64,000 nt of DNA from Chitinophaga vietnamensis (GTDB lineage: Bacteria > Bacteroidota > Bacteroidia > Chitinophagales > Chitinophagaceae): assembly GCF_902167635.1 (NCBI RefSeq), contig NZ_CABHMS010000003.1, positions 124,001-188,000 of the forward strand. The letters run 5' to 3'. Shown piece by piece: positions 1-64,000 of the stretch (position 1 is its first letter; the number at the start of each line of letters is the position of its first letter). A program made the translations under genes and the position numbers. The notes below the pieces were generated by a model. It ran no database searches, was not told where the DNA came from, and saw nothing but the letters and a program-made list of their open reading frames with translations.

Positions 1-2
1 AG

Positions 3-1553
3 AGGGGGCAAGTGTATGCCCGGTCGGTTAAGGTGACATGGGATCAGTATCAACAACCATTGGAAATACCTTTGATGCAACAAGGAGCTGATAGTGTTGC
101 TGTTAGCAGGCTGTTTGTGAGTATAAAGAAAAAGCAAGCACATGACCCCTGGTCGTTTGTTGTTGGCGAGTTAAGGTTGTATACGCACCGGGTACAGGAT
201 GAACCAGCGAAAGGATGCTTTTTCTACCAGTTAACAGGTGATGCCGCAAATGCGGCGCCTTCCTATACTATTGCTGAAATAGGCAACTGTTATCCCTTGT
301 CAGCGTTCACTATCTTCAGAGATACCTACGCGCAGGCATTTGCTTTTCAACCAGCATTTCCGTTATCAGGAGAGCATCTTGAAGATAGCGTTATTGCATT
401 GTTGCAGCTGATTATTCATAAATATCCATATTATAAAGAACATCACCTGGATAAAAAGCGAATTGTGTCTTTTCTCGATACGCTGGGGAAATCAGGCGTG
501 TCTTTTGACCGGAAGCTATCTGTAATTGACAGCCTGGCTAGCTCTTTTTCTGATGGACATTTTTATTTAGAGAAAAAATCTCCTGCGCTTAACAGTGGCC
601 CTGTTTACGTCAAGAGAATCAATGGGCGCCTGGAAGTCATTGCTGTATTTGATCAGGCGCTGCAGGGTAAAGTGAAGCCCGGTGATGAACTTTTGTCGGT
701 AGATGGCGTACCTGCCAACAGCTATATGAAAACCATCTCCATGCGTTATTATGGTGGCGAACAGGAGCGGGAGAATATGGCGGTATCGCGGCTGTTGTAT
801 AAAGCGCAGGGCGATTCTACTACTATAGAAGTGATGGATGAAGGGCAAAGAAAGATGGTTAGTTATTATTACAATAAAGCGATTGCTATCCCTGATAATT
901 TCAAGCCGGTGCATAGAAAGATATCCTGGAAAGATGATGCGTGCTATTACCGCCTGAATAGATGGGATGCGGGCGATTGGCTCTACTTTTATAATCACCG
1001 CGAGCGTATTAGTAAAGCCGGCGCTATCATTTTCGACCTCAGAGGTAATAGCGGAGGACTGGAGGTAGAAGCATTTAAAATGCTCTCCTGTTTTCTGAAA
1101 CAGCCTATATTGATATCCAGGAGCTCCTATGCTTACAGCGACAGTTGTGAAGTGGAAGGCCCTAATGTAGTAGTCCCGAATCAGTTTTTGAATCTTTCAG
1201 ATAAGAAGGTGCTCATACTCGTAGATAATAACACTGCCTGCGCATCGGAAATTTTTACCAGCACACTCAGGAACTATGCCCGGGCAACAGTGATCGGCAA
1301 TGAGAAAACTGCTGGCTCCTATGCAAGTGGCGATATATTCTATCTCCCTTTGAATATTACTATGCACGTGAATATCCTGAACAAATTTTCGCTCAATAAC
1401 AAGATGGGTGGAAGTATAGAAATGAGAGGGATCAACCCGGATGTCCAGGTTCCTCTGGAAAGTTACCGGGACCTTTATCCTTATGATGATAAAATACTCA
1501 GCGTAGCATACAGCTTGCTCTCAAAAGAGCGCCAGGCGACCGTTCATAGATGA
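3..1553 (+). CDS. S41 family (C-terminal-processing-type) peptidase, 5'-truncated by the window edge
   Basis: The reading frame is open to the left edge; the first possible start is a GTG at 12, but the protein seems to begin mid-domain, so the N terminus is probably missing. About residues 195-250 form a PDZ-like segment (KPGDELLSVDGVPA). The S41 core follows: FDLRGNSGG near residue 345, the nucleophile Ser in NNTACASEIF near 415, and the general-base Lys in GNEKTAGSYASG near 435. These are the Ser/Lys dyad signatures of tail-specific proteases, which usually act in the periplasm. It lies 89 bp upstream of the RiPP precursor on the same strand. S41 proteases often accompany radical-SAM peptide clusters in Bacteroidota, so trimming of the peptide or its leader is plausible but inferred. 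Confidence 0.85.
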   Translation, partial: RGQVYARSVKVTWDQYQQPLEIPLMQQGADSVAVSRLFVSIKKKQAHDPWSFVVGELRLYTHRVQDEPAKGCFFYQLTGDAANAAPSYTIAEIGNCYPLSAFTIFRDTYAQAFAFQPAFPLSGEHLEDSVIALLQLIIHKYPYYKEHHLDKKRIVSFLDTLGKSGVSFDRKLSVIDSLASSFSDGHFYLEKKSPALNSGPVYVKRINGRLEVIAVFDQALQGKVKPGDELLSVDGVPANSYMKTISMRYYGGEQERENMAVSRLLYKAQGDSTTIEVMDEGQRKMVSYYYNKAIAIPDNFKPVHRKISWKDDACYYRLNRWDAGDWLYFYNHRERISKAGAIIFDLRGNSGGLEVEAFKMLSCFLKQPILISRSSYAYSDSCEVEGPNVVVPNQFLNLSDKKVLILVDNNTACASEIFTSTLRNYARATVIGNEKTAGSYASGDIFYLPLNITMHVNILNKFSLNNKMGGSIEMRGINPDVQVPLESYRDLYPYDDKILSVAYSLLSKERQATVHR

Positions 1554-1642
1554 ATTGCATGCGGTACGCAGGTTTATCCATTGGTATATATCATGTCGAT
1601 ATATAGTAAATACCTATTCTTTCACCATTCAATGTTTTCTTT

Positions 1643-1870
1643 ATGGACAACCAGAAAAAAGAAAATCAAAAGAAAAAAATGAGGGACCTGATCAAACCCC
1701 AAAGAATTGATCTGACCCTCACAGGTTCAAATGAGTACAGGAATCTGGTGATTCCTTATTGCAACAGCGGCTACAGCAACACCAGCAGTGGCAGGACCTG
1801 CGAAACAGGCTACTCTTCAAATGCCTGGTGCGTAACCAGCCCCACAGGTGGAGATGAAGTGCTGTTCTGA
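1643..1870 (+). CDS. Putative RiPP precursor peptide (75 aa)
   Basis: A small protein immediately upstream of a radical SAM/SPASM maturase. Residues 1-30 are Lys/Gln-rich and charged and look like a leader. The segment from about residue 28 to 75 is rich in Gly, Ser, Thr and Asn, with Cys40, Cys53 and Cys63, Tyr32, 39, 44 and 57, and Trp62. Three triplets share the pattern Tyr-x-Asn (YRN at 32-34, YCN at 39-41, YSN at 44-46); YSS (57-59) and WCV (62-64) are looser copies. No GG cleavage motif is seen. The aromatic residues could be substrates for the cluster's radical SAM enzyme and halogenase, and the Ser/Thr-rich stretch for its glycosyltransferases; all of this is inference from context. 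I do not recognise the sequence family. The stop codon is followed by an attenuator-like hairpin. Confidence 0.75.
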   Translation: MDNQKKENQKKKMRDLIKPQRIDLTLTGSNEYRNLVIPYCNSGYSNTSSGRTCETGYSSNAWCVTSPTGGDEVLF

Positions 1871-1881
1871 TGTGTTTTACC

Positions 1882-1923
1882 AAGGGTCATTGCGGAGCTT
1901 TCTGTTCCGTAATGGCCTTTTTT
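1882..1923 (+). terminator. Intrinsic terminator/attenuator between precursor and maturase genes
   Basis: Arms 1882-1896 and 1906-1920 pair along 15 positions (a few G-U pairs) around a 9-nt loop (1897-1905) and run into a six-T tract (1918-1923). It starts 12 nt after the precursor stop and ends 21 nt before the preferred maturase start at 1945. Such a hairpin would make much precursor mRNA and allow partial read-through to the enzymes. Confidence 0.75.
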
Positions 1924-1944
1924 CTCACGCCACAAAGTTCTGTT

Positions 1945-3393
1945 ATGATACCCGATCTTAAATTAAGCTATTATAATTTCTTTATTCCGCACCCGACAAG
2001 GAACATTTACCTTGTCTATAATTCCTTGTCCAACTCGATGATTGAGCTGGACTGGGAAGTAGGGCTCCGCTGTTCCAAACTGAACAGCATGGAAATCCAT
2101 TACCTGGATGAAGATGTAATTGAGATGTTGATGAGCCATCAGATGATTATTCCAAGAGAGGTCAATGAATTTGAATTGGTGCGTGGCCGGGCCGCCGGCA
2201 ACCGGAAGGTATTTGACTCGTCAGATACCTTGTTCATGGTGATCTCTCCTACCAATACCTGCAACATGAATTGCCCCTATTGTTATCAGGGAGATAAAAC
2301 CGGTGATGATCATGATGTGAAATACCTCGGTAAGGAGAATATGGAGGCATTGAAACTATTCATGAAAGAAAGGATCATACATCCGCATGCTGCTCCGGTA
2401 AAACATATCCGCATTGAATGGTTTGGCGGAGAACCGATGATGAGAAAGAATACCATCGAGGAGTTTTCCACTTATGTGATAGCATTGGCCGAAGAACACG
2501 GCATAGATTATTCTGCCTCCATTATTACCAATGGTACCTTGCTGGATGAGAAAGCATTTGCATTGTTGGAAAAGTGTAAGGTAAGCAACCTGCAGATTAC
2601 TGTAGACGGCAGCAAACGTATGCACGACTCTGTACGTTATTACCTGAATGGAAAAGGAACTTATGACAAAATACTTGCCAACCTCGTAGCCATGCCGGCT
2701 GGTAAATTTAAAATAACGATACGCATTAATGGAGATAAAGCTGTTTTCGATAACCTGACCGAAATGTTTGAAGACCTGGAAGCAAGTGGGGTGTGGCCTC
2801 AGCGTGCCAATGAAGTAGATTTTAGCTGGGCCCCGAAATTTTACAACTTTCTTGGATATAACCAGGATAAGGATGTTTACTACACCAGTTACGAATACCA
2901 ACGATCAAAAGAAGAATTTACCCGGTTCAAGATGGAGCGGTATAATAAGTGGGCAGAGAAGAATAAACTGCCACCCAGAAAGCTGAATTTCGCTTATCCA
3001 AGTTTTGCAGAATTTTATTGTGGAACAGTAGAAAGCCCTAACTCTATTTCGGTGGATGATGGCGGCTATATCCACAAATGTTACAATACTATCAACGACA
3101 AAACGAAGCGTATACAGCATATCGGTGAATTCGATCCGTTGAAGGAAGAGCTGGATATGTACCGGAAGTTTGATAAAACAAAGCAACCAGATTGCCAGAC
3201 CTGCAAGGTGCTTCCTATCTGCGAGGAGAATTGCAATATGCGGTTCATCTCGAATGCAGAAAGCAAAATATGCTCTGCCTGGAAATATTTTATGGAAGAA
3301 AGGATGGCAGCTATTTACGAGTATAATTTCGCAGGAGAGCAGGAACATGCATCAAAAATAGTTAGCCGGAACGGAACCGTTGAAACATGTTAA
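1945..3393 (+). CDS. Radical SAM/SPASM peptide maturase
   Basis: The 482-residue protein from ATG 1945 begins with an ~80-residue region of the kind found at the front of peptide-modifying SPASM enzymes, which may act as a precursor-recognition element. The radical SAM motif CNMNCPYC (CxxxCxxC, residues 106-113) binds the SAM-coordinating 4Fe-4S cluster. The C terminus carries a SPASM pattern: FYCG, then HKC about 19 residues on, then CQTCKVLPICEENC and a final Cys, for auxiliary Fe-S clusters. An in-frame ATG at 1870 overlaps the precursor stop, but starting there would place the terminator hairpin inside the gene, so 1945 is preferred. The stop overlaps the next gene by 7 nt. It probably makes a C-C, thioether or ether cross-link in the precursor; the chemistry cannot be read from the sequence. 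Confidence 0.9.
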   Translation: MIPDLKLSYYNFFIPHPTRNIYLVYNSLSNSMIELDWEVGLRCSKLNSMEIHYLDEDVIEMLMSHQMIIPREVNEFELVRGRAAGNRKVFDSSDTLFMVISPTNTCNMNCPYCYQGDKTGDDHDVKYLGKENMEALKLFMKERIIHPHAAPVKHIRIEWFGGEPMMRKNTIEEFSTYVIALAEEHGIDYSASIITNGTLLDEKAFALLEKCKVSNLQITVDGSKRMHDSVRYYLNGKGTYDKILANLVAMPAGKFKITIRINGDKAVFDNLTEMFEDLEASGVWPQRANEVDFSWAPKFYNFLGYNQDKDVYYTSYEYQRSKEEFTRFKMERYNKWAEKNKLPPRKLNFAYPSFAEFYCGTVESPNSISVDDGGYIHKCYNTINDKTKRIQHIGEFDPLKEELDMYRKFDKTKQPDCQTCKVLPICEENCNMRFISNAESKICSAWKYFMEERMAAIYEYNFAGEQEHASKIVSRNGTVETC

Positions 3394-5174
3394 AAGTAGG
3401 AATAATTGACAGTGGCGTTAATCAGTCGGGTATTAAGATACCTTCCGACAGGATAACGGGTGTGCATTTTTATAAAGATGAAAATGGACAGATAATATCT
3501 GATGAGGATATTAACGATTTGCTGGGGCACGGAACTGCCTGTGTGGCTACGATATGGCAGTACAGCAATAATATACAGTTTTATATGCTGAGGATTTTTG
3601 ATGAACAATGGAAGGCTGATCCGGATATCCTGGTAGCGGCGATCGCTGAGTGTATTAGTCAACAAGTAGATATCATCAATGTAAGCCTTGGTATTGAGTC
3701 AGATCAGATCAGTGCGCCGCTTTATGAAATTTGCCGCCAGGCTTATAACCGGCATATACCAATTATTGCCGCTGGTCGCCTGGATGATAAAATATGTTTC
3801 CCCGCATGCCACCCTGAGGTGATCGGCGTGGGGTGCCTGGATTTATCCGCAGCGGTGGAACTGGTATACATGGAACACGCCGCCATCGACTTCTATACAA
3901 AAGGAGAAATTACGTTTAATGGGCAGCTCTATTTCGGAACAAGCTTCTCTTGTGCAAAAGTAACCGGCGAAATGGTAATATTGATGGATCGCTTGCCTAC
4001 ACGCAATGTCAATCATCTTAAAGCTGCTCTTGCCAGCAAAGCCAGCCAGGCAGCGTTTCGCTATCCGCTTAAACTGCCTTGTGCTGTTCATGCCCCCGGC
4101 TATGAAAGGAAAGAACAAGTTATTGAAAAATATTTTGCACCGCTTTTGCGATACGATTTTGCTCAACGGGTGCTCGTTATGCCGCTCTATGACGAGGGCA
4201 TGAAAGCTGTTTTTGCGGCTGGCGTAAAAGCATGCAGGGGATTGATCTATCAATATTGGCAACATAGTTATTTTGCTAATGAGGTGCCGTCTTTAATTCC
4301 GCCTCCCGAGTTGTGCGCAACATTTGATACTATCGCGCTGGGAAGATTAAGTTCGCTTTTAACCGCTTATAACAGCGGGCCGGTATACCAGCAGATAAAG
4401 CTCCTGTTGAAGAAAGGAAAACATTTTATTGTATATGATGAGGCAGACTATGGCCTGCTGCTTGAACTGAAAGCCGAAACCAAGACGCCGGTGCAAATAG
4501 CGTTATCGCTATTGCGCAAAGAGGACCTCGATGATTTCCGGTGTTTCGATGATATACAGCCGCTGGAAATACCAGTGGTAGCAACAGTTGGTACCAGTTC
4601 AGGGGAGATTGTTTCGCTCCAGGCCAGTCTTTACCGGCAGCTCAATAATGAGGGCTATGATGTGGCATATATTGCTCCGGTAGCACAAGGAGAACTATTG
4701 GGCGCCGACTTTTCCTATTCTGTGAATGATGCGCACTTATCCGACAATGATATCGAAACCGGGAAATCACTCCAATGGATATTAAAAGCAGTGCAACATT
4801 GCCGGCGTCCTGATCTTATTCTTACGGGCTTGCCAGGAGCAGTGGTGCCAACTGATGCACCTGGAGGATCCTCTCTGGCCGGACTGTCTTTCCTGAAAGG
4901 CATTCAGCCTGATGCACTGCTGATATATGTTACGGAAGAAGTACCGGTAGAACGAATATGGAGTAACTATCATACTGCCATCGGGCTAAGCGGTATCAGG
5001 AGATGTTGCTTTTTACTGGCTGGCACTGAAGGAAATCATCGCCTCGCCGCGTTGTACGATCTGTTGACCCCTTTCGGGATCGTGCTCTTTCAGGATACCT
5101 CAGGCATGTACCCTGGCCTTGAAAAGGTCATCAGGTCTTTTTTTTCATTACAACCAATACTTGAAACAACATAG
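3387..5174 (+). CDS. Subtilisin-like S8 peptidase fused to a TIGR04066/DUF1611-like module
   Basis: Residues 1-205 are a compact S8 domain without a signal peptide, with Asp8 (GIIDSGV), His48 (GHGTA) and Ser186 (FGTSFSCA) as the triad. The oxyanion-hole Asn, normally in AAGN, is replaced by Arg131 (IIAAGRLD). Residues ~240-595 are a second module: a Rossmann-like half (VLVMPLYDEG... IALGRL... KGKHFIVYD) and a P-loop-like half (VATVGTSSGEI... GLPGAVVPT... GIQPDALLIY). From memory this resembles DUF1611 proteins and, more closely, the TIGR04066 proteins of clostridial radical-SAM peptide clusters. The P-loop lacks the usual Lys. A cytoplasmic role in cleaving or handling the precursor leader is likely but inferred. 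It overlaps the maturase gene by 7 nt. Confidence 0.85.
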   Translation: MLKVGIIDSGVNQSGIKIPSDRITGVHFYKDENGQIISDEDINDLLGHGTACVATIWQYSNNIQFYMLRIFDEQWKADPDILVAAIAECISQQVDIINVSLGIESDQISAPLYEICRQAYNRHIPIIAAGRLDDKICFPACHPEVIGVGCLDLSAAVELVYMEHAAIDFYTKGEITFNGQLYFGTSFSCAKVTGEMVILMDRLPTRNVNHLKAALASKASQAAFRYPLKLPCAVHAPGYERKEQVIEKYFAPLLRYDFAQRVLVMPLYDEGMKAVFAAGVKACRGLIYQYWQHSYFANEVPSLIPPPELCATFDTIALGRLSSLLTAYNSGPVYQQIKLLLKKGKHFIVYDEADYGLLLELKAETKTPVQIALSLLRKEDLDDFRCFDDIQPLEIPVVATVGTSSGEIVSLQASLYRQLNNEGYDVAYIAPVAQGELLGADFSYSVNDAHLSDNDIETGKSLQWILKAVQHCRRPDLILTGLPGAVVPTDAPGGSSLAGLSFLKGIQPDALLIYVTEEVPVERIWSNYHTAIGLSGIRRCCFLLAGTEGNHRLAALYDLLTPFGIVLFQDTSGMYPGLEKVIRSFFSLQPILETT

Positions 5175-5184
5175 CTGTTTGATC

Positions 5185-6933
5185 ATGAAATGGAAAGACT
5201 ACCAGGTATTTTTTTCTTATCTGTATCCCTTCTGGGTCAGGGAGTTGTTGTTGTTTGTATTGATGATAGCTGGTACACTTGCAGGACTGGCCTCTCCCTA
5301 TGCGCTAAAGCTCATCATTGATCAGTATATACCAGGAAAGGATTATGCGGGATTGCTTGCTGTATTGGGAGTGTTGATCATCATTTACCTGTTGAGGATG
5401 TTGATAGGGTTCTGGTCGGATTATATAAGCACCTGGATCGCTAACAAAGTGGTGCATAATATCAAGCAAAACCTTTTCAGTAACCTTATGCGGCAGCCCT
5501 ATGCTTATTTTGAAGAGAATAACCCAGGCGATATTATTCAGAAAGTAAACCAGGAAGTACATAAGATACAATATTTCCTCACCAATAGTATTTTAAGGCT
5601 TTCCTATAATATATTTTCCATTGCAGGCCTTTCGTCCATGCTGTTACTGCTCGATTACAAACTGTTCCTGGTAGCGTTGAGCGTGTTCCCTTTTTCTATC
5701 ATACTCAACCGGCTATGGAACAGGAAAATAAAGGTATTAGTAGAAAAGATATCTGTGGCAGAAGGAGGGATATTTAATTTTTATATAGACCGGATACGGA
5801 ACATGAAAGTGATCAGGACATATAACGCAGCAGGAAAAGAATCTTCAGCGCTTGAGGAGAAACTGGATCAATTATTTTCGTTGTATCGAAGATCTGGCAT
5901 TTACTCATCGCTAAGCAGGAACGCATCTTCCTTCTTCCTGATGGCAGGTCCGCTGATAATGCTGGCGTATGGGGGATATCGTGTTATGTTGGGCGCACTT
6001 ACCACCGGCACTCTGGTGGCATTCATACAATATATGAACCGCTTGTACGCGCCATCGAATGATATCGTCTTTTTCTATGTAGACTATGTAAATGCCAAGG
6101 TATCAATGAAACGGATACTTCCCTTGCTCGGTAAATTCGGCAAGTTGCCCTCTGGCAGGGATAGTGTTTCGGAGCAAGCAATTGCTTCTCTGCGTTTGAA
6201 TAAAATTTGTTTCCGCTATAACCAGACTGAAATTATCAGCGCGCTCTCATTTGAGTTTGTCAGCGGCAAGAGTTATGCGTTGGTAGGCCTTAACGGATCT
6301 GGTAAAAGCACCCTGCTAAAAGTTATAGGCCGGCTGTATGATCCGCAGGAAGGAGATATCATTGTCAATGATACGCAATCGCTCGCAGAGATACCCGCTG
6401 CGGAGTGGTACGAGCATGTCAATATCATTCACCAGGAACCTTTGTTATTTATGGAAACGATCCGGTTTAACCTCGATTACGGTGGACGAGGCGCTACTGA
6501 TCATGAAATGTGGGAAGCCCTGGAAGCAGTAGGCCTACGCTCCTTTGTTGAACAATTACCAGCGGGGCTGGATACTGTTTTGGGCGATGGTAAGACCGGT
6601 ATTATTCTCTCGGGAGGGCAGCAACAGCAAGTGGTCATCGCACGTGCGCTATTGAGAGGAGGACAGGTGCTCATCCTCGACGAGGCTACATCTGCCATCG
6701 ATTCTTACAAGGAACAACTCATTCTGCAGAATATCATCGACCGATATCGCTCAAAGATCGTTATCGCTATCAGTCACCGCCTCAGCACTGTCAGGGACCT
6801 TGACGAGATCATTGTATTGCATCAGGGCCGCATAGTGGAGAATGGAACGCACCATCACCTGGTAGCGAAAGAAGGACAATATTGTGCGATATTCGAAAGT
6901 CAGATGAAAGCAGCAGAACAGGTATCTATATAA
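5185..6933 (+). CDS. ABC transporter, fused permease and ATPase (peptide exporter type)
   Basis: A 582-residue half-transporter with a six-helix type-IV exporter membrane domain (residues ~1-330) followed by a nucleotide-binding domain. The Walker A is GLNGSGKST, the signature is LSGGQQQQVVIARALL, the Walker B is VLILDEATSA, and the switch His is in AISHRLST. It has no N-terminal C39 peptidase domain, so leader removal must be done by another enzyme, probably the fused S8 protein or the S41 protease. ATG 5185 is chosen because it starts just after the S8 gene ends (5174) and a typical exporter N terminus follows; an upstream in-frame ATG at 5119 lies inside the S8 gene. It probably exports the mature peptide across the inner membrane as a homodimer. 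Confidence 0.9.
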   Translation: MKWKDYQVFFSYLYPFWVRELLLFVLMIAGTLAGLASPYALKLIIDQYIPGKDYAGLLAVLGVLIIIYLLRMLIGFWSDYISTWIANKVVHNIKQNLFSNLMRQPYAYFEENNPGDIIQKVNQEVHKIQYFLTNSILRLSYNIFSIAGLSSMLLLLDYKLFLVALSVFPFSIILNRLWNRKIKVLVEKISVAEGGIFNFYIDRIRNMKVIRTYNAAGKESSALEEKLDQLFSLYRRSGIYSSLSRNASSFFLMAGPLIMLAYGGYRVMLGALTTGTLVAFIQYMNRLYAPSNDIVFFYVDYVNAKVSMKRILPLLGKFGKLPSGRDSVSEQAIASLRLNKICFRYNQTEIISALSFEFVSGKSYALVGLNGSGKSTLLKVIGRLYDPQEGDIIVNDTQSLAEIPAAEWYEHVNIIHQEPLLFMETIRFNLDYGGRGATDHEMWEALEAVGLRSFVEQLPAGLDTVLGDGKTGIILSGGQQQQVVIARALLRGGQVLILDEATSAIDSYKEQLILQNIIDRYRSKIVIAISHRLSTVRDLDEIIVLHQGRIVENGTHHHLVAKEGQYCAIFESQMKAAEQVSI

Positions 6934-6957
6934 ATACTTTTCCCAAAAGAAAATCTT

Positions 6958-8553
6958 ATGAAAGAATCTTATCTGTCACTCGTAGAGAGTTTTAAATCCT
7001 CCAAGGAAAATATTCAACAGAAGCATCCATTTTATTTCGACCTGGAATGGGAAGGCGAAGATGTATACAAGGATGTATGTATTGTGGGTGGCGGGCTGGC
7101 AGGATATCTGACCGCCATTGCTTTCAGAAAGTTTTTTGATATACCCGTTACCGTTATAGAGCCTTCCGGTATCCCGCCGATTGGCGTAGGGGAGGCCACC
7201 ACGCCTTTATTGGCGGATTACCTGTTTGGCGCCCTGGAGTTGGATAAACAGGAATTCCTCAAGATGGTGGAGCCTACCTGGAAATTAGGCATCAAATTCT
7301 TCTGGGGGTTACCCGGTGACTACTTTTTTAATTATCCCTTTGATACGAAGGATATACTCTCCGCCTATATTCACGATGGAGATATTAACCGCTGTTCACT
7401 GAATTCAATGCTCATGTCCGAGGACCTGAGCTTCGTAGCAAAGATTGAAGATCACAAAGAAGTCAAGTACCATTCTCTTTCCAAGTCGCTAAAATATGCG
7501 TATCACCTCGATAACCGGAAATTTATTGATTATTTGAAATTTCAAGCGAGGAAGGCGGGCGTCGTGTTCCTTGACGAAGAAATTGTGGATGCCGTAACCG
7601 ATGAAAAAGGCGACATCTCATATCTCATTAATAAAGAGGCAGACAAGTTTCAATATGACCTTTATGTGGATTGCTCCGGTTTCAGATCTCTGTTGCTGGA
7701 AAAGAAGATGAAGGTCCCCTATATTTCTTTCCAGGATAGCCTTTTCAACAATAGTGCAGTTACCACCGTGGTGCCTAATGGCGGGCACATCAAGTGTTAT
7801 ACCTATGCCGAGTCTATGGATAATGGCTGGTGCTGGAATATCCCGCTGAGGCATGAAGATCACCGGGGATATGTTTTCTCCTCGGATCATTGTTCAGACG
7901 AGCAGGCCTATGAAGAATTGCTGAGGAAGAACCCGGATATGGACAAAGATGTTAAGTTCATCCGCTTTCGCAGTGGCAGGCATGCCGCATTCATAACGGG
8001 CAATGTAGTAGCGATCGGGAACGCCTATTCTTTTGTGGAGCCCCTTGAATCAACAGGCGTTCACATGATTATCGATCAGATCATCGTGTTAATGAATAAT
8101 TTCATCAACCTGAAACGTAATCCCACACTGAAGAAATTGCTAAACGACAACATGAATGAGCATTGGGAATACATCAGGTGGTTCCTTTCCATACATTTTA
8201 AGTTCAACAGGAAATTTGATACGCCCTATTGGAAAGCCTGCCGGTCCAACGCCAATACGAAAGGGTTCGACAAATTCATTTCCCTGTATAAAGAAATTGG
8301 CCTGCTCACCAGGCAGGATACCACTGTGCAGGATATGATCCGCCACGATGTGAGGGATACGATCTTTGACCTGTACGGGATCGATCATATTCTTTTCGGG
8401 CAAGGGGTGTTGCCGGATCGTATCTCCAGGATCAGCCTGGATAACAAAGAAGAGTGGAGCAGGATGACCAGCACCTGGGAGAAAATAACGAAATATACTA
8501 TACCACTGAAAGATGACCTGGATGTATTATTACGTAATCCGCAATTGCTTTGA
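6958..8553 (+). CDS. FAD-dependent tryptophan-halogenase-family enzyme
   Basis: A 531-residue protein with a dinucleotide-binding GGGLAG (residues 44-49) and halogenase box GVGEATTP (76-83). Lys109 in TWKLGIKF aligns with the catalytic Lys79 of PrnA, the WxWxIP motif is at 291-296 (WCWNIP), and Glu364 in EPLESTG aligns with PrnA Glu346. Every residue expected of an active flavin-dependent halogenase is therefore present. About 37 residues precede the FAD fold, longer than in free-tryptophan halogenases. The enzyme needs reduced FAD, and no flavin reductase is encoded nearby. It lies 24 bp after the exporter, in the same apparent operon. The likely substrate is the Trp or Tyr side chains of the precursor, as MibH does in NAI-107 biosynthesis; a monooxygenase-like or small-molecule role cannot be excluded. 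Confidence 0.85.
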   Translation: MKESYLSLVESFKSSKENIQQKHPFYFDLEWEGEDVYKDVCIVGGGLAGYLTAIAFRKFFDIPVTVIEPSGIPPIGVGEATTPLLADYLFGALELDKQEFLKMVEPTWKLGIKFFWGLPGDYFFNYPFDTKDILSAYIHDGDINRCSLNSMLMSEDLSFVAKIEDHKEVKYHSLSKSLKYAYHLDNRKFIDYLKFQARKAGVVFLDEEIVDAVTDEKGDISYLINKEADKFQYDLYVDCSGFRSLLLEKKMKVPYISFQDSLFNNSAVTTVVPNGGHIKCYTYAESMDNGWCWNIPLRHEDHRGYVFSSDHCSDEQAYEELLRKNPDMDKDVKFIRFRSGRHAAFITGNVVAIGNAYSFVEPLESTGVHMIIDQIIVLMNNFINLKRNPTLKKLLNDNMNEHWEYIRWFLSIHFKFNRKFDTPYWKACRSNANTKGFDKFISLYKEIGLLTRQDTTVQDMIRHDVRDTIFDLYGIDHILFGQGVLPDRISRISLDNKEEWSRMTSTWEKITKYTIPLKDDLDVLLRNPQLL

Positions 8554-8620
8554 TTTCGTATCTTTATAAATAGCTGAAAAGCATGTTGTTATAAAAAAGA
8601 TGACTTTTTTGGAAAATAGT

Positions 8621-8634
8621 GTAACCTTTTTTTG
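8621..8634 (+). promoter_or_regulatory. Possible ECF-type promoter element
   Basis: The gap 8554-8683 carries GTAACCTTTTTTTG 50 nt before the membrane protein gene that heads the sigma factor unit. GTAACC followed by a T-tract is, from memory, recurrent upstream of ECF sigma genes in this phylum, so autoregulation is possible. No convincing downstream element was found. Confidence 0.35.
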
Positions 8635-8683
8635 CTGACATTGATCTAAAAAGGGTATTGTGTAATCATAAACTATTTAAGGA

Positions 8684-9025
8684 ATGTCTGAACAGCAAAT
8701 TTTTGCAATTGCGATCATTGTTTTTGTGGTATTGGGAATGTTGATCTTATTTTTTTATATACGGATGCGGCACAAAGAAAAAATGGAGCTGATAAAAAAG
8801 GGAGATTACGGTTTCCAAAGCAATTACCTGGAAAACATGAAGTACAATGTTTTAGGGAAGAGTATCGTTCTTATTGCCCTTGCGTTAGGATTCGGTATTG
8901 CCTTCGGGATAACGCAGCGCATGGAAGGTACGGCGGTAGTAGTGATTTACCTGATATCATTGCTGAGTTCCATTGGTATTGGTTTGTGCTGCTTTTATTT
9001 TATTATAAAAAAGGCACTCAAATAA
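8684..9025 (+). CDS. Small two-part membrane protein (DUF6249-like)
   Basis: 113 residues with one transmembrane helix at ~5-27, a short basic cytoplasmic stretch (RMRHKEKMELIKKGDYGF), and two further helices at ~57-76 and 83-107. The EKMELIKKGDYG stretch is typical of small Bacteroidota membrane proteins that precede ECF sigma genes and are annotated DUF6249. It is separated by one base from the sigma gene, so the two are almost certainly co-transcribed. Function is unknown; a role in signal reception or sigma sequestration is inferred from context. Confidence 0.75.
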   Translation: MSEQQIFAIAIIVFVVLGMLILFFYIRMRHKEKMELIKKGDYGFQSNYLENMKYNVLGKSIVLIALALGFGIAFGITQRMEGTAVVVIYLISLLSSIGIGLCCFYFIIKKALK

Positions 9026-9026
9026 G

Positions 9027-9566
9027 ATGCCGGCAGACATACTTCAAAGCGCTATAGACGGGGATAGGGAAGCTATGAACCAGCTATTGGAAAAGCACCG
9101 TGATCTCGCTTTTTCAATAGCGTTGAAATATCTTAGAAATGCTGACGACGCGGAAGATATTGTTCAGGAGGCCTTCGTGAAGATATTTTTAAACATCAGG
9201 AAGTTTCGCAATGAATCAGCTTTTTCTACCTGGCTTTATAAAATAGTTTACTACGAGGCTTGCAGGCATATTGGCAAACAACGCAGGATATTGTCTATAA
9301 AAGAAGAAGTGAAAGACGAAACAGCGGTGCATGAAGATGTGGTATTGTTCAAGGATGAGCGAACCAATATCATCAGGCATTCCATGCAATGCCTGTCGGC
9401 CAATGAATACTTAGTCATGAACCTGTTCTATCTCCTGGAGAAGAGCATCACCGAAATACAACAGATCACTGGACAGTCGGGCGCGAACATAAAAGTATTG
9501 TTGCACCGGGGAAGAAAGAAGATAGCGGCATATCTGAATAACAGCGCAGCCACCGGCGAAATATAA
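9027..9566 (+). CDS. RNA polymerase ECF sigma-70 factor
   Basis: 179 residues. Region 2 spans ~20-90 with ALKYLRNADDAEDIVQEAFVKIF (core binding and -10 recognition), a linker follows, and region 4 is a helix-turn-helix at ~125-170 (LFYLLEKSITEIQQITGQSGANIKVLLHRGRKKI). The length is normal for an ECF sigma factor. It is sandwiched between two small membrane proteins and lies upstream of a large outer-membrane protein gene, as in many Bacteroidota transport or surface loci. Its targets probably include the genes downstream and perhaps the RiPP operon. Confidence 0.93.
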   Translation: MPADILQSAIDGDREAMNQLLEKHRDLAFSIALKYLRNADDAEDIVQEAFVKIFLNIRKFRNESAFSTWLYKIVYYEACRHIGKQRRILSIKEEVKDETAVHEDVVLFKDERTNIIRHSMQCLSANEYLVMNLFYLLEKSITEIQQITGQSGANIKVLLHRGRKKIAAYLNNSAATGEI

Positions 9567-9603
9567 CGGCATGGCGAATTTATTAAATTATTAAAAAAAT
9601 AAG

Positions 9604-9933
9604 ATGAACGAAGAAGATATAAGAAAATTCCTGGGTGATGGTATCGCGCCTGTTAGTGCCCGTAATTTTAACGAAAGGGTACTAAGCCGGATACCTATGA
9701 AAAAAGAGAAGAAACATTTTATTTCTTTCGATGTAGTATTGGTTTTCTTATTGTTTTTTGCCTCAGTTGCAGCAGTTTGTTTATTGTTTTTCATGCCGGC
9801 TATGCAGGAGATCACCAGAACAGCGATCTTGCTCATTGCCACTGTAGTGGCACTTTTGGGTGTATGTCTTGTGTTAGTTAACCTGGTCGTTTCAGCGAGA
9901 TATAGACTGATGGCTGATCAGCACCCTGCCTGA
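9604..9933 (+). CDS. Small membrane protein, probable anti-sigma-like partner
   Basis: 109 residues. The cytoplasmic N terminus of about 40 residues (MNEEDIRKFLGDGIAPVSARNFNERVLSRI) is followed by two hydrophobic helices (~41-66 and ~72-96). A short cytosolic segment containing an FxxRVLxRI-like helix before membrane helices, directly after an ECF sigma gene, is the usual layout of short anti-sigma factors in this phylum. It lacks a zinc-binding HxxxCxxC motif. Assignment as anti-sigma is from context, not from a clear family match. Confidence 0.7.
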   Translation: MNEEDIRKFLGDGIAPVSARNFNERVLSRIPMKKEKKHFISFDVVLVFLLFFASVAAVCLLFFMPAMQEITRTAILLIATVVALLGVCLVLVNLVVSARYRLMADQHPA

Positions 9934-10036
9934 TAACCCGTTTATCCGGATGTTTTATGCTCTAATAATGAATCGTCCGATGCGGACAGGGCTTGCTGTG
10001 CGCATTGGTGAAGCTATAACCTAATAACGGCTGATC

Positions 10037-12778
10037 ATGAGAACGGCAATTATTTTCCTGGCATTCTTTTGCCTCACAGTTTCGCAAACCTTCGCTCAAA
10101 CTACCGTTCGTGGTGTGGTGAGAGATAGTTTACAACGTGAGCATATGGCCGATATTGTTGTAGTACTAATGAATAGTAAAGATTCAATGCTGGTTAATGC
10201 CACGAGAACCAATACTAATGGTCATTTCGAGCTACAGGCAGATACCGGCTCCTACATTGTGCTGGTATCATCTGCTGACTATGCTGATTATACGGATGTT
10301 ATTCATATAACCGGGCAAGCAGCACTGGATCTGGGTAATATCAACATGATTACACGATCCAGGCTATTGCAGGAGGTAGTTGTAAAAGGAGCCGTGGCGG
10401 CTATTAGCATCAAAGGAGATACCACTGAATTTGTTGCAGACAGCTTTCATCTTCAGCATGGCGCTTCGGTAGAAGAACTGTTGAAACGCTTGCCTGGACT
10501 TAATGTCGATAAAGATGGCAAAATAACAGCACAGGGAGAAGCAGTGAAAAAAGTGCTGGTGGACGGAGAAGAGTTCTTTGGAGATGATCCTACACTGGTA
10601 ACCAGGAATCTTCACGCTGATATCATTGATAAGGTACAGATCTATGATAAGAAATCTGACCTCGCAACTGTCACAGGTATTAATGACGGGATTAAAGACA
10701 AAACGATCAACCTGAAATTAAAGGAAGAAGGCAAGAAAGGCAGTTTTGGAAAAGTAGTTGCTGGCGGCGGATTGCAGGGGTACTATGAAAATCAGGCTAT
10801 GTTCAACTTGTTCAAGAATAAACGAAAAGTGTCTGTTTTTGGGACCTGGGCCAATACCGGCCGGGTAGGATTGGGTGCGCAGGATGATGAGAAATATAGC
10901 ACGGGCAAGAACGAGTCTGTTACAAAAGATAATGAGCTGGATACCTGGAATGGCGCTTATGATGGACAGGGTATACCTGTTGCCCGCACAGGGGGCGCCC
11001 ATTTTAACGATAAATGGAATGAAGACCGTCAATCAATAAACCTGAACTACCGCGTGGCAGGGCTCACGGTTGAAGGGGAGAACAATACCATTACACAAAA
11101 TAACCTGCCCGGTGAAATCATCATTTCGCATACCAGCCAAACTTTTGCCAACAACAGCACCAGGAACCGGCTTACAGGGGAATACGAGATAAGGCCGGAT
11201 TCCAGCTTGTCTATTAAGCTGAATGTTGCTGGTGGCTTGCAGCATACCACCACAGAAAATTTCTATATCACCAATACATTACGTGCAGACAGCGTCCTGC
11301 TCAATAATGGCGAGAGGCACCTGAACAGCGCCGGAGACCTGCATAATATGAATACCAATATTTTAATGGTGAAACAACTGAGGAAAAAGGGAAGGAGTAT
11401 CTCCCTTCATCTGCATAATAATTATATCGACGAATCCAACAGGGGCTTCATCAGCAGTACAAACCATTTTCATATTGCCTCCGGCGATAGTGCGGCAACG
11501 GTGAACCAATACAAAGCTGATCTGTCAAGGTCCCTGTATCTCGATGGTAAAGTGGTGTTCACAGCGCCTTTATCGCGTTCCATGGTAATGTTGTTGAACT
11601 ATAGCTTCTTTGCCAATAGCAGTCAATCTGATCTGGCTACTTATAACAAAGCCGGAAACGGCAAGTATGAGGAGATAGACAGTGCGCTGAGCAGCAGGTA
11701 TCAGTTCGATCAGCGGATACACCAGGGGGGCGTCGCATTCAGCTACGACCACAATAAAATCCATCTCAATTATGGTTTGGATATGGGCTATGCCAATCTT
11801 CTTCAGCAGCATAAAAGTACAGGCGCGACACTCAGCCGCAATTTTGTGAATTGGTACCCGACGGCCGAAATTGCCTATGTGATCAGATTGCAGAAATCTG
11901 TTGGCATATATTACAAGGGAAATAACCAGATGCCAACCGTTAACCAGCTGTTACCGGTACCGAACGTGAACGATCCGCTGAATGTTTATATCGGCAATCC
12001 TGCATTGCGGCCTTCCTTTAGCCATGTACTGGGTGTGAAATACAATTCATATAAAACGGCAGCGCAACAATACCTGTTCAGTAATTTTAATTACGCCTTT
12101 TCCAATAACCAGATTGCCATTAATACCCTCACTGACACCGCCGGTAAAAATGTATACAGCTATGCCAATGTGGGCGGAAGCAGCAATTATTGGGGATACC
12201 TGGGTATTGGAAAGAAGATGCAGCAATTGGATATGAATGCAGGTCTGAATGTAAACATCAATGGCGGGCGAGGAGTGAATTACAGTAACCATATTAAAAA
12301 TGTCCTCAGCTACAGTCGTTATGGAGTGGAGGCATATGCCAATAAATACCGGGAAAAATGGTTTGATGCCAGCCTGAAATTATCAGCTTCGTACAATACC
12401 AATCGATCTTCCTTACAGGAGTCCGCATCTGTCAATTATTGGCTGTATATGATTGGTCCTGACCTTACCCTGTTTTTACCAGCAGGATTCAAGATACATA
12501 CTGATTTTAGTTATCAGCACCGGCAACGTACTACTTTGTTTACCGATAACCTGGATGTTTTGCTATGGAATGCCTGGCTGGAAAAGCGCCTGATCAGGGA
12601 CGGCAGCCTGCTTGTTCGCTTGTCGGCCAATGATCTGCTAAATCAGAACCGTGGCTTCAGCAGATCGGTAGCCAATAATTTTATTATACAAAACAGCTAC
12701 ACAACTATACAACGGTTTTTCCTGTTATCTGTGAGCTGGAATTTCGTTCATAACAATGATTTAAACAGTAATAAATAA
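10037..12778 (+). CDS. Outer-membrane beta-barrel protein with carboxypeptidase-regulatory domain and plug
   Basis: 913 residues with a signal peptide (residues ~1-20, cut after TFA). A carboxypeptidase-regulatory-like beta sandwich (~22-110) is followed by a TonB-plug-like domain (~115-215, including EELLKRLPGLNVDKDG and VLVDGEEFFGDDP), then a long barrel rich in alternating aromatic strands. The overall shape matches the outer_membrane_beta-barrel_3 family, which is related to TonB-dependent receptors but has no obvious TonB box. Lying behind the exporter and sigma unit, it may carry the finished peptide across the outer membrane, take up a bound metal form, or act as an immunity or receptor protein. 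Confidence 0.88.
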   Translation: MRTAIIFLAFFCLTVSQTFAQTTVRGVVRDSLQREHMADIVVVLMNSKDSMLVNATRTNTNGHFELQADTGSYIVLVSSADYADYTDVIHITGQAALDLGNINMITRSRLLQEVVVKGAVAAISIKGDTTEFVADSFHLQHGASVEELLKRLPGLNVDKDGKITAQGEAVKKVLVDGEEFFGDDPTLVTRNLHADIIDKVQIYDKKSDLATVTGINDGIKDKTINLKLKEEGKKGSFGKVVAGGGLQGYYENQAMFNLFKNKRKVSVFGTWANTGRVGLGAQDDEKYSTGKNESVTKDNELDTWNGAYDGQGIPVARTGGAHFNDKWNEDRQSINLNYRVAGLTVEGENNTITQNNLPGEIIISHTSQTFANNSTRNRLTGEYEIRPDSSLSIKLNVAGGLQHTTTENFYITNTLRADSVLLNNGERHLNSAGDLHNMNTNILMVKQLRKKGRSISLHLHNNYIDESNRGFISSTNHFHIASGDSAATVNQYKADLSRSLYLDGKVVFTAPLSRSMVMLLNYSFFANSSQSDLATYNKAGNGKYEEIDSALSSRYQFDQRIHQGGVAFSYDHNKIHLNYGLDMGYANLLQQHKSTGATLSRNFVNWYPTAEIAYVIRLQKSVGIYYKGNNQMPTVNQLLPVPNVNDPLNVYIGNPALRPSFSHVLGVKYNSYKTAAQQYLFSNFNYAFSNNQIAINTLTDTAGKNVYSYANVGGSSNYWGYLGIGKKMQQLDMNAGLNVNINGGRGVNYSNHIKNVLSYSRYGVEAYANKYREKWFDASLKLSASYNTNRSSLQESASVNYWLYMIGPDLTLFLPAGFKIHTDFSYQHRQRTTLFTDNLDVLLWNAWLEKRLIRDGSLLVRLSANDLLNQNRGFSRSVANNFIIQNSYTTIQRFFLLSVSWNFVHNNDLNSNK

Positions 12779-12781
12779 ATC

Positions 12782-13567
12782 ATGATAAAGCATTGTTTTT
12801 TGACTATCTGTTTTGCTGTAACAGGCTTGACAGGCATGCCATTTATTTATGGACAACAAGCACCGGCTATCAGAGAAGGGAAGATTTTGTACGAGAGAAG
12901 GGTGAATGGCTATAACCTGATGGAGGCCATGACAAAGGCCGGAGGCCTCACGCAAGCAAAGCTGGATGCCTATAAGCACGATAATCCAGCTTTTAATACC
13001 AGCAGGTTTGTATTGCAATTTAAAGGAGGTCAAATGGTTTATCAACCTGATGTGAAAGGCATCAGCGCCCCGGCGTCTATTGACGAGTGGTTTAGTATGG
13101 TAGCCTACGATAATGTGGTTTGTTCCGATCTGGATCTGCGGCAGACGGTTGTGCAGAAACATGTTTTTGGTGAGCTGTTTACCGTTGCCGACAGTGCCAG
13201 ACAAATAAAATGGAAGATTACCAGCGAAACCAGGAAGATAGCCGGTTTTCAATGCCGGCGGGCCAATGCGGTGATGATGGATTCTGTTTATGTGGTTGCC
13301 TTTTATACCAATGAGATTGTTCCCCGTGGCGGACCGGAATCTTTTGGAGGACTGCCCGGAATGATCCTGGGCATAGCTTTACCACATGAGCATATCACGT
13401 GGTTTGCCCAGGAGGTTTATACTACACCTATAGCCGGGCAATTGAAATGTGTGATCCCGGAAAATAAGAATCGTATCGATAATAAAAAATTTGCAGAGCG
13501 GCTCTCCGGTATCACCCAGGGATGGGGAAAAATGGCCTCCATGGTGATCACGAAAGCAGGGCTTTAA
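12782..13567 (+). CDS. GLPGLI family protein
   Basis: 261 residues with a signal peptide (cut near FIYGQQ) and the family-defining motif as GLPGMILGIALPHE near residue 200. GLPGLI proteins (TIGR01200) are secreted or periplasmic proteins of unknown function found almost only in Bacteroidota, usually paired with a beta-barrel outer-membrane protein, as here (3-bp gap). The fold is all-beta and has been likened to outer-membrane-associated lipocalin-like proteins. A joint function with the upstream barrel is likely. Confidence 0.92.
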   Translation: MIKHCFLTICFAVTGLTGMPFIYGQQAPAIREGKILYERRVNGYNLMEAMTKAGGLTQAKLDAYKHDNPAFNTSRFVLQFKGGQMVYQPDVKGISAPASIDEWFSMVAYDNVVCSDLDLRQTVVQKHVFGELFTVADSARQIKWKITSETRKIAGFQCRRANAVMMDSVYVVAFYTNEIVPRGGPESFGGLPGMILGIALPHEHITWFAQEVYTTPIAGQLKCVIPENKNRIDNKKFAERLSGITQGWGKMASMVITKAGL

Positions 13568-13587
13568 AAAAAATAATAGTAGCGTCT

Positions 13588-14877
13588 ATGAACCCGATCC
13601 CCACATTTGTTATTAACCTGAAAAGGCGGCCCGACCGCAGAGCGCATGCGTTGGAACAATTCAAAAATAAAAATGAATTTGATGTTTCCGTGATAGATGC
13701 GCAAGGACATGAAATAGGTGCGATAGGCCTATGGGAAACCATTAAGCTGATTATACGACAAAGTATTGATGCTGATGCTGAATACATTATTATTTGTGAA
13801 GATGACCACACTTTCACCGTCGACTATTCGAAGGAATTGCTCGCAGAAAGCATTGCGGAAGCAGCCCGTTACCACGCGGACATGCTCAGTGGCGGCGTTA
13901 GCTGGTTTAGTAATGCTTTCGCGGTTACAGAAAATGTGCTATGGATAGAAGGGTTTACAGGCTTTCAGTTCACCGTCTTGTTCCGCCCGTTCTTTGAGCG
14001 GATCATCTCTGCCTCTTTCGATGAGCATGATGCTGCCGATTTTAAAGTATCTTCTCTTTCAGCAAATAAATTGCTCATCTTCCCTTTTATTTCTGTACAG
14101 AAAGAATTTGGATACTCCGATGTCACCTTTGCCAACAGTACAAAAGGGAAAGTAGAAATGCAATTCACCAACAGTATCAAAAAAGGAGCGCTGGTCAGAT
14201 CGATTTATGGTTATATGAAAAAACAACAGGAATGGCAGCTGCCGGCGCTGGCTTCTCCCGCTGGTGAAATTACCTTTCCTGTTTATATTCCCCTTCATCG
14301 GAACGATGTGGACGGATGGCTGGATATTAAAAAAACGTTTGAAGGAAAAGATGAGTTTGAGGTGATTGTAATGGAGACAGAAGAGGAAAATACAAATGCC
14401 GGTATCACCTGGAAGTCCATCAAACAAGCGGTCGAAATGGCTGTAGCAAACGATGATGATATGATTATTCTCTGCGATAAGCGACACAGGTTTTCTTCTC
14501 AATACTCGAGTGAATCATTTTTCAGGTATGTCATGGAAGCTTATTACAGAAGGATTGAAGTGCTGTCTGGTGGCCTTAGTGATTTTGATATCGCCATTCC
14601 TGTAACTGAAAACCTGGGCTGGGTCAACATATTCTCATCCGCCGGACTGCTGGTTTTAAATAGCAGCCTTTTTCAGCAGATATTAGCATATGATCCGAAA
14701 GATAAGCAAAAACCGGATGAGGTATTGTCAAGATTGACCAGTAGCAAAATGTTCATCTTCCCCTTCATTTCTTATTTGGAAGATAACGGCAATCAATATG
14801 TTCACACATTGCCCGCTGGAGAGCGTATCCGTGTGGCACAGTGCATGTTAAAAAAATATAGTCAGCATGAAAAGTAA
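13588..14877 (+). CDS. GT25-like glycosyltransferase with two tandem catalytic-type domains
   Basis: 429 residues from ATG 13588, the first start after the GLPGLI stop. The N terminus TFVINLKRRPDRR is the hallmark of family 25 (LPS beta-galactosyltransferase type) enzymes, and IIICEDDHTF provides the DxD-like metal/donor site. The second half (from ~residue 225, FPVYIPLHRNDVDGW) repeats the layout: an ICEDDHTF equivalent appears as ILCDKRHRF, and SGGVSWFSNAFAVTEN matches SGGLSDFDIAIPVTEN. The second copy has lost the acidic motif, so only the first half is likely to be catalytic. It overlaps the next glycosyltransferase by 11 nt. Substrate unknown; the Ser/Thr-rich precursor is one candidate and a surface glycan another. 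Confidence 0.75.
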   Translation: MNPIPTFVINLKRRPDRRAHALEQFKNKNEFDVSVIDAQGHEIGAIGLWETIKLIIRQSIDADAEYIIICEDDHTFTVDYSKELLAESIAEAARYHADMLSGGVSWFSNAFAVTENVLWIEGFTGFQFTVLFRPFFERIISASFDEHDAADFKVSSLSANKLLIFPFISVQKEFGYSDVTFANSTKGKVEMQFTNSIKKGALVRSIYGYMKKQQEWQLPALASPAGEITFPVYIPLHRNDVDGWLDIKKTFEGKDEFEVIVMETEEENTNAGITWKSIKQAVEMAVANDDDMIILCDKRHRFSSQYSSESFFRYVMEAYYRRIEVLSGGLSDFDIAIPVTENLGWVNIFSSAGLLVLNSSLFQQILAYDPKDKQKPDEVLSRLTSSKMFIFPFISYLEDNGNQYVHTLPAGERIRVAQCMLKKYSQHEK

Positions 14878-15556
14878 TATTTGTTGTGTGCTGCTGGAAT
14901 ACTGTGGTGGCAAACAAACGGATGCCCTTTATACAAGACTGGCCAAATGGAACCCTGGTTATAAGATCAATGTGCTCGACAATGCCAGCAACCAAAATAA
15001 AAGCAGGTTTATTACCCATCAGAATATGGTGAACTCAGGGATAGGCGGAGGGATCATCGATGCGCTGCGCATCGCAAGGAAAGAACAGGCTAAATACCTG
15101 TTACTACTGGTGAATGACATTGTTCCCATAACCAGGATAGAGATCAGGAATTTCGAATTGATACTTGCACAATATCCGGAGGTAGTGCAGTTGAGTGCAT
15201 CCATAACAAAACATTCGGATCAGGCCGCGCATTACCCCTGGATGATAGACCAGGCGCAATGGCAGAACAGGGTGGTGCCACATGCAGATATTCTGTGTTG
15301 CGCAATGGATATTGATTTTATTCAGGAGTTTGGCGGGTTTCCAGATTCCAGGAGTGGTTGGGGGTATGACCTGGAACTGGCTTATCAGGCGCGCATCCGG
15401 CAACGAAAGATCGTTGTCAGCGATTTCTTTAAGGTGAGACATGTCAATGATAAAACAGGAGCCACTACCTCCGCGGAAAAGCGCGCAGAGTTGGAAAGGG
15501 TGTATGATGCCCGGTACGGATCATATAAGGTCATATTTGAACCAATCAACTTTTAG
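14867..15556 (+). CDS. GT2-like glycosyltransferase
   Basis: 229 residues of GT-A type. INVLDNASNQNKSRF resembles the DNxSxD nucleotide-sugar site, NMVNSGIGGGIIDALRIA matches the N.G.GGGNN.G helix of rhamnosyl/galactofuranosyl-type GT2 enzymes, and the usual NDD is NDI (LLLLVNDIV). A C-terminal GGFPDSRSGWGYDLELAYQ matches the GG.D......EDxDLxxR acceptor/catalytic region with Asp-Leu-Glu kept. The altered NDD may reduce metal binding. It overlaps the GT25-like gene, so the two probably work in one pathway. Confidence 0.7.
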   Translation: MKSNICCVLLEYCGGKQTDALYTRLAKWNPGYKINVLDNASNQNKSRFITHQNMVNSGIGGGIIDALRIARKEQAKYLLLLVNDIVPITRIEIRNFELILAQYPEVVQLSASITKHSDQAAHYPWMIDQAQWQNRVVPHADILCCAMDIDFIQEFGGFPDSRSGWGYDLELAYQARIRQRKIVVSDFFKVRHVNDKTGATTSAEKRAELERVYDARYGSYKVIFEPINF

Positions 15557-15557
15557 T

Positions 15558-15779
15558 ATGGAAGTCAAGCGTATTTACGAACTAATTTCACGCGAGTTAT
15601 CCAATGAGATCACCGCTGAGGAAAGGATAAAACTGAACCAAATAGCAGCCTTGCAACCTGAAATTGCCGCAGTGCTGGCCTTATTCCGACAACATTGGGC
15701 ATCTCCACATCAGGAAGAAGCTGCAAAGCAGCGGCTGCTCCGTCATTTAAATCGTTTGAAAGAGAAAGGCCTATTGTAA
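15558..15779 (+). CDS. Small FecR-N-terminus-like protein
   Basis: 73 residues starting at ATG 15558, one base after the preceding stop. The sequence ELISRELSNEITAEERIKLN and a following helix resemble the N-terminal sigma-binding helices of FecR-type anti-sigma factors (typically LLxKYLxGExSxEE). Here they stand alone, without a membrane helix or the periplasmic domain. It could be a free-standing sigma-binding peptide or a decayed gene. Position suggests co-transcription with the glycosyltransferases. Confidence 0.55.
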   Translation: MEVKRIYELISRELSNEITAEERIKLNQIAALQPEIAAVLALFRQHWASPHQEEAAKQRLLRHLNRLKEKGLL

Positions 15780-15800
15780 TACCCACATTAAACAAAGATC

Positions 15801-16085
15801 ATGACGCTCTACGAATTTTATTTTGATAACAAGTTGGTATGCATCCTCAGGAAAGGTGACCTGAGTGTTATACCTGCAATTGGTGACAGGATACAACTGA
15901 AACTCCGTAGCGCATATGCCAGCAGGTATGGGAACGATAGTTGGTGGCTGGTTTTCGAAAGATCCCTTTTGCTGGAGCTGGATGAAAATAACCATCTGGC
16001 AAATGAGACGATCCGTTTTAACCTGGCCCGGGACTTCCATAATAAAGATTGGGGAGATTGGGCACTTGCACAACAACTGGGATAG
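15801..16085 (+). CDS. Hypothetical protein (94 aa)
   Basis: Unrecognised. The protein is soluble and looks beta-rich, opening MTLYEFYFDNKLVCILRKGD and ending with an acidic, Trp-rich helix (WGDWALAQQLG). There is no signal peptide, membrane helix or Cys pair. It is 21 bp downstream of the FecR-like gene on the same strand and is probably the last gene of region A, since the following 269 bp are non-coding. Confidence 0.55.
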   Translation: MTLYEFYFDNKLVCILRKGDLSVIPAIGDRIQLKLRSAYASRYGNDSWWLVFERSLLLELDENNHLANETIRFNLARDFHNKDWGDWALAQQLG

Positions 16086-16314
16086 GAAGAAGATCAGATT
16101 TTTTTTAATTCTGCCAAACCTTCCCTGACATCAGCCAATCCTCCAATTTTCCCGATCGATGGTCCGATTTTCTCTATAAAAGGCTCTACTGTTCATGGGG
16201 CTGCTGCTGTAATGCCCCAAAGGCCCGACTGGAAAGGATTCCAACTGATTTTGACGGGACGTATAACTGAAAGGGGACAGGCGTATCTGGCTTTCTCCTT
16301 AATTATTTATATCT

Positions 16315-16322
16315 TATCTTTA
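16315..16322 (+). promoter_or_regulatory. Possible -7 box of the efflux operon
   Basis: The gap 16086-16354 has no gene. It holds TATCTTTA (five of the six fixed bases of TAnnTTTG) 32 nt before the TolC-like gene, but no clear TTG at -33. Nothing else was recognised in this gap; no TGAY-N4-RTCA palindrome is present. Confidence 0.35.
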
Positions 16323-16354
16323 AGATCAAATCCGTCGTCAAAAGAGCAGCTGAG

Positions 16355-17731
16355 ATGATAAAACAAATGTATCATTTAAAGAAGACAAGAAAGACAGGAG
16401 TAGCCCGCAAAAGTTTGATACCGGGAATATTTCTTTTTATTGTTGCTCAGGTGGCCTACGGTCAGCAGATCAATAATACGCCTGCCTCTTTATCGCTTCC
16501 GCAATGCATTGACTACGCGCTGCATCATCAGCCCGGCTTACAGCAGTCTTTAATTAAAACAAATATCGTCAGGGCTTCCAATGCCGTGAGCCTTTCCGGA
16601 TGGTATCCGCAGGTGGGCGTTACCGCCAACTTAAACCATTATTTACAACGCCCTACCTCGCTGTCCAATATCAATGGCGTGGAAACGCCCGTCAAAACGA
16701 GCGTGATCAATACCTCCACGCCAGGTATAGGCGTTACGCAGGCCATCTTTGTGCCCAGTCTCGTATATGCCGCCAGGGTGGCGCCGCTCAACCTGAAGGC
16801 TGCCCAACAGGGCGCCGACAGCGCCCGGATAGAACTGGTGGCCAGCATCAGCAAATCATTTTATAGCCTGCTGCTCACCCTGCAACAGATCGATGTATTG
16901 AAAGAAGATACTGCCCGCCTCGGCGAAAGCATGCGTACAGCCTATCATCAATATGTAGGCGGTATTGTAGATGAAACGGATTATGAACAGGCCTCCATCT
17001 CCCTCAATAATTCCATGGTGCAGCTGAAACAGGCCAGCGAAAGCATCTGGCCGCAATACGCCACCCTCAAGCAAATGATGGGCTATCCAAGCGACCAGCA
17101 ATTCAATGTGAGCTACGATAGCACCGAAATGATGAGGAGCATCGAGATCGATACCACCGAGCAACTGCAATATGAAAAACGGGTAGAGCTGAAACAGCTG
17201 GCCGTGCAGAAAGACCTGCAACATCAGCAGACCAACTACTACAGGAAGTATGCTTTCCTGCCCACATTATCTGCCTTCTATAATTATAATGGCGCGTTTC
17301 AGAATAATGAGTTTTCCAAACTATATAATACCGCCTATCCCAACTCTATGATAGGCCTCACCCTGAGCCTGCCGGTGTTTACAGGCCTGGCCCGCATACA
17401 CAACCTGCGCCGCTCCACGCTACAGGAGCAAGTGCTGGATTGGAGCGAGAAAAACCTGAAGTCAAATATCTATTCGGAATATGCCGCCGCTTTGTCGAGT
17501 TACAAAAGCAGCATCTTTAATATGCGTCAAACGAAAGACAATGTGGCGCTGGCCAGGCGGGTGTACTTTGTGGTGGACCTGCAATACAAGCAGGGCATCG
17601 TACCCTACCTGAATGTGATCACGGCCGAAACTAATCTGAGAACTTCGGAGTTGACCTACCTGAATGCCTTGTTCCAGGTGCTTTCCAGCAAGATCGACTG
17701 GCAGAAGGCGATGGGGGATATTCCGTATTAA
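16355..17731 (+). CDS. TolC-family outer-membrane efflux protein
   Basis: 458 residues with an N-terminal signal peptide (hydrophobic SLIPGIFLFIVAQVAYG, cut before QQ), followed by the two repeated outer-membrane-efflux halves. These show long amphipathic helices rich in Gln, Ala and Leu (LPQCIDYALHHQPGLQQS opening, and SYKSSIFNMRQTKDNVALARRVY in the second half). It forms the outer-membrane channel for the RND pumps encoded downstream. Translation may start at the ATG at 16367 instead; the signal peptide is kept either way. The adaptor gene follows after 31 bp. Confidence 0.93.
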   Translation: MIKQMYHLKKTRKTGVARKSLIPGIFLFIVAQVAYGQQINNTPASLSLPQCIDYALHHQPGLQQSLIKTNIVRASNAVSLSGWYPQVGVTANLNHYLQRPTSLSNINGVETPVKTSVINTSTPGIGVTQAIFVPSLVYAARVAPLNLKAAQQGADSARIELVASISKSFYSLLLTLQQIDVLKEDTARLGESMRTAYHQYVGGIVDETDYEQASISLNNSMVQLKQASESIWPQYATLKQMMGYPSDQQFNVSYDSTEMMRSIEIDTTEQLQYEKRVELKQLAVQKDLQHQQTNYYRKYAFLPTLSAFYNYNGAFQNNEFSKLYNTAYPNSMIGLTLSLPVFTGLARIHNLRRSTLQEQVLDWSEKNLKSNIYSEYAAALSSYKSSIFNMRQTKDNVALARRVYFVVDLQYKQGIVPYLNVITAETNLRTSELTYLNALFQVLSSKIDWQKAMGDIPY

Positions 17732-17762
17732 TTTTATTTCTGCAAAAAGTAAAATCTGCTCC

Positions 17763-18971
17763 ATGGGTAGAGTCATTGTATGTATCGCTTTAGTAAGCTG
17801 TGCGGCGCTTTTTTCCTGTCAGCAAAAAACGCCGCCCGCACAGCCGCCCACTCCTGTGAACTTGTACACTGTGAAGCGTGAGCGGGTCCAGTATTTCGAT
17901 CAATACCCTTCCACCACACAGGCCCTGAGCCAGGTCAATATCGTGCCCACGAACGTACAGGGATATGTTACCGGCATCTTCGCCGCTGATGGTAGCCAGG
18001 TACACAAAGGACAGCTGTTGTACGAGATCGATAAAAGGATCTATCAATCTACTTATGATCAGGCCTTAGCCAATCTCAAAGTGGCAGAAGCCAACGAGAA
18101 GCAACAGCAGCAGGATGCAGACCGTTACGTATATCTGAATAAATACAATGCCGTAGCCAAACAGGCATATGACCATGCGGTGATTGCGCTGGAAACGGCC
18201 AAAAGCCAGACCAAGGCGGCACAGCAGGCATTGAAGACCGCACAAACCAACCTGAACTTCGCCAGCATCTACGCGCCTTTCGATGGCACCATCGGCATCA
18301 GCGCCGTAAGAGTAGGGAACGTGGTAGTGAGCGGACAAACCATCCTGAACACCATCTCCACCAATGACCCGATGGCAGTGGATTTCCTGGTGAATGAAAA
18401 ACAATTGCTGGCCTTTGAGCGATTCAAGAACGATAGTAAAGGCATGCCGGATTCGCTCTTCACCATGCAGCTGCCGGATAATTCACTGTATCCCTTTCCA
18501 GGCAAGATCGCGGTGATCGACCGTGCCGTAGACCCGCAAACAGGGACCATCCGCGTACGCCTCGTATTTCCCAATCCGCAAAACCTGCTGAAGGTGGGCA
18601 TGAGCTGCGTGGTGCGCGTACGTAACCTCGAAACCACGCCGCAGATCGTGGTACCTGGCAAAGCAGTGGTAGAACAGATGGGCGAATATTTCGTATATGT
18701 GGCGAAAGATACGGTGCTGGCTGAAAAGACCGGCGCCGCCAAAGTCGCGCCGGCAGAGGAACAGCAAGGCAAAGGACCCAGGCTGCACGCCATCCAGAAA
18801 AAAGTGAAACTCGGCCAGACGATCGGCGCCGACGTGATCATATTATCCGGCGTGAGTGATGGCGAAAAGGTGATCGTAGACGGGATACAGTCTATCCACG
18901 ATGGCTCGCCCATCTCGCTGGGAGCCAAGAAAAACAAGCCCGGGAAAGATAGTACACAACAAGGAAAATAG
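17763..18971 (+). CDS. RND efflux periplasmic adaptor (membrane fusion lipoprotein)
   Basis: 402 residues from ATG 17763, with a lipoprotein signal ending at Cys19 (ALFSCQQK). Then come the first half of a barrel-sandwich domain (VQGYVTGIFAADGSQVHKGQLLYEID), a helical hairpin (~90-165, Gln/Ala-rich), the second half (IYAPFDGTIGISAVRVGNVV), a beta-barrel domain and a C-terminal membrane-proximal domain. It links the inner-membrane RND pump to TolC. An in-frame start further upstream would lie within the TolC gene and lacks a lipobox at the right distance. Confidence 0.93.
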   Translation: MGRVIVCIALVSCAALFSCQQKTPPAQPPTPVNLYTVKRERVQYFDQYPSTTQALSQVNIVPTNVQGYVTGIFAADGSQVHKGQLLYEIDKRIYQSTYDQALANLKVAEANEKQQQQDADRYVYLNKYNAVAKQAYDHAVIALETAKSQTKAAQQALKTAQTNLNFASIYAPFDGTIGISAVRVGNVVVSGQTILNTISTNDPMAVDFLVNEKQLLAFERFKNDSKGMPDSLFTMQLPDNSLYPFPGKIAVIDRAVDPQTGTIRVRLVFPNPQNLLKVGMSCVVRVRNLETTPQIVVPGKAVVEQMGEYFVYVAKDTVLAEKTGAAKVAPAEEQQGKGPRLHAIQKKVKLGQTIGADVIILSGVSDGEKVIVDGIQSIHDGSPISLGAKKNKPGKDSTQQGK

Positions 18972-18991
18972 CGCAAAGATACAGGCAGCCC

Positions 18992-21900
18992 ATGATTGCA
19001 AATACTTTCATCAAAAGACCGGTAACAGCCATAGTGGTATCCATTGTATTGGTACTAACGGGCACTGTTTGCATTCTCAACCTGCCTGTGGATCAATATC
19101 CTGATATCACGCCGCCCGTGGTGCAGATCAATGGGCAGTTCATCGGCGCTGATGCACAAACAGTGGAACAAACGGTGGCCACGCCCATAGAAGGACAGGT
19201 GAACGGTACGCCCGGCATGGAATACATGCAAAGCAACAGTACCAACAACGGCGGCATGCAAGCCACTGTTACCTATGGCGTTGGCACAGATATCGATATC
19301 GCTACGCTGGATGTGCAGAACAGGGTGAGCATTGCTACGCCACTGGTGCCGAGCGCCGCCACCCGCCTGGGTTTGACCGTGCGCGCCGTCAACCCCAGTA
19401 TGCTCATGATGGTGGCCATCTACTCACCCAAAGGCACACACGATATTACTTTCCTCGACAACTACACCAACATATTCATACAGGACGCGCTGCTGCGCGT
19501 GCCCGGCGTAGGCACCATCAACAGCTTTGCGGATAATTTCAGTATGCGCGTGTGGATGAATCCCGAGAAGATGGCCGCCTACAGCATCACGCCGCAGGAT
19601 ATCATCACGGCGCTCAACAGCCAGAACGTGCAGGTGGCGGCAGGTTCCGCGGGCGTGCCGCCGCAGTCCAAGGCACAGACCTTTGAACTGGGCATCCTGG
19701 TGAATGGCCGCCTCAGCAAAGTATCGGAGTTTGAAAATATCATCATCAAAACCATCCCTTCTACCGGTGCATTGGTATACCTGAAAGATGTGGCCAGAGT
19801 GGAACTGGGCAAATTCAGCTTTTCCAGCAATTCCTTTGTGGACGGGCATCGCGCGTCGTACCTGCGTATTTACCAGGCGCCGGGCAGCAATGCCCTGAAA
19901 ACAGCCGAAGGCATTTATAAAGAGCTGGAACAGCTGAAGCAGTTCTTTCCTTCAGATGTGGAATATAAAGTACCCTTCGAATCCGTGACGGTGGTAAAAG
20001 TATCCATGAGCGATGTGGTGATAACCCTGCTGATGACATTGGCGCTGGTGGCCATAGTGGTATATGTGTTCCTGCAAAACTTCCGTTCCACGCTCATTCC
20101 GGTGCTGGCGATACCGGTGTCTATCTTTGGCACTTTCTGTTTCTTCATACCACTGGGCTTTACCATCAACACCCTCACCATGTTCGGTTTTGTGCTGGCC
20201 ATCGGTATCGTGGTGGATGATGCTATCATCGTGGTGGAGGCGGTGCAGCATTACATGGATGAAAAGGGGATGTCGCCCAAAGAGGCCACCTATCATGCCA
20301 TGCGGGATATTTCCGCGCCGGTGGTAGCGATTGCGCTGATACTGGCGGCCGTGTTTGTGCCGGTAGGTTTCATTCCCGGCATTGTGGGAAGGCTGTATCA
20401 GCAGTTTGCGATCACCATTGCCATCTCTGTTATTATCTCTGCCTTTGTAGCATTGTCGCTCACGCCTGCGCTTTGTACACTGTTATTGAGACCTACTGAT
20501 CCAGATAAGCCGAAAAAGGCCATGAGCAAGGTGTTTGAGAAATTCAACGCCTGGTTCGACCGTGTCACGAAAAGTTATGTGCGCGGCGTGGACAGGAGCA
20601 TCAAAGCCAAGCGGCTGATCATCTTCTTACTGATCCTGATCTGTGCGGCCGCAGGATATTTATTCATGAAAAAGCCTTCGGGCTTTATTCCTTCGGAAGA
20701 TGACGGCAACCTGTATGTGACCTTCCAATTGCCGCCCGCATCATCTACAGTACGTTCTGTGCAGGTGATGAACAAACTGATGAAGGTAGTGTCGGAAACG
20801 CCTGGCGTGGCGCATTACGCGGCATTGTCCGGATTGAATGTGATCAACAACGCGTCTAATTCCAACTGCGGCACGATCTATCTGCAACTGAGCCCCTGGG
20901 AGGAACGTTCAAAGAAGACGGAACAGGTGCCGGGCATCATCACGGAACTGCGTAAACGAATTTCAGACGCCGGCATCAACGATGCCAATGTAGAAGTGGT
21001 GCAACCCTCGCCATTGCCGGGCGTAGGCGCCACCGTGGGTTTCAGCTTCCAGATAGAGCAACGCAGCACCAACGACGACCTGCATGCTTTTGAAAATGTG
21101 GTAAAGAAATTTGTGGCGGCCGCCAACCAGCACCCGGCGATATCCGGCGCCTATAGCTTCTACAACGCGCATACGCCCAGCTTCAGCCTGAACGTGAACC
21201 GCGAGAAATGCGAAAAGCTGGGCGTGGATGTAGGCGATGTATTTACCACCATACAAGCGTTTATGGGCAGTATGTACATCAATGATTTCACGACCTATAA
21301 CCGCACCTTCCACGTGGTAGTGCAGGCCGATACAGCATTCCGCAACCTGATATCGGACGTCAACAAATATTATGTGCGCAACCAGGCAGGGCAGATGCTG
21401 CCACTGGGAACGCTGGTTAGTTACCAGCCGGTAGAAACGTCGCCGCTGATTTCGCATTTCAATATTTTCCGCTCCGCGGAGATAGACGGCACGTCTGCCA
21501 CAGGCTACAGCACCACAGAAACTATACAGGCCTTGAAAGACGTGGCCGCCAAAGTGCTGCCACAAGGCTATGCCTACGAGTTTTCAGGCTTGAGCCATGA
21601 AGAGATCAAGGCCGGTTCTACCACCATCTACATATTCATCTTCTCCATCACCTTTGTATTCCTCTTCCTGTCGGCCCTGTACGAAAGCTGGTCGGTGCCC
21701 TTCTCTGTGCTCTTTGCCGTGCCGGTGGGCGTTTTCGGCGCAATACTGACCCTGGTTTTTGTGCCCGGGCTCACCAACAACGTATATGCGCAGATCGGTA
21801 TGATCACCTTGATCGGCCTTGCCGCGAAGAATGCCATCCTGATCGTGGAATTTGCCAAAGTGCGTGTAGACAGGGGAGAGGATCTTATCCAGTCCACGCT

Positions 21901-22252
21901 GGAGGCCGTGGGCCTGCGTTTGCGGCCGATCGTGATGACTTCCATGGCCTTTATTTTAGGCGTGTTGCCGCTGGTGCTGGCAACAGGCGCGGGCGCCGTA
22001 TCCCGCCGTACTATTGGCTATACGGTATTGGGCGGCATGATCGCCGCTTCTACCATTGCTATCTTTATCGTACCGGTATTATTTGTGGTCATCACAAGAT
22101 TATCATATGGCAAGAAGAAACTGGCATGGTTGAAAGAACATCATGAGAGCCTGATGGAGAAAGCGCGGAAAATAGAAGAACAGAATATTGATCCGGAGCT
22201 GGAATTTGAGATTCAAAGATCCCGCGATTTTAATAAACCAGAGAACGGATGA
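18992..22252 (+). CDS. RND multidrug efflux pump subunit 1 (HAE1 family)
   Basis: 1086 residues, the usual AcrB length. Twelve membrane helices are arranged as one N-terminal, five after the first periplasmic domain, then the same again. The opening FIKRPVTAIVVSIVLVLTG and the helix-4 proton-relay pair in GIVVDDAIIVVEAVQH are typical HAE1 signatures. It uses proton-motive force to expel hydrophobic compounds through the adaptor and TolC partners encoded upstream. Its last four bases overlap the start of a second, similar pump gene. Confidence 0.95.
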   Translation: MIANTFIKRPVTAIVVSIVLVLTGTVCILNLPVDQYPDITPPVVQINGQFIGADAQTVEQTVATPIEGQVNGTPGMEYMQSNSTNNGGMQATVTYGVGTDIDIATLDVQNRVSIATPLVPSAATRLGLTVRAVNPSMLMMVAIYSPKGTHDITFLDNYTNIFIQDALLRVPGVGTINSFADNFSMRVWMNPEKMAAYSITPQDIITALNSQNVQVAAGSAGVPPQSKAQTFELGILVNGRLSKVSEFENIIIKTIPSTGALVYLKDVARVELGKFSFSSNSFVDGHRASYLRIYQAPGSNALKTAEGIYKELEQLKQFFPSDVEYKVPFESVTVVKVSMSDVVITLLMTLALVAIVVYVFLQNFRSTLIPVLAIPVSIFGTFCFFIPLGFTINTLTMFGFVLAIGIVVDDAIIVVEAVQHYMDEKGMSPKEATYHAMRDISAPVVAIALILAAVFVPVGFIPGIVGRLYQQFAITIAISVIISAFVALSLTPALCTLLLRPTDPDKPKKAMSKVFEKFNAWFDRVTKSYVRGVDRSIKAKRLIIFLLILICAAAGYLFMKKPSGFIPSEDDGNLYVTFQLPPASSTVRSVQVMNKLMKVVSETPGVAHYAALSGLNVINNASNSNCGTIYLQLSPWEERSKKTEQVPGIITELRKRISDAGINDANVEVVQPSPLPGVGATVGFSFQIEQRSTNDDLHAFENVVKKFVAAANQHPAISGAYSFYNAHTPSFSLNVNREKCEKLGVDVGDVFTTIQAFMGSMYINDFTTYNRTFHVVVQADTAFRNLISDVNKYYVRNQAGQMLPLGTLVSYQPVETSPLISHFNIFRSAEIDGTSATGYSTTETIQALKDVAAKVLPQGYAYEFSGLSHEEIKAGSTTIYIFIFSITFVFLFLSALYESWSVPFSVLFAVPVGVFGAILTLVFVPGLTNNVYAQIGMITLIGLAAKNAILIVEFAKVRVDRGEDLIQSTLEAVGLRLRPIVMTSMAFILGVLPLVLATGAGAVSRRTIGYTVLGGMIAASTIAIFIVPVLFVVITRLSYGKKKLAWLKEHHESLMEKARKIEEQNIDPELEFEIQRSRDFNKPENG

Positions 22253-25200
22253 TTGCCAATACCTTCATAAAGCGGCCTGTCAGCGCAATTGTAGTATCTA
22301 TCGTACTTACAATTTCGGGGCTTATCTGTATGGTAAATCTGCCCTTGGATCAGTTTCCCAAGATCACGCCGCCGGGCGTGGGCATCTCGGCCAACTATAC
22401 CGGCGCCGATGCGCAAACAGTAGAACAAACGGTGACCATCCCCATCGAAGAACAGGTAAATGGCGTGCCCGGCATGATGTACATGCAGAGCACCAATACG
22501 CAAACGGGATCGGCCAGTATCAGCGTGTTGTTCGATGTGGGCACTAACGTGAACGTAGCTACGTTGAATGTGCAGAACCGGGTGGCCCTTGCCGCGCCGA
22601 TATTGCCGTCAGTAGTAGGGCAGCTGGGCGTAACCGTGCGTGCGCGCAACCCCGACCAGCTGATGAACATCGCTATCTTTTCGCCGAAAGGCACCCACGA
22701 TATCACTTTCCTGGACAACTACACCAATACCTTCATCGTGGATGCGCTGTTGCGCGTGCCCGGTGTGGGAGATGTGCAATCACGCGGCAACCCCTTCAGC
22801 ATGCGCATCTGGATGGACCCGAAGAAAATGGCCTCCTACAGTCTCATGCCGGTGGATGTGATCACCGCTTTGCAGCGGCAGAATATGTACATCGCGGGAG
22901 GCGCAGTGGGCGCGCCTCCGCAGCCGTCTACCCAAACAAATGAATATACGATCCTTGTCAATAGTTTGCTGCGCAAACCGGAAGAATATGAAAAGGTGAT
23001 CGTGAAAACGAAGCCCGGCACCGGGGAGATGATCTACCTGAAAGATGTGGCGCGGGTGGAACTGGGCAAATTCAATTATGGCAACAAAGGCTTTGCAGAC
23101 GGCAAACAGGCCACCACGGTGATGGTGTATCAATCGCCCACCAGCAACGCATTACAGACCGCGGAAAATGTTTACGCCGCACTCGCCGAGCTGAAAAAAT
23201 CTTTCCCGCCCGATGTGGATTATGTGGTGCCTTTCGAAAATGTGACCATCATACGGGTATCCATCAACGAAGTAGTGAAAACCTTGTTCGAGGCGCTGGG
23301 CCTTGTGGTGATCGTGGTGTTCCTCTTCCTGCAAAACTGGCGCTCGGCGCTGATCCCCATCATCGCCATACCGGTATCTATCATTAGTACTTTCATCTTG
23401 TTCATACCCCTGGGCTTTACCATCAATACCCTAACGCTCTTCGGTTTTGTGCTGGCGATCGGTATCGTGGTGGATGATGCGATCATCGTAGTGGAAGCCG
23501 TGCAGCATTTCATTGACCATGATCATATGTCGCCCAAAGAGGCCACCTATCAGGCCATGAAGGAGATCTCGGCGCCGGTGGTAGCCATTGCCCTGATCCT
23601 CGCTTCAGTATTTGTGCCGGTAGGTTTCATTCCGGGCATTACCGGAAAGCTGTATCAGCAGTTTGCGATTACCATCGCTATATCCGTGATGCTGTCGGCT
23701 TTTGTGGCGCTGTCGCTCACGCCGGCCTTGTGTACCTTGCTGCTGCGGCCTTCGCATGTGGGCAAGCAATCGAAACATCTCAATAAATTTTTCTATCGTT
23801 TCAATAGCTGGTTCGACCGGATCACTGGTAAATATTCCAATGGGGTGAGGTATTGCATCCGGCAATCGAGGCTGGTAGTGATCATGCTGATCTGTATTTG
23901 CCTCGGCGCGCTCCTGCTTTTCAAACAAAAGCCGACGGGCTTTATTCCTTCGGAAGATGGGGGCAGGGTGATGATCGGCATCCAGCTCGCGGAAGGCACG
24001 GCTACCACGCAAACAGAAGAAGTGTTGCAGAAGATCATGAAGATCGTGGCGGAAACGCCTGGGGTACTGCATTACAACGCCATCTCCGGGATGAACGTAT
24101 TGAGTGGCGGCGCTACCTCCAACGGCGCCAGTATCTTTTGCATGCTGAAACCCTGGGATGAACGCAGCACGCCGGAAACGCAGATACCTGGCATCATGAC
24201 GGAGATCAGGAAACGGATCGCTGCCGCCGGTATCAAAAATGCCAGCATCACGGTGAATGCCTCGCCCGCTATCAGGGGCCTGGGAACCGCTGCAGGCTTC
24301 AGTATGCAGATAGAGCAAGGTAATACCAGCGATGATATTCACCAGTTCGAAACGGTGATGAACAAATTTGTGGCGGCTTTGAAGAAAGAACCGGCTACCG
24401 CTACGGCCTACTGTAACTATGCCGCACATACGCCGGCATTTGAGTTATCGCTCGACCGTGAAAAATGCCAGAAGCTGGGCGTGAATGTAGCAGATGTGTT
24501 CAGCACTTTACAAGGTTATATGAGCAGCAGGCTGGTGGGCAATTTCACGTTGTATAACCGCACGTACCGCGCCATTGTGCAGTCGGACACCGCTACCCGC
24601 GCGCTGATCTCTGATCTTGAAAGATACTATGTACGTAATTCCGCCGGCGAGATGCTGCCCATGAGCACATTGGTGAATTACCGGCCTATCTCCACGGCGC
24701 CGCTGATCACGCATTTCAATATCTTCCGTTCCGCTGAAGTAGATGGCTCAACGCCGCCCGGCTACAGCACAGGCCAGAGCATTGAAACGCTGAAGAAGGT
24801 AGCTGCACAGGTATTGCCGCGGGGATATACTTACGAATTTTCAGGATTGACTTACCAGGAAATAAAGGCTGGCTCCATGACCGCTTATATTTTCATGTTC
24901 TCGATCGTCTTTGTTTTTCTTTTCCTTGCTGCATTATATGAAAGCTGGTCGGTACCTTTCTCGGTGATGCTGGCAGTGCCCATCAGCGCTTTCGGCGCCA
25001 TCTTCGCGCTCACTACGATGCCGGCATTGTCCAATAATATCTATGCGCAGATCGGCCTGATCACCTTGATTGGCTTGTCGGCAAAGAACGCGATCCTCAT
25101 CGTTGAATTTGCCAAAGTGCGGGTAGACAGGGGCGAGGACCTGATCCAGTCCACCATTGAGGCCGTGGGCCTGCGTTTGCGGCCCATCATCATGACTTCG

Positions 25201-25530
25201 CTGGCTTTCATATTAGGCGTAATGCCGATGGTGCTGGCTTCCGGCGCCGGCGCGCAATCGCGCAAGACCATCGGCGTTACTGTACAAGGCGGCATGGTAG
25301 CTTCTTCCTGCATCGCTATCTTTATTGTGCCGGTATTGTTCGTGTTGTTCACCCGCTTGAGCTATGGTAAAAAGAAGCTGGCATGGCTCCGTGCTAACCA
25401 TGAATTGTTGATGGAAAAAGAACGGAAGGTAGAATCACAGAACATCGACCGCGAACTGGAATATGATATCGCGCAGGCGCGGGCAGCGCATGAGCGGGAC
25501 CGCGAGGAGCGCCGGGAAGAAGGGAATTAA
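22249..25530 (+). CDS. RND multidrug efflux pump subunit 2 (HAE1 family)
   Basis: 1093 residues, clearly a tandem paralogue of the preceding pump: same opening (MIANTFIKRPVSAIVVSIVL), same proton-relay GIVVDDAIIVVEAVQH, same C terminus style (LSYGKKKLAWL). Differences are concentrated in the periplasmic domains, as expected if the two bind different drugs or form a hetero-trimer as MdtB/MdtC do. It overlaps the first pump by 4 nt and converges with the minus-strand NTF2-like gene, with a 4-nt overlap at the ends. Confidence 0.95.
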   Translation: MIANTFIKRPVSAIVVSIVLTISGLICMVNLPLDQFPKITPPGVGISANYTGADAQTVEQTVTIPIEEQVNGVPGMMYMQSTNTQTGSASISVLFDVGTNVNVATLNVQNRVALAAPILPSVVGQLGVTVRARNPDQLMNIAIFSPKGTHDITFLDNYTNTFIVDALLRVPGVGDVQSRGNPFSMRIWMDPKKMASYSLMPVDVITALQRQNMYIAGGAVGAPPQPSTQTNEYTILVNSLLRKPEEYEKVIVKTKPGTGEMIYLKDVARVELGKFNYGNKGFADGKQATTVMVYQSPTSNALQTAENVYAALAELKKSFPPDVDYVVPFENVTIIRVSINEVVKTLFEALGLVVIVVFLFLQNWRSALIPIIAIPVSIISTFILFIPLGFTINTLTLFGFVLAIGIVVDDAIIVVEAVQHFIDHDHMSPKEATYQAMKEISAPVVAIALILASVFVPVGFIPGITGKLYQQFAITIAISVMLSAFVALSLTPALCTLLLRPSHVGKQSKHLNKFFYRFNSWFDRITGKYSNGVRYCIRQSRLVVIMLICICLGALLLFKQKPTGFIPSEDGGRVMIGIQLAEGTATTQTEEVLQKIMKIVAETPGVLHYNAISGMNVLSGGATSNGASIFCMLKPWDERSTPETQIPGIMTEIRKRIAAAGIKNASITVNASPAIRGLGTAAGFSMQIEQGNTSDDIHQFETVMNKFVAALKKEPATATAYCNYAAHTPAFELSLDREKCQKLGVNVADVFSTLQGYMSSRLVGNFTLYNRTYRAIVQSDTATRALISDLERYYVRNSAGEMLPMSTLVNYRPISTAPLITHFNIFRSAEVDGSTPPGYSTGQSIETLKKVAAQVLPRGYTYEFSGLTYQEIKAGSMTAYIFMFSIVFVFLFLAALYESWSVPFSVMLAVPISAFGAIFALTTMPALSNNIYAQIGLITLIGLSAKNAILIVEFAKVRVDRGEDLIQSTIEAVGLRLRPIIMTSLAFILGVMPMVLASGAGAQSRKTIGVTVQGGMVASSCIAIFIVPVLFVLFTRLSYGKKKLAWLRANHELLMEKERKVESQNIDRELEYDIAQARAAHERDREERREEGN

Positions 25531-25850
25531 TTCAACAAAGGCCTCGGATCAAAGAGCACTTTGAAATGCCTGATCCTGCCGTTTTCCAGCTGATACCAGC
25601 CACTGCTGAAGATGCGTTTGCCGCCGATCAATATGTTGTAAAATACGGCCACATCATCGCCATCTTCCAGTACTTTTTGCACGTCGTACTTCAGTTTCAT
25701 TTGTTTCATTTCTTCGATGTACACATCGGCGCCATCGCGCGCGCCGAGCACGCCTACAAACGAGAAGTCATCCTGTAACAGGCTTCTGGCGGTGGTGAAA
25801 TCTTCTTCGTTGAGTGCATTGATAAATCGTACTACGGTTTCTTTAGCCAT
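25527..25850 (-). CDS. NTF2/SnoaL-like small protein
   Basis: 107 residues with the cone-shaped NTF2-like pattern: N-terminal helix VVRFINALNEEDFTTARSLL, strand DDFSFVGVLG, a middle helix, and C-terminal strands (VAVFYNILIGG, FSSGWYQLENGRIRHFKVLFD). The family includes ketosteroid-isomerase-like enzymes and non-catalytic binding proteins; no specific activity can be assigned. It is preceded by a perfect CRP/FNR-like palindrome and a perfect TAnnTTTG box, so it is the first member of the island's regulon. Confidence 0.85.
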   Translation of the reverse strand: MAKETVVRFINALNEEDFTTARSLLQDDFSFVGVLGARDGADVYIEEMKQMKLKYDVQKVLEDGDDVAVFYNILIGGKRIFSSGWYQLENGRIRHFKVLFDPRPLLN

Positions 25851-25872
25851 TTTTATGATCGTTTTGTTGGCA

Positions 25873-25916
25873 CAAAGATAGCTAACTGGCAGTATCCTGG
25901 CCTGTGACGATCGTCA
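25873..25916 (-). promoter_or_regulatory. CRP/FNR-like operator and promoter of the NTF2-like gene
   Basis: The palindrome TGACGATCGTCA (25905-25916, extendable to TGTGA-N6-TCACA) lies 24 bp upstream of a perfect -7 box TATCTTTG on the minus strand (25873-25880). The ATG follows 22 nt later. A site centred about 40 bp before the expected transcription start is the class II activator layout. Confidence 0.75.
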
Positions 25917-25920
25917 CAAT

Positions 25921-26025
25921 GTTTGATTTGCGGATTTTTTGATTTACGGATGTAAGAATTTGTGGCGGGCCTGAAGTCTGCCACAAATTCTTACATCCGT
26001 AAATCAAAAAATCCCTAAATCAAAC
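25921..26025. repeat. Long inverted repeat between convergent genes
   Basis: Arms 25932-25966 and 25980-26014 are perfect 35-nt complements around a 13-nt loop. After a 2-nt mismatch, 9 further pairs extend the stem to 25921-25929/26017-26025. The right arm reaches the hsp20 stop codon. The A/T-rich flanks let it act as a terminator for hsp20 transcription. It shares the word GGATTTTTTGATT with the repeat at 48397-48493. Confidence 0.9.
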
Positions 26026-26477
26026 TACTGAACTTTGACCTGCATAGATTGGGACGCCTGTTTTACTTCTTCTTTCTTCGGAAGTTTTAACTTCAGCACG
26101 CCGTCATCATAATGGGCCTCTATCTTGTCCAGCTGCACGGTTTCCGGTAACGTAAAGCTGCGGGAAAAGCTGCTGTAGTTGTATTCCTGGCGACTATATG
26201 TTTTTTCTTTTTCTTCTTTCGTTTCTTCGGATTCGGCGCTGATGGTCAGTACTTTTCCATCTACATCAATCTTCAGGTCTTCTTTTTTAATGCCAGGGCA
26301 GGCCATTGATACTTTATAACTGTCTTTGTCTTCGCTGATATTTACAGCGGGAACGGTTAAGGGCGCCAGCGCACGGCCGCCATTAAAATCTGTTACCCAT
26401 TCTTTCCAGGGTTTGAAGAAATCATCAAATAAAGATGGGAGAAAGTTGTTTGTTTTGGTTACAGCTTGTGTAGACAT
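26025..26477 (-). CDS. Hsp20/alpha-crystallin small heat-shock protein
   Basis: 150 residues. The alpha-crystallin domain spans ~45-135 (VPAVNISEDKDSYKVSMACPGIKKEDLKIDV to GVLKLKLPKKEE), with the conserved GVLxLxLPK near its end; short N- and C-terminal tails are typical. It is an ATP-independent holdase that binds unfolding proteins in the cytoplasm. It is the last gene of a minus-strand operon that runs from 30704 through the ATPase, which ends 22 bp upstream. Unusually for this phylum it has a consensus Shine-Dalgarno sequence. Confidence 0.95.
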   Translation of the reverse strand: MSTQAVTKTNNFLPSLFDDFFKPWKEWVTDFNGGRALAPLTVPAVNISEDKDSYKVSMACPGIKKEDLKIDVDGKVLTISAESEETKEEKEKTYSRQEYNYSSFSRSFTLPETVQLDKIEAHYDDGVLKLKLPKKEEVKQASQSMQVKVQ

Positions 26478-26480
26478 AGT

Positions 26481-26489
26481 TACCTCCTT
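26481..26489 (-). promoter_or_regulatory. Consensus Shine-Dalgarno sequence of hsp20
   Basis: On the minus strand the sequence AAGGAGGTA ends 3 nt before the ATG at 26477. It is a full anti-16S complement. The other genes here lack one, as expected for Bacteroidota, where ribosomes largely ignore this signal. Confidence 0.7.
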
Positions 26490-26499
26490 TTTTTTATAG

Positions 26500-28986
26500 T
26501 TAGTGATATTTATAAACTTCGAACCATAAGGTGCCAGCCATGCTTACGGCGAGGCATAGCAGGAACGACGGCAGGTCGATCGCTGCCAGACCGAACAGGG
26601 CTCTTGCTGCCGGCAGCAGGAGCAGGCCGGCGAGAAACAGGACGGATGCCAGCAGTATCACTGGCGTCAGCCGGTTCTTGTAACGGACAGTATGAAAAAT
26701 ATTTTCAGCAAATGAACGATTGGTGAATGTGAGAAAAATATTACTGATCAGCAGTATCGTAAAGACCATCGTTCTGGTAGTGGCGATAGATGCCTGTTGC
26801 ATGGTGTAGTAGTAAACGATGAGCACCGCCGCGGTGACGGTCAATCCCAGCGTGACGGTGATGAGGAGCTCTCCGGCGCCGAACAAGCTATCTGTTCTTT
26901 TGTTGGCCGGGCTGCGCAGCACTTCGGCATCCACCGGTTCTCTTTCAAAAAAGATAGAGCAGGTAGGGCCCATGATCAGTTCCAGGAAGATGATGTGTAT
27001 TGGCGTGAAGATGACCGGGTATTTCCAGTTGAGGATCAGGGGGAGGATAGCTGTAAGGATAACAGGGATGTGGATGGAGATAATATAGCGGATCGCTTTT
27101 TTCAGGTTGCTATAAATTTTTCTTCCCTGGAGTATCGCTTCAGGTATCTTCTCAAGATTATCATCTGTGATGATGAGCGCTGCGGCGAGGCGTGCTATTT
27201 CGGTGCCTTTCTTTCCCATAGCAATGCCTATATCGGCGGCTTTGAGCGCGGGGCCGTCGTTTACGCCATCTCCCGTCATCGCCACTGTTTCGCCGGATTG
27301 TTTCAGTGCGTTGATCACTTTCAGTTTGGCGTCAGGGAACATGCGCGCGAAAACGTTAACACGGTGTACAATTTCTTTGAACCTGTCTTCATCCATCGTC
27401 ATGATTTCTTCGCCGGTTTTTACGTTGGCGCCATCGAGGATACCGGTTTTGCGGGCAATATCCGTTGCTGTTGCCTGATGATCGCCGGTGATAAGTTTTA
27501 TGTTGACGCCTGTCGCGTATAATCTTTCGATAGCGGCGGCGGCATTGGCTTTGGGAGGATCATAAAGACTAACGAAGCCTTCAAAGTGCCAGTTGAACTG
27601 ATCCTGGTGCTGAGGCAGTGCTCCTTCATCAGGGCGTGCGCTGGCCACGCCCAGCACACGCTGGCCGCCGGAGGTCATTTGTTGCAGGATATGCTGAAGG
27701 CGCAGGGCTGTATCTCCACTGATGCCGCATGCCTGCAATATGCGCTCCGGGGCGCCTTTTGCGGCAGCTATCCGTCCTTTTTCCGAAGGATAAATATGCG
27801 TCATCATTGGCGGGCGGCCTTCCAGCGGGTATTCATATATCATGGCTGGCTGGCTGTCGTGTACGCCGCTTTGTGTTTTGTAGGCGCTTATAATAGCCTT
27901 TTCCATGCTGTCAAAAGGATCGTGCTCACTTGCAAGGAATGCGTAGTAAAGTACCGGGATGCTGTGCTGCTGAAGTGTTTGTTCAATATCTGTCAATGTT
28001 CCTGTAACATGGTTGTATACGGTTGTTACAGTCATCCTGTTTTCTGTGAGCGTGCCGGTTTTGTCCAGGCAAAGCACGCTAACGGCGCCGAGGTATTCTA
28101 TGGTTTGCGGTTGCCGGGTGATGATACCTATCTTCGACATGTAAAAGGCGCCCATTGCCATAAAGGAAGAAAATGCAACCGGGATTTCTTCGGGTATGGC
28201 CGCCATGGCCAATGTAAGCCCGAGGAGGATACTTTCCGGCAGGTGATGGCTCCGGATATAATGCAGCAGGCAGATGACCACAAAAGCAAGCACGCCAAAT
28301 AATGTGAGCCTGCGCACGGTGTTGTTCACCTGCTGTTGCAACAGTGTGCTTTGCTGGCTGATTGTTTCTATTGCTTTGCCCAGCTTGCCTAATGTTGTCT
28401 GGTTGCCAGTTGCCGTTACGCTTACAATACATTTGCCCCTGTCGATGGTGGCGCCCTGGTAAAGCAGGTTGTTGCCCGGCAGGGCGTCTTTGTCTACCGG
28501 CAGCGCTTCGCCGCTGATCACAGATTCGTTTACAGCGAGGTCATTGGCAGACAGTATCCGCGCATCGGCGGGGATCTGGTGGCCTTCATTCAACAGGAGG
28601 ATATCGCCGGGAACCAATTCCACTGATGGTATTGTTTTTTCAACGCCATCCCTGATCACAGTAGACAGCGGCGCGGTGTATTGCCTGAGCGCTTCCAGGG
28701 CGCGTTTGCTTCTGGCTTCCTGGTACAGGGAGATGGCGCTCACCAATAATGTGGCGATGAGCATCATCCATCCTTCGGTATTATTGCCCAGTATAAAATA
28801 CAACAGGCAGGCGGTGAGCAGCAATATCAGCATGGGGTCTCCGAAGATGCCGGCTAGTACAGGTAAGAACCTCCGCTTGCCGGACTTCAGAATATTCCAG
28901 CCGTATAACTGGCGCAAACCGGCTACGGCTGCCTCTTCCAGCCCGGTGTAGTTTTTTATGTCCTGTATGCTATTCGATTGGTTCAT
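26500..28986 (-). CDS. Cation-translocating P-type ATPase (P2/Ca-type)
   Basis: 828 residues. The N-terminal cation-ATPase segment (1-60) is followed by helices 1-2, the actuator domain with SGEALPVD (the TGES equivalent, ~158-165), and helix 4 with PEEIP (265-269, like PEGLP of Ca pumps). Then come phosphorylation Asp308 in CLDKTGTLTEN, KGAPERIL in the nucleotide domain, TGDGVNDGPALKAADIGIAMG, and C-terminal helices. The ion is not certain; the PEEIP site suggests a divalent cation or proton. It overlaps the lactate dehydrogenase gene by 4 nt and shares its operon. Confidence 0.9.
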   Translation of the reverse strand: MNQSNSIQDIKNYTGLEEAAVAGLRQLYGWNILKSGKRRFLPVLAGIFGDPMLILLLTACLLYFILGNNTEGWMMLIATLLVSAISLYQEARSKRALEALRQYTAPLSTVIRDGVEKTIPSVELVPGDILLLNEGHQIPADARILSANDLAVNESVISGEALPVDKDALPGNNLLYQGATIDRGKCIVSVTATGNQTTLGKLGKAIETISQQSTLLQQQVNNTVRRLTLFGVLAFVVICLLHYIRSHHLPESILLGLTLAMAAIPEEIPVAFSSFMAMGAFYMSKIGIITRQPQTIEYLGAVSVLCLDKTGTLTENRMTVTTVYNHVTGTLTDIEQTLQQHSIPVLYYAFLASEHDPFDSMEKAIISAYKTQSGVHDSQPAMIYEYPLEGRPPMMTHIYPSEKGRIAAAKGAPERILQACGISGDTALRLQHILQQMTSGGQRVLGVASARPDEGALPQHQDQFNWHFEGFVSLYDPPKANAAAAIERLYATGVNIKLITGDHQATATDIARKTGILDGANVKTGEEIMTMDEDRFKEIVHRVNVFARMFPDAKLKVINALKQSGETVAMTGDGVNDGPALKAADIGIAMGKKGTEIARLAAALIITDDNLEKIPEAILQGRKIYSNLKKAIRYIISIHIPVILTAILPLILNWKYPVIFTPIHIIFLELIMGPTCSIFFEREPVDAEVLRSPANKRTDSLFGAGELLITVTLGLTVTAAVLIVYYYTMQQASIATTRTMVFTILLISNIFLTFTNRSFAENIFHTVRYKNRLTPVILLASVLFLAGLLLLPAARALFGLAAIDLPSFLLCLAVSMAGTLWFEVYKYH

Positions 28987-29990
28987 ATGCTAACCACTTG
29001 ATGGATGAGTTCATTCGGACAAGGTTCCTGCATTTCCCAATGCCGCAAGTTGCTGAATGTAGTGGTGGCAATATTCAACAAGGCTTCCTGTGTTGCAAAT
29101 GCCTGGTGCGGCGTGACCAGCACATTCGGTAGCTGCAATAGCTGGTCCAGAGTTTTGTCGACCGGGGTATTATTACGCAGGTCCTGAAAGAAAATACCTT
29201 TCTCATGTTCATATACATCCATGCCAAAATAGCCTATACGGCCATCTTTCAGGGCGTCAAGGACGGCGGCGGTATTGACTACTGCGCCGCGTGAAGTATT
29301 GATCAGCATCACGCCTTTTTTCATCATCCGGATCATTTCCATATTGATCAGGTATTTACTCTTGCTGGTCAGGTTGGTGTGTATGGTGATGATATCGGAT
29401 TGGCTGCACAAGGTTTCGAGGTCGGTGTATTGCAGGCCGAGATTGGCTGCCAGGCTGGCGTTCGGCGCTATATCATATGCCAGCAGGCGGCAACCGAAGC
29501 CGCGTAGTATGGTGGCCACTACGGCGCCTATTTTCCCGGTGCCGATGATGCCTGCTGTTTTGTGGTGCATATCGAATCCGATCAGGTTGCCGATAGTGAA
29601 ATTATACTGATGCACTTGTTGATGGGCCAATATGGTTTTCCGGTTCAGCGCCAGCATCATGCCAATGGCATGTTCAGCAATGGCGTAAGGCGAATAGGCC
29701 GGCACGTTGGCTACGCGGATGCCCTGCTGTGCCGCTGTTGCGAGGTCGATATTATCATAACCGGCAGCACGGATGGCGATGTACCTGATGCCCTGCGAAG
29801 CGAGTTTTTTTAGTACCGGGCCGCTGGCGTCATCCGAGGTGAAGATGGAGATACCATCACATCCTTCCGAGAGGGCAGCTGTTGCTGCCGTGAGTTGCCG
29901 GTGGGTGAACCGCGTATCCTGATGTTTTTTGTTGGCGGCTTCGAGGTAGGGCTGTTCAAAATCCTGAAGACTATATACTAATATTTTCAT
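28983..29990 (-). CDS. ldhA: D-lactate dehydrogenase (2-hydroxyacid dehydrogenase)
   Basis: 335 residues from the ATG at 29990 (MKILVYSLQDFEQPY). The NAD-binding GTGKIGAVVATIL, substrate Arg in NTSRGAVVNT, Glu in GMDVYEHEKGIFF and catalytic His in VTPHQAF are present; the DVYExExGxFFxD stretch is characteristic of LdhA-type fermentative enzymes. It reduces pyruvate to D-lactate with NADH, regenerating NAD+ when respiration is limited. Upstream in-frame ATGs extend the frame to 30095 but run over a short repeat and the end of the previous gene. It lies between the 132-residue protein gene and the ATPase in one operon. Confidence 0.93.
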   Translation of the reverse strand: MKILVYSLQDFEQPYLEAANKKHQDTRFTHRQLTAATAALSEGCDGISIFTSDDASGPVLKKLASQGIRYIAIRAAGYDNIDLATAAQQGIRVANVPAYSPYAIAEHAIGMMLALNRKTILAHQQVHQYNFTIGNLIGFDMHHKTAGIIGTGKIGAVVATILRGFGCRLLAYDIAPNASLAANLGLQYTDLETLCSQSDIITIHTNLTSKSKYLINMEMIRMMKKGVMLINTSRGAVVNTAAVLDALKDGRIGYFGMDVYEHEKGIFFQDLRNNTPVDKTLDQLLQLPNVLVTPHQAFATQEALLNIATTTFSNLRHWEMQEPCPNELIHQVVSI

Positions 29991-30008
29991 CATCCGGGTA
30001 TTGAGTAA

Positions 30009-30045
30009 GTTATTCATCAATTGGGGTATGTTATTCATCAATTGG
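30009..30045. repeat. Two 16-bp direct repeats, period 21 bp
   Basis: GTTATTCATCAATTGG occurs at 30009-30024 and again at 30030-30045. The second copy encodes the C-terminal residues and stop of the 132-residue protein on the minus strand; the first lies just after it. It looks like a local duplication of the gene's 3' end. Confidence 0.8.
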
Positions 30046-30429
30046 TTCATCAGGCCATGCAAATGGCTGTGGTTCTGCCGCCTGGCCTTTTGCATTCAGC
30101 TCTTCCAATGACCAGTTATCGGTGCCGGTGGTTTGTAGCCATTGCCCGCCCGACTTGCGGAACACCTGTGCATACAGGCCATAGTGATGCCGAAGGTCGT
30201 GCTCAACAGCGGCAGCCGTTCTGAAATAGCTGACATCCAGCCAGCCGGGAGAGCGGAAGGGAGTAAGGGCTTCCACCGTGGTATCCGGTGATGGCGCTTC
30301 ATCCGGGTCGTATTTTTCTCCCTTTGCATGCGGCTTCCTGGAGAATACGAGGCGTAACCTTGGATAGTCAGTGTGAAATTGTTGCTGGATATCACTTACA
30401 GTGGTGTCGCGGCCAATGTATATCTGCAT
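30031..30429 (-). CDS. Hypothetical protein, paralogue of the gene at 46907
   Basis: 132 residues, soluble. The opening MQIYIGRDTTVSDIQQQFHT and middle LYAQVFRKSGGQWLQTTGTDNWSLEE match the protein at 46907-47290 (MQIYISEESILREIQQKFSE; LSAQVFRRAGKVWIETTSTDVWTL). The conserved parts thus are the N-terminal beta-alpha unit and a WxxTTxTDxWTL segment. I do not recognise the family. Both copies belong to operons of the same predicted regulon, with stress or fermentation genes, which suggests a conserved stress-related role. Confidence 0.75.
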   Translation of the reverse strand: MQIYIGRDTTVSDIQQQFHTDYPRLRLVFSRKPHAKGEKYDPDEAPSPDTTVEALTPFRSPGWLDVSYFRTAAAVEHDLRHHYGLYAQVFRKSGGQWLQTTGTDNWSLEELNAKGQAAEPQPFAWPDEPIDE

Positions 30430-30455
30430 ATAATATCATTTTTCAGTTAACACTA

Positions 30456-30704
30456 TTATAGCTGCGCTTCACGATGTTGCCTGCAAATTTCTTTCCCGAC
30501 GAGGTACAATAATTCTATATCGCTTATTGGTAAGCCTGCAGCGGGTTGCAGGCTATCGTGGTAGGCATCCTGCTGGTACAGCACCGCCGTACCATCTATC
30601 AGGGCGGTGATCCTGGTTTCATGACCAATATTTTCTATGAAGACCGGGACACTTTTTATGATGCCTTTATGAGCGATGGTGATATCAAATTGTTCCGTTC
30701 GCAT
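30456..30704 (-). CDS. Hypothetical protein (82 aa), first gene of the ldhA-ATPase-hsp20 operon
   Basis: Unrecognised small soluble protein: an N-terminal beta pair (FDITIAHKGIIKSVPVFIEN), a second strand region (TRITALIDGTAVLYQQD) and a C-terminal helix (SDIELLYLVGKEICRQHREAQ). It starts 17 nt after a TAATTTTA box and lies behind a CRP/FNR-like operator, followed by the 132-residue protein after 26 bp. This makes it a genuine operon-leading gene despite the lack of a family match. Confidence 0.7.
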   Translation of the reverse strand: MRTEQFDITIAHKGIIKSVPVFIENIGHETRITALIDGTAVLYQQDAYHDSLQPAAGLPISDIELLYLVGKEICRQHREAQL

Positions 30705-30720
30705 AGCAGTGAATTTGATA

Positions 30721-30763
30721 TAAAATTACATGGCCCCACACTGCGAAACACTGATCAGGATCA
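30721..30763 (-). promoter_or_regulatory. CRP/FNR-like operator and promoter of the 30704-26025 operon
   Basis: The palindrome TGATCAGGATCA (30752-30763) is exactly 23 bp upstream of a minus-strand -7 box TAATTTTA (30721-30728). A half-site (TGATATTCGTTT, 30774-30785) lies exactly 22 bp further upstream. Confidence 0.75.
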
Positions 30764-30788
30764 GGCTACAGCATGATATTCGTTTGAG

Positions 30789-32825
30789 TTACTGGTATTG
30801 TATATATACCGGAGCGGGAAATAATTGCAGCACTTCTGCCGGTGTCATCAGGTGTTTTCCTATGCTGACATCATTTCCATAAAAGAGTTTGAAACCGGTG
30901 TATTGCACGGGTTGTCCTGCTATCCATGCGTTGTAGCTGTCGCGCTTCAGGGCGGGCCCTCCGAAGCCGTCCATATTCATCACTACCTGCACTTCAGGCA
31001 GCGGGCGTATGTTTTTATAGTTGGTAACCATGTCCTGTGTAAACCGGTGTACGACGAGTATTTTAGGAGGCAGGTGATATTGCCTGACCAGTTCGGCGAG
31101 ATAGTTAATGGCATAGTTAACATCAGCGGCATCATAGGCGCCGATACACGTACAGGGTACCTGCTGGTTTTTCATGGAATATTCAGGGTCGATGCCCAGA
31201 TGTACCTGCTGCATGGCCAGATATTTTTCGAGGTGCGGCAGCTCATCCTGCAAAGTGCTGAGCCCTACCTGTACATCCAGGAATACGATGGCATGCGCCC
31301 GTGCGGCCAGTTCCAGGGCTTTGTCGATTTGTGCCGGCGGCATCTGCGCGCGGTATTTGCTGCCTGTTTTCTGCGCCGTTACAGCGATATAATGAATGGC
31401 TGGCTGCACCGGTAACATGGGGTCTGCTGCTTGCCATTGCTGCGCTTCCTGTTGCAGGCGCGACAACATGCTGTCTGGCGCCAAAGCGCCCAGGATGCCC
31501 ATTTGCGGAGAATAGAAATTACCATAGAACGCCACAATTCTTTTATAAGGCAACAAAGATCCCGGCAACGGCACAGCAGAAGGCAATGGCCATTTGCTAT
31601 CAGGGCGGTGATGCAGCAAATGATCCCACACCTGTATATTCCGCAGGCTGTCTGCCGTGCGCTGTGCTGGCAAGGCTTGCGGGCATAACAGCAGCGCCAG
31701 CAATAGATTCAGCCATGACAGCGAATGGCGGCCAGCAATTGCATTTGCTGCCTGTTCATGTACCAGCGCATATTCCGCCAGGTTATTGATGGTGATGATA
31801 CCGGAAAGACGATTATCGGTCAATACCGCGAAAGCCTGTGCAGGATTGGTTGCCAGCTGATCCACCACATCTGTCATGGGCATATCTGCCTGCAATATCG
31901 TTTTGTTGTTTGCGGGCAAATTCCTTAAAGCATCTCTTTTGTGCCCCTTTGCAATCGCCTGGAACACATCATGGCGTGTAACGATATTGGGGGCGGCAGT
32001 ATCATCCACGATCACAAAATAGGGATCTGCATTGCGCAGCAACACCTTTGCGGCGGTCTGTAAAAGCAGGCCGCCCGGAAGTGTGACAAAGTCGGTGGTC
32101 ATAACATCCCTGATAAGCAGTCCTGTTGCGCGGTGGCGCAGGTAAGTGACTGTTTCTTCCGCTTTTCCGCTGACCATAATGAAAAGACCGATAACAGGTA
32201 ACAAGAGGTTGAAGGATAACAAGCCGGCAATGATAAACAACACAGCGATGATACGCCCGGTAAGTACCGCCATGGAGGTGGCACGCGTGTAATTGTTATA
32301 CAAGGCCAGTATCCCGCGCAGGATACGGCCGCCATCCATCGGGAATGCCGGTATAAGATTAAAAATGGCCAGTAAGATGTTTACCGTATGCAGGTACAGC
32401 AAAAAATTATTGCCGTTGAGGTTTGTAAAAGCATCCTGGTATTTCCAGAAGGGGATATAGTCAGCAATGAATGGCAGCAGTGCGCCGGCGATGATCACAT
32501 TCACGAGAGGGCCGGCGGCGCTGATCTTGATCTCCTCCACCGGATGTTCGGGGATGCGTTCCATACTGGCCATTCCGCCTATGGGCAGTAACAGGATACG
32601 CTTTGTACGGATGCCATAGCTCGCGGCGGTGAGCGCATGCCCCAGTTCATGCAATATCACACAGCTGAAAACGGCCACCACACCCAGCAGCGCCCATAAG
32701 GTACTTGCAAGGCTCTCGCGTTGAAGAGCCATGATGAGCATTATCCACGCAATGATCAGCGGAAAAGACCAGTGAATGGAAATATCAATCTTGCGGACGC
32801 GGAAGAGGGTGACTGCATTTTTCAT
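30789..32825 (-). CDS. Site-2-protease-family (M50) metalloprotease with CBS domains, fused to a periplasmic domain
   Basis: 678 residues. The membrane protease core has zinc motif HELGH (residues 59-63) and FPMDGGRIL (161-169, third zinc ligand Asp164). A CBS pair follows (~235-365; VMTTDFVTLPGG..., then ADMPMTDVVDQL... SGIITINNL). The frame continues, without a stop, into a hydrophobic segment (LSWLNLLLALLLCPQALPAQ) resembling a signal peptide. A ~280-residue domain follows (IVAFYGNFYSPQMGILGAL, VFLDVQVGLSTL, LGIDPEYSM), like a TIM-barrel-like domain found in stand-alone secreted proteins. Bacterial M50-CBS proteins are usually ~370 residues, so this is a fusion. It would cut membrane proteins in response to a nucleotide bound to CBS. 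Its own operator pair lies upstream. Confidence 0.85.
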   Translation of the reverse strand: MKNAVTLFRVRKIDISIHWSFPLIIAWIMLIMALQRESLASTLWALLGVVAVFSCVILHELGHALTAASYGIRTKRILLLPIGGMASMERIPEHPVEEIKISAAGPLVNVIIAGALLPFIADYIPFWKYQDAFTNLNGNNFLLYLHTVNILLAIFNLIPAFPMDGGRILRGILALYNNYTRATSMAVLTGRIIAVLFIIAGLLSFNLLLPVIGLFIMVSGKAEETVTYLRHRATGLLIRDVMTTDFVTLPGGLLLQTAAKVLLRNADPYFVIVDDTAAPNIVTRHDVFQAIAKGHKRDALRNLPANNKTILQADMPMTDVVDQLATNPAQAFAVLTDNRLSGIITINNLAEYALVHEQAANAIAGRHSLSWLNLLLALLLCPQALPAQRTADSLRNIQVWDHLLHHRPDSKWPLPSAVPLPGSLLPYKRIVAFYGNFYSPQMGILGALAPDSMLSRLQQEAQQWQAADPMLPVQPAIHYIAVTAQKTGSKYRAQMPPAQIDKALELAARAHAIVFLDVQVGLSTLQDELPHLEKYLAMQQVHLGIDPEYSMKNQQVPCTCIGAYDAADVNYAINYLAELVRQYHLPPKILVVHRFTQDMVTNYKNIRPLPEVQVVMNMDGFGGPALKRDSYNAWIAGQPVQYTGFKLFYGNDVSIGKHLMTPAEVLQLFPAPVYIQYQ

Positions 32826-32841
32826 ATTGCCAGGTTTACCC

Positions 32842-32972
32842 GCAAGCTACCAACAGGAGCACAACCTGGAAATGATGGCGGTCAATACGCTGCGTGACTT
32901 CCATCAGCGCCGAAGATCAGCACGCTACATGATCGTGGTCATGTATCTGCCGGGGCAACACTGTTAACTTTA
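32842..32972. promoter_or_regulatory. Divergent promoter region with three CRP/FNR-like operators (M50 protease / OsmC)
   Basis: TGATGGCGGTCA (32873-32884) and TGACTTCCATCA (32895-32906) are 22 bp apart. The first is 23 bp from a minus-strand box TAGCTTGC (32842-32849) facing the M50 gene. TGATCGTGGTCA (32930-32941) is 23 bp from TAACTTTA (32965-32972) facing osmC; its 22-bp upstream position keeps only an ATCA half-site. Confidence 0.75.
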
Positions 32973-32995
32973 TCATCGTTCTAAATCCTGATATT

Positions 32996-33445
32996 ATGCA
33001 GACCGTTCAATTTGAAACGCGGCTTAACTGGCTTGAATTGAAAAGAGGGATCATTACTTCCGGCGAAGTGAAGGATCTGATAAGGGTAGCTACGCCGCCG
33101 GCTTTCGGCGGTGATGGCGAAGAGTGGAGCCCCGAGCATCTGCTCATCAGCGCCTTGAGCAGCAGCTTTATGAGCACCTACCTGTATTATGCTTCACAGC
33201 TAGGTTTCGATATCTCCCATTTTGTTTGCAAAGTAAAAGGAGTGATAGCATTGTCAGAAGGCCGGTATGTTTTCAGCCAGATACATTTGTATCCCAGGAT
33301 ATATGTGACAGATGATGCATGCCTGGGCAAAGCCAGGGAGGCCCTGGAAAAAGCAAAGGCCAATTGCATTGTGGCCAATTCACTGAAAGCGGCTATTATC
33401 TTCAACAGTGAAGTGGCCCGTGATCCTCATCCACGGCCTGCCTGA
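32996..33445 (+). CDS. OsmC/Ohr-family protein lacking the first Cys
   Basis: 149 residues with the OsmC fold: WSPEHLLISALSSSFMSTYLYYA is the central helix that normally carries the peroxidatic Cys, and EKAKANCIVANSLKAAI carries the second Cys. The first Cys is Ser here (ALSSSF instead of ALxSC), so thiol-dependent peroxide reduction by the standard mechanism is unlikely; many YhfA-like OsmC proteins show such changes. Its single gene is under one CRP/FNR-like operator. The likely role is in stress resistance, with unknown chemistry. Confidence 0.85.
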   Translation: MQTVQFETRLNWLELKRGIITSGEVKDLIRVATPPAFGGDGEEWSPEHLLISALSSSFMSTYLYYASQLGFDISHFVCKVKGVIALSEGRYVFSQIHLYPRIYVTDDACLGKAREALEKAKANCIVANSLKAAIIFNSEVARDPHPRPA

Positions 33446-34174
33446 TCACTTTGGAGGAAATGTTTCTTCTATTTTAGAGAGCAGCCGCGTGCCGGACCAG
33501 TTGCCCGCCACTATCATCCTCCTGATGGTGAAAATCGGTTCCTGGCTGCTTTGCGCGTTGCTTAGCTGAAAGGCTGCCAGAAATCCATGCGCTTTGATCT
33601 CTTCTATTGCCGCCATATTCCATTCTCCATACGGATAGGCAAAGTAATTCACTGGTCTACCTGTTATCTTCTCCAATACCGCTTTGGGTTTGGTCAGCTG
33701 CTGCTGCCAGTTGATATTGCCAGATGCCAGCGGCTGATGATCCCAGGTATGACAGCCAATCACATGACCCTTGTCTGATAATGCTTTTATTTGTGCTGAT
33801 GACAAATATCCTTGCTTGCCGATGGTAACGGTCATTACGAAGAATACGGCTTTGAAGCCGTAACGCGCCAGTATGGGAGCGGCCAGGGTATAGTGTGTTG
33901 CATGGGAATCGTCAAAAGTGATCATCACCGGCTTGGGAGGCAATTGTTTACGGCCCTGTATCCATGCCAGCAGCTCATCGGGAGATATGCTGTGGTAGCC
34001 GTTTTCCGCCAGCGAACGGAACTGCTGATCCAGCTGATCAGCGCTGATGCGCAAGGGGCCTGGCGTATAGCTGTTGCCGGTAAAAATGTTGTGATAGCAA
34101 AGTACAGGCACTTCCTGGCATACGGGCCTTGCATATGCCATCACGCAAAAGATCAATAGTAACACGCGTTTCAT
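33446..34174 (-). CDS. Secreted polysaccharide deacetylase (CE4/NodB-like)
   Basis: 242 residues with a signal peptide (MKRVLLLIFCVMAYARPVCQ). The NodB fold motifs are MITFDDSHATH (base Asp and metal Asp), GCHTWDHQPL (two zinc-binding His) and YFAYPYGEWN. Family members remove N-acetyl groups from peptidoglycan, chitin or exopolysaccharide in the periplasm or outside the cell. It is the last of three minus-strand genes that start with the universal stress protein at 35669; a lipoprotein gene lies 14 bp upstream. Confidence 0.9.
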   Translation of the reverse strand: MKRVLLLIFCVMAYARPVCQEVPVLCYHNIFTGNSYTPGPLRISADQLDQQFRSLAENGYHSISPDELLAWIQGRKQLPPKPVMITFDDSHATHYTLAAPILARYGFKAVFFVMTVTIGKQGYLSSAQIKALSDKGHVIGCHTWDHQPLASGNINWQQQLTKPKAVLEKITGRPVNYFAYPYGEWNMAAIEEIKAHGFLAAFQLSNAQSSQEPIFTIRRMIVAGNWSGTRLLSKIEETFPPK

Positions 34175-34188
34175 CTTTCTTGTTTTTT

Positions 34189-34836
34189 TTATTCTACATC
34201 ACTGGGGTATTGCCTTTCCAGCACTTTCGCTTTTTTCATGCGTTGCACAATGGCTTTGCCATAACGATGGCTGAACTGCCTTGCGGAATTGATATCCAGC
34301 GAAGCTGTTTGTACTGAGTAAACAAGTTTTCCGTTCAGCATATCGTATAAATTACTTTCCCAGTAGTAAGTGGTATGATCGAGATCATAGCTGGGGATGG
34401 CATCCAGCGCTAACGCCGAATTAAGGTAGTCTGGCAGAAAATTGTAATCGGGATCGAGCAGCGAGTAGTCGAATATCCACGGAATATAAAAGTGCGCCGT
34501 TGAAGTGCTGCGCAACGTGATCGTGAGCACGGCATCTACTTCGGCCTGTTGCAGCATGGCAATGGCTGTTTTTTCATCCTTCCCTTGAAATGCGTTATTG
34601 TAGGGGATACTGGATGAAGTGACGGTGGTATAACCCATTGTGGCAAGGTCGTTGGCAAGATGCGTTTCCAGTTCCTGCCGCCAGGATTGTTCTGCAGCAG
34701 GCAGCAATGCAAGCACCAGGATACGCCGGTACCGGTATGGATGGATATCCGGCGACTGCCACTCGCTGGTGATATGGGTGGCTGTGCAGCCACCCAGTAT
34801 CAACAACAGGAAAAACCACGATCTGAATCGTTTCAT
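34189..34836 (-). CDS. Lipoprotein, DUF4136-like
   Basis: 215 residues with a lipoprotein signal (FLLLILGGCTATH, lipid Cys at 17), then IHPYRYRRILVLALLPAAEQSWRQELETHLANDL. This resembles outer-membrane-anchored lipoproteins of the DUF4136 or curli-assembly-like type, with alternating strands and helices. Exact function is unknown. It lies 11 bp after the universal stress protein and 14 bp before the deacetylase, so the three form one operon linking stress and envelope functions. Confidence 0.75.
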   Translation of the reverse strand: MKRFRSWFFLLLILGGCTATHITSEWQSPDIHPYRYRRILVLALLPAAEQSWRQELETHLANDLATMGYTTVTSSSIPYNNAFQGKDEKTAIAMLQQAEVDAVLTITLRSTSTAHFYIPWIFDYSLLDPDYNFLPDYLNSALALDAIPSYDLDHTTYYWESNLYDMLNGKLVYSVQTASLDINSARQFSHRYGKAIVQRMKKAKVLERQYPSDVE

Positions 34837-34847
34837 TTACGGCGTAT

Positions 34848-35669
34848 TTAACGATGCGCAATGAATACCGGAATGCGGCGGTCACTGATCACATCTGAGG
34901 AAAAGCTCTTTTTGAACAGTTGTGACAAACCCGACCTGTTGAACGAACCGCATACCAGGATGGGATGTCCTTGTTCATTGGCCCAGGTATCGAAATATTT
35001 CCGGAGAGTGGCGGGCAGCACTTCAATATCGAGCTGGGGAAAGTGCCTGGCGGCCAGCTCCTTGATGTATTCGAGGTCCGGGATCTCTGTATGTCTTTTA
35101 TTGGCTGCGTATAACAATACCGATTTCATATTGCACAACTCCGGAAACAAGGTAGCGAATGCTTTGATGGCATACGTAGCGTCTTCGCTGCCGTCATAGG
35201 CCAGCAGCACGGTGTCGGGGAAGCTGCCGGACTCGGGAGTGATGACGACCGGGCAGGATGTGTCATGCAAGGCGATCTTCAGATATTCATTGGAGGCCGT
35301 TAGTCCCATTTGTTCGTAGAATTTTTCACTGCCCAGTATCAGCAGATCGGCGAAGCGCGTTTCTTTCTTCAGTTCCCACAACGCGCCATCATAAAGGTGT
35401 TGATGTACCCTGTATTCAATATGCTCCCTTACGCAGGCGTTTTGAAATCGTTGGATGTTCTCTTCTATTGCTGCTGTGGTAGCGGTTTCGATGAGCGGGA
35501 TATAAGGGCCGCCACCGGGTGCGGCATAACTCCAGGCGAGAGAGAAGTCCGTCTGTGGCAGGAATACGCCTGTTAACAGAATAGGGGAAAGCTCATTCAG
35601 CTTGCTGGCAAACTCGAAGGCTCCCCTGGAAAAATTCGGGCCATCAAAGGCGATCAATACCTTTTTCAT
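34848..35669 (-). CDS. Universal stress protein, double UspA domain
   Basis: 273 residues, two tandem UspA folds. The first begins KKVLIAFDGPNFSRGAFEFA and ends near residue 140 (FADLLILGS... PVVITPES). The second begins DTVLLAYDGSEDATYAIKAF and ends HPILVCGSFNRSGLSQLFKKSFS, where the G-x-x-x-x-x-x-x-G phosphate-binding region is degenerate. Usp proteins are cytoplasmic and raise survival under starvation or low oxygen. It is one of five such genes in this window and heads an operon behind an operator pair. Confidence 0.9.
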   Translation of the reverse strand: MKKVLIAFDGPNFSRGAFEFASKLNELSPILLTGVFLPQTDFSLAWSYAAPGGGPYIPLIETATTAAIEENIQRFQNACVREHIEYRVHQHLYDGALWELKKETRFADLLILGSEKFYEQMGLTASNEYLKIALHDTSCPVVITPESGSFPDTVLLAYDGSEDATYAIKAFATLFPELCNMKSVLLYAANKRHTEIPDLEYIKELAARHFPQLDIEVLPATLRKYFDTWANEQGHPILVCGSFNRSGLSQLFKKSFSSDVISDRRIPVFIAHR

Positions 35670-35684
35670 AGTTTGTTTTTTTTG

Positions 35685-35815
35685 TGAAGCTAGTGGCTGG
35701 AATGCTGTGGAAAAATGATCTGCGGCAAGCGCCAGGATGATGATGATCAGTGACGCAGATCAGCAGGATAGCTAATCAATATCATTGCAGTCGGCGGCTT
35801 GCAACATTAATTTTA
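35685..35815. promoter_or_regulatory. Divergent promoter with two CRP/FNR-like operator pairs (Usp operon / ATP-cone nuclease)
   Basis: Toward the minus-strand Usp: TGATCTGCGGCA (35716-35727, one mismatch) and TGATGATGATCA (35738-35749) are 22 bp apart, and the first is 23 bp from TAGCTTCA (35685-35692). Toward the plus strand: TGACGCAGATCA (35751-35762) and TAATCAATATCA (35773-35784, one mismatch) are 22 bp apart, and the second is 23 bp from TAATTTTA (35808-35815). Confidence 0.7.
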
Positions 35816-35820
35816 CATAG

Positions 35821-35939
35821 CGTTGTTGCATAAGTCTACCGCTCCTATGGGGCGGCATATTGGTAGATGTGATGCGGGCTACCAACATATCGCCCGGTAG
35901 ATAAAACATGAGCTACGCCGCAGGAGCGATAGGACAACG
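35821..35939. repeat. REP-like imperfect palindrome
   Basis: A ~119-bp nested palindrome. CGTTGT (35821-35826) pairs with ACAACG at the far end, CTACCGCTCC-type and GGAGCGATAG-type words form a second arm pair, and GGCGGCATATTGGTAG faces CTACCAACATATCGCC in the middle. The words (CTACCAA, GCTCCTA, GGAGCG) resemble repeated extragenic palindromes of Bacteroidota that are mobilised by REP-associated transposases. It sits inside the 5' leader predicted for the ATP-cone gene. Confidence 0.65.
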
Positions 35940-35965
35940 CCATTTTATACACAGAAATCATTGTT

Positions 35966-36820
35966 ATGGAAAAATATGCGCCGGTATTTGTAACAAAGTG
36001 GAGCGGAGAAAAAAGACCTTTCTCGGACGAGAAGGTGAGAGCCTCGCTGAAGAAAGCGGGAGCGGCAACAGACACTATTGACAGGATCATGGAAGAGCTG
36101 TATCAGCAATTATATCCGGGTATTCCTACACGTGTGATCTACCGGATCGCCTTTGACTTGCTGAAGCACGCATCGCGCCATGTAGCGGCGCGGTACAACC
36201 TGAAGCAAGCCATCTTCGAGTTAGGGCCATCCGGTTTTCCTTTTGAAAAATTTATTGCTGAACTGTTTGGCAACACTGGCTTTACCGTCACCACCAACGT
36301 GATCATGGAGGGCCATTGCGTAAAGCACGAAGTAGACGTATTGGCCAAACAGCTGAAGCATACGCTTATTATAGAATGCAAATACCATCAGCAGGGGGGA
36401 ACCTTTTGTGATGTGAAGACCCCCCTTTATTTCCACGCGAGATGTGAAGATATTGCGCAGAATACCGCCCGGTACAGCGGCCCTTTTGAAGGATGCCTGG
36501 TCACCAATACACGGTTTTCTGCAGACGCCTTGCAATATGGTAATTGCGCAGGCTTGCAGCTGCTTTCCTGGGATTATCCGGCCAACAAAGGGATCAAGGA
36601 CATCATTGATCGTTCCGGGCTTTATCCGCTTACTTGTCTGACAACTTTATCGAGAGCGGAAAAATACCGGTTGCTGGAAAAAGGGATTATCCTCTGTAGT
36701 GCATTACAAGCCCATCCCGCTTACCTGGATGAAGTAAAGGTATCGCCGGCCCGGCGCGGGTTGCTGATGGCGGAAATAGACGGACTTTGCAAGAAGGACG
36801 AATTTACAGTACCACACTAA
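35966..36820 (+). CDS. ATP-cone domain fused to an Mrr-like PD-(D/E)xK nuclease
   Basis: 284 residues. Residues ~5-95 form an ATP-cone (VTKWSGEKRPFSDEKVRASLKKAG... HASRHVAARYNLKQAI), the nucleotide-sensing module also found in ribonucleotide reductases and NrdR. Residues ~100-190 carry an Mrr-cat nuclease core (GFPFEKFIAELFGNTGFTV, then the catalytic HEVDVLA and IIECKYH, i.e. D-x(n)-ExK). A further ~90 residues are unassigned. The pairing suggests a DNA nuclease gated by ATP/dATP. It is followed after 11 bp by the PolX-like/PHP gene, so the two may act together in DNA metabolism or defence. Confidence 0.85.
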   Translation: MEKYAPVFVTKWSGEKRPFSDEKVRASLKKAGAATDTIDRIMEELYQQLYPGIPTRVIYRIAFDLLKHASRHVAARYNLKQAIFELGPSGFPFEKFIAELFGNTGFTVTTNVIMEGHCVKHEVDVLAKQLKHTLIIECKYHQQGGTFCDVKTPLYFHARCEDIAQNTARYSGPFEGCLVTNTRFSADALQYGNCAGLQLLSWDYPANKGIKDIIDRSGLYPLTCLTTLSRAEKYRLLEKGIILCSALQAHPAYLDEVKVSPARRGLLMAEIDGLCKKDEFTVPH

Positions 36821-36831
36821 ATATCACAGTC

Positions 36832-38127
36832 ATGAATAATCTGGTAATGCCTTCGGGCAGATTATTATTATGGGATGCCGCGTTGCTGGGCCATGAACTG
36901 CAACGGGCCATGATACAACTTCCTTCAGTAGAGAAGGTGGCTATGGCGGGAAGCCTCAGAAGGGAGAAGGATACCGTGAGAAATATCGACCTGGTGCTAC
37001 AGGTGCCAAGGTCAAAACGGGCCGCCGCAAAGGGAGAGCTGTCGCAGCTGGCGCAGGTGCAACATGTGATCTCCAGCGATGAGCATCATCTGCATATCCT
37101 GGGTTATGCCGGCGAAGTAGTGGATGTGTACATGCTGGATGCAGCCGAGTATGGCGCAGGCCTGCTTTATTACACCGGCTCCGTTGCCCATAATCTGATG
37201 CTGGAAAACCTCGCCGCCGCCAAGGGTTTCCTGCTGAATAAACACGGCCTGTTTGACAGGAAGAGTGGACAATATATAGCGGGCAAAACAGAAGAGGATA
37301 TCTATCAGCATCTCGGGATGCAATTTATTCCGCCAGAGCTGCGGGAAGACAATGACGTGATAGCAGCGGCACAGCGCTTTCAGTTGCCTGCACTGGTGAG
37401 CTTTAACAAGATTAAAGGAGATATGCATATACACAGCGTATGGGGAGATGGAGAGCAGAAGATATCCGCGCTGGCACACTATGCCACGAATGCTTTCCCG
37501 CATTATGAATATATCGTGGTGGCAGACCATGTGGCGGGAACAGGCTGCCCTGGCGGCTTGCAGCCTGGCGATTTCCGCTTCCAGTTCAAAGAGATCGATG
37601 CAGTAAATGAATCCATGGGGCAGCATTTTGTAAAGAAGGGCGTAGAGATAAGCCTGCTGGAAGATGGAACACCTGAATTGCCCGATATGTTATTGGAAAA
37701 ATTTGATTGGGTGATCGCTACTGTTCGTGGTACGCATAAAGATGATAATACCGCCCGTTTACTGAAAGCCTGCGATAACCCGCATGTGCACTGCATCGGG
37801 CGTATCGGCCCCGCCAGGGCGGAAGGACTGAATGCCTTTTCGGTCGACTGGCTGCGGTTATTTGAACAGGCTGCCATCACTGGCACTGCGTTGGAGATCA
37901 ATGCCTATCCGGGGCAGCTCGCGCTGTCGGACCAATTGCTGAAAACAGCGGTGGAGAAAGGCGTTTACCTGGTCATTGGTACAGATGCGCATACGCTGGC
38001 ACATTTTGACTATATGCAATTGGGAGTCGGGAAAGCCCGCAGGGCAGGGTGCAGCAAGGAGCATATATTAAATACATTACCGTGGAGTGAAATGGCAACG
38101 TTCAAACGCCGCAAGAAAAATGCATAA
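36832..38127 (+). CDS. PHP-domain protein with a degenerate PolX polymerase domain
   Basis: 431 residues from ATG 36832. The first ~170 residues match the palm and fingers of family X polymerase (VAMAGSLRREKDTVRNIDLVLQV; GLLYYTGSVAHN), but the N-terminal helix-hairpin-helix region is missing, and the metal-binding DxD, normally GDID, reads NID. Residues ~200-431 are a PHP phosphoesterase domain (GDMHIHSVWGDGEQ, VADHVAGTG, GVEISLL, GTDAHTL) that in full-length bacterial PolX is a 3'-5' exonuclease or endonuclease. This protein probably keeps nuclease but not polymerase activity. Confidence 0.85.
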   Translation: MNNLVMPSGRLLLWDAALLGHELQRAMIQLPSVEKVAMAGSLRREKDTVRNIDLVLQVPRSKRAAAKGELSQLAQVQHVISSDEHHLHILGYAGEVVDVYMLDAAEYGAGLLYYTGSVAHNLMLENLAAAKGFLLNKHGLFDRKSGQYIAGKTEEDIYQHLGMQFIPPELREDNDVIAAAQRFQLPALVSFNKIKGDMHIHSVWGDGEQKISALAHYATNAFPHYEYIVVADHVAGTGCPGGLQPGDFRFQFKEIDAVNESMGQHFVKKGVEISLLEDGTPELPDMLLEKFDWVIATVRGTHKDDNTARLLKACDNPHVHCIGRIGPARAEGLNAFSVDWLRLFEQAAITGTALEINAYPGQLALSDQLLKTAVEKGVYLVIGTDAHTLAHFDYMQLGVGKARRAGCSKEHILNTLPWSEMATFKRRKKNA

Positions 38128-38170
38128 CATCTTTAACCGATGTTATTGCGTGTTTGCGGCGCTTGAATAA

Positions 38171-38202
38171 AAAAAACGGCTCAGAAATAAGAGCCGTTTT
38201 TT
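38171..38202. terminator. Bidirectional intrinsic terminator
   Basis: Arms 38171-38182 and 38191-38202 are perfect 12-nt complements (six A, then CGGCTC) around an 8-nt loop. The A-run and T-run flanks serve both strands: the PHP gene ends at 38127 and PEP synthase ends at 38206. Confidence 0.9.
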
Positions 38203-38205
38203 TTA

Positions 38206-40605
38206 TTACGATGGAACAGTTAGTGGCGGATGTGGTATGGATTGTCCAGCTTCTGCGTTCCGGATATTCTCGATGCCCTTCAGTAGCGCATCGGGGTTGA
38301 AGGAGATGCTATCGATGCCATGTTCTACCAGGAAGCTGGCGAATGCGGGAATATCGCTGGGGGCCTGTCCGCAAAGGCCTATCTTGGCGCCGGCTTTTTT
38401 GGCATTTTGCAGCATCATGCTGATCATGCGCATGGCGGCAGGATCTTCTTCGTTGAAGAGATTGGCAATCAGCCCTGAGTCGCGGTCTATGCCCAGCGTA
38501 AGCTGTGTGAGGTCGTTTGAGCCGATAGAAAAACCGTCGAATATAGCGGCGAATTGCGCTGCATCTAATACATTGGATGGTATCTCGGCCATCACATATA
38601 CTTCGAGGCCATCTTCTCCCTGCTTCAGCCCACAGGACGACATCACCTGTAATACCTTGCGTCCTTCTTCCACCGTTCTGCAGAAAGGGATCATCGTTTT
38701 TACATTGGTGAGCCCCATATCATTCCTTACCCTTTTTACGGCGGCACATTCCAGTTCAAAGCCCTGTTGATACAAGGGGTGATAATAACGGGATGCGCCA
38801 CGGAAGCCCAGCATCGGGTTTTCTTCCCTTGGCTCAAACTCTTTGCCACCCAGCAATTGACGGTATTCGTTGGTTTTGAAATCACTCATACGCACGATCA
38901 CGTCTTTGGGATAGAATGCAGCAGCAATGGTGGCAATTCCTTCTGCAAGGCGGTCGATGAAAAATTGTTCCTTGTTACGGTAATCTGCTGTGAGCGATGC
39001 AATTTTTTCTTTCGCGGCCAGGTCTCTGAGCGCATCATATTTTACCAGTGCCATTGGATGGATACCGATAGCATGGGTGATGATAAATTCCATGCGGAGC
39101 AGCCCTACGCCGTCATTCGGCAGCAGCGCCAGGCGGAAGGCTTTTTCGGGATCGCTGATGATGAGCATGGCGGCGGTGCCTTCCGGCATTTTTACCTGGC
39201 TGTAGTCAAAAGTTTTTTTCTCGAACGGGATCGCCTCTTCATATACAAATCCTGTTTTACCTTCACAACAAGACACTGTAATAGCTTGTCCATCTTGTAT
39301 CACGGCGGTGCCTTGCTGCGTGCCGGTAATGGCTGGCACGCCCTGTTCCCTGGCAACAATGGCGGCATGGCTTGTTCTGCCGCCGCTGTCGGTAACGATG
39401 GCTGCGGCTTTTTTGAGTAGCGGATCCCAGTCCGGGCTGGTATTGGTGGTGATGATGATCTCGCCGGCTTTCAGGCGGGCGCCATCTGCCGGTGATGCCA
39501 GCACACGTGCAATGCCGCTGGCCACCTGGTCGCCAATGGCTTCGCCAGACACGATGCAATGCCCTTTCCTTTCAAGCTGGTAGCTGGTAACCAGCTGCGG
39601 CCGCTGGCGCGAATGGATGGTTTCCGGTCTTGCCTGTATCAGGTATAACTTTCCACTGATGCCATCTTTGGCCCATTCAATATCCATCGGGCATTGATAA
39701 TGGCGTTCTATGTCTATTGCCCATCTGGCAAGTTGCATGACCTCTTCGTCAGACAATACATACTGCGCTTGTTTGTAGGGAGGAGTAGCGATGTTTGTGG
39801 TAGTTGTTGTATCGCCATAGATCAGCATTTGCGCTTTGCTGCCTTTTTTCCGTTGTACAATAGCTTGTTTGTTTTGATACAGGGAGGGTTTGAATACATA
39901 GAACTCGTCTGGTACTACGGCGCCTTGTACGATATTTTCGCCGAGGCCCCATATGCCGGTCAGCAACACGATATCACGGAAGCCGGATTCCGGTTCAAGG
40001 GTAAATCCTACGCCGGAGCAGGCGAGATCGGCGCGCACCATTTGTTGTATCCCGGCGCAGAGCGCCACTTTGCTGTGTTCGTAGTGATTGTCTTCGCGAT
40101 ATTTGATGGCCCTGTCGGTGTATAAAGAAGCGTAGCAGCGTTGTACTGCCGCTATCAACGCGGCGGGGCCTTGTATATTGAGGAAAGATTCATGCTGGCC
40201 TGCGAAGCTGGCCTGTGGCATGTCTTCGGCGGTAGCGCTGCTTCTCACGGCAACGGCGGCAGGCGTATCGCCGGAAAGTTGCTGATAGGCGGCGAGTATC
40301 GCCTGCCTGAGATCATCGGGGAATGTGGCTGTCAGGATCATGTTGCGTGCCGCATTGCCGATGGCTGCAAGGTTGGAATAGTCGCGCCGGTTCAGCGTTT
40401 GCAACAATGTTTGCAAGGGACTGGCAAGCTGGTTAACATCGAGGAAATACCGGAATGCTGCGGCGGTAGTGGCAAATCCGTCAGGCACGCGGATGCCTTT
40501 ATCCTGTAGCCCGGAGATCATTTCTCCCAGGGATGCATTTTTCCCGCCCACTTCCGGAACATCGGTCATCCGGATGGCGGAGAATGGCTTGATGAAAGTG
40601 TCCAT
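38206..40605 (-). CDS. ppsA: Phosphoenolpyruvate synthase
   Basis: 799 residues, typical length. The N-terminal ATP-grasp-type domain opens KPFSAIRMTDVPEVGGKNASLGEM. The swivelling domain carries phospho-His413 in TDSGGRTSHAAIVAREQGVPAI, and the C-terminal PEP-binding TIM barrel has GLLRMEF and GSNDLTQLTLGIDRDSG near the end. It converts pyruvate, ATP and water into phosphoenolpyruvate, AMP and phosphate, the committing step for gluconeogenesis from pyruvate or lactate. With ldhA, PfkB and glycogen genes under matching operators, it points to a shift of carbon flow. It is transcribed alone, with its own operator pair. Confidence 0.95.
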   Translation of the reverse strand: MDTFIKPFSAIRMTDVPEVGGKNASLGEMISGLQDKGIRVPDGFATTAAAFRYFLDVNQLASPLQTLLQTLNRRDYSNLAAIGNAARNMILTATFPDDLRQAILAAYQQLSGDTPAAVAVRSSATAEDMPQASFAGQHESFLNIQGPAALIAAVQRCYASLYTDRAIKYREDNHYEHSKVALCAGIQQMVRADLACSGVGFTLEPESGFRDIVLLTGIWGLGENIVQGAVVPDEFYVFKPSLYQNKQAIVQRKKGSKAQMLIYGDTTTTTNIATPPYKQAQYVLSDEEVMQLARWAIDIERHYQCPMDIEWAKDGISGKLYLIQARPETIHSRQRPQLVTSYQLERKGHCIVSGEAIGDQVASGIARVLASPADGARLKAGEIIITTNTSPDWDPLLKKAAAIVTDSGGRTSHAAIVAREQGVPAITGTQQGTAVIQDGQAITVSCCEGKTGFVYEEAIPFEKKTFDYSQVKMPEGTAAMLIISDPEKAFRLALLPNDGVGLLRMEFIITHAIGIHPMALVKYDALRDLAAKEKIASLTADYRNKEQFFIDRLAEGIATIAAAFYPKDVIVRMSDFKTNEYRQLLGGKEFEPREENPMLGFRGASRYYHPLYQQGFELECAAVKRVRNDMGLTNVKTMIPFCRTVEEGRKVLQVMSSCGLKQGEDGLEVYVMAEIPSNVLDAAQFAAIFDGFSIGSNDLTQLTLGIDRDSGLIANLFNEEDPAAMRMISMMLQNAKKAGAKIGLCGQAPSDIPAFASFLVEHGIDSISFNPDALLKGIENIRNAEAGQSIPHPPLTVPS

Positions 40606-40621
40606 ATACTTGAGCTTTGTA

Positions 40622-40717
40622 CAATTTTCTGTAAAATATTACGGGCATCCTATGATATACATCACAGGTTGCCGTGACAGGCATCATAGCTCTTTTGGGC
40701 CAGGAGCAGGAATTTGG
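40622..40717. promoter_or_regulatory. Divergent promoter with an operator pair (ppsA / LOG-histidine kinase-regulator operon)
   Basis: TGATATACATCA (40653-40664) and TGACAGGCATCA (40675-40686) are 22 bp apart. The -7 boxes are weak: GAAAATTG on the minus strand 23 bp from the first site, and GGAATTTG on the plus strand 22 bp from the second. Because the plus-strand operon encodes the two-component system, it would regulate its own synthesis. Confidence 0.65.
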
Positions 40718-40733
40718 TGGTAAATTTTCCGAT

Positions 40734-41492
40734 ATGATCGTATTACCCGGTAATGATACCTTGAAAGCGCCATCACCCAAGGCCGGCGATGAGAAATATT
40801 TTCTGGAAGGACCGCGTTCAAGGCTGCTTGAACTACTTTTTCTTTTACGTACGCTATGGGAATTTCTGCGGGGTTTCCGGGTGTTTCACTTTGCCGGCCC
40901 TTGTATTGCCGTATTCGGATCGGCGAGGGTAAAGGAGGATACGCCCTGGTATGAAGATGCCCGTAAAATGGGCGCCGGCATTGCCGCCATGGGCTTCAAC
41001 GTGATGACCGGCGGCGGCCCCGGCATTATGGAAGCCGCGAGCAAAGGCGCCAGCGAGGCCGGTGGCAAAGCATTGGGCTGCAACATTATCCTGCCGAAAG
41101 AGCAACAGCCCAATCCCTGGCTCAGCAAAGTTTTTAATTGCCGGCATTTTTTTGTCAGGAAAGTATTGATGTTTAAATATTCCTATGGCTTCGTGATCAT
41201 GCCGGGCGGCATGGGCACAATGGATGAATTTTTTGAGGCGCTAACTTTGATACAGACGCATAAAATCCTTAACTTTCCGGTGGTATTGATGGGTAAAGAT
41301 TACTGGGAGCCGGTGATGACATTGTTCCGGCATATGCTGGCAGCCACCATGATAGATACAAGCGATCTTAGATATATCCTGTATACTGATTCCACTGAAG
41401 AAGCATTGGCTCACCTGAATAAACTTGCTTACGAAAAATATCGAACCAGCAGACGTAAAACTTTTAAGCGTTTTATTTTGTTGGGTGAATGA
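40734..41492 (+). CDS. LOG-family Rossmann protein (TIGR00730-like)
   Basis: 252 residues from ATG 40734. Signature motifs: CIAVFGSARV (nucleotide site), VMTGGGPGIMEAASKGA, and PGGMGTMDEFFEALTLIQ (the PGGxGTxxE motif). LOG enzymes hydrolyse nucleoside 5'-monophosphates to base and ribose 5-phosphate; some activate cytokinins, others act in purine/pyrimidine turnover or persistence. The GTG at 40674 would put the operator inside the gene and is rejected. It is the first gene of an operon with the histidine kinase (35-bp gap) and the response regulator. Confidence 0.9.
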   Translation: MIVLPGNDTLKAPSPKAGDEKYFLEGPRSRLLELLFLLRTLWEFLRGFRVFHFAGPCIAVFGSARVKEDTPWYEDARKMGAGIAAMGFNVMTGGGPGIMEAASKGASEAGGKALGCNIILPKEQQPNPWLSKVFNCRHFFVRKVLMFKYSYGFVIMPGGMGTMDEFFEALTLIQTHKILNFPVVLMGKDYWEPVMTLFRHMLAATMIDTSDLRYILYTDSTEEALAHLNKLAYEKYRTSRRKTFKRFILLGE

Positions 41493-41527
41493 AAGATTTC
41501 CCTCGACTATGCAAATAAATAATAACT

Positions 41528-43108
41528 ATGAACACTCCGGTGACTAACGCGGATATTTCAGCACAACTGAACGTATTCAATGCCATCATAGAGAAAGTAC
41601 CAGGACTTACCGGGATCAGAAACCTGGAGGATGACAGCCTCGTTTACCTCAACTTTTACGCGATGCCAATGCTCGATGGTATAGACCAGCAAGCATTGTG
41701 CTCTTTGGTGAACCAGAATAAATTCGGCTATCGTCAGGCACTGAACCAGGAAAGGAACCAGCAGGAAGAAAGAGAGTGGACCGGCCCCACAGGGCAAAAG
41801 ATCGCCGGTATTTACGAAGAAATCTTCTTCCGGTATAATGAAAACGATTACTGCCTTTTTCGTATATCCGATACCGCAGCTGCATTTCCTTACCGGCAGC
41901 GTATCGACAAGGAACTGCAACGCTTTGGCGCCCTGTTTAACTATGCGAGCGTAGGTATCCTGGTATCCAATGCGCAAGGCGAGATCATCATGATCAATAA
42001 TTTTGCGCTCAACCAGTTCGGGTATCAGCGGGAGGAAGTGCTGGGACAGAAAGTAGAGATATTATTGCCCCGGCGCTTCAAAGATAAACATGTAGGCCAT
42101 CGCCAGCATTATAATGCACATCCCCAGAACCGCCCTATGGGCATCGGTATGGACCTCTTCGCCATACATAAAGACGGCGCTGAATTTCCTGTTGAGATCA
42201 GCTTGAGCCATTATAAAAACGAAGAAGGCGCTTTTGTGATCGCCTACATCAACAATATTACAGAGAGAAAGAAAGCAGAAGAAAAAATCGAGAAACTGAA
42301 TAATGAACTGGAACAGATGGTGGAAGAACGCACCATCCAGCTCAGGAAAGCATTGAAGCAACTGGAAATATCAAAAGAAGAACTGACCGTGGCGCTCAGC
42401 AAAGAAAAAGATCTTGGCGAACTGAAATCGCGCTTTGTTTCCATGGCTTCGCACGAATTCAGAACGCCCCTCAGCACGATCCTTTCGTCTGCATTTCTGG
42501 TGAAACAATATGCCGCCGAAGAAGACCAACCCAAGCGCGACCGCCATCTGCAGCGTATCGTATCTTCTGTAGATATGCTCACCGATATCCTGAATGATTT
42601 TCTCTCCCTCGGAAAAATAGAAGAAGGAAAGATAGAAGTGCGCAACAACAATTTTGACGTGCATACGCTGATCCATGACGTGACCCAGGAAATGCAGGGC
42701 GCGATGAAAGAAGGGCAGGAGATCAGCTACCGCCATGAAGGACCGAAAGAAGTGATACTGGACCCTTCGCTCTTCAAGCACATTATCATGAACCTGCTGA
42801 GCAACGCCATCAAGTTTTCACCGGAGAACAGCCAGGTATTGTTACACACAAACGTAAATGAACACCGCTTGAAACTGGAAATAAAAGACCACGGCATCGG
42901 CATGTCGGAAGACGACCAGCAGCACCTGTTTGAGCGGTTCTTCCGCGCCGCCAATGCCAGCAATATCCAGGGCACCGGCCTTGGCCTGCACATCGTGAAC
43001 AAATATGTAGAGCTGATGAAGGGAGAGGTATCATGTGAAAGCACGCTGGGAAAAGGCACTGCATTTACCGTTATATTACCCATAAATTACGAACCAGGAA
43101 ATGAGTAA
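41528..43108 (+). CDS. Soluble PAS-domain sensor histidine kinase
   Basis: 526 residues and no membrane helix, so it senses an intracellular signal. Residues ~1-125 are a PAS-like input of unknown kind. A second PAS spans ~130-245 (FNYASVGILVSNAQGEIIMINN ... KDGAEFPVEISLSH ... INNITERKKA). A coiled coil (~250-300) leads to the H-box with phosphoacceptor His309 (SMASHEFRTPLSTIL), then the ATPase with DHGIGMSEDD and GTGLGLHIVN. The second PAS resembles FixL in shape, with His188 near the heme-ligand position, but an Arg of the FixL distal pocket is Met208. It overlaps the response regulator gene by 8 nt. Confidence 0.93.
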   Translation: MNTPVTNADISAQLNVFNAIIEKVPGLTGIRNLEDDSLVYLNFYAMPMLDGIDQQALCSLVNQNKFGYRQALNQERNQQEEREWTGPTGQKIAGIYEEIFFRYNENDYCLFRISDTAAAFPYRQRIDKELQRFGALFNYASVGILVSNAQGEIIMINNFALNQFGYQREEVLGQKVEILLPRRFKDKHVGHRQHYNAHPQNRPMGIGMDLFAIHKDGAEFPVEISLSHYKNEEGAFVIAYINNITERKKAEEKIEKLNNELEQMVEERTIQLRKALKQLEISKEELTVALSKEKDLGELKSRFVSMASHEFRTPLSTILSSAFLVKQYAAEEDQPKRDRHLQRIVSSVDMLTDILNDFLSLGKIEEGKIEVRNNNFDVHTLIHDVTQEMQGAMKEGQEISYRHEGPKEVILDPSLFKHIIMNLLSNAIKFSPENSQVLLHTNVNEHRLKLEIKDHGIGMSEDDQQHLFERFFRAANASNIQGTGLGLHIVNKYVELMKGEVSCESTLGKGTAFTVILPINYEPGNE

Positions 43109-44165
43109 GAAAACGATCCTGTTGATTGAAGACAACCGGGAGATAAGAGAGAACACAGCAGAAATACTCGGCCTTTCCGGCTATCAGGTATTGACAGCCG
43201 ATAACGGCAAAACCGGCGTGGAGCTGGCTTTGCAGCATCGCCCCGATCTCGTGGTATGCGATATCATGATGCAGGTGCTGGATGGCTATGGCGTGTTGCA
43301 CATGCTTCAGAAAAATGCCGTTACACAGGATATACCTTTTATCTTTCTTACAGCAAGGGCCGAACGCGCAGATATGCGCCGGGGCATGGAAATGGGCGCT
43401 GACGACTACATCACAAAACCTTTCAGCGGTACGGACCTTTTGCAGGCGATCGAAAGCCGCCTGAAAAGATCTACACTCAGAAGCCATCACTTTCCGCCTA
43501 ACCTGCAAGGGCTCAACAGGCTGATGTACGAGGCCACCGGCAAAACGCCGCTACAAGAGCTGGCTGAAGGGCGCAATATTGACCGGTACAAAAACAAACA
43601 GGTGATCTACCAGGAAGGTAATCACGTCATCCGCCTCTTCTACATACAAAAAGGTAAAGTGAAAGTGTTCAAACGTAACGACGACGGTAAAGAGCTGGTG
43701 GTAGACCTGTACAAAGAAGGCGATTTTTTCGGGTATGTGCCACTGCTGGAAAATACCGTGTACAGAGATTCTGCACAGGCCATGGAAGAATGTGAAATCG
43801 CGCTGATCCCGCGGGAGGATTTCGAAGAACTGCTGAATAATAACCGCGAAGTAACCGTTCAGCTGATCCGCATGTTGGCAGGCAGCGTTACCATGAAAGA
43901 ACAGCAATTGCTGGGACTGGCCTATAATTCCCTGCGCAGGAAAGTGGCGGAAGCATTAATATTCCTCAACAAAAAATATAATCTCAAAAAAGAACCGCCC
44001 TTTATAATTGATATCAGTCGTGATAACCTGGCCACCATCGCAGGCACCGCCACTGAATCCGTTATACGCACCCTCGCAGATTTCCGGGAAGAAAAACTGA
44101 TCGATATCCGCGAGGGTGCGATCGTATTGCTGAATGAAGCGAAACTGGGCAACATGTTGTATTGA
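43101..44165 (+). CDS. Response regulator: receiver domain fused to a CRP/FNR-type DNA-binding module
   Basis: 354 residues. The receiver (1-125) has Glu10-Asp11, phosphoacceptor Asp54 (VVCDIMM), Thr84 and Lys106. A cyclic-nucleotide-type beta roll (~155-250) follows, then a dimer helix and a CRP-type winged helix (ISRDNLATIAGTATESVIRTLADF). Glu319 and Arg323 occupy the positions of E181/R185 in CRP and E209/R213 in FNR, which read the TGA of their sites, fitting the TGAY-N4-RTCA palindromes around it. There is no FNR-type Cys cluster, so activation should come from phosphorylation by the partner kinase. It is the best candidate for master activator of the island. Confidence 0.93.
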   Translation: MSKKTILLIEDNREIRENTAEILGLSGYQVLTADNGKTGVELALQHRPDLVVCDIMMQVLDGYGVLHMLQKNAVTQDIPFIFLTARAERADMRRGMEMGADDYITKPFSGTDLLQAIESRLKRSTLRSHHFPPNLQGLNRLMYEATGKTPLQELAEGRNIDRYKNKQVIYQEGNHVIRLFYIQKGKVKVFKRNDDGKELVVDLYKEGDFFGYVPLLENTVYRDSAQAMEECEIALIPREDFEELLNNNREVTVQLIRMLAGSVTMKEQQLLGLAYNSLRRKVAEALIFLNKKYNLKKEPPFIIDISRDNLATIAGTATESVIRTLADFREEKLIDIREGAIVLLNEAKLGNMLY

Positions 44166-44166
44166 G

Positions 44167-44532
44167 TTACAGATAAACTTGCCGGAGGTAGTCGTGAAAA
44201 GAAACCCGGAGTTTGTCAAAATTCTCCTGAACAATGATCATCTTTACTTCCAGCCGTTTCTGCTGCTCCATCGCCTTCCGATAGCTGGTACCTTCGTCCT
44301 GTAGCAAATGAAACTGTTCCCGGAGCTCATGGCGCAGCAAAATAATCTGCTCATCCATCTTGATAAAGCGGTTCTGGAAACTTTCGAGATGATCCATCGA
44401 TACGTTTGCCACACCTGTTTTCAATATGCCCACCAATTGGTTTTTGAATTGTATGTTCTCATCCTCCAGCTGCTTTACCTGGCCTTTCCAGGATTCGTTC
44501 TCTACGATGAGGCCTTTTAATTTGAAATTCAT
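44167..44532 (-). CDS. Hypothetical coiled-coil protein (121 aa)
   Basis: The protein is mainly heptad-rich helix (NESWKGQVKQLEDENIQFKNQL; MDEQIILLRHELREQFHLLQ; KRLEVKMIIVQENFDKLRVSF), so a dimeric coiled coil is expected. It has no signal or membrane segment. It lies 30 bp after the Usp gene at 44563 on the minus strand and ends 2 bp from the convergent response regulator gene. Function unknown; it is probably co-transcribed with the Usp under the operator at 45446. Confidence 0.7.
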   Translation of the reverse strand: MNFKLKGLIVENESWKGQVKQLEDENIQFKNQLVGILKTGVANVSMDHLESFQNRFIKMDEQIILLRHELREQFHLLQDEGTSYRKAMEQQKRLEVKMIIVQENFDKLRVSFHDYLRQVYL

Positions 44533-44562
44533 CTATTATTCTTTTTACTGGCAAAATCACTG

Positions 44563-45396
44563 TTAGTGGTGCGTGATAAAAACTGGTTGACTGATCAGTC
44601 GCAGCACAGATGTTGCATGGCTGGGTTTGAACAGATTGGACAATGCACTGCGGCCATAGGCGCCCATGACGATAATAGCGTTTTTATTGAATAGCAGGTA
44701 TTCCAGCAGTTCAGGCTTGGTGCTGCCTGTTCTTTCAATAAATTCCACCTGATGATAGTGGCTATTCAGCCATTCCTTCATATGGTACTTGTCTTCCGCA
44801 TGCGGCGCGTGCCCGCTATCTACCGTTACCACATATACTGGCTGTTGTTCCAGTTCCGGGAAAAGATAGGTGAACTGTTTGATCGCAAATACGGCAGATG
44901 CCTGTCCGTCGTAAGTGAAAATGATTTTCTCGATCCCTTCAAAATCAACAGGGGCAATGATGACAGGGCATTCAGCATCTCCCAGCACATCTTTGACCAG
45001 CCGGGTTGGAACGTATTCCCGATCGGCCGCGAAAGAGGTTTCTGCATCTATGACCAACAGATCTGCGTAGCGGCTTTCCTGGATGATCTCATCCAGCGGG
45101 CGGCCTCTGTCGCGGTGAAAGTTAGCATTGATGCCTCTGCTTATACAGGCTTCCTTGAAATGGCGGATATTGTTTTCGCAGCACTGTAATTTCATTTCAT
45201 GCGTGGCGGTAGCAGTAACGGGGCCGCTTTCGGCAGTTTTTTCTTTTAGCACCGAAGCCGGCCGCTGCTCGTATTCCAGGTTTTCCAGGAATACGGCGGT
45301 GAGCCTCGAATGCGTGAGGTTGCAAAGAAATGCAGCGAAATCGAGCGCATGGTAATTGAGCGACATAGCATCCGTTATGAAGAGTATCTTTTTCAT
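44563..45396 (-). CDS. Universal stress protein, double UspA domain
   Basis: 277 residues in two UspA folds. The first starts KKILFITDAMSLNYHALDFAAFLC and has an insertion rich in charged residues (~50-75), ending FAADREYVPTRLVKDVLGDAECPVII. The second starts IEKIIFTYDGQASAVFAIKQF and ends with NAIIVMGAYGRSALSNLFKPSHAT, whose GAYGRS(x)LS is an ATP-binding-type glycine motif. It differs from the 34848 copy and is closest to the one at 47311. Its promoter has a single full operator 23 bp from TACCTTTA. Confidence 0.9.
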   Translation of the reverse strand: MKKILFITDAMSLNYHALDFAAFLCNLTHSRLTAVFLENLEYEQRPASVLKEKTAESGPVTATATHEMKLQCCENNIRHFKEACISRGINANFHRDRGRPLDEIIQESRYADLLVIDAETSFAADREYVPTRLVKDVLGDAECPVIIAPVDFEGIEKIIFTYDGQASAVFAIKQFTYLFPELEQQPVYVVTVDSGHAPHAEDKYHMKEWLNSHYHQVEFIERTGSTKPELLEYLLFNKNAIIVMGAYGRSALSNLFKPSHATSVLRLISQPVFITHH

Positions 45397-45414
45397 ACAC
45401 CAGGTTTTGTATCC

Positions 45415-45546
45415 TAAAGGTATGGCGGCGGCTATCGCTTTGCCATGACGATTATCATGTCAATAGCTGATTGTGAGCGGTTGATGATAGTCAGCCCCGG
45501 GTCTGATACCGGTCATTGGCGGATTACAGCTGCCAGCCTAGTTTTA
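45415..45546. promoter_or_regulatory. Divergent promoter with three CRP/FNR-like operators (Usp / PfkB)
   Basis: Minus strand: TGACGATTATCA... site 45446-45457 is 23 bp from box TACCTTTA (45415-45422); a TGAT half-site sits 22 bp further (45468). Plus strand: TGATGATAGTCA (45482-45493) and TGATACCGGTCA (45504-45515) are 22 bp apart, the second 23 bp from TAGTTTTA (45539-45546). The layout mirrors that at 32.9 kb. Confidence 0.75.
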
Positions 45547-45566
45547 CGGGCATCAACGTGATTGCT

Positions 45567-46493
45567 ATGAAAACTGTTCTCACCATTACATTCAATCCGG
45601 CCATCGATAAAAGTACCAGGGTGGCCGCGTTGGTGCCTGATAAGAAGTTGAAATGTTCGCAGCCGGTATTCGAACCTGGCGGTGGCGGCGTGAATGTGGC
45701 CCGGGCTATTGTGAAGCTTGGAGGACAGGCTACTGCCGCATACTTTGGCGGAGGATATACCGGCCAGTTTTTTACTGCGCTGCTCGCGGCCGAGCAGGTG
45801 CCGGCAGTGATGATGCCGATCGCGGGCCATACCCGCGAAAACCTGATCGTGACGGATGATACTACCCGTCAGCAATTCCGTTTCGGCATGCCAGGGCCGC
45901 AGTTATCGGCAACAGAATGGCAACAGGGACTGGCAATGCTCGATAAAGCGATGGACCAGGCCTCCTTTGTAGTGGCGAGTGGCAGCCTGGCGGCTGGTTT
46001 GCCGCCAGACGCCTTTGCGATAGCCGGTCAACAGGCAAAGCAGAAAGGGCTTCCTTATGTGGTAGATACTTCCGGCGAAGCGTTGTTACGCGCGGCGCGC
46101 AGCGGCGCTTATCTGCTGAAACCCAATCTCTCGGAACTGGCTACACTGGCCGGTAAGGAACAACTTACCGGTGACGAGGTGGCGGCTGCCGCCAGGTCGA
46201 TAATAAGCGCAGGCGATTGCAAGTATATCGTAGTATCATTGGGAGCAACAGGTGCAATGCTGGTAACAAATAAAGAGGTGCTGCGTGTGCAGGCGCCGGT
46301 AGTGAAGCGGCTAAGTACGGTGGGAGCAGGTGATAGCATGGTAGCGGGCATGGTGCTGCAACTGGTTGCCGGCGCGGATATTGCCACCGCGGTGAAATAT
46401 GGCGTGGCATGCGGTAGCGCCGCCACTATGAATGCCGGCACTGCATTGTGTCGCCTGCAGGATGTGCAGGCCCTTTATCAAAGTATGGATTAG
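45567..46493 (+). CDS. PfkB-family hexose kinase (1-phosphofructokinase-like)
   Basis: 308 residues from ATG 45567. PfkB/ribokinase fold: VLTITFNPAIDKSTRVAALVPDKKL (the opening of 1-phosphofructokinase/PfkB-2 enzymes), GGGGVNVARAIVKLGG, and the catalytic GAGDSMVAGM near the C terminus with base Asp. It phosphorylates fructose 1-phosphate, fructose 6-phosphate or tagatose 6-phosphate; which one cannot be told here. The start is firm because the -7 box ends at 45546, downstream of the alternative ATG at 45516. Its promoter has an operator pair. A PfkB kinase beside Usp and Hsp20 genes also occurs in the mycobacterial DosR regulon. Confidence 0.93.
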   Translation: MKTVLTITFNPAIDKSTRVAALVPDKKLKCSQPVFEPGGGGVNVARAIVKLGGQATAAYFGGGYTGQFFTALLAAEQVPAVMMPIAGHTRENLIVTDDTTRQQFRFGMPGPQLSATEWQQGLAMLDKAMDQASFVVASGSLAAGLPPDAFAIAGQQAKQKGLPYVVDTSGEALLRAARSGAYLLKPNLSELATLAGKEQLTGDEVAAAARSIISAGDCKYIVVSLGATGAMLVTNKEVLRVQAPVVKRLSTVGAGDSMVAGMVLQLVAGADIATAVKYGVACGSAATMNAGTALCRLQDVQALYQSMD

Positions 46494-46504
46494 ATAGCCC
46501 GCGT

Positions 46505-46696
46505 TCATCTGAGATCATGGTCGTCCGTTTTCTCAGGCAAGGGTATTTCCGCAGGCGATACTGGCGGCGCAGGTTCATGGATCGGGGCTATCACTGGCGC
46601 TTCCGTGCATTTGCCGGGGTTTTCAGGCGTAGTTGGCGGCGTGGTATCCGGCTCCCGTGGCGGAAATATTTCTTCACCGGTCTTATCTGGTTTCAT
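46505..46696 (-). CDS. Small proline-rich protein
   Basis: 63 residues from the ATG at 46696, dominated by Pro, Glu and Thr (FPPREPDTTPPTTPENPG; EPAPPVSPAEIPLPEK), with one Cys. It is probably unstructured. The upstream ATG at 46774 would extend the frame across a promoter-like element and is rejected. A plausible minus-strand promoter with an operator pair (46765, 46787) supports a real gene. Function unknown. Confidence 0.5.
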   Translation of the reverse strand: MKPDKTGEEIFPPREPDTTPPTTPENPGKCTEAPVIAPIHEPAPPVSPAEIPLPEKTDDHDLR

Positions 46697-46733
46697 ATCT
46701 GTCTGATTAAAATGAAAAGAAAAATTAGCAATA

Positions 46734-46853
46734 CTAAATTCTTTTCTTTCCCGCATACAAAGAATGACCAGCATCAGGCCATCCCCTGATCCCGCTCACA
46801 CTACACCGTATGATCAATATCATCCTGCATTGTAACCAATGTCATTTTCTTCG
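46734..46853. promoter_or_regulatory. Divergent promoter with CRP/FNR-like operators (proline-rich protein / 46907 operon)
   Basis: TGACCAGCATCA (46765-46776) and TGATCCCGCTCA (46787-46798, one mismatch) are 22 bp apart; the first is 23 bp from a weak minus-strand box GAATTTAG (46734-46741). TGATCAATATCA (46811-46822) is 23 bp from a weak plus-strand box TTTCTTCG (46846-46853). The rest of the gap 46697-46906 shows nothing else. Confidence 0.6.
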
Positions 46854-46906
46854 CTGGTGTATAAATGTAAGTTTGGGACAAGATTATTCACCGAAAATTT
46901 TTTGTT

Positions 46907-47290
46907 ATGCAGATATATATCAGCGAAGAAAGTATCCTGCGCGAAATTCAACAAAAGTTCAGCGAAGTTTATCCTCATCTGCGGCTGGAATTTTACAAGA
47001 ACCCGCACGAACGGGGAGATAGTTGCCCGGAGAAAGAAAAGCTGGACAATCATCTTGCTGTAGATGATGTGCGTACCATTCATACATCCGCCTGGGTTGA
47101 CATTGGCGAAAACGTCATCACCGGCGATATGGAACAGGCATTCTATGATCTGCTGGGCCTGAGCGCACAAGTGTTCAGAAGGGCGGGGAAAGTATGGATA
47201 GAAACTACTTCCACAGACGTATGGACCCTTGCCAAGCAGGAAGCAATAGCCCGGCAGGAATATGCCAGGGCCGCAGTGTTGGTCAAATAA
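46907..47290 (+). CDS. Hypothetical protein, paralogue of the gene at 30429
   Basis: 127 residues, soluble. It shares the opening MQIYIxxxxxxxxIQQxF, a central SxWxD segment and AQVFRxxGxxWxxTTxTDxWTL with the minus-strand protein at 30031-30429. It is unrecognised as a family. It heads an operon with a universal stress protein (20-bp gap) and a BON-domain protein. Two paralogues each placed under the same operator type suggest a regulon-specific function. Confidence 0.75.
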   Translation: MQIYISEESILREIQQKFSEVYPHLRLEFYKNPHERGDSCPEKEKLDNHLAVDDVRTIHTSAWVDIGENVITGDMEQAFYDLLGLSAQVFRRAGKVWIETTSTDVWTLAKQEAIARQEYARAAVLVK

Positions 47291-47310
47291 TCCCTGTCAA
47301 ACATGTTCTT

Positions 47311-48147
47311 ATGAAAAAGATATTACTGGTTGCAGACAGCATGCTGCTCACCAAAGGAGCTATGAAGTATGCTTGCTATATCGCCAATATGACCGGTTCC
47401 CGGCTTACCGGCGTTTTTGTAGAAAATGAGCCCTCCCCGGATATACCGGCGCTAACGCACGCCCCTGGCCAGCCTTACGTTAAGGGCAAAGATCATAAGC
47501 CCGTGCGCACCATGGAACAGCTGCGCAACGTTGATAGCAGCATACACGAATTTTTGATGGGCTGTGAGAAAGAAGGCACTACAGCTACCGTTTTTCGTGG
47601 CAGCGCCGTAACGCCTGATGAAGTGATTGAAGAAGCGAAATTATCTGATCTGTTGATTGCAGATGCTACCACTTCGCTGGCGGAGGAGGAAGAACCCGTT
47701 CCTTCCCGCTTCATCCGGCATTTGCTGGCAGGCGCCACCTGCCCTGTGTTGATTACCCCGCCGGTATTTGAGGCGGTGGAAGAAGTGGTGTTCTGTTATG
47801 ATCATAGCGATGCCGCTATTCATGCAATGAAACAATTTTCCCTGCTGCTGCCCGTATTCAGCGAATGCAGAGCTACTGTACTCACGGTAAATAAAGAAGG
47901 CGTGATACTGCCGGAAGAGAAGAGGCGCCTTCGCGAGTGGCTCTGCAAGTATTACGACAATGCTGAATTCAAGGTGCTGGAAGGAGATCCCGATACGCAA
48001 TTATTTACTTACCTGATGAAAAGCAAGCGTACCCTGGTAGTGATGGGAGCATACGGCCGTTCCGTAGTATCCAGGTTCTTTCACCAGAGCCATGCCGATC
48101 TGCTGATGCGATCCCTGGCCTTTCCTGTATTCATCGCGCACACCTGA
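47311..48147 (+). CDS. Universal stress protein, double UspA domain
   Basis: 278 residues from ATG 47311 (MKKILLVADSMLLTKGAMKYA). Domain 1 includes SRLTGVFVENEPSPDIP, then a helix, and FIRHLLAGATCPVLITPP. Domain 2 begins VEEVVFCYDHSDAAIHAMKQF and ends RTLVVMGAYGRSVVSRFFHQSHADLL with the glycine-rich GAYGRSVVS nucleotide motif. Closely similar in layout to the minus-strand copy at 44563. The start at 47194 lies within the previous gene in another frame and is rejected. Confidence 0.9.
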   Translation: MKKILLVADSMLLTKGAMKYACYIANMTGSRLTGVFVENEPSPDIPALTHAPGQPYVKGKDHKPVRTMEQLRNVDSSIHEFLMGCEKEGTTATVFRGSAVTPDEVIEEAKLSDLLIADATTSLAEEEEPVPSRFIRHLLAGATCPVLITPPVFEAVEEVVFCYDHSDAAIHAMKQFSLLLPVFSECRATVLTVNKEGVILPEEKRRLREWLCKYYDNAEFKVLEGDPDTQLFTYLMKSKRTLVVMGAYGRSVVSRFFHQSHADLLMRSLAFPVFIAHT

Positions 48148-48173
48148 TTATTGATCCTGTAAATGATTTATCT

Positions 48174-48404
48174 ATGAACACAGACAAAAATATTATGGCA
48201 GCCGCTGGCCGTGCCCTTAAAGCCTATGCAACCTTACCTTCTGATCATATTCACATAGTGGTGATAGACGGCTGGCTTACACTTGGTGGCGAAGTAAACT
48301 GCGAACAGGAACGCGAGATGGCCGAAGCTGCCGTTAAAGATCTCGCCGGCGTAAAAGGGGTAACCAATTTCATTCATGTAACTAAAGATATTATCAATAT
48401 TTAG
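48174..48404 (+). CDS. BON-domain protein
   Basis: 76 residues covering one BON domain: an N-terminal helix (GRALKAYATLPSDHIHIVVIDG), the central strand WLTLGGEVNCEQEREMAEAAVKDLAGV, and the last strand KGVTNFIHV. It has no signal peptide, so unlike OsmY it should stay in the cytoplasm, as in BON-CBS stress proteins. BON domains bind membranes or small molecules. It ends inside the left arm of a perfect 43-bp inverted repeat. Confidence 0.88.
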   Translation: MNTDKNIMAAAGRALKAYATLPSDHIHIVVIDGWLTLGGEVNCEQEREMAEAAVKDLAGVKGVTNFIHVTKDIINI

Positions 48405-48493
48405 GGATTTTTTGATTGACGGATTTTTTGATTTGAGGGAGCTGAAATTCCCCTCAAATCAAAAAATCCGTCAATCAAAAAATCCCTAAATAT
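48397..48493. repeat. Perfect 43-bp inverted repeat filling a convergent gap
   Basis: Arms 48397-48439 and 48451-48493 are exact complements around an 11-nt loop. The left arm contains the BON stop codon and the right arm ends one base before the Usp stop. Inside each arm a ~17-nt unit (GGATTTTTTGATTGAC and GGATTTTTTGATTTGAG type) occurs twice. It can terminate both transcripts. Confidence 0.95.
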
Positions 48494-49300
48494 TTACCGG
48501 TGGGCAATGAACACTGGTATCCTGTGTTCGTTCAATATCTGTGCGGCAAAGCTCTGCTTTAATAAGCGGGAAACGCCCGTTCTGCCGTAGGCGCCCGTTA
48601 CCAGTATTGGCAGCTTGATATCTCTCAGCCAGGTATCAAAATATTTCTTTGGATTAATGTCGAGCTTTTGAATGGTCAGATCAGTGAAGTGTTGTTTTAC
48701 CAGCTCGGTAATATTTTCTTCTTCAGGCATGCTGCTTTCTTTTTCGTTGCAATAGATGAGTATAGCCGGTTTGTTACAGAGATCAGGGAACAGGTAAGCA
48801 AAGCTCTTGATGGCGAAAGCCGAAGCCGCGCTGCCATCGTAGCTTAGTATCACACTTTCCGGAAAGTGATATCCTTCGGGTGTTATCACCACCGGGCATT
48901 CTGATTGATGCAGGGCATTGCTCAGCATTTCATCCGGCCCCGCTATCCGCAGCTCATCGAAGAACTTTTCTCCGCACACGATCAGGAGATCGGCAAAGCG
49001 CGTTTCTCTTTTTAATTCCGCCATAGCATAGGCATGCAGGTTTTTATGCACGTGGCATTCGAGGCCATTGTTTACGCAGGCTTCCAGGAACTTCTCCACG
49101 GCCGGTTCCACAGAAGCGGCCGCGTATTCTTCTACCAGAGGAACATATGGAGAAGCGCTTGCAAGCGGATAAGTATAATCCGGCGAAGGCAGGAAGATGC
49201 CGGTAAGCAGCACGTGCTCACGTTCATTCAGCTTTCTGGCAAAGGCAAAAGCGCCTTCAGAGAAATTATTGCCATCAGTGGCCAGCAGTATCTTTTTCAT
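48494..49300 (-). CDS. Universal stress protein, double UspA domain
   Basis: 268 residues: first fold KKILLATDGNNFSEGAFAFARKL to CPVVITPE, second fold ESVILSYDGSAASAFAIKSFAYLFPDL to LPILVTGAYGRTGVSRLLKQSFA, with a GAYGRTGVS glycine motif. Most similar in layout to the 34848 copy. It is the last of four minus-strand genes (53224, 52733, 51877, 49300) and follows mgtA by 12 bp. Confidence 0.9.
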   Translation of the reverse strand: MKKILLATDGNNFSEGAFAFARKLNEREHVLLTGIFLPSPDYTYPLASASPYVPLVEEYAAASVEPAVEKFLEACVNNGLECHVHKNLHAYAMAELKRETRFADLLIVCGEKFFDELRIAGPDEMLSNALHQSECPVVITPEGYHFPESVILSYDGSAASAFAIKSFAYLFPDLCNKPAILIYCNEKESSMPEEENITELVKQHFTDLTIQKLDINPKKYFDTWLRDIKLPILVTGAYGRTGVSRLLKQSFAAQILNEHRIPVFIAHR

Positions 49301-49312
49301 AAAATAATATTG

Positions 49313-51877
49313 TCAGGATAATTGAATCGGCGGCGCCGTTATGACGGCCGGTAAGCGCTTGTTTGGTTTTTTTGCGTGATGGCCATACAGCAGGCGTTTG
49401 GTGACTTCCGCACAAAAGAGGTATACGATCACTACTGCGCAGATGTATAGCATGATATGCAATGGTAAAGGCTCGAAGCCTATCACTGCCGCAAAGGGCA
49501 GATAGGGCAGCAGCCAGCCTGTGGCAAGGCATACCAGCGTGCTGATCACCAGCGGCATTGCGGGCCTGCTTTGGATGAATGACAGTTTCCTGGTACGTAT
49601 GATGAACACTACCAGTATCTGTGTAGCCAATGACTCCATGAACCAGCCTGTTCTGAACTGGGCCTCTCTCACCGGAAAGGCATGATACAGGAGGAAGAAT
49701 ATTACCAGGTCGAATACAGAGCTGAGCAATCCGAATATGAGCATGAAGTTGCGGATGATAGTCATATTCCAGCGTTGCGGATGATAGAGGGAGTCCGCAT
49801 CGTTATTGTCCGCCGGAATGGTGATCTGTGCTGTATCGTACAGGAAATTGTTAAGCAGTATCTGTACCGGCAGCATGGGCAGGAATGGCAGGAATACGGC
49901 GGCAGCGGCCACGGAGAACATGTTGCCGAAATTGGAGCTGAGCCCCATCAGGATGTATTTCATGGTATTGGCAAAAGTTTCTCTGCCTGCCATGATACCA
50001 TCACGAAGGATAATCAGCTGCTTGTGGGTGAGGATGATATCTGCTGCATCCTTGGCTACGTCGGAGGCGTTGGCCACGGAAATGCCGATGTCGGCTGCTT
50101 TCAGCGAAGGGGCGTCATTGATGCCGTCGCCGAGGTAACCTACTGCGGTATGATGTGCTTTCAACGCATGTATCACCCGGTTTTTCTGATCGGGAGAGAA
50201 ACGTGTGAAGATGCTGATGCTGCGCACTTTTTCCTGCAAGGCGGCATCGCTCAGCTGTTCTGCCTCAAAGCCTTGCAGGATGCCCTTTATCGGCAAGCCT
50301 ATTTCCCTGCATATTTTTTCTGTAACGAGATGGTGGTCGCCGGTGATGATCTTTACTTCCACGCCGATCTTCTCCATTTCAGCGATTGTAGCGGCGGCAT
50401 CTTCACGCGGTGGATCGAGGAATACTGCCAGTCCTTCAAAAGACAGCTCATTTTCATCACTGGCCTGCAGGCCTTGGCCACCTGGAAGCTGCTTCGATGC
50501 GATGGCCAGCACCCGCAGGCCATCCTGGCTGAAACCTTCATAAAGTTGTTGTATCCGTTGGCTGACGGCGGCATCTGTACGGCATACTTTCAGTATTGCT
50601 TCGGGAGCACCCTTGCAGATCAGGGTAAAGCCGCCTTCCTGTTTCACCACTACGCTCAGGCGCTTGCGGTCGAAATCAAAGGGGATCTCATCTGTTTTCT
50701 CGAAGGCTGGCAGTTGGGGCCGCTGGCTGTCCAGCACCGCCTGGTCGAGCGGGTTGGCGGCGCCCGTTTGCAGCAGGCTGTTGAGATAGGCAAGGCGGAA
50801 AACATTGGCTGATGGCGCTCCTTCGATATCCACGCATTTCACGAGCTGCATCTCGCCGGTAGTGAGGGTACCTGTTTTATCCGTACACAACACATCCATG
50901 CTGCCGAAATTGGGGATCGCGGCTATTTTCTTCACAATGGCGCCTTTGCGCGCCATTTTCATCGCTCCCCTGGACATGGCCACACTCATCACCATCGGTA
51001 ATAATTCCGGCGTAAGCCCCACGGCGATAGCGATGGCAAACAGGAAGGATTCAAATACCGCATGATGGCTGATCGCATTCACTACGAAGATAAACACTAC
51101 CAGGGCAAGCGTTACTCTGGTGATCAGCAGGCCGAATTGCTGCATGCCCCGGCCAAAGTCTGTTTGCTCCTGCCGGCTGTTCAGCTCATCGGCTATCTTG
51201 CCCATCATCGTGCTGCGGCCTGTGCGTACTACGATAGCCCGCCCTGTGCCGGAGATAACGCCGGAACCCATGTAACACATATTCTCCAGCGATGTGTCGT
51301 CAGCAGCACCGGCAGTGACGACAGCATGCTTTTCTACCGGGAAGGATTCACCGGTGAGCGACGACTGGTTCACAAAAAGATCGCGTGCAGTTATCAGTCT
51401 CACATCTGCCGGTATAATATTGCCGGCGCGCAAGGAAACAAGATCGCCGGCGCAAAGCTGCGCGGTATCTATATTGTAGCTGATGCCACCCCTTGTGACC
51501 ATCACTCTGCTGATCAATGTTTTTTTCAATATCGCTGCCGCATTTCTGGCTCCTCTTTCCTGCAGATAATCGAGCGATATACTGAGCAGGATGATGAAAA
51601 AGATGATAAGTGCATTGGCTGTTTCTCCCATACCTGCGGAGATGCTGGCCGCTGCCAGCAGGATCAGCACGAGCGGATTTTTGAAGTGGGAGAGCAGCTC
51701 GCCTAATTCTGTGATATGTTTTTTACTGTCGATCACATTCAGCCCGGATTCACGCAGGCGGGAAAAGGCAGCCTGCTCTGTAATGCCGGTATCCACGCTG
51801 GTTTTCAACAGCCGTTCGATCTCCTCACAAGACATCGATGCCACCTCTGATAATTTGAAATCCGGGACAGATGACAT
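49313..51877 (-). CDS. mgtA: Magnesium-translocating P-type ATPase
   Basis: 854 residues of the P3B (MgtA/MgtB) type. The actuator motif is SLTGESFPVEKH (~173-184), helix 4 has GLTPELLPMVMSVAMSRGA, the phosphorylation site is Asp333 in CTDKTGTLT, and GYLGDGINDAPSLKAADIGISV is the hinge. The C-terminal helices carry the family's NNFLYDTAQ stretch. It imports Mg2+ down its gradient using ATP. No Mg-sensing leader is seen upstream because the gene is in an operon that starts at the membrane protein (53224), 7 bp after the Usp gene at 51885. Confidence 0.93.
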   Translation of the reverse strand: MSSVPDFKLSEVASMSCEEIERLLKTSVDTGITEQAAFSRLRESGLNVIDSKKHITELGELLSHFKNPLVLILLAAASISAGMGETANALIIFFIILLSISLDYLQERGARNAAAILKKTLISRVMVTRGGISYNIDTAQLCAGDLVSLRAGNIIPADVRLITARDLFVNQSSLTGESFPVEKHAVVTAGAADDTSLENMCYMGSGVISGTGRAIVVRTGRSTMMGKIADELNSRQEQTDFGRGMQQFGLLITRVTLALVVFIFVVNAISHHAVFESFLFAIAIAVGLTPELLPMVMSVAMSRGAMKMARKGAIVKKIAAIPNFGSMDVLCTDKTGTLTTGEMQLVKCVDIEGAPSANVFRLAYLNSLLQTGAANPLDQAVLDSQRPQLPAFEKTDEIPFDFDRKRLSVVVKQEGGFTLICKGAPEAILKVCRTDAAVSQRIQQLYEGFSQDGLRVLAIASKQLPGGQGLQASDENELSFEGLAVFLDPPREDAAATIAEMEKIGVEVKIITGDHHLVTEKICREIGLPIKGILQGFEAEQLSDAALQEKVRSISIFTRFSPDQKNRVIHALKAHHTAVGYLGDGINDAPSLKAADIGISVANASDVAKDAADIILTHKQLIILRDGIMAGRETFANTMKYILMGLSSNFGNMFSVAAAAVFLPFLPMLPVQILLNNFLYDTAQITIPADNNDADSLYHPQRWNMTIIRNFMLIFGLLSSVFDLVIFFLLYHAFPVREAQFRTGWFMESLATQILVVFIIRTRKLSFIQSRPAMPLVISTLVCLATGWLLPYLPFAAVIGFEPLPLHIMLYICAVVIVYLFCAEVTKRLLYGHHAKKPNKRLPAVITAPPIQLS

Positions 51878-51884
51878 ATACAGA

Positions 51885-52733
51885 TCATTTACTGTGTGCG
51901 ATGAATAAAGGCGCGCTGGTTTCTTCTACCAAAATATCGGCCATGCTGGGCCTGAACCAGCGGGAAAGGCCGCCCCGGGTGTAAGCGCCCAGCACCACGA
52001 GGATATTAGTGCTCATTTTGTTGATATATTCAACGATCTCGTCTTCCGGTATGCCTTTCAGCACGGTATAGCTGGCATCCGGGAAATGACGTTTCATAAA
52101 TTCTTTCATCAGTTTATTATCCGGCAGGTGATAATCTTCGCGCTGGCTTTTTACTGTGATCACTTCTACAGGCAACTGTTTCATGCCAGGGAACAGGTAG
52201 TCGAACATCCTTACTGCCTGCACAGATGGCGGCGTGCCATCATACAGCAAAACGATTTTACCGATAGTTTGATACGGGTCCGGCACCATCAGTACAGGGC
52301 AGGCCACATCGGCAAGGAGGTGACGCATAAAGCGGGAGGGCGCCTCTTCCCGCAGGCGGTTAAAGGATTCGCGCGCATCGATCACCAGCAGGTCGGCGTA
52401 GATGCTTTCGTGCAGCAGCTCTTCTATGGCAATGTTTCTGTCGCGGTGCACCGAATAATTCAATCCCGCATGCTGACAACTTTCTTCAAAGCGAAGCACA
52501 GCGCCATCACGCATGCTTTTATCATGGCCGGACATGGTAGCTATCTTTTCATCTGTCACTGCGCCTGATTCGTCCACTAATTCATAAATGCCGTAACTGC
52601 GATAGCTGAAATCTTCCAGGAAAACGCCTACCAGGTGGGCCTTTTCGCTTTTGGCGACAGCGATAGCGTAATCCACCGTATTCTGACGGAAACGCAAACC
52701 ATCCAATACTACGATGATCTTTTTCATATACAT
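51885..52733 (-). CDS. Universal stress protein, double UspA domain
   Basis: 282 residues with two UspA folds: first KKIIVVLDGLRFRQNTVDYAIAVAK and an insertion (SYGIYELVDESGAVTDEK), second IGKIVLLYDGTPPSVQAVRMF and TNILVVLGAYTRGGLSRWFRPSMA, where the glycine motif reads GAYTRGGLS. It overlaps the upstream membrane protein gene by one base and precedes mgtA by 7 bp. Five Usp genes in this window all differ in the loops, suggesting divergence rather than recent copying. Confidence 0.9.
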   Translation of the reverse strand: MYMKKIIVVLDGLRFRQNTVDYAIAVAKSEKAHLVGVFLEDFSYRSYGIYELVDESGAVTDEKIATMSGHDKSMRDGAVLRFEESCQHAGLNYSVHRDRNIAIEELLHESIYADLLVIDARESFNRLREEAPSRFMRHLLADVACPVLMVPDPYQTIGKIVLLYDGTPPSVQAVRMFDYLFPGMKQLPVEVITVKSQREDYHLPDNKLMKEFMKRHFPDASYTVLKGIPEDEIVEYINKMSTNILVVLGAYTRGGLSRWFRPSMADILVEETSAPLFIAHSK

Positions 52734-53224
52734 TAATTTAAAAGATGACGAACAGGATAGAGTACATGATGTATGCTCAGGCGCTTCGCCTTGAACAGCA
52801 ATATGACTGCCGCAATCGCCAATATCACGGAAGAAGGGAAGGCGGCGCCGGCGCCGAGTGGAGCAATCGCCAGCAGGAAAACGATGGCGATGGTCAGTCC
52901 CACTTTCATCAGCTCTCCTCTTGCAGCAATAGCGAAGGATGTAAACAACTGAAGAAAGGCTATGCTGAGCACAAATGTGGTGATATTGTTTTTGAAAGCG
53001 CCGAAGATAAAATCTTCATAAACCGGGAACACTGCCAGCCCGCCCAGTACCAGGTAGGATTGCGGCGCGCGCATGATAGTATCCACATTGTAAAGTGCGG
53101 CAACGAAGAAGAGGGAAGAGAGCAGGAAACGCGCCAGCCCCGGCCATTTGATGGCGGCGACCAAAATAAAGATGCTGGAGAGATTGGTAACCAGGTAGGC
53201 GATGGAGAAAATATTTGCAGGCAT
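52733..53224 (-). CDS. Small polytopic membrane protein
   Basis: 163 residues with about five hydrophobic helices (IFSIAYLVTNLSSIFILVAAI; LARFLLSSLFFVAALYN; SYLVLGGLAVFPVYEDFIF; ITTFVLSIAFLQLFTSF; VGLTIAIVFLLAIAPLGAGA...) and a short basic tail. Family not recognised. It heads the operon with Usp, mgtA and Usp, under an operator pair 53276/53298. It may support membrane or ion homeostasis, but there is no direct evidence. Confidence 0.75.
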   Translation of the reverse strand: MPANIFSIAYLVTNLSSIFILVAAIKWPGLARFLLSSLFFVAALYNVDTIMRAPQSYLVLGGLAVFPVYEDFIFGAFKNNITTFVLSIAFLQLFTSFAIAARGELMKVGLTIAIVFLLAIAPLGAGAAFPSSVILAIAAVILLFKAKRLSIHHVLYPVRHLLN

Positions 53225-53244
53225 ACCATATGGATTTAGTACTA

Positions 53245-53309
53245 CTAAAGTAGCCTATCCGCTATGCCTGCCGAATGATAAGGGTCAGTGCGCAGGATGA
53301 TTTATGTCA
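53245..53309 (-). promoter_or_regulatory. CRP/FNR-like operator pair and promoter of the membrane protein-Usp-mgtA-Usp operon
   Basis: TGATAAGGGTCA (53276-53287) is 23 bp from the minus-strand box TACTTTAG (53245-53252). TGATTTATGTCA (53298-53309) is 22 bp further upstream, inside the last codons of the MFS gene, whose stop codon overlaps the first operator. Confidence 0.75.
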
Positions 53310-54466
53310 GGGATGAAGAAGAGAAAATAAAACACGACCAATGTTGCTATCACTGCCGTAATCAGGAAGGCTGCACCTGCGCCGAACTGAAACCATATCC
53401 AGCCGGTAATGGAACTGGCCAGCAAACTGCAGATGCTCTTCAAGCCGGTACAGGTGCCTATGGCGGTTGCTGTATCTGCTTTCGCTGTAATGTTGCTGAT
53501 CCATGCGCTTGAAATGCCTTCTGTTGCTGCGGCATACAAGCCGTATAACAAGAAGAGTCCTCCATAAAAGTACGGACCGCCGGTAAACATCATGCCGGTG
53601 TATACCAATACAAACAAACACAATCCTGCAATAAATATTTTCTTCAGGCCGATCTTGTCTGCCAGTATCCCCAACGGAAAAGAAGCCAGCGCGAAAACAA
53701 GATTATAAAAGATGTATACGCCGATAGTAGCTGTGTCATTCAGCCCGGCCTGCTTTATTCTCAACAGAAGAAAGGCGTCAGAACTATTGCAGAGCGTAAA
53801 AACAAGCAATCCTGTTACCACCTTCCGGTAGATAACGGGGCTCTCTTTCCAGTAATGCAGGAAGGAGAAGAAAGAGACGGTGGTATTGTCTTTCCTGTGG
53901 TCTGTTCTGTGGTCTTTAATTGCCAGCGACAACAAGATGGCGAGCAATCCTGGTAAGAAAGCGATCAGGAACAAAGGACGGTACTGCCCGGGATGGAAAT
54001 GCAGGTAAATGAGCGCCAGTGCGGGTCCTGCCACAGCGCCTACTGTATCCATCGAGCGGTGAAAACCGAAAACGCGCGCCTTGGTGGCGGTTGTGGCTTC
54101 GTCCGACAGCAGCGCATCCCGCGCGCCTGTACGGATGCCCTTTCCCAGCCGGTCTACGGTACGGGCAAGGAATATCCATAACGGATATACGAAAATGGCC
54201 ATCATCGGTTTCGACAAGGCACTCAAAGCATATCCCAATTGCACAAAGGGCGTACGTTTGCCGGTATGGTCCGACAGCTTGCCGAAATACCCTTTGCTCA
54301 ATCCGGCGGTGGCCTCCGCCACGCCCTCCAGTAGGCCGATCAGCAATACGGTAAAGCCGATGCTCCTCAGGTAGATCGGCATCACAGGGTATAACATTTC
54401 GCTGGCGGTGTCTGTTAACAGGCTGATGAGCGATAATATCCAGATAGTGCGTGTGAGGTATTGCAT
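53285..54466 (-). CDS. MFS transporter
   Basis: 393 residues with about 11-12 membrane helices. The loop motif between helices 2 and 3, GYFGKLSDHTGKRTPFVQLGY, matches the MFS GxxxDRxGRR signature (here GKLSDHTGKR). The opening SLISLLTDTASEMLYPVMPIYLRSIGF is typical of a bacterial MFS group of unknown substrate. It stands alone on the minus strand, with an operator 53 bp before the start. The gene's 3' end overlaps the operator pair of the next operon. Confidence 0.9.
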   Translation of the reverse strand: MQYLTRTIWILSLISLLTDTASEMLYPVMPIYLRSIGFTVLLIGLLEGVAEATAGLSKGYFGKLSDHTGKRTPFVQLGYALSALSKPMMAIFVYPLWIFLARTVDRLGKGIRTGARDALLSDEATTATKARVFGFHRSMDTVGAVAGPALALIYLHFHPGQYRPLFLIAFLPGLLAILLSLAIKDHRTDHRKDNTTVSFFSFLHYWKESPVIYRKVVTGLLVFTLCNSSDAFLLLRIKQAGLNDTATIGVYIFYNLVFALASFPLGILADKIGLKKIFIAGLCLFVLVYTGMMFTGGPYFYGGLFLLYGLYAAATEGISSAWISNITAKADTATAIGTCTGLKSICSLLASSITGWIWFQFGAGAAFLITAVIATLVVFYFLFFIPDINHPAH

Positions 54467-54518
54467 CAGGTATAGTTTTTAACGGCCCACACGAAGATAA
54501 TGATTTTAAAAAGCGTTG

Positions 54519-54583
54519 TGACGAGCATCAAGCAGGAGTATGATGAGCATCATTCTTGTTGGCTGTAATATCATGTTACTTTG
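54519..54583. promoter_or_regulatory. Divergent promoter with an operator pair (MFS / eRF1-like gene)
   Basis: TGACGAGCATCA (54519-54530) and TGATGAGCATCA (54541-54552) are 22 bp apart. The second is 23 bp from TTACTTTG (54576-54583) facing the plus-strand gene. Facing the MFS gene the best box is TATCTTCG, 19 bp from the first site, rather than the usual 23. Confidence 0.7.
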
Positions 54584-54603
54584 ATCACCTAAAACAACCG
54601 CTT

Positions 54604-55722
54604 ATGTTACCAGAAGATCTGATCAGGATAGGGGGAGAAACAGGGCAACCCTGTATATCCCTTATTGTGCCTGTATTACAGCCACTGCCAGAAGAAAAGA
54701 AAGCTGACAGTCAAATGTTACAGGACGCTATACAAAAGGTCGGCGACTTCCTGAAGGAAATGTATCCGGCCTCATTAGTAGAAAAATTATTGGTATCACT
54801 ACGGCAGTTGAAAGAAACACTCGATAAAGACAACAATCCGGCCATAACAGGTGTTGGTTTATATGTATCGCCGGACAGACATGCTTGTTTCAGCTTCCCT
54901 TTCCCGGTACAGGAAAAGATAAGCATCAGCAATGCTTTTGAAATAAGAGAATTGCTGTTCCTTCAACATTACGCCATCGACTACTTCCTGTTAGAGATCA
55001 ACGGAAAGAAAATTTCGCTGTACAAAGGCGGACTCAATAAGCTCGAAGAAATAAAAGACGAGCATTTCCCCAGGCATTTCCACGATGATTACGAATACAG
55101 CAAACCAGCCAGGGGGCTGTCTTCCACCGGTAATTCCGTTGTGCAGAGCTTTGAAAAAGATAAATCCACCATGATAGCGGACCGGCTGAAACACTTTTAC
55201 CGGGAGGCTGATGAATGGCTGGCCTCTTATGTCGGGAAATCTCCCCTGGTGGTAGCCGGGCCAACGAAAGACCTTGCACTGCTGGAAGAAATTTCCAGTC
55301 ATAATAAAAACACCATTGGCGCCATTAAAGGCAATTATACACATACAACGCTACAGCAGCTGGCTGACAAGGCATGGGCCTTGGTTCACAAATGGATAGA
55401 TGACCAGGAGCACAAGGATATACTGGAGCTGATACAGCAAACAGGCAGGCGCCTGGTAGTGGAAGGCATAAAGAATGTCTGGAAAGCCGCTAATGAAGGA
55501 AGAGGGCTCAAACTGTTGGTGGAGAAGGATTTCGCACGCCCCGCCTTCATAGACGCAAAAGACAGGTTGTTCCTCAAACCGCCCAAAGTGAAACACCGCA
55601 TCACCATTGATATCATCGATGATATCATGAAAAAAGTAGTGGAAAAAAATGGAGAAGTAAAATTTGTGAAAGAGGGCGTATTGCTGGAACAGCAACATAT
55701 TGCGCTGATCACGCGGTATTGA
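54604..55722 (+). CDS. eRF1-like (baeRF-type) protein
   Basis: 372 residues from ATG 54604; the -7 box ends at 54583, so the ATG at 54556 is excluded. A beta-rich N-terminal domain (CISLIVPVLQPLPEEKK), a middle domain (IDYFLLEINGKKISLYKGGLNKL) and a C-terminal domain (SPLVVAGPTKDLALLEEISSHN... IGAIKGNYTHTTLQQLADKAWALV) resemble the bacterial eRF1-like (baeRF) families. No GGQ loop is evident. Such proteins are thought to act on ribosomes or tRNA under stress. Assignment is by overall shape and should be treated as moderate. Confidence 0.6.
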   Translation: MLPEDLIRIGGETGQPCISLIVPVLQPLPEEKKADSQMLQDAIQKVGDFLKEMYPASLVEKLLVSLRQLKETLDKDNNPAITGVGLYVSPDRHACFSFPFPVQEKISISNAFEIRELLFLQHYAIDYFLLEINGKKISLYKGGLNKLEEIKDEHFPRHFHDDYEYSKPARGLSSTGNSVVQSFEKDKSTMIADRLKHFYREADEWLASYVGKSPLVVAGPTKDLALLEEISSHNKNTIGAIKGNYTHTTLQQLADKAWALVHKWIDDQEHKDILELIQQTGRRLVVEGIKNVWKAANEGRGLKLLVEKDFARPAFIDAKDRLFLKPPKVKHRITIDIIDDIMKKVVEKNGEVKFVKEGVLLEQQHIALITRY

Positions 55723-55745
55723 TATCGCTGCTTGAGACTGCTCCC

Positions 55746-55810
55746 TGATAAAGATCATCCGGCAGCCTAATGGTAGTCATAGTTGCGTGCTTGCCGCTGT
55801 CATAGCTTTG
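55746..55810 (+). promoter_or_regulatory. CRP/FNR-like operator pair and promoter of the glycogen operon
   Basis: TGATAAAGATCA (55746-55757) is 22 bp from TAATGGTAGTCA (55768-55779, one mismatch), which is 23 bp from a perfect -7 box TAGCTTTG (55803-55810). The ATG at 55833 follows 22 nt later. Confidence 0.75.
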
Positions 55811-55832
55811 AATCAATTTTAATGACGATATC

Positions 55833-57818
55833 ATGCCGGCACCCTATAAAATACAAACGCATTTTGACGGCGCTTTTATGAACAACCTGGCGGCTGCAAC
55901 AGGCAGGGAATACCTGCTCACCGGGGCGCAGGGAACTTATACCGCGTCCACTATATGCGGGTGTAATACCCGCAAGTACCACGGGCTGTTCGTTGCGCCT
56001 CAGCCGCAGATAGACGGGGATGCGCATGTGTTGCTGTCTGCACTGGATGAAACAGTTATCAGTGAAGACGGCATATGGGAGCTGGGCATGCACTGCTATC
56101 CCGGTGTATACTATCCGCAGGGATACCAGTATATACGCGAGTTTGCCACACAGCCGGTTCTCCGCTGGAAATACCAGGCCGGCGCAGTGAACCTGGACAA
56201 AGAACTGTTACTGGATCATAAAACCGACCGCCTGCTCATCAGGTATACCGTTACAGCAGCGCCCGGCCCTTTTACGTTGCGCCTCCTGCCTTTGCTGGCC
56301 TTCAGGAATATGCATACAACCGGCAAGGCTAATTCCTGTATAAACGGGGATATCCTTTCAATGCCGGATGGTATAAGCGTTCGGCTATATGATGCCTATT
56401 TACCCTTATACCTGCAACTATTCAGCAATGCTGCCTTTGTACCTTCGCCCGCCTGGTATTTCAATGCAGAATATCCTGTAGAACGGGAACGGGGGTACGA
56501 ATTTCAGGAAGACCTTTATACACCAGGATATTTTGAAGTCGGCCTGCAGGCAGGGCAATCAGTTATTTTTTCTGCCGGCCTGAAAGCTGCGCAAACGGCG
56601 GATGTTTCCGCCTTTGACCCCCAGCCGGATCTCCGGCAAGCGCCTGCTTCACTGGATGCATACCTGCGGCGTGCCGCCCGGCAATTTATTGTCAACACCA
56701 ACGAGGGTACGATCATAAAAGCCGGCTACTATTGGTTTGGCGTCTGGGGGCGCGATACCTGTATTTCATTACCCGGGCTTACCCTGCTTAACGGCGATGT
56801 GAAAACATTTCAGTCGGTTGTAAATACTTTGCTCCGTGGGTTAAAAGACGGGCTATTGCCGAACGCAGTGATAAACGGGCATCCAACATATAATACGGCA
56901 GATGCCTCCCTCTGGCTGATATGGGCATTGCAGCAATATGCACAGCGCTATCATGCCCGTATAGCCGTGTGGAAAGAATACGGCGCCGCCATGCAATCAA
57001 TACTGCATCATTACAGGCTTGGCGCCAGCTTCGGGATCAGGATGGAAGAAGATGGCCTGATATACGCAGGGGAAGAGGGCTATGCGCTCACATGGATGGA
57101 TGCCGTTGTGAACAACCGTCCCGTAACGCCGCGCGCCGGTAAGGCAGTAGAAATAAATGCCCTCTGGTACAATGCTGTTTGTTTTTGCCTGGAACTCGCC
57201 ACATTAGCGGGAGATAAATACTTCATCGCCAACTGGAGCGAGTGGCCGGAAAAAATCTGTTTGTCATTTCTGCAATGTTTCTGGAACCCTGTTGAGCAAT
57301 GCTTGTTTGATTATGTGAACGGCGCGTTTAAAGATGCGGCAGTACGGCCTAACCAGCTGCTGGCAGTATCATTGCCGTATTCGCCGCTAACGCCCTATAT
57401 GCAGCAGGCGGTGACGGATAAAGTGCGTAAAGACCTGCTTACACCAAGAGGCCTGCGTACGTTGTCGCCCAAGGATGATCAATACCACGGGCACTTTGGC
57501 GGAGACCAGGCTACCCGCGATCATGCTTACCATCAGGGCATCGTGTGGCCCTGGATGCTGGCGCATTTTGCGGCGGCATATCTCAGGGTATACAAATACG
57601 AGGCACTACCCTTGCTGCAAGAACTTTACAAGGGCATGGCGCATGCACTGGATGAATATTGCCTTTACTCCATAGCAGAGGTATTTGACAGCGATGCGCC
57701 CTATAAGGCCGGCGGAGCCGTGGCGCAGGCCTGGAGCGTAGCGGAGCTGCTGCGGATGAACGATCTGATCCATCATTTTCATATACCGGTACAAGAAGAG
57801 ATCATTAGAAAAAAATAA
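55833..57818 (+). CDS. Glycogen debranching enzyme (amylo-alpha-1,6-glucosidase type)
   Basis: 661 residues. The N-terminal beta-sandwich (~15-250, GREYLLTGAQGTYTASTICGCNTRKYHGLFV) is followed by an (alpha/alpha)6 barrel with GVWGRDTCISLPGL, EVSLWLIWALQ-like, TWMDAVVNNRPVTPRAGKAVEINALWYNA and GGDQATRDHAYHQGIVWPWML. The two acidic catalytic residues lie in the WGRDT and GGDQATRDH regions. It hydrolyses alpha-1,6 branches left after phosphorylase action. It heads a glycogen/alpha-glucan operon that continues past the right edge. Confidence 0.93.
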   Translation: MPAPYKIQTHFDGAFMNNLAAATGREYLLTGAQGTYTASTICGCNTRKYHGLFVAPQPQIDGDAHVLLSALDETVISEDGIWELGMHCYPGVYYPQGYQYIREFATQPVLRWKYQAGAVNLDKELLLDHKTDRLLIRYTVTAAPGPFTLRLLPLLAFRNMHTTGKANSCINGDILSMPDGISVRLYDAYLPLYLQLFSNAAFVPSPAWYFNAEYPVERERGYEFQEDLYTPGYFEVGLQAGQSVIFSAGLKAAQTADVSAFDPQPDLRQAPASLDAYLRRAARQFIVNTNEGTIIKAGYYWFGVWGRDTCISLPGLTLLNGDVKTFQSVVNTLLRGLKDGLLPNAVINGHPTYNTADASLWLIWALQQYAQRYHARIAVWKEYGAAMQSILHHYRLGASFGIRMEEDGLIYAGEEGYALTWMDAVVNNRPVTPRAGKAVEINALWYNAVCFCLELATLAGDKYFIANWSEWPEKICLSFLQCFWNPVEQCLFDYVNGAFKDAAVRPNQLLAVSLPYSPLTPYMQQAVTDKVRKDLLTPRGLRTLSPKDDQYHGHFGGDQATRDHAYHQGIVWPWMLAHFAAAYLRVYKYEALPLLQELYKGMAHALDEYCLYSIAEVFDSDAPYKAGGAVAQAWSVAELLRMNDLIHHFHIPVQEEIIRKK

Positions 57819-57824
57819 CAACAG

Positions 57825-59108
57825 ATGAAAGTGCTGATGTTCGGCTGGGAATTCCCACCACATATATCGGGCGGCCTGGGCACTGCCTGCCATGGTATCA
57901 CCAGCGGTCTTACGGCCAGCGGAGTAGAAGTGTTATTCGTGGTGCCGAAGGCTCACGGTAACGAATATACGGAGAAAATAAAACTGCTGAGCGCAGGAGA
58001 TATCCCGGTGCCTGTTGTGCCCGGAGCAAATATCTCTCCCGCGCTCACTTTCTTTGAGGTGAACTGCCCGATTGTGCCCTATCTAAGCCCGGATGAATTT
58101 GCAAAACACGGCGCCATCGCCGCGGAACAAGCCGCCGGCGCTGAAACCGAGGCAGGCGCGCCCGCAGTACGCTATGCATTCAGTGGCGGTTATGGCAAAA
58201 ACCTCATGAAAGAAGTATGGCAATATGCGCTGGCAGCCGCAGAAATTGCCGCACATCATCATTTCGACGTTATCCATGCACACGACTGGCTTTCTTTTCC
58301 GGCAGGCATCATGGCCAGGGAGATCAGCGGCAAACCCCTGGTAGTGCATGTACATGCAACAGAATTTGACAGGGCAGGAGACCGTATCAACATGCAAGTG
58401 TACGAAACCGAAAGGCAAGGCATGTTGCAGGCCGATGAAGTGATAGCAGTGAGTGAATTGACACGGCAAACTATCGTCCACAAATATTTTATCGACCCGA
58501 AGAAAGTGACCACCATTCACAATGCGGTAAGCGCTGCAACGCCGCCGCCGGTAACGGCTGTCAGCCCTTTCCGGGAAAAGGTGATCACTTTTATCGGCAG
58601 GATCACCTGGCAGAAGGGGCCGGCCAGTTTCATAGAAGCCGCCGCCAGGATATTGAAGAAAGACAAGGGTTTCCGTTTCATCATGGCCGGCAGTGGCGAC
58701 CTGCTGCCATCGATGCTGGAAATGGCGGCCCGCTTGCGCATTTCTTCCCGCATGCATTTTACCGGCTTCCTCAGCGGTCCGCAACGCGATCACCTGTTTG
58801 CCCGCAGCCACGTGTTGGTGATGCCTTCGGTATCAGAACCTTTTGGCATCGTGCCGCTGGAAGCGATTAAAGCAGGCCTGCCGGTGATCGTGTCCAAACA
58901 ATCCGGTGTGCAGGAAGTGCTGCAATACGCGCTGAAAGTGGATTGGTGGAACATCGATGCCATCGCCAATGCTATCTACGGGCTCGCCCGCTACAGTGGC
59001 CTGTCCGGCCTCCTCGCCCGCGAAAGCGGAAAAGAAGTGGCCGCGCTGCGTTGGGAAAAACAGGCGCAGCTTATCAAACAGCTTTACAGAAAATTACAGC
59101 ACCCGTGA
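57825..59108 (+). CDS. GT4-family glycosyltransferase
   Basis: 427 residues in two Rossmann halves. FGWEFPPHISGGLGTACHGI is the donor-loop opening; HAHDWLSFPAG is typical of glycogen-synthase-like and trehalose-synthase-like enzymes; the C-terminal half has FIGRITWQKGPASFIEAAARIL and SEPFGIVPLEAIKAGLPVI (E-x7-E). It probably extends or makes an alpha-glucan (glycogen or maltosaccharide) from a nucleotide sugar. It is 6 bp after the debranching enzyme and precedes the GH57 amylase, so it works in the same pathway. Confidence 0.9.
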   Translation: MKVLMFGWEFPPHISGGLGTACHGITSGLTASGVEVLFVVPKAHGNEYTEKIKLLSAGDIPVPVVPGANISPALTFFEVNCPIVPYLSPDEFAKHGAIAAEQAAGAETEAGAPAVRYAFSGGYGKNLMKEVWQYALAAAEIAAHHHFDVIHAHDWLSFPAGIMAREISGKPLVVHVHATEFDRAGDRINMQVYETERQGMLQADEVIAVSELTRQTIVHKYFIDPKKVTTIHNAVSAATPPPVTAVSPFREKVITFIGRITWQKGPASFIEAAARILKKDKGFRFIMAGSGDLLPSMLEMAARLRISSRMHFTGFLSGPQRDHLFARSHVLVMPSVSEPFGIVPLEAIKAGLPVIVSKQSGVQEVLQYALKVDWWNIDAIANAIYGLARYSGLSGLLARESGKEVAALRWEKQAQLIKQLYRKLQHP

Positions 59109-59121
59109 ATCCATTTTCATT

Positions 59122-60366
59122 ATGCAATTTATCTGCCTTTATTTCCAGGTACATCAGCCTTTCCGCCTACGTCCATTCTCCTTTATGGACATAGGACAGG
59201 AGCTGCCTTACTTTGACGACGCCATCAATGATGCCCTGTTACAAAGAGCCGCCCGCCGTTGTTATCTGCCAGCGAACCAGCTGCTGTTAACGCTGATCAG
59301 GAAATATGGCGGCCGCTTTCGCGTCAGCTTTTCTATTTCAGGCACTGCCCTGGACCAGTTTGAAAGATATATGCCTGAGGTGATCGACAGCTTCCAGGCC
59401 CTGGCGGACACGGGCTGCGTGGAATTCCTGGGCGAAACCAGCGTGCATTCATTGGCGGCATTGGCGAGCGATACAGCATTTACGCGACAGGTAAATGCAC
59501 ATAGCAAGAGGATCACGCAGCTGTTTGGCGCCAGGCCGCTTACCTTCCGCAATACTGAACTGATCTATACAGACGCGATCGGCGCAATGGTCCACCGCCT
59601 GGGGTTTACAACCATGCTGGCGGAAGGCGCCGCACAGGTGCTGCATTGGAAAAGCCCCAATCATATATACCGCAGCGCCGCTAACCCCGACCTGAAACTG
59701 TTGCTCAAAAACTTCCGCCTGAGCGATGATATCGCTTTCCGTTTTGCAGACCGCAACTGGTCCGAGTGGCCGCTCACTGCAGCTAAATTTGCCGCCTGGC
59801 TGCATCATATGCCGCCACAGGAAGAGATCGTGAACCTCTTCATGGATTATGAAACATTCGGAGAACATCATGCACGGGAAACGGGTATCTTTCATTTCCT
59901 GGAAACATTACCCGAAACAATATTGTCGCAAACCCGCTACAGCTTTGCCACACCGGCTGAAGCCGCAGCCATTTTGCCTGCCTTGCCCACCTTGTCCATG
60001 CCGCAACCGGTTTCCTGGGCAGATGAAGCACGCGACCTCTCGGCCTGGCTGGGCAACGATTTGCAGCAAGACGCCTTTAACGCCCTGTATGCATTGGAAG
60101 AAAAGATACAGGACTGTAACGATGAGCCGTTACAACGCGACTGGCTATACCTGCAAACCAGCGATCACTTTTACTATATGTCCACCAAATCCTTTGCAGA
60201 TGGCGATGTGCACAATTATTTCAGTCCCTATGATACGCCCTTCGACGCTTTTATGAACTATATGAATGTATTGACCGATTTTACGCTGCGCATAGACCGA
60301 TGCCTGGAAAAGAAAAAAATAACCACCAATGACCGATACGCTTTTAAAACCGGATTACATTTTTGA
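59122..60366 (+). CDS. GH57 alpha-amylase/4-alpha-glucanotransferase-like
   Basis: 414 residues from ATG 59122. Family 57 motifs: YFQVHQPFRLRPF (His of motif 1), RNTELIYTDAIG (nucleophile Glu of motif 3), FMDYETFGEHH (acid/base Asp of motif 4). It cleaves or transfers alpha-1,4-glucan segments. The ATG at 58957 lies inside the preceding gene in another frame and is rejected. The next gene starts 38 bases before this stop codon. Confidence 0.92.
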   Translation: MQFICLYFQVHQPFRLRPFSFMDIGQELPYFDDAINDALLQRAARRCYLPANQLLLTLIRKYGGRFRVSFSISGTALDQFERYMPEVIDSFQALADTGCVEFLGETSVHSLAALASDTAFTRQVNAHSKRITQLFGARPLTFRNTELIYTDAIGAMVHRLGFTTMLAEGAAQVLHWKSPNHIYRSAANPDLKLLLKNFRLSDDIAFRFADRNWSEWPLTAAKFAAWLHHMPPQEEIVNLFMDYETFGEHHARETGIFHFLETLPETILSQTRYSFATPAEAAAILPALPTLSMPQPVSWADEARDLSAWLGNDLQQDAFNALYALEEKIQDCNDEPLQRDWLYLQTSDHFYYMSTKSFADGDVHNYFSPYDTPFDAFMNYMNVLTDFTLRIDRCLEKKKITTNDRYAFKTGLHF

Positions 60367-63300
60367 GGTAAGCTGGGAAGTATGCAACAAAGCGGGCGGC
60401 ATACATACCGTGCTATGCACCAAAGCGCGCCTGCTGCAACAGGAATGGAACGACCACCTGATCATGATAGGACCCGACCTGCACACCGGCACTGGCATCA
60501 TCCCCGAATTTAAAGAAGATAAAACGCTCTTCACCACCTGGAAATCACATGCGCTGCAGGAAGGACTTCCCATCAGGGTAGGGCGCTGGAACATCCCGGG
60601 AGAGCCATTGGTGGCGCTGGTGGATTTTACGCCGCTCTATCAGCAGAAGAATGCCATCTTCTCGGAGCTGTGGGTAAAGTTTCACCTGGATTCCCTGAGC
60701 GGACAATGGGATTATATTGAGCCCGCCATGTTCGGCTACGCCGCTGCAAAAGTGATCAACAGTTTCTATCAATGTCATCTCAATTCTACCGACAAGATTA
60801 TTGCACAGTTTCATGAATGGATGACTGGCGCCGGTATCCTGTATATCGAAGACCAGGTGCCGCAGGTGGCCACTGTGTTTACCACGCATGCAACAGTGCT
60901 TGGCAGAAACATTGCAGGTAACGGACAACCTTTCTATAGCCGTTTTGATACTTTCAATGCAGAGCAGATGGCCAGGGAGATGAATGTAGTGTCCAAGCAT
61001 TCACTGGAGAAAACCGCAGCAGGCATAGCGGATTGTTTCACAGTGGTAAGTGAATTTACGGCGAGAGAATGTGAAAAGTTTCTGGGCCGGCAACCGGATC
61101 TTATCACCCCCAATGGATTTGACGCTTCCTTTGTACCGTCCGATGCCACGTTCACGGATAAACGTAATGCCGCCCGCAAAAAAGTACTGGAGATAGCTAC
61201 TGCATTGTTACAACAATCATTGCCTGAAAACAGCCTGCTGGTCGTGAAATGCGGCCGCTACGAATTCAGGAATAAAGGCATCGATGTTTTTATTGACAGC
61301 CTGGCCTTGCTGCGTGATGGAACGCCGCCAGACAAAAATATCCTGGCTGTCATATTTGTGCCTGCACGCCAGACTGGCCCGAGAGAGTTGTTGCTGCACA
61401 GCATGCAACAACCCGATCTTGCTCACCCCAGAACCGGCGAGGTGCTCACCCATCACCTGCTGGGCGCGGACACCGATCCTGTCCTGGACCGTATTCATCA
61501 ATGCAGGCTTGATAATGCACCCGGCAGCCAGGTGAAAGTTTTGTTTGTACCTACCTATCTGGACGGAAATGACGGCATCTTCAATATGAGCTATTATGAT
61601 ATACTCATCGGCTTCGATCTCGCGGTATTCCCTTCCTATTATGAACCCTGGGGATATACGCCATTGGAAAGCCTGGCGTTTCATATACCAGCCATTACCA
61701 CCAGCGTGTCCGGTTTTGGCATGGCAGTAAGCCAGCTGCCGGATTTCTCCGGACAAGGTATTTACATCGTGGAAAGGAATGATAACAATGAAAAACAAGC
61801 GGCCATCACTATTGCAGATATCATCCGCAACTATGCCGCACAATCTGATGAAACAGTAACGCAATACAGACAGGCAGCCTATGTTATCAGTCAGAAATTT
61901 TCATGGGAGCATCTTATTGTCCGGTATAAAATGGCCTATGACTTTGCTTTACAAAAAAGTGCGGAAAGGGAAGCGCTTTTCCGGGGAAAACCGCAAGCGA
62001 TGCCGGCGCTGATGGTACACGGTATACCAGAGCAGCAGCCTGTTTGGAGGGCCATCGAAATAGAGGCGGCCTTTCCCGCGGCATTGAAGCCTTTGCAAAA
62101 AATCGGCGGCAACCTGTGGTGGTCATGGAACAGCGAAGCCAGGGCGCTATTTGAACATATAGACGCCGCATGCTGGCGGCAATGTCAGCACAATCCGCTG
62201 AAAATGTTGAAAACATTAGGTCTTGACGCTTTGCTGCAATTGGAAAAAGATAAAGACTTCCTTGACAGGCTGGCGATAGCAGAGCAAAAGTTTGATGATT
62301 ATATGCAGGCGGCGGAGCACAAGGCAGGGCCGCTGATAGCCTATTGTTGCATGGAGTATGGCCTCTGTTCCGGATTGAAATGGTATGCAGGCGGCTTGGG
62401 CGTTCTGGCGGGAGATTACCTGAAAGCCGCCAGCGACGCTAATCTGAATATGGTAGCGGTAGGGCTCTTGTACCGGCAAGGATATTTTTCACAAAAAATA
62501 ACATGCCAGGGAGATCAGCTGGCAGTGCCCGAAACCTTTGATCTGAACAGTCTGCCCGTGTATCCCGTGAAGAATGCCGATGGCCGTCCTTTGTTGCTGC
62601 CGCTGGCATTTCCCGGGCGCATGGTTTCGGCAGCTATCTGGAAAGTCGCGGTAGGACGTATCACCCTCTACCTGCTCGATACTGATGTTGCCGGCAACCA
62701 GGCAGACGACCGGCAGATCACGGCGCAGCTATACAATAGCGAACCGGATATGCGTTTGAAACAAGAGATATTACTGGGCATCGGCGGCGCGCGGATGTTG
62801 GCCCTGCTGGGCATCCGGCCTGATGTTTATCATATCAATGAAGGCCACGCCGCTTTTGCGGGCCTTGAAAGGATACACGCCATCATGCAGGAAGCCAACC
62901 TCCCTTTTGATGCCGCATTAGAAATAATACGTGCCAGCACACAATTCACTACGCATACCGCAATGCCTGCGGCGGTTGACCTGTTCAGCGAAGAGTTGCT
63001 GCGCGCCTATTTATCATACCTGGCGCGGGATTTTAATATCAGCTGGGAACAAATAATGGCGCTGGGGAGAAAAGATGCTGCTGATAAAGAAGAGCGATTC
63101 TCTATGTTGTACCTGGCCGCACGGCTGTCGCAGGAGATAAATGCCGTCAGCAAGTTGCACCGCCAGGTGTCTGCCAGGATGCTGCAGGTATTGTGGAAAG
63201 ACTTCCGGCCGGCGGAGCTGCATCTCACCGCTATTACCAATGGCGTGCATGTGCCTACCTGGCTCGCTGAAGAATGGAAAAAAGCCCAGGGTAGCACAGG

Positions 63301-64000
63301 CAGCATAGCGGATATGAAGGATATAACGGTATGGGGTATACGAATAGAAGCTAAGAAAGCATTGATGCGGATCATCAGGGAACGCGTGCGCGAAGCACGC
63401 ATCGCCAGGCATGAAAGCCCCGCAAAGATACGCCAGGCGCTGGATAGCATCAGTGAAAATGCCTTGTTCATAGGATTTGCACGACGTTTTGCCCCCTATA
63501 AGAGAGCGGGCTTGCTCTTCACAGATATACAAAGGCTGAAACGCATCGTACAAAATAATGCCCGTCCTGTGCTGATACTACTTGCCGGCAAGGCGCATCC
63601 CAAAGACGAAGAAGGCATCGTCATCCTGCGGCAGATCATGGCCGTCACCAGGATGCCGGAACTGGAAAACAAGGTACTGTTTCTGGAAGACTATGACCTG
63701 GAACTAGCCGCGATGCTCGTGCAGGGAGTAGATGTATGGCTTAATACGCCCCGATTAAACACCGAAGCCTCCGGTACAAGCGGCATGAAAGCCCTGTGGA
63801 ATGGTGTACTGCAATGCAGCACAAAAGATGGCTGGTGGGCGGAAGCGTTCCGCGAAGACCTTGGATGGGCACTGGATTCCAGCATCTTTTACGACAAAGA
63901 AGAACAAACAGATGAAGAGGATGCGGCGATGCTGTATAGCCTGTTGGAAAACGAGATCATCCCGCTTTTCTTTGACCGTAATCCTGCCGGTATCCCGGAA
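60329..64000 (+). CDS. Glycogen synthase (GT3) fused to alpha-glucan phosphorylase (GT35), cut by the window edge
   Basis: The frame runs from ATG 60329 to the right edge, at least 1224 residues. Residues ~10-540 are a eukaryote-type glycogen synthase: EVSWEVCNKAGGIHTVL opening, FTTHATVLGR, SYYEPWGYTPLES. Residues ~590-1224 are a short-type phosphorylase: GGNLWWSWNSEA, CMEYGLCSGLKWYAGGLGVLAGD, HINEGHAAFAGLER, TNGVHVPTW and NTEASGTSGMKALWNG (pyridoxal-phosphate region). One polypeptide thus carries both a synthesising and a degrading activity; such fusions are known in Bacteroidota. The last ~200 residues expected for the family are missing here. Confidence 0.93.
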   Translation, partial: MTDTLLKPDYIFEVSWEVCNKAGGIHTVLCTKARLLQQEWNDHLIMIGPDLHTGTGIIPEFKEDKTLFTTWKSHALQEGLPIRVGRWNIPGEPLVALVDFTPLYQQKNAIFSELWVKFHLDSLSGQWDYIEPAMFGYAAAKVINSFYQCHLNSTDKIIAQFHEWMTGAGILYIEDQVPQVATVFTTHATVLGRNIAGNGQPFYSRFDTFNAEQMAREMNVVSKHSLEKTAAGIADCFTVVSEFTARECEKFLGRQPDLITPNGFDASFVPSDATFTDKRNAARKKVLEIATALLQQSLPENSLLVVKCGRYEFRNKGIDVFIDSLALLRDGTPPDKNILAVIFVPARQTGPRELLLHSMQQPDLAHPRTGEVLTHHLLGADTDPVLDRIHQCRLDNAPGSQVKVLFVPTYLDGNDGIFNMSYYDILIGFDLAVFPSYYEPWGYTPLESLAFHIPAITTSVSGFGMAVSQLPDFSGQGIYIVERNDNNEKQAAITIADIIRNYAAQSDETVTQYRQAAYVISQKFSWEHLIVRYKMAYDFALQKSAEREALFRGKPQAMPALMVHGIPEQQPVWRAIEIEAAFPAALKPLQKIGGNLWWSWNSEARALFEHIDAACWRQCQHNPLKMLKTLGLDALLQLEKDKDFLDRLAIAEQKFDDYMQAAEHKAGPLIAYCCMEYGLCSGLKWYAGGLGVLAGDYLKAASDANLNMVAVGLLYRQGYFSQKITCQGDQLAVPETFDLNSLPVYPVKNADGRPLLLPLAFPGRMVSAAIWKVAVGRITLYLLDTDVAGNQADDRQITAQLYNSEPDMRLKQEILLGIGGARMLALLGIRPDVYHINEGHAAFAGLERIHAIMQEANLPFDAALEIIRASTQFTTHTAMPAAVDLFSEELLRAYLSYLARDFNISWEQIMALGRKDAADKEERFSMLYLAARLSQEINAVSKLHRQVSARMLQVLWKDFRPAELHLTAITNGVHVPTWLAEEWKKAQGSTGSIADMKDITVWGIRIEAKKALMRIIRERVREARIARHESPAKIRQALDSISENALFIGFARRFAPYKRAGLLFTDIQRLKRIVQNNARPVLILLAGKAHPKDEEGIVILRQIMAVTRMPELENKVLFLEDYDLELAAMLVQGVDVWLNTPRLNTEASGTSGMKALWNGVLQCSTKDGWWAEAFREDLGWALDSSIFYDKEEQTDEEDAAMLYSLLENEIIPLFFDRNPAGIPE

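Follow-up and report, generated by a model that had tools for sequence, protein, structure and literature searches.

A Chitinophaga vietnamensis gene cluster pairing a radical SAM maturase with a MibH-like halogenase probably stands beside the DD(I/V)LF orphan RiPPs

What kind of peptide, if any, is made by a run of Chitinophaga vietnamensis genes that includes a radical SAM enzyme and a flavin halogenase, and does this run have described relatives? The window analysed here, a stretch of 64,000 nucleotides, had been taken in a sequence-only reading to hold a RiPP cluster combining radical SAM chemistry, halogenation and glycosylation. Our analysis indicates that the cluster probably makes a ribosomal peptide that is cross-linked and halogenated on Trp, and that it represents a sister branch of the DD(I/V)LF orphan RiPPs. 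Open reading frames and family matches recovered the genes previously named, all in one direction, with corrections to boundaries and identities, and the following six form a co-directional run by ORF reading:

1..1553, plus strand: S41 (C-terminal-processing type) peptidase, 637 aa in full (PF03572, E 2.6e-20), candidate follower-tail protease
1643..1870, plus strand: precursor peptide of 75 aa, with RDLIKPQ in its leader, two C-x3-Y repeats, a Trp adjoining the third Cys and the acidic tail GDEVLF
1870..3393, plus strand: radical SAM/SPASM peptide maturase (NF052473, PF04055, motifs, alignment), with its start at 1870, 1912 or 1945
3387..5174, plus strand: S8 subtilisin-like protease with a QhpE-like N-terminal domain and a TIGR04066-like C-terminal domain (PF00082), candidate cytoplasmic leader protease
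5185..6933, plus strand: ABC exporter, permease plus ATPase (PF00664, ABC_membrane; PF00005, ABC_tran)
6958..8553, plus strand: flavin-dependent tryptophan-halogenase-family enzyme, MibH-like (PF04820, E 6.7e-111; match to 5uao; motifs)

Six clusters of this type were found, every one in Bacteroidota, including loci of C. skermanii, genome G694, a Saprospirales MAG, Pedobacter and Sphingobacterium. The order S41-precursor-maturase-S8-ABC recurs in all six genomes and is therefore not due to chance; two loci (L033 and L034) carry extra genes between S8 and ABC and keep the rest of the order. Seven more distant Chitinophaga clusters formed a sister set, so that the nine clusters without halogenase counted below comprise two of the window type and these seven, while 19 weaker maturase loci (L087-L105), which showed no match to S8, S41, arginase or halogenase within 20 kb, were treated as another system and excluded from the counts. 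Loss of the precursor from beside the maturase in related genomes, which had been named as grounds for abandoning the initial proposal, did not occur, and the two genes are adjacent in 6/6 clusters; the expected co-occurrence of precursor, maturase and halogenase held in all six for the first two, with the halogenase present in only four. Carriage on a genomic island, judged by GC, was dropped, as some sequence upstream is low too. Plasmid carriage was rejected for the maturase (11 plasmid records; identity of 24-30% among the eight listed) and for the halogenase (29 plasmid records, all below 60%, the best listed being 37.6% on a Streptomyces plasmid), as was a viral origin, with two weak loci only. 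The window gave no Rfam match and no tRNA, and a sigma-70 promoter scan, with 41 hits against 37.4 (sd 6.3) in shuffles, showed no enrichment and was left unused.

A homologue of the precursor occupies the equivalent position in the five other genomes, and alignment shows C40, Y44, C53 and Y57 to be invariant in all six sequences. The leader motif reads R(D/E)L(I/V)KPQ in the four halogenase clusters, the remaining two having LVNAQ. The window tail has its counterparts in GDEILF (C. skermanii), EDDVLF (G694 and the Saprospirales MAG) and ELEILI/ELDILI (Pedobacter and Sphingobacterium). The maturase carries CxxxCxxC and a seven-Cys SPASM pattern ending at C468, all invariant across five aligned rows. 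With these radical SAM and SPASM motifs complete and a precursor alongside in each of the six clusters, the earlier assignment to the RiPPs, with radical SAM chemistry, is upheld. The nearest NCBIfam model of the maturase is FlmE/OhkG (NF052473), at 315.7 bits under a cut-off of 500, and the PapB family, representing ranthipeptide maturases that form Cys thioethers to a non-alpha carbon, gave 137 bits under a cut-off of 340.

The claim that no described class has such a gene set goes too far: its precursor tail, maturase and proteases put the window beside the DD(I/V)LF family. This orphan family (FlmA/OhkA, with the peptide arginases FlmR/OhkR) was published in 2025, and the accessible part of the paper states its products and core boundaries to be unknown (PMC12703449). 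Both groups have short precursors whose C-terminal tail is acidic and hydrophobic, together with a radical SAM maturase related to FlmE/OhkG; the window type differs in its arginase (0/6), its halogenase (4/6), the Trp in the precursor and the C-x3-Y repeats, and in the window itself the tail is DEVLF and the maturase reaches 316 bits against the family cut-off of 500. In the seven sister clusters the precursor is surrounded by ABC (7/7), S8 (6/7, L075 having no match) and S41 genes (6/7, L077 having no match at 1e-5, just a weak partial one at 5e-5). Their precursors bear acidic tails mostly ending in (I/V)LF, having been located by this tail pattern except for that of L077 (tail VDSLLF), which was found by reading ORF lists; one is called as FlmA family, and the ORFs of L077 and L080a bear mechanical N-terminal extensions. 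Among three sister precursors, the FlmA model NF052472 matched the one of L076 and neither of the two of L075, and it matched neither the window nor the C. skermanii precursor; the L076 maturase scored 658 bits against the FlmE/OhkG model (cut-off 500). The position of the window precursor (FlmA model) and maturase below the Flm family models counts against our main reading. A peptide arginase (PF12640) occurs in 7/7 sister stretches versus 0/6 window-type stretches (19-45 kb each). In the window-type branch a halogenase module takes the place that the arginase holds in the sister clusters read here. By these sequence comparisons the window cluster is a halogenase-bearing sister of the Flm/Ohk RiPPs and not a class without relatives. 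A single Arg lies in the C-terminal half of the window precursor although its cluster has no arginase, which makes the Arg/arginase split less clean than the Trp split described below.

Two proteases and an exporter accompany these genes. The S41 gene starts 361 nt before the window (full gene at L061 11640-13553), and its product has a signal-peptide-like start by eye; it is present in 6/6 window-type clusters, with a TACASE motif in all of them. This gene heads the run and had not been named before. The S8 protein matches QhpE (NF049966) at E 2.7e-36, with 125 bits versus a cut-off of 165, and TIGR04066 at E 7.7e-7; it is a subtilase domain fused to a TIGR04066-like C-terminal part, which specifies the S8 protease fusion originally described. 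D8, H48 and S186 are invariant in the four aligned S8 proteins, and no signal peptide was seen by eye. The exporter matched ABC_membrane and ABC_tran and no peptidase family, in line with its description as lacking a peptidase domain. Alignments with its relatives (52% identity in C. skermanii, 50% in G694) begin only at residue 22-23, which points to a start at 5185, 10 nt downstream of the S8 stop codon, instead of the TTG at 5119.

The halogenase shows GxGxxG, WxWxIP and FxxPxxSxG motifs, besides its Trp_halogenase family match, and shares 72%, 66% and 53% identity with its three relatives. K109 and E364, whose catalytic roles we assume by analogy with PrnA, are invariant in the four aligned sequences. 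The best solved chain is 5uao (350.9 bits over residues 38-506; the next, 208.3 bits), which is MibH according to the available text of published work; by these scores the enzyme is nearer to MibH than to free-Trp halogenases. The YHG and QxxQ stretches are absent; these (Trp3/Trp4) are shown by free-Trp halogenases of group B in the accessible text of PMC8269204. According to the published text available, KrmI lacks them too and yet reacts with free tryptophan, so their absence lends weak support to a peptide substrate. Nor does a MibH-like sequence in itself prove such a substrate: Amm3 groups with MibH but acts on a small molecule, according to the part of PMC12715798 available.

All four halogenase clusters have a precursor Trp versus 0/9 of the others (Fisher p 0.0014), a pattern that agrees with the initial proposal that the halogenase goes with the peptide. 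It speaks indirectly against a halogenase acting on an unrelated small molecule, the other ground named for abandoning that proposal. This Trp adjoins the third Cys or stands one residue from it, and among the six window-type precursors the third Cys is present or absent in the same split. In the genomes of the two halogenase-free window-type clusters, G538 gave only a weak 63-residue halogenase match and G539 none, and the 7/7 sister-branch genomes had none save a weak 55-residue match in G054. In the maturase tree the halogenase clusters form one clade with moderate support (84/95, under the program's starred level), so the association may reflect a single evolutionary event kept in four lineages. 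Family scans revealed no flavin reductase in the cluster, a further point against our main reading.

Could the halogenase instead work on some free small molecule, in the manner of KrmI, BrvH and Amm3, its place in the operon being accidental or due to a different product? Its substrate does not follow from the sequence alone, and KrmI and Amm3 provide precedents in the published text available, but we consider this unlikely given that four lineages retain the gene within this run, at identities as low as 53%, that its presence follows the precursor Trp, and that the proteins scanned include no other enzyme for a small aromatic product. Still less probable, indeed very improbable, is a maturation system for a protein-bound quinone cofactor resembling qhp (QhpC/D/E/F/G), in which the flavin enzyme would be an oxygenase hydroxylating the Trp beside Cys towards a tryptophylquinone-like group. 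The qhp system, as far as described in the accessible text of PMC7876137, comprises a radical SAM maturase, the subtilisin-like QhpE, the ABC transporter QhpF and the halogenase-fold flavoprotein QhpG acting on Trp. This functional set equals that of the window, where a radical SAM-SPASM enzyme, a subtilisin-like protease, an ABC exporter and a halogenase-fold flavoprotein would likewise serve one polypeptide; moreover, QhpE is the best NCBIfam match of the S8 domain, and the Trp and nearby third Cys are gained or lost together. However, the flavin enzyme, which is not a QhpG sequence, scores 372 bits to Trp_halogenase versus 34 to QhpG (cut-off 240) and retains both WxWxIP and FxxPxxSxG. The 17 proteins scanned include no product of a haem or amine-dehydrogenase gene, the precursor is short and carries a follower tail, and the window has an additional exported S41 protease.

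Our preferred reading, a radical SAM RiPP with a halogenated Trp, invites comparison with known halogenated peptides. Lanthipeptide, lasso and proteusin classes were rejected, as the 17 proteins scanned contain no such genes. The closest solved relative of the halogenase, MibH (PDB 5uao), the chlorinase of the lanthipeptide NAI-107, has the same motifs and belongs to a lanthipeptide system, whereas the window has a radical SAM maturase and no lanthionine synthetase among the proteins scanned. Darobactin is a radical SAM product. Its brominated analogues, halogenated radical-SAM RiPPs in this respect like the product proposed here, are mentioned in a review, in a passage that does not credit a halogenase of the darobactin cluster (PMC12615548). 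ChlH (chlorolassin), SrpI (proteusin) and MppI (lanthipeptide) are likewise flavin halogenases on Trp within RiPP precursors; in the accessible text no radical SAM/SPASM maturase is named with them, and "radical SAM" does not occur in that review. In the open-licence papers searched, no cluster combined a peptide halogenase with a radical SAM maturase, which does not prove novelty in print.

Downstream of the halogenase, after a gap of 130 nt, a second unit follows:

8684..9025, plus strand: small membrane protein DUF6249 (PF19762), opening the unit, order as in C. skermanii
9027..9566, plus strand: ECF-type sigma factor (TIGR02937, PF04542), 52% identity in C. skermanii at the same place
9604..9933, plus strand: small membrane protein, anti-sigma-like by position only, no family above cut-off, 32% over part in C. 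skermanii
10037..12778, plus strand: outer-membrane beta-barrel protein with a carboxypeptidase-regulatory-like N-terminal domain (PF14905, E 1.1e-37), 46% in C. skermanii
12782..13567, plus strand: GLPGLI family protein (TIGR01200, 111.4 bits, cut-off 50), 43.5% in C. skermanii
13588..14877, plus strand: GT25-like glycosyltransferase (PF01755, 30.5 bits, cut-off 24), start 13588 preferred over 13522
14867..15556, plus strand: second putative sugar-transfer protein, candidate only, no family match

Of the two glycosyltransferases announced earlier, the one at 13588..14877 stands, with a PF01755 match over 34 residues, and the other gave no Pfam or NCBIfam match at E 0.1. It is quite plausible, if somewhat short of an even chance, that the RiPP cluster spans S41 to halogenase only (to 8553) and that the glycosyltransferase, outer-membrane and sigma genes serve a separate surface-polysaccharide or uptake function. 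The 130-nt gap would fit this, as would a GT25 paralogue (L061 5155-6453) that belongs to another run of sugar genes ahead of the window and the variation of sugar-gene families among clusters; on the other side, the order DUF6249-sigma-small-OMP-GLPGLI is conserved in C. skermanii, glycosyltransferase-annotated genes or GT25 homologues (the latter in L033, L034 and L083) lie up to about 12 kb from the precursor in 5/6 clusters, and a DUF6734 gene lies between ABC and halogenase in 3/4 halogenase clusters. G694 has a 29% homologue of the sigma factor before its S41 gene. Because the recurring sugar genes differ in family and position, glycosylation of the peptide is unproven.

For the halogenated radical SAM peptide that we favour, we infer the following catalytic roles, order of steps, cross-link chemistry and halide. 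The leader of the 75-residue precursor would be bound by the radical SAM/SPASM maturase, which would install cross-links, most likely Cys thioethers, at the two C-x3-Y repeats, and the MibH-like halogenase would add chlorine or bromine to the Trp near the third Cys. The cytoplasmic S8 protease may then remove the leader, after which the ABC exporter may deliver the peptide to the periplasm for trimming of its acidic follower tail (DEVLF) by the exported S41 protease. More speculatively, and on balance doubtfully, the clusters might form one modular family with a shared core (precursor tail, radical SAM maturase, S8 and S41 proteases, exporter) and swappable modules, arginase with Arg cores and halogenase with Trp cores, the window product then bearing radical cross-links together with a sugar and a halogenated Trp that might be linked to the nearby Cys.

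By late 2025 the halogenases counted as acting on Trp in peptides were MibH, SrpI, MppI and ChlH, according to the available part of PMC12715798. If confirmed, the present clusters would contribute four Bacteroidota homologues whose partner is a radical SAM maturase and not a lanthipeptide, lasso or proteusin system. They would also offer a handle on the DD(I/V)LF family: its core would be marked by whichever residue varies along with the tailoring enzyme, and the missing protease for tail removal has a candidate in the exported S41 enzyme encoded beside 6/6 window-type precursors.

Within the first 16 kb of the window, in a host genome of 6.3 Mb, we recovered the co-directional gene run that the sequence-only reading had described. 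It lies entirely on the + strand and encodes an S41 peptidase, a precursor, a radical SAM/SPASM maturase, an S8 protease, an ABC transporter and a halogenase, continuing with DUF6249, ECF sigma, small membrane protein, outer-membrane barrel, GLPGLI and GT25-like genes. The first 361 nt of the S41 gene lie upstream of the window, and its product of 637 residues has a signal-peptide-like N-terminus. The interpretation given with it is partly supported. A RiPP-type cluster with a halogenase stands, but not a class without relatives, since the cluster is a halogenase-bearing variant beside an orphan RiPP family named only recently. From 1 to 16 kb the GC content lies at 0.41-0.46, and further on in the window at 0.48-0.54, but a genomic-island reading was dropped because part of the upstream sequence is likewise low in GC.

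With the maturase as query, 59 of 148 relatives gave matches at E <= 0.001. The nearest (70%) was in Chitinophaga skermanii, a genome placed in the window's genus and the only one, besides the window's own, exceeding 34% identity among the strong, near-full-length matches in these 148. Scanning GTDB contigs produced 30 loci. Four of these reach 55-70% identity and belong to C. skermanii, a Saprospirales MAG, Pedobacter cryoconitis and a Sphingobacterium MAG. Genome samples were searched with a five-row maturase alignment (E <= 1e-80), which was positive in 1 of 395 genomes of the phylum (the window's own), 3 of 399 of the Pedobacter genome's family (one of them new, G694), 1 of 298 of the Saprospirales MAG's order and 2 of 396 of the window's order, namely its own and the same Saprospirales MAG with identical coordinates and score. 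The family model NF052473 (E <= 1e-60) was found in 1 of 345 phylum genomes, again the window's own. Together, the samples and the GTDB scan yield six window-type clusters, and the system looks rare in genome samples.

Darobactin is a radical SAM RiPP. Since brominated darobactin analogues are mentioned in a 2025 review of peptide halogenation (PMC12615548), a halogenated radical SAM peptide is not as such unheard of; the open-licence literature searched yielded no gene cluster in which a radical SAM/SPASM maturase occurs together with a peptide halogenase.

A sister branch consists of seven Chitinophaga clusters (L075-L080 and L086), whose maturases are about 29-34% identical to the window's. 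They carry an ABC gene (7/7), S8 and S41 matches (6/7 each) and a peptide arginase (7/7). No halogenase was found in any of the seven stretches, and genome-wide searches returned nothing in six of these genomes and, in the seventh, a match of 55 residues (2e-4). The leader of L077, KVRDLIKP, is nearly identical to KMRDLIKP in the window. The 11 sister precursor ORFs lack Trp, each has at least one Arg in its C-terminal half, and their tails have (I/V)LF after acidic residues in 10 of 11, with SLLF in L077. L076 has a maturase scoring above the FlmE/OhkG cut-off and a precursor assigned to the FlmA family, and the L075 arginase falls just below the cut-off of FlmR/OhkR (332 of 350 bits). These names come from the study of the DD(I/V)LF orphan family (PMC12703449), in whose main text the words halogenase, rSAM, FlmE and glycosyltransferase are absent. 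The Arg/arginase split between the branches is not clean, because the window precursor, whose cluster lacks an arginase, has one Arg in its C-terminal half; in the five remaining window-type precursors that half is free of Arg.

A tandem array of four precursor ORFs in L075 (11678-12521, - strand), whose cores are C-x5-C and whose tails end in (E/D)(D/E)(I/V)LF, adjoins one maturase and one peptide arginase. Near the L076 maturase lie genes for a weakly acyl-carrier-like protein (5165-5431) and a cupin/JmjC hydroxylase-like protein (4344-5162), with homologues in L078 and L079, which suggests further tailoring modules. A second layout is seen in 17 of the 19 loci L087-L105, which come from the window's genus and from a single genome outside its family. 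It comprises an outer-membrane barrel, a radical SAM protein with 22-30% identity to that of the window, and an ABC transporter; no S8, S41, arginase or halogenase gene was found in these 17.

The S41, precursor, maturase, S8 and ABC genes are common to all six window-type clusters. The two without halogenase, of Pedobacter and the Sphingobacterium MAG, have a short S8 protein (223-225 aa) and an outer-membrane gene inserted between S8 and ABC. A DUF6734 gene separates ABC and halogenase in C. skermanii, the Saprospirales MAG and G694. The window's order from DUF6249 through sigma, small protein and outer-membrane protein to GLPGLI recurs in C. skermanii; G694 has a sigma homologue (29%) and an outer-membrane protein, both before the S41 gene. 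Between the Pedobacter outer-membrane and ABC genes, about 1 kb without a long ORF (L033:14610-15697) is possibly a decayed gene; a PF11051 gene occupies this place in Sphingobacterium.

All six precursors share C40, Y44, C53 and Y57 (window numbering), forming two C-x3-Y repeats, and end in an acidic stretch followed by a hydrophobic tail. Trp and a third Cys occur in all four precursors from halogenase clusters and in neither of the two others. Genome-wide searches found the halogenase in the window's genome, C. skermanii and the Saprospirales MAG, not in the Sphingobacterium MAG, and in Pedobacter gave only a 63-residue match (E 3.6e-5); the G694 halogenase stands at 67%. Precursor Trp accompanies 4/4 halogenase clusters versus 0/9 others, the sister clusters included (Fisher p 0.0014), a statistic limited by phylogeny, as the four maturases form one clade with moderate support (84/95) inside the window-type clade (100/100). 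Plausibly, the link goes back to one gain or loss that four lineages have retained, rather than to four independent events. The grouping of G694 with the two Chitinophaga maturases of the window type (88/94, moderate), despite its Pedobacter-family host, suggests horizontal transfer.

The halogenase belongs to PF04820 (E 6.7e-111), with sequence motifs intact and K109, W291, W293, E361 and E364 kept in the four homologues. Its nearest solved chain is 5uao (350.9 bits), named MibH in published papers, followed by a Trp 5-halogenase (208.3). Absent from it are the YHG and QxxQ stretches displayed by free-Trp halogenases of group B (PMC8269204). Taking both features as signs of a peptide substrate calls for caution, since Amm3 is MibH-like too, yet has a small-molecule substrate (PMC12715798), and KrmI lacks both stretches, yet reacts with free Trp (PMC8269204). 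No flavin reductase was seen within the cluster.

By the look of its N-terminus, the S41 protein would be exported; its TACASE motif is kept in 6/6, and the known habit of C-terminal-processing peptidases makes it a candidate follower-removal enzyme. The Asp-His-Ser triad of S8 is invariant in four aligned sequences, and its best likeness, below cut-off, is to QhpE of the qhp system, which cuts off the leader before export by QhpF, with QhpD, QhpG and QhpE acting in the cytoplasm (PMC7876137).

Sugar transfer is a recurrent companion of these clusters, with varying families. Glycosyltransferase-annotated genes or GT25 homologues occur in 5/6 window-type loci (GT25-like in the window, G694, Pedobacter and Sphingobacterium, the last also with PF11051; GT2 in C. 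skermanii), the Saprospirales locus having only DUF6734, a family of unknown function, and GT2 homologues adjoin the S41 gene in 3/7 sister clusters. Because families vary and the window's GT25-like gene has a 35% paralogue in another sugar run of its own genome, glycosylation of this peptide is no more than a candidate modification. That run, of nucleotidyltransferase-like and sugar-transfer-like genes, lies about 7.6-3.4 kb before the window (L061:4405-8578).

For two small ORFs that follow the glycosyltransferase genes (15441-16085; 112 and 94 aa), no family scored above cut-off; the first of them overlaps the gene before it, and its true start may lie further on. Where GC rises, directly behind the cluster, an efflux operon of TolC, RND adaptor and AcrB type begins (16355-22252). 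The 64 kb also contain two P-type ATPases for cation transport with related domain composition (26500-28986 and 49313-51877, - strand).
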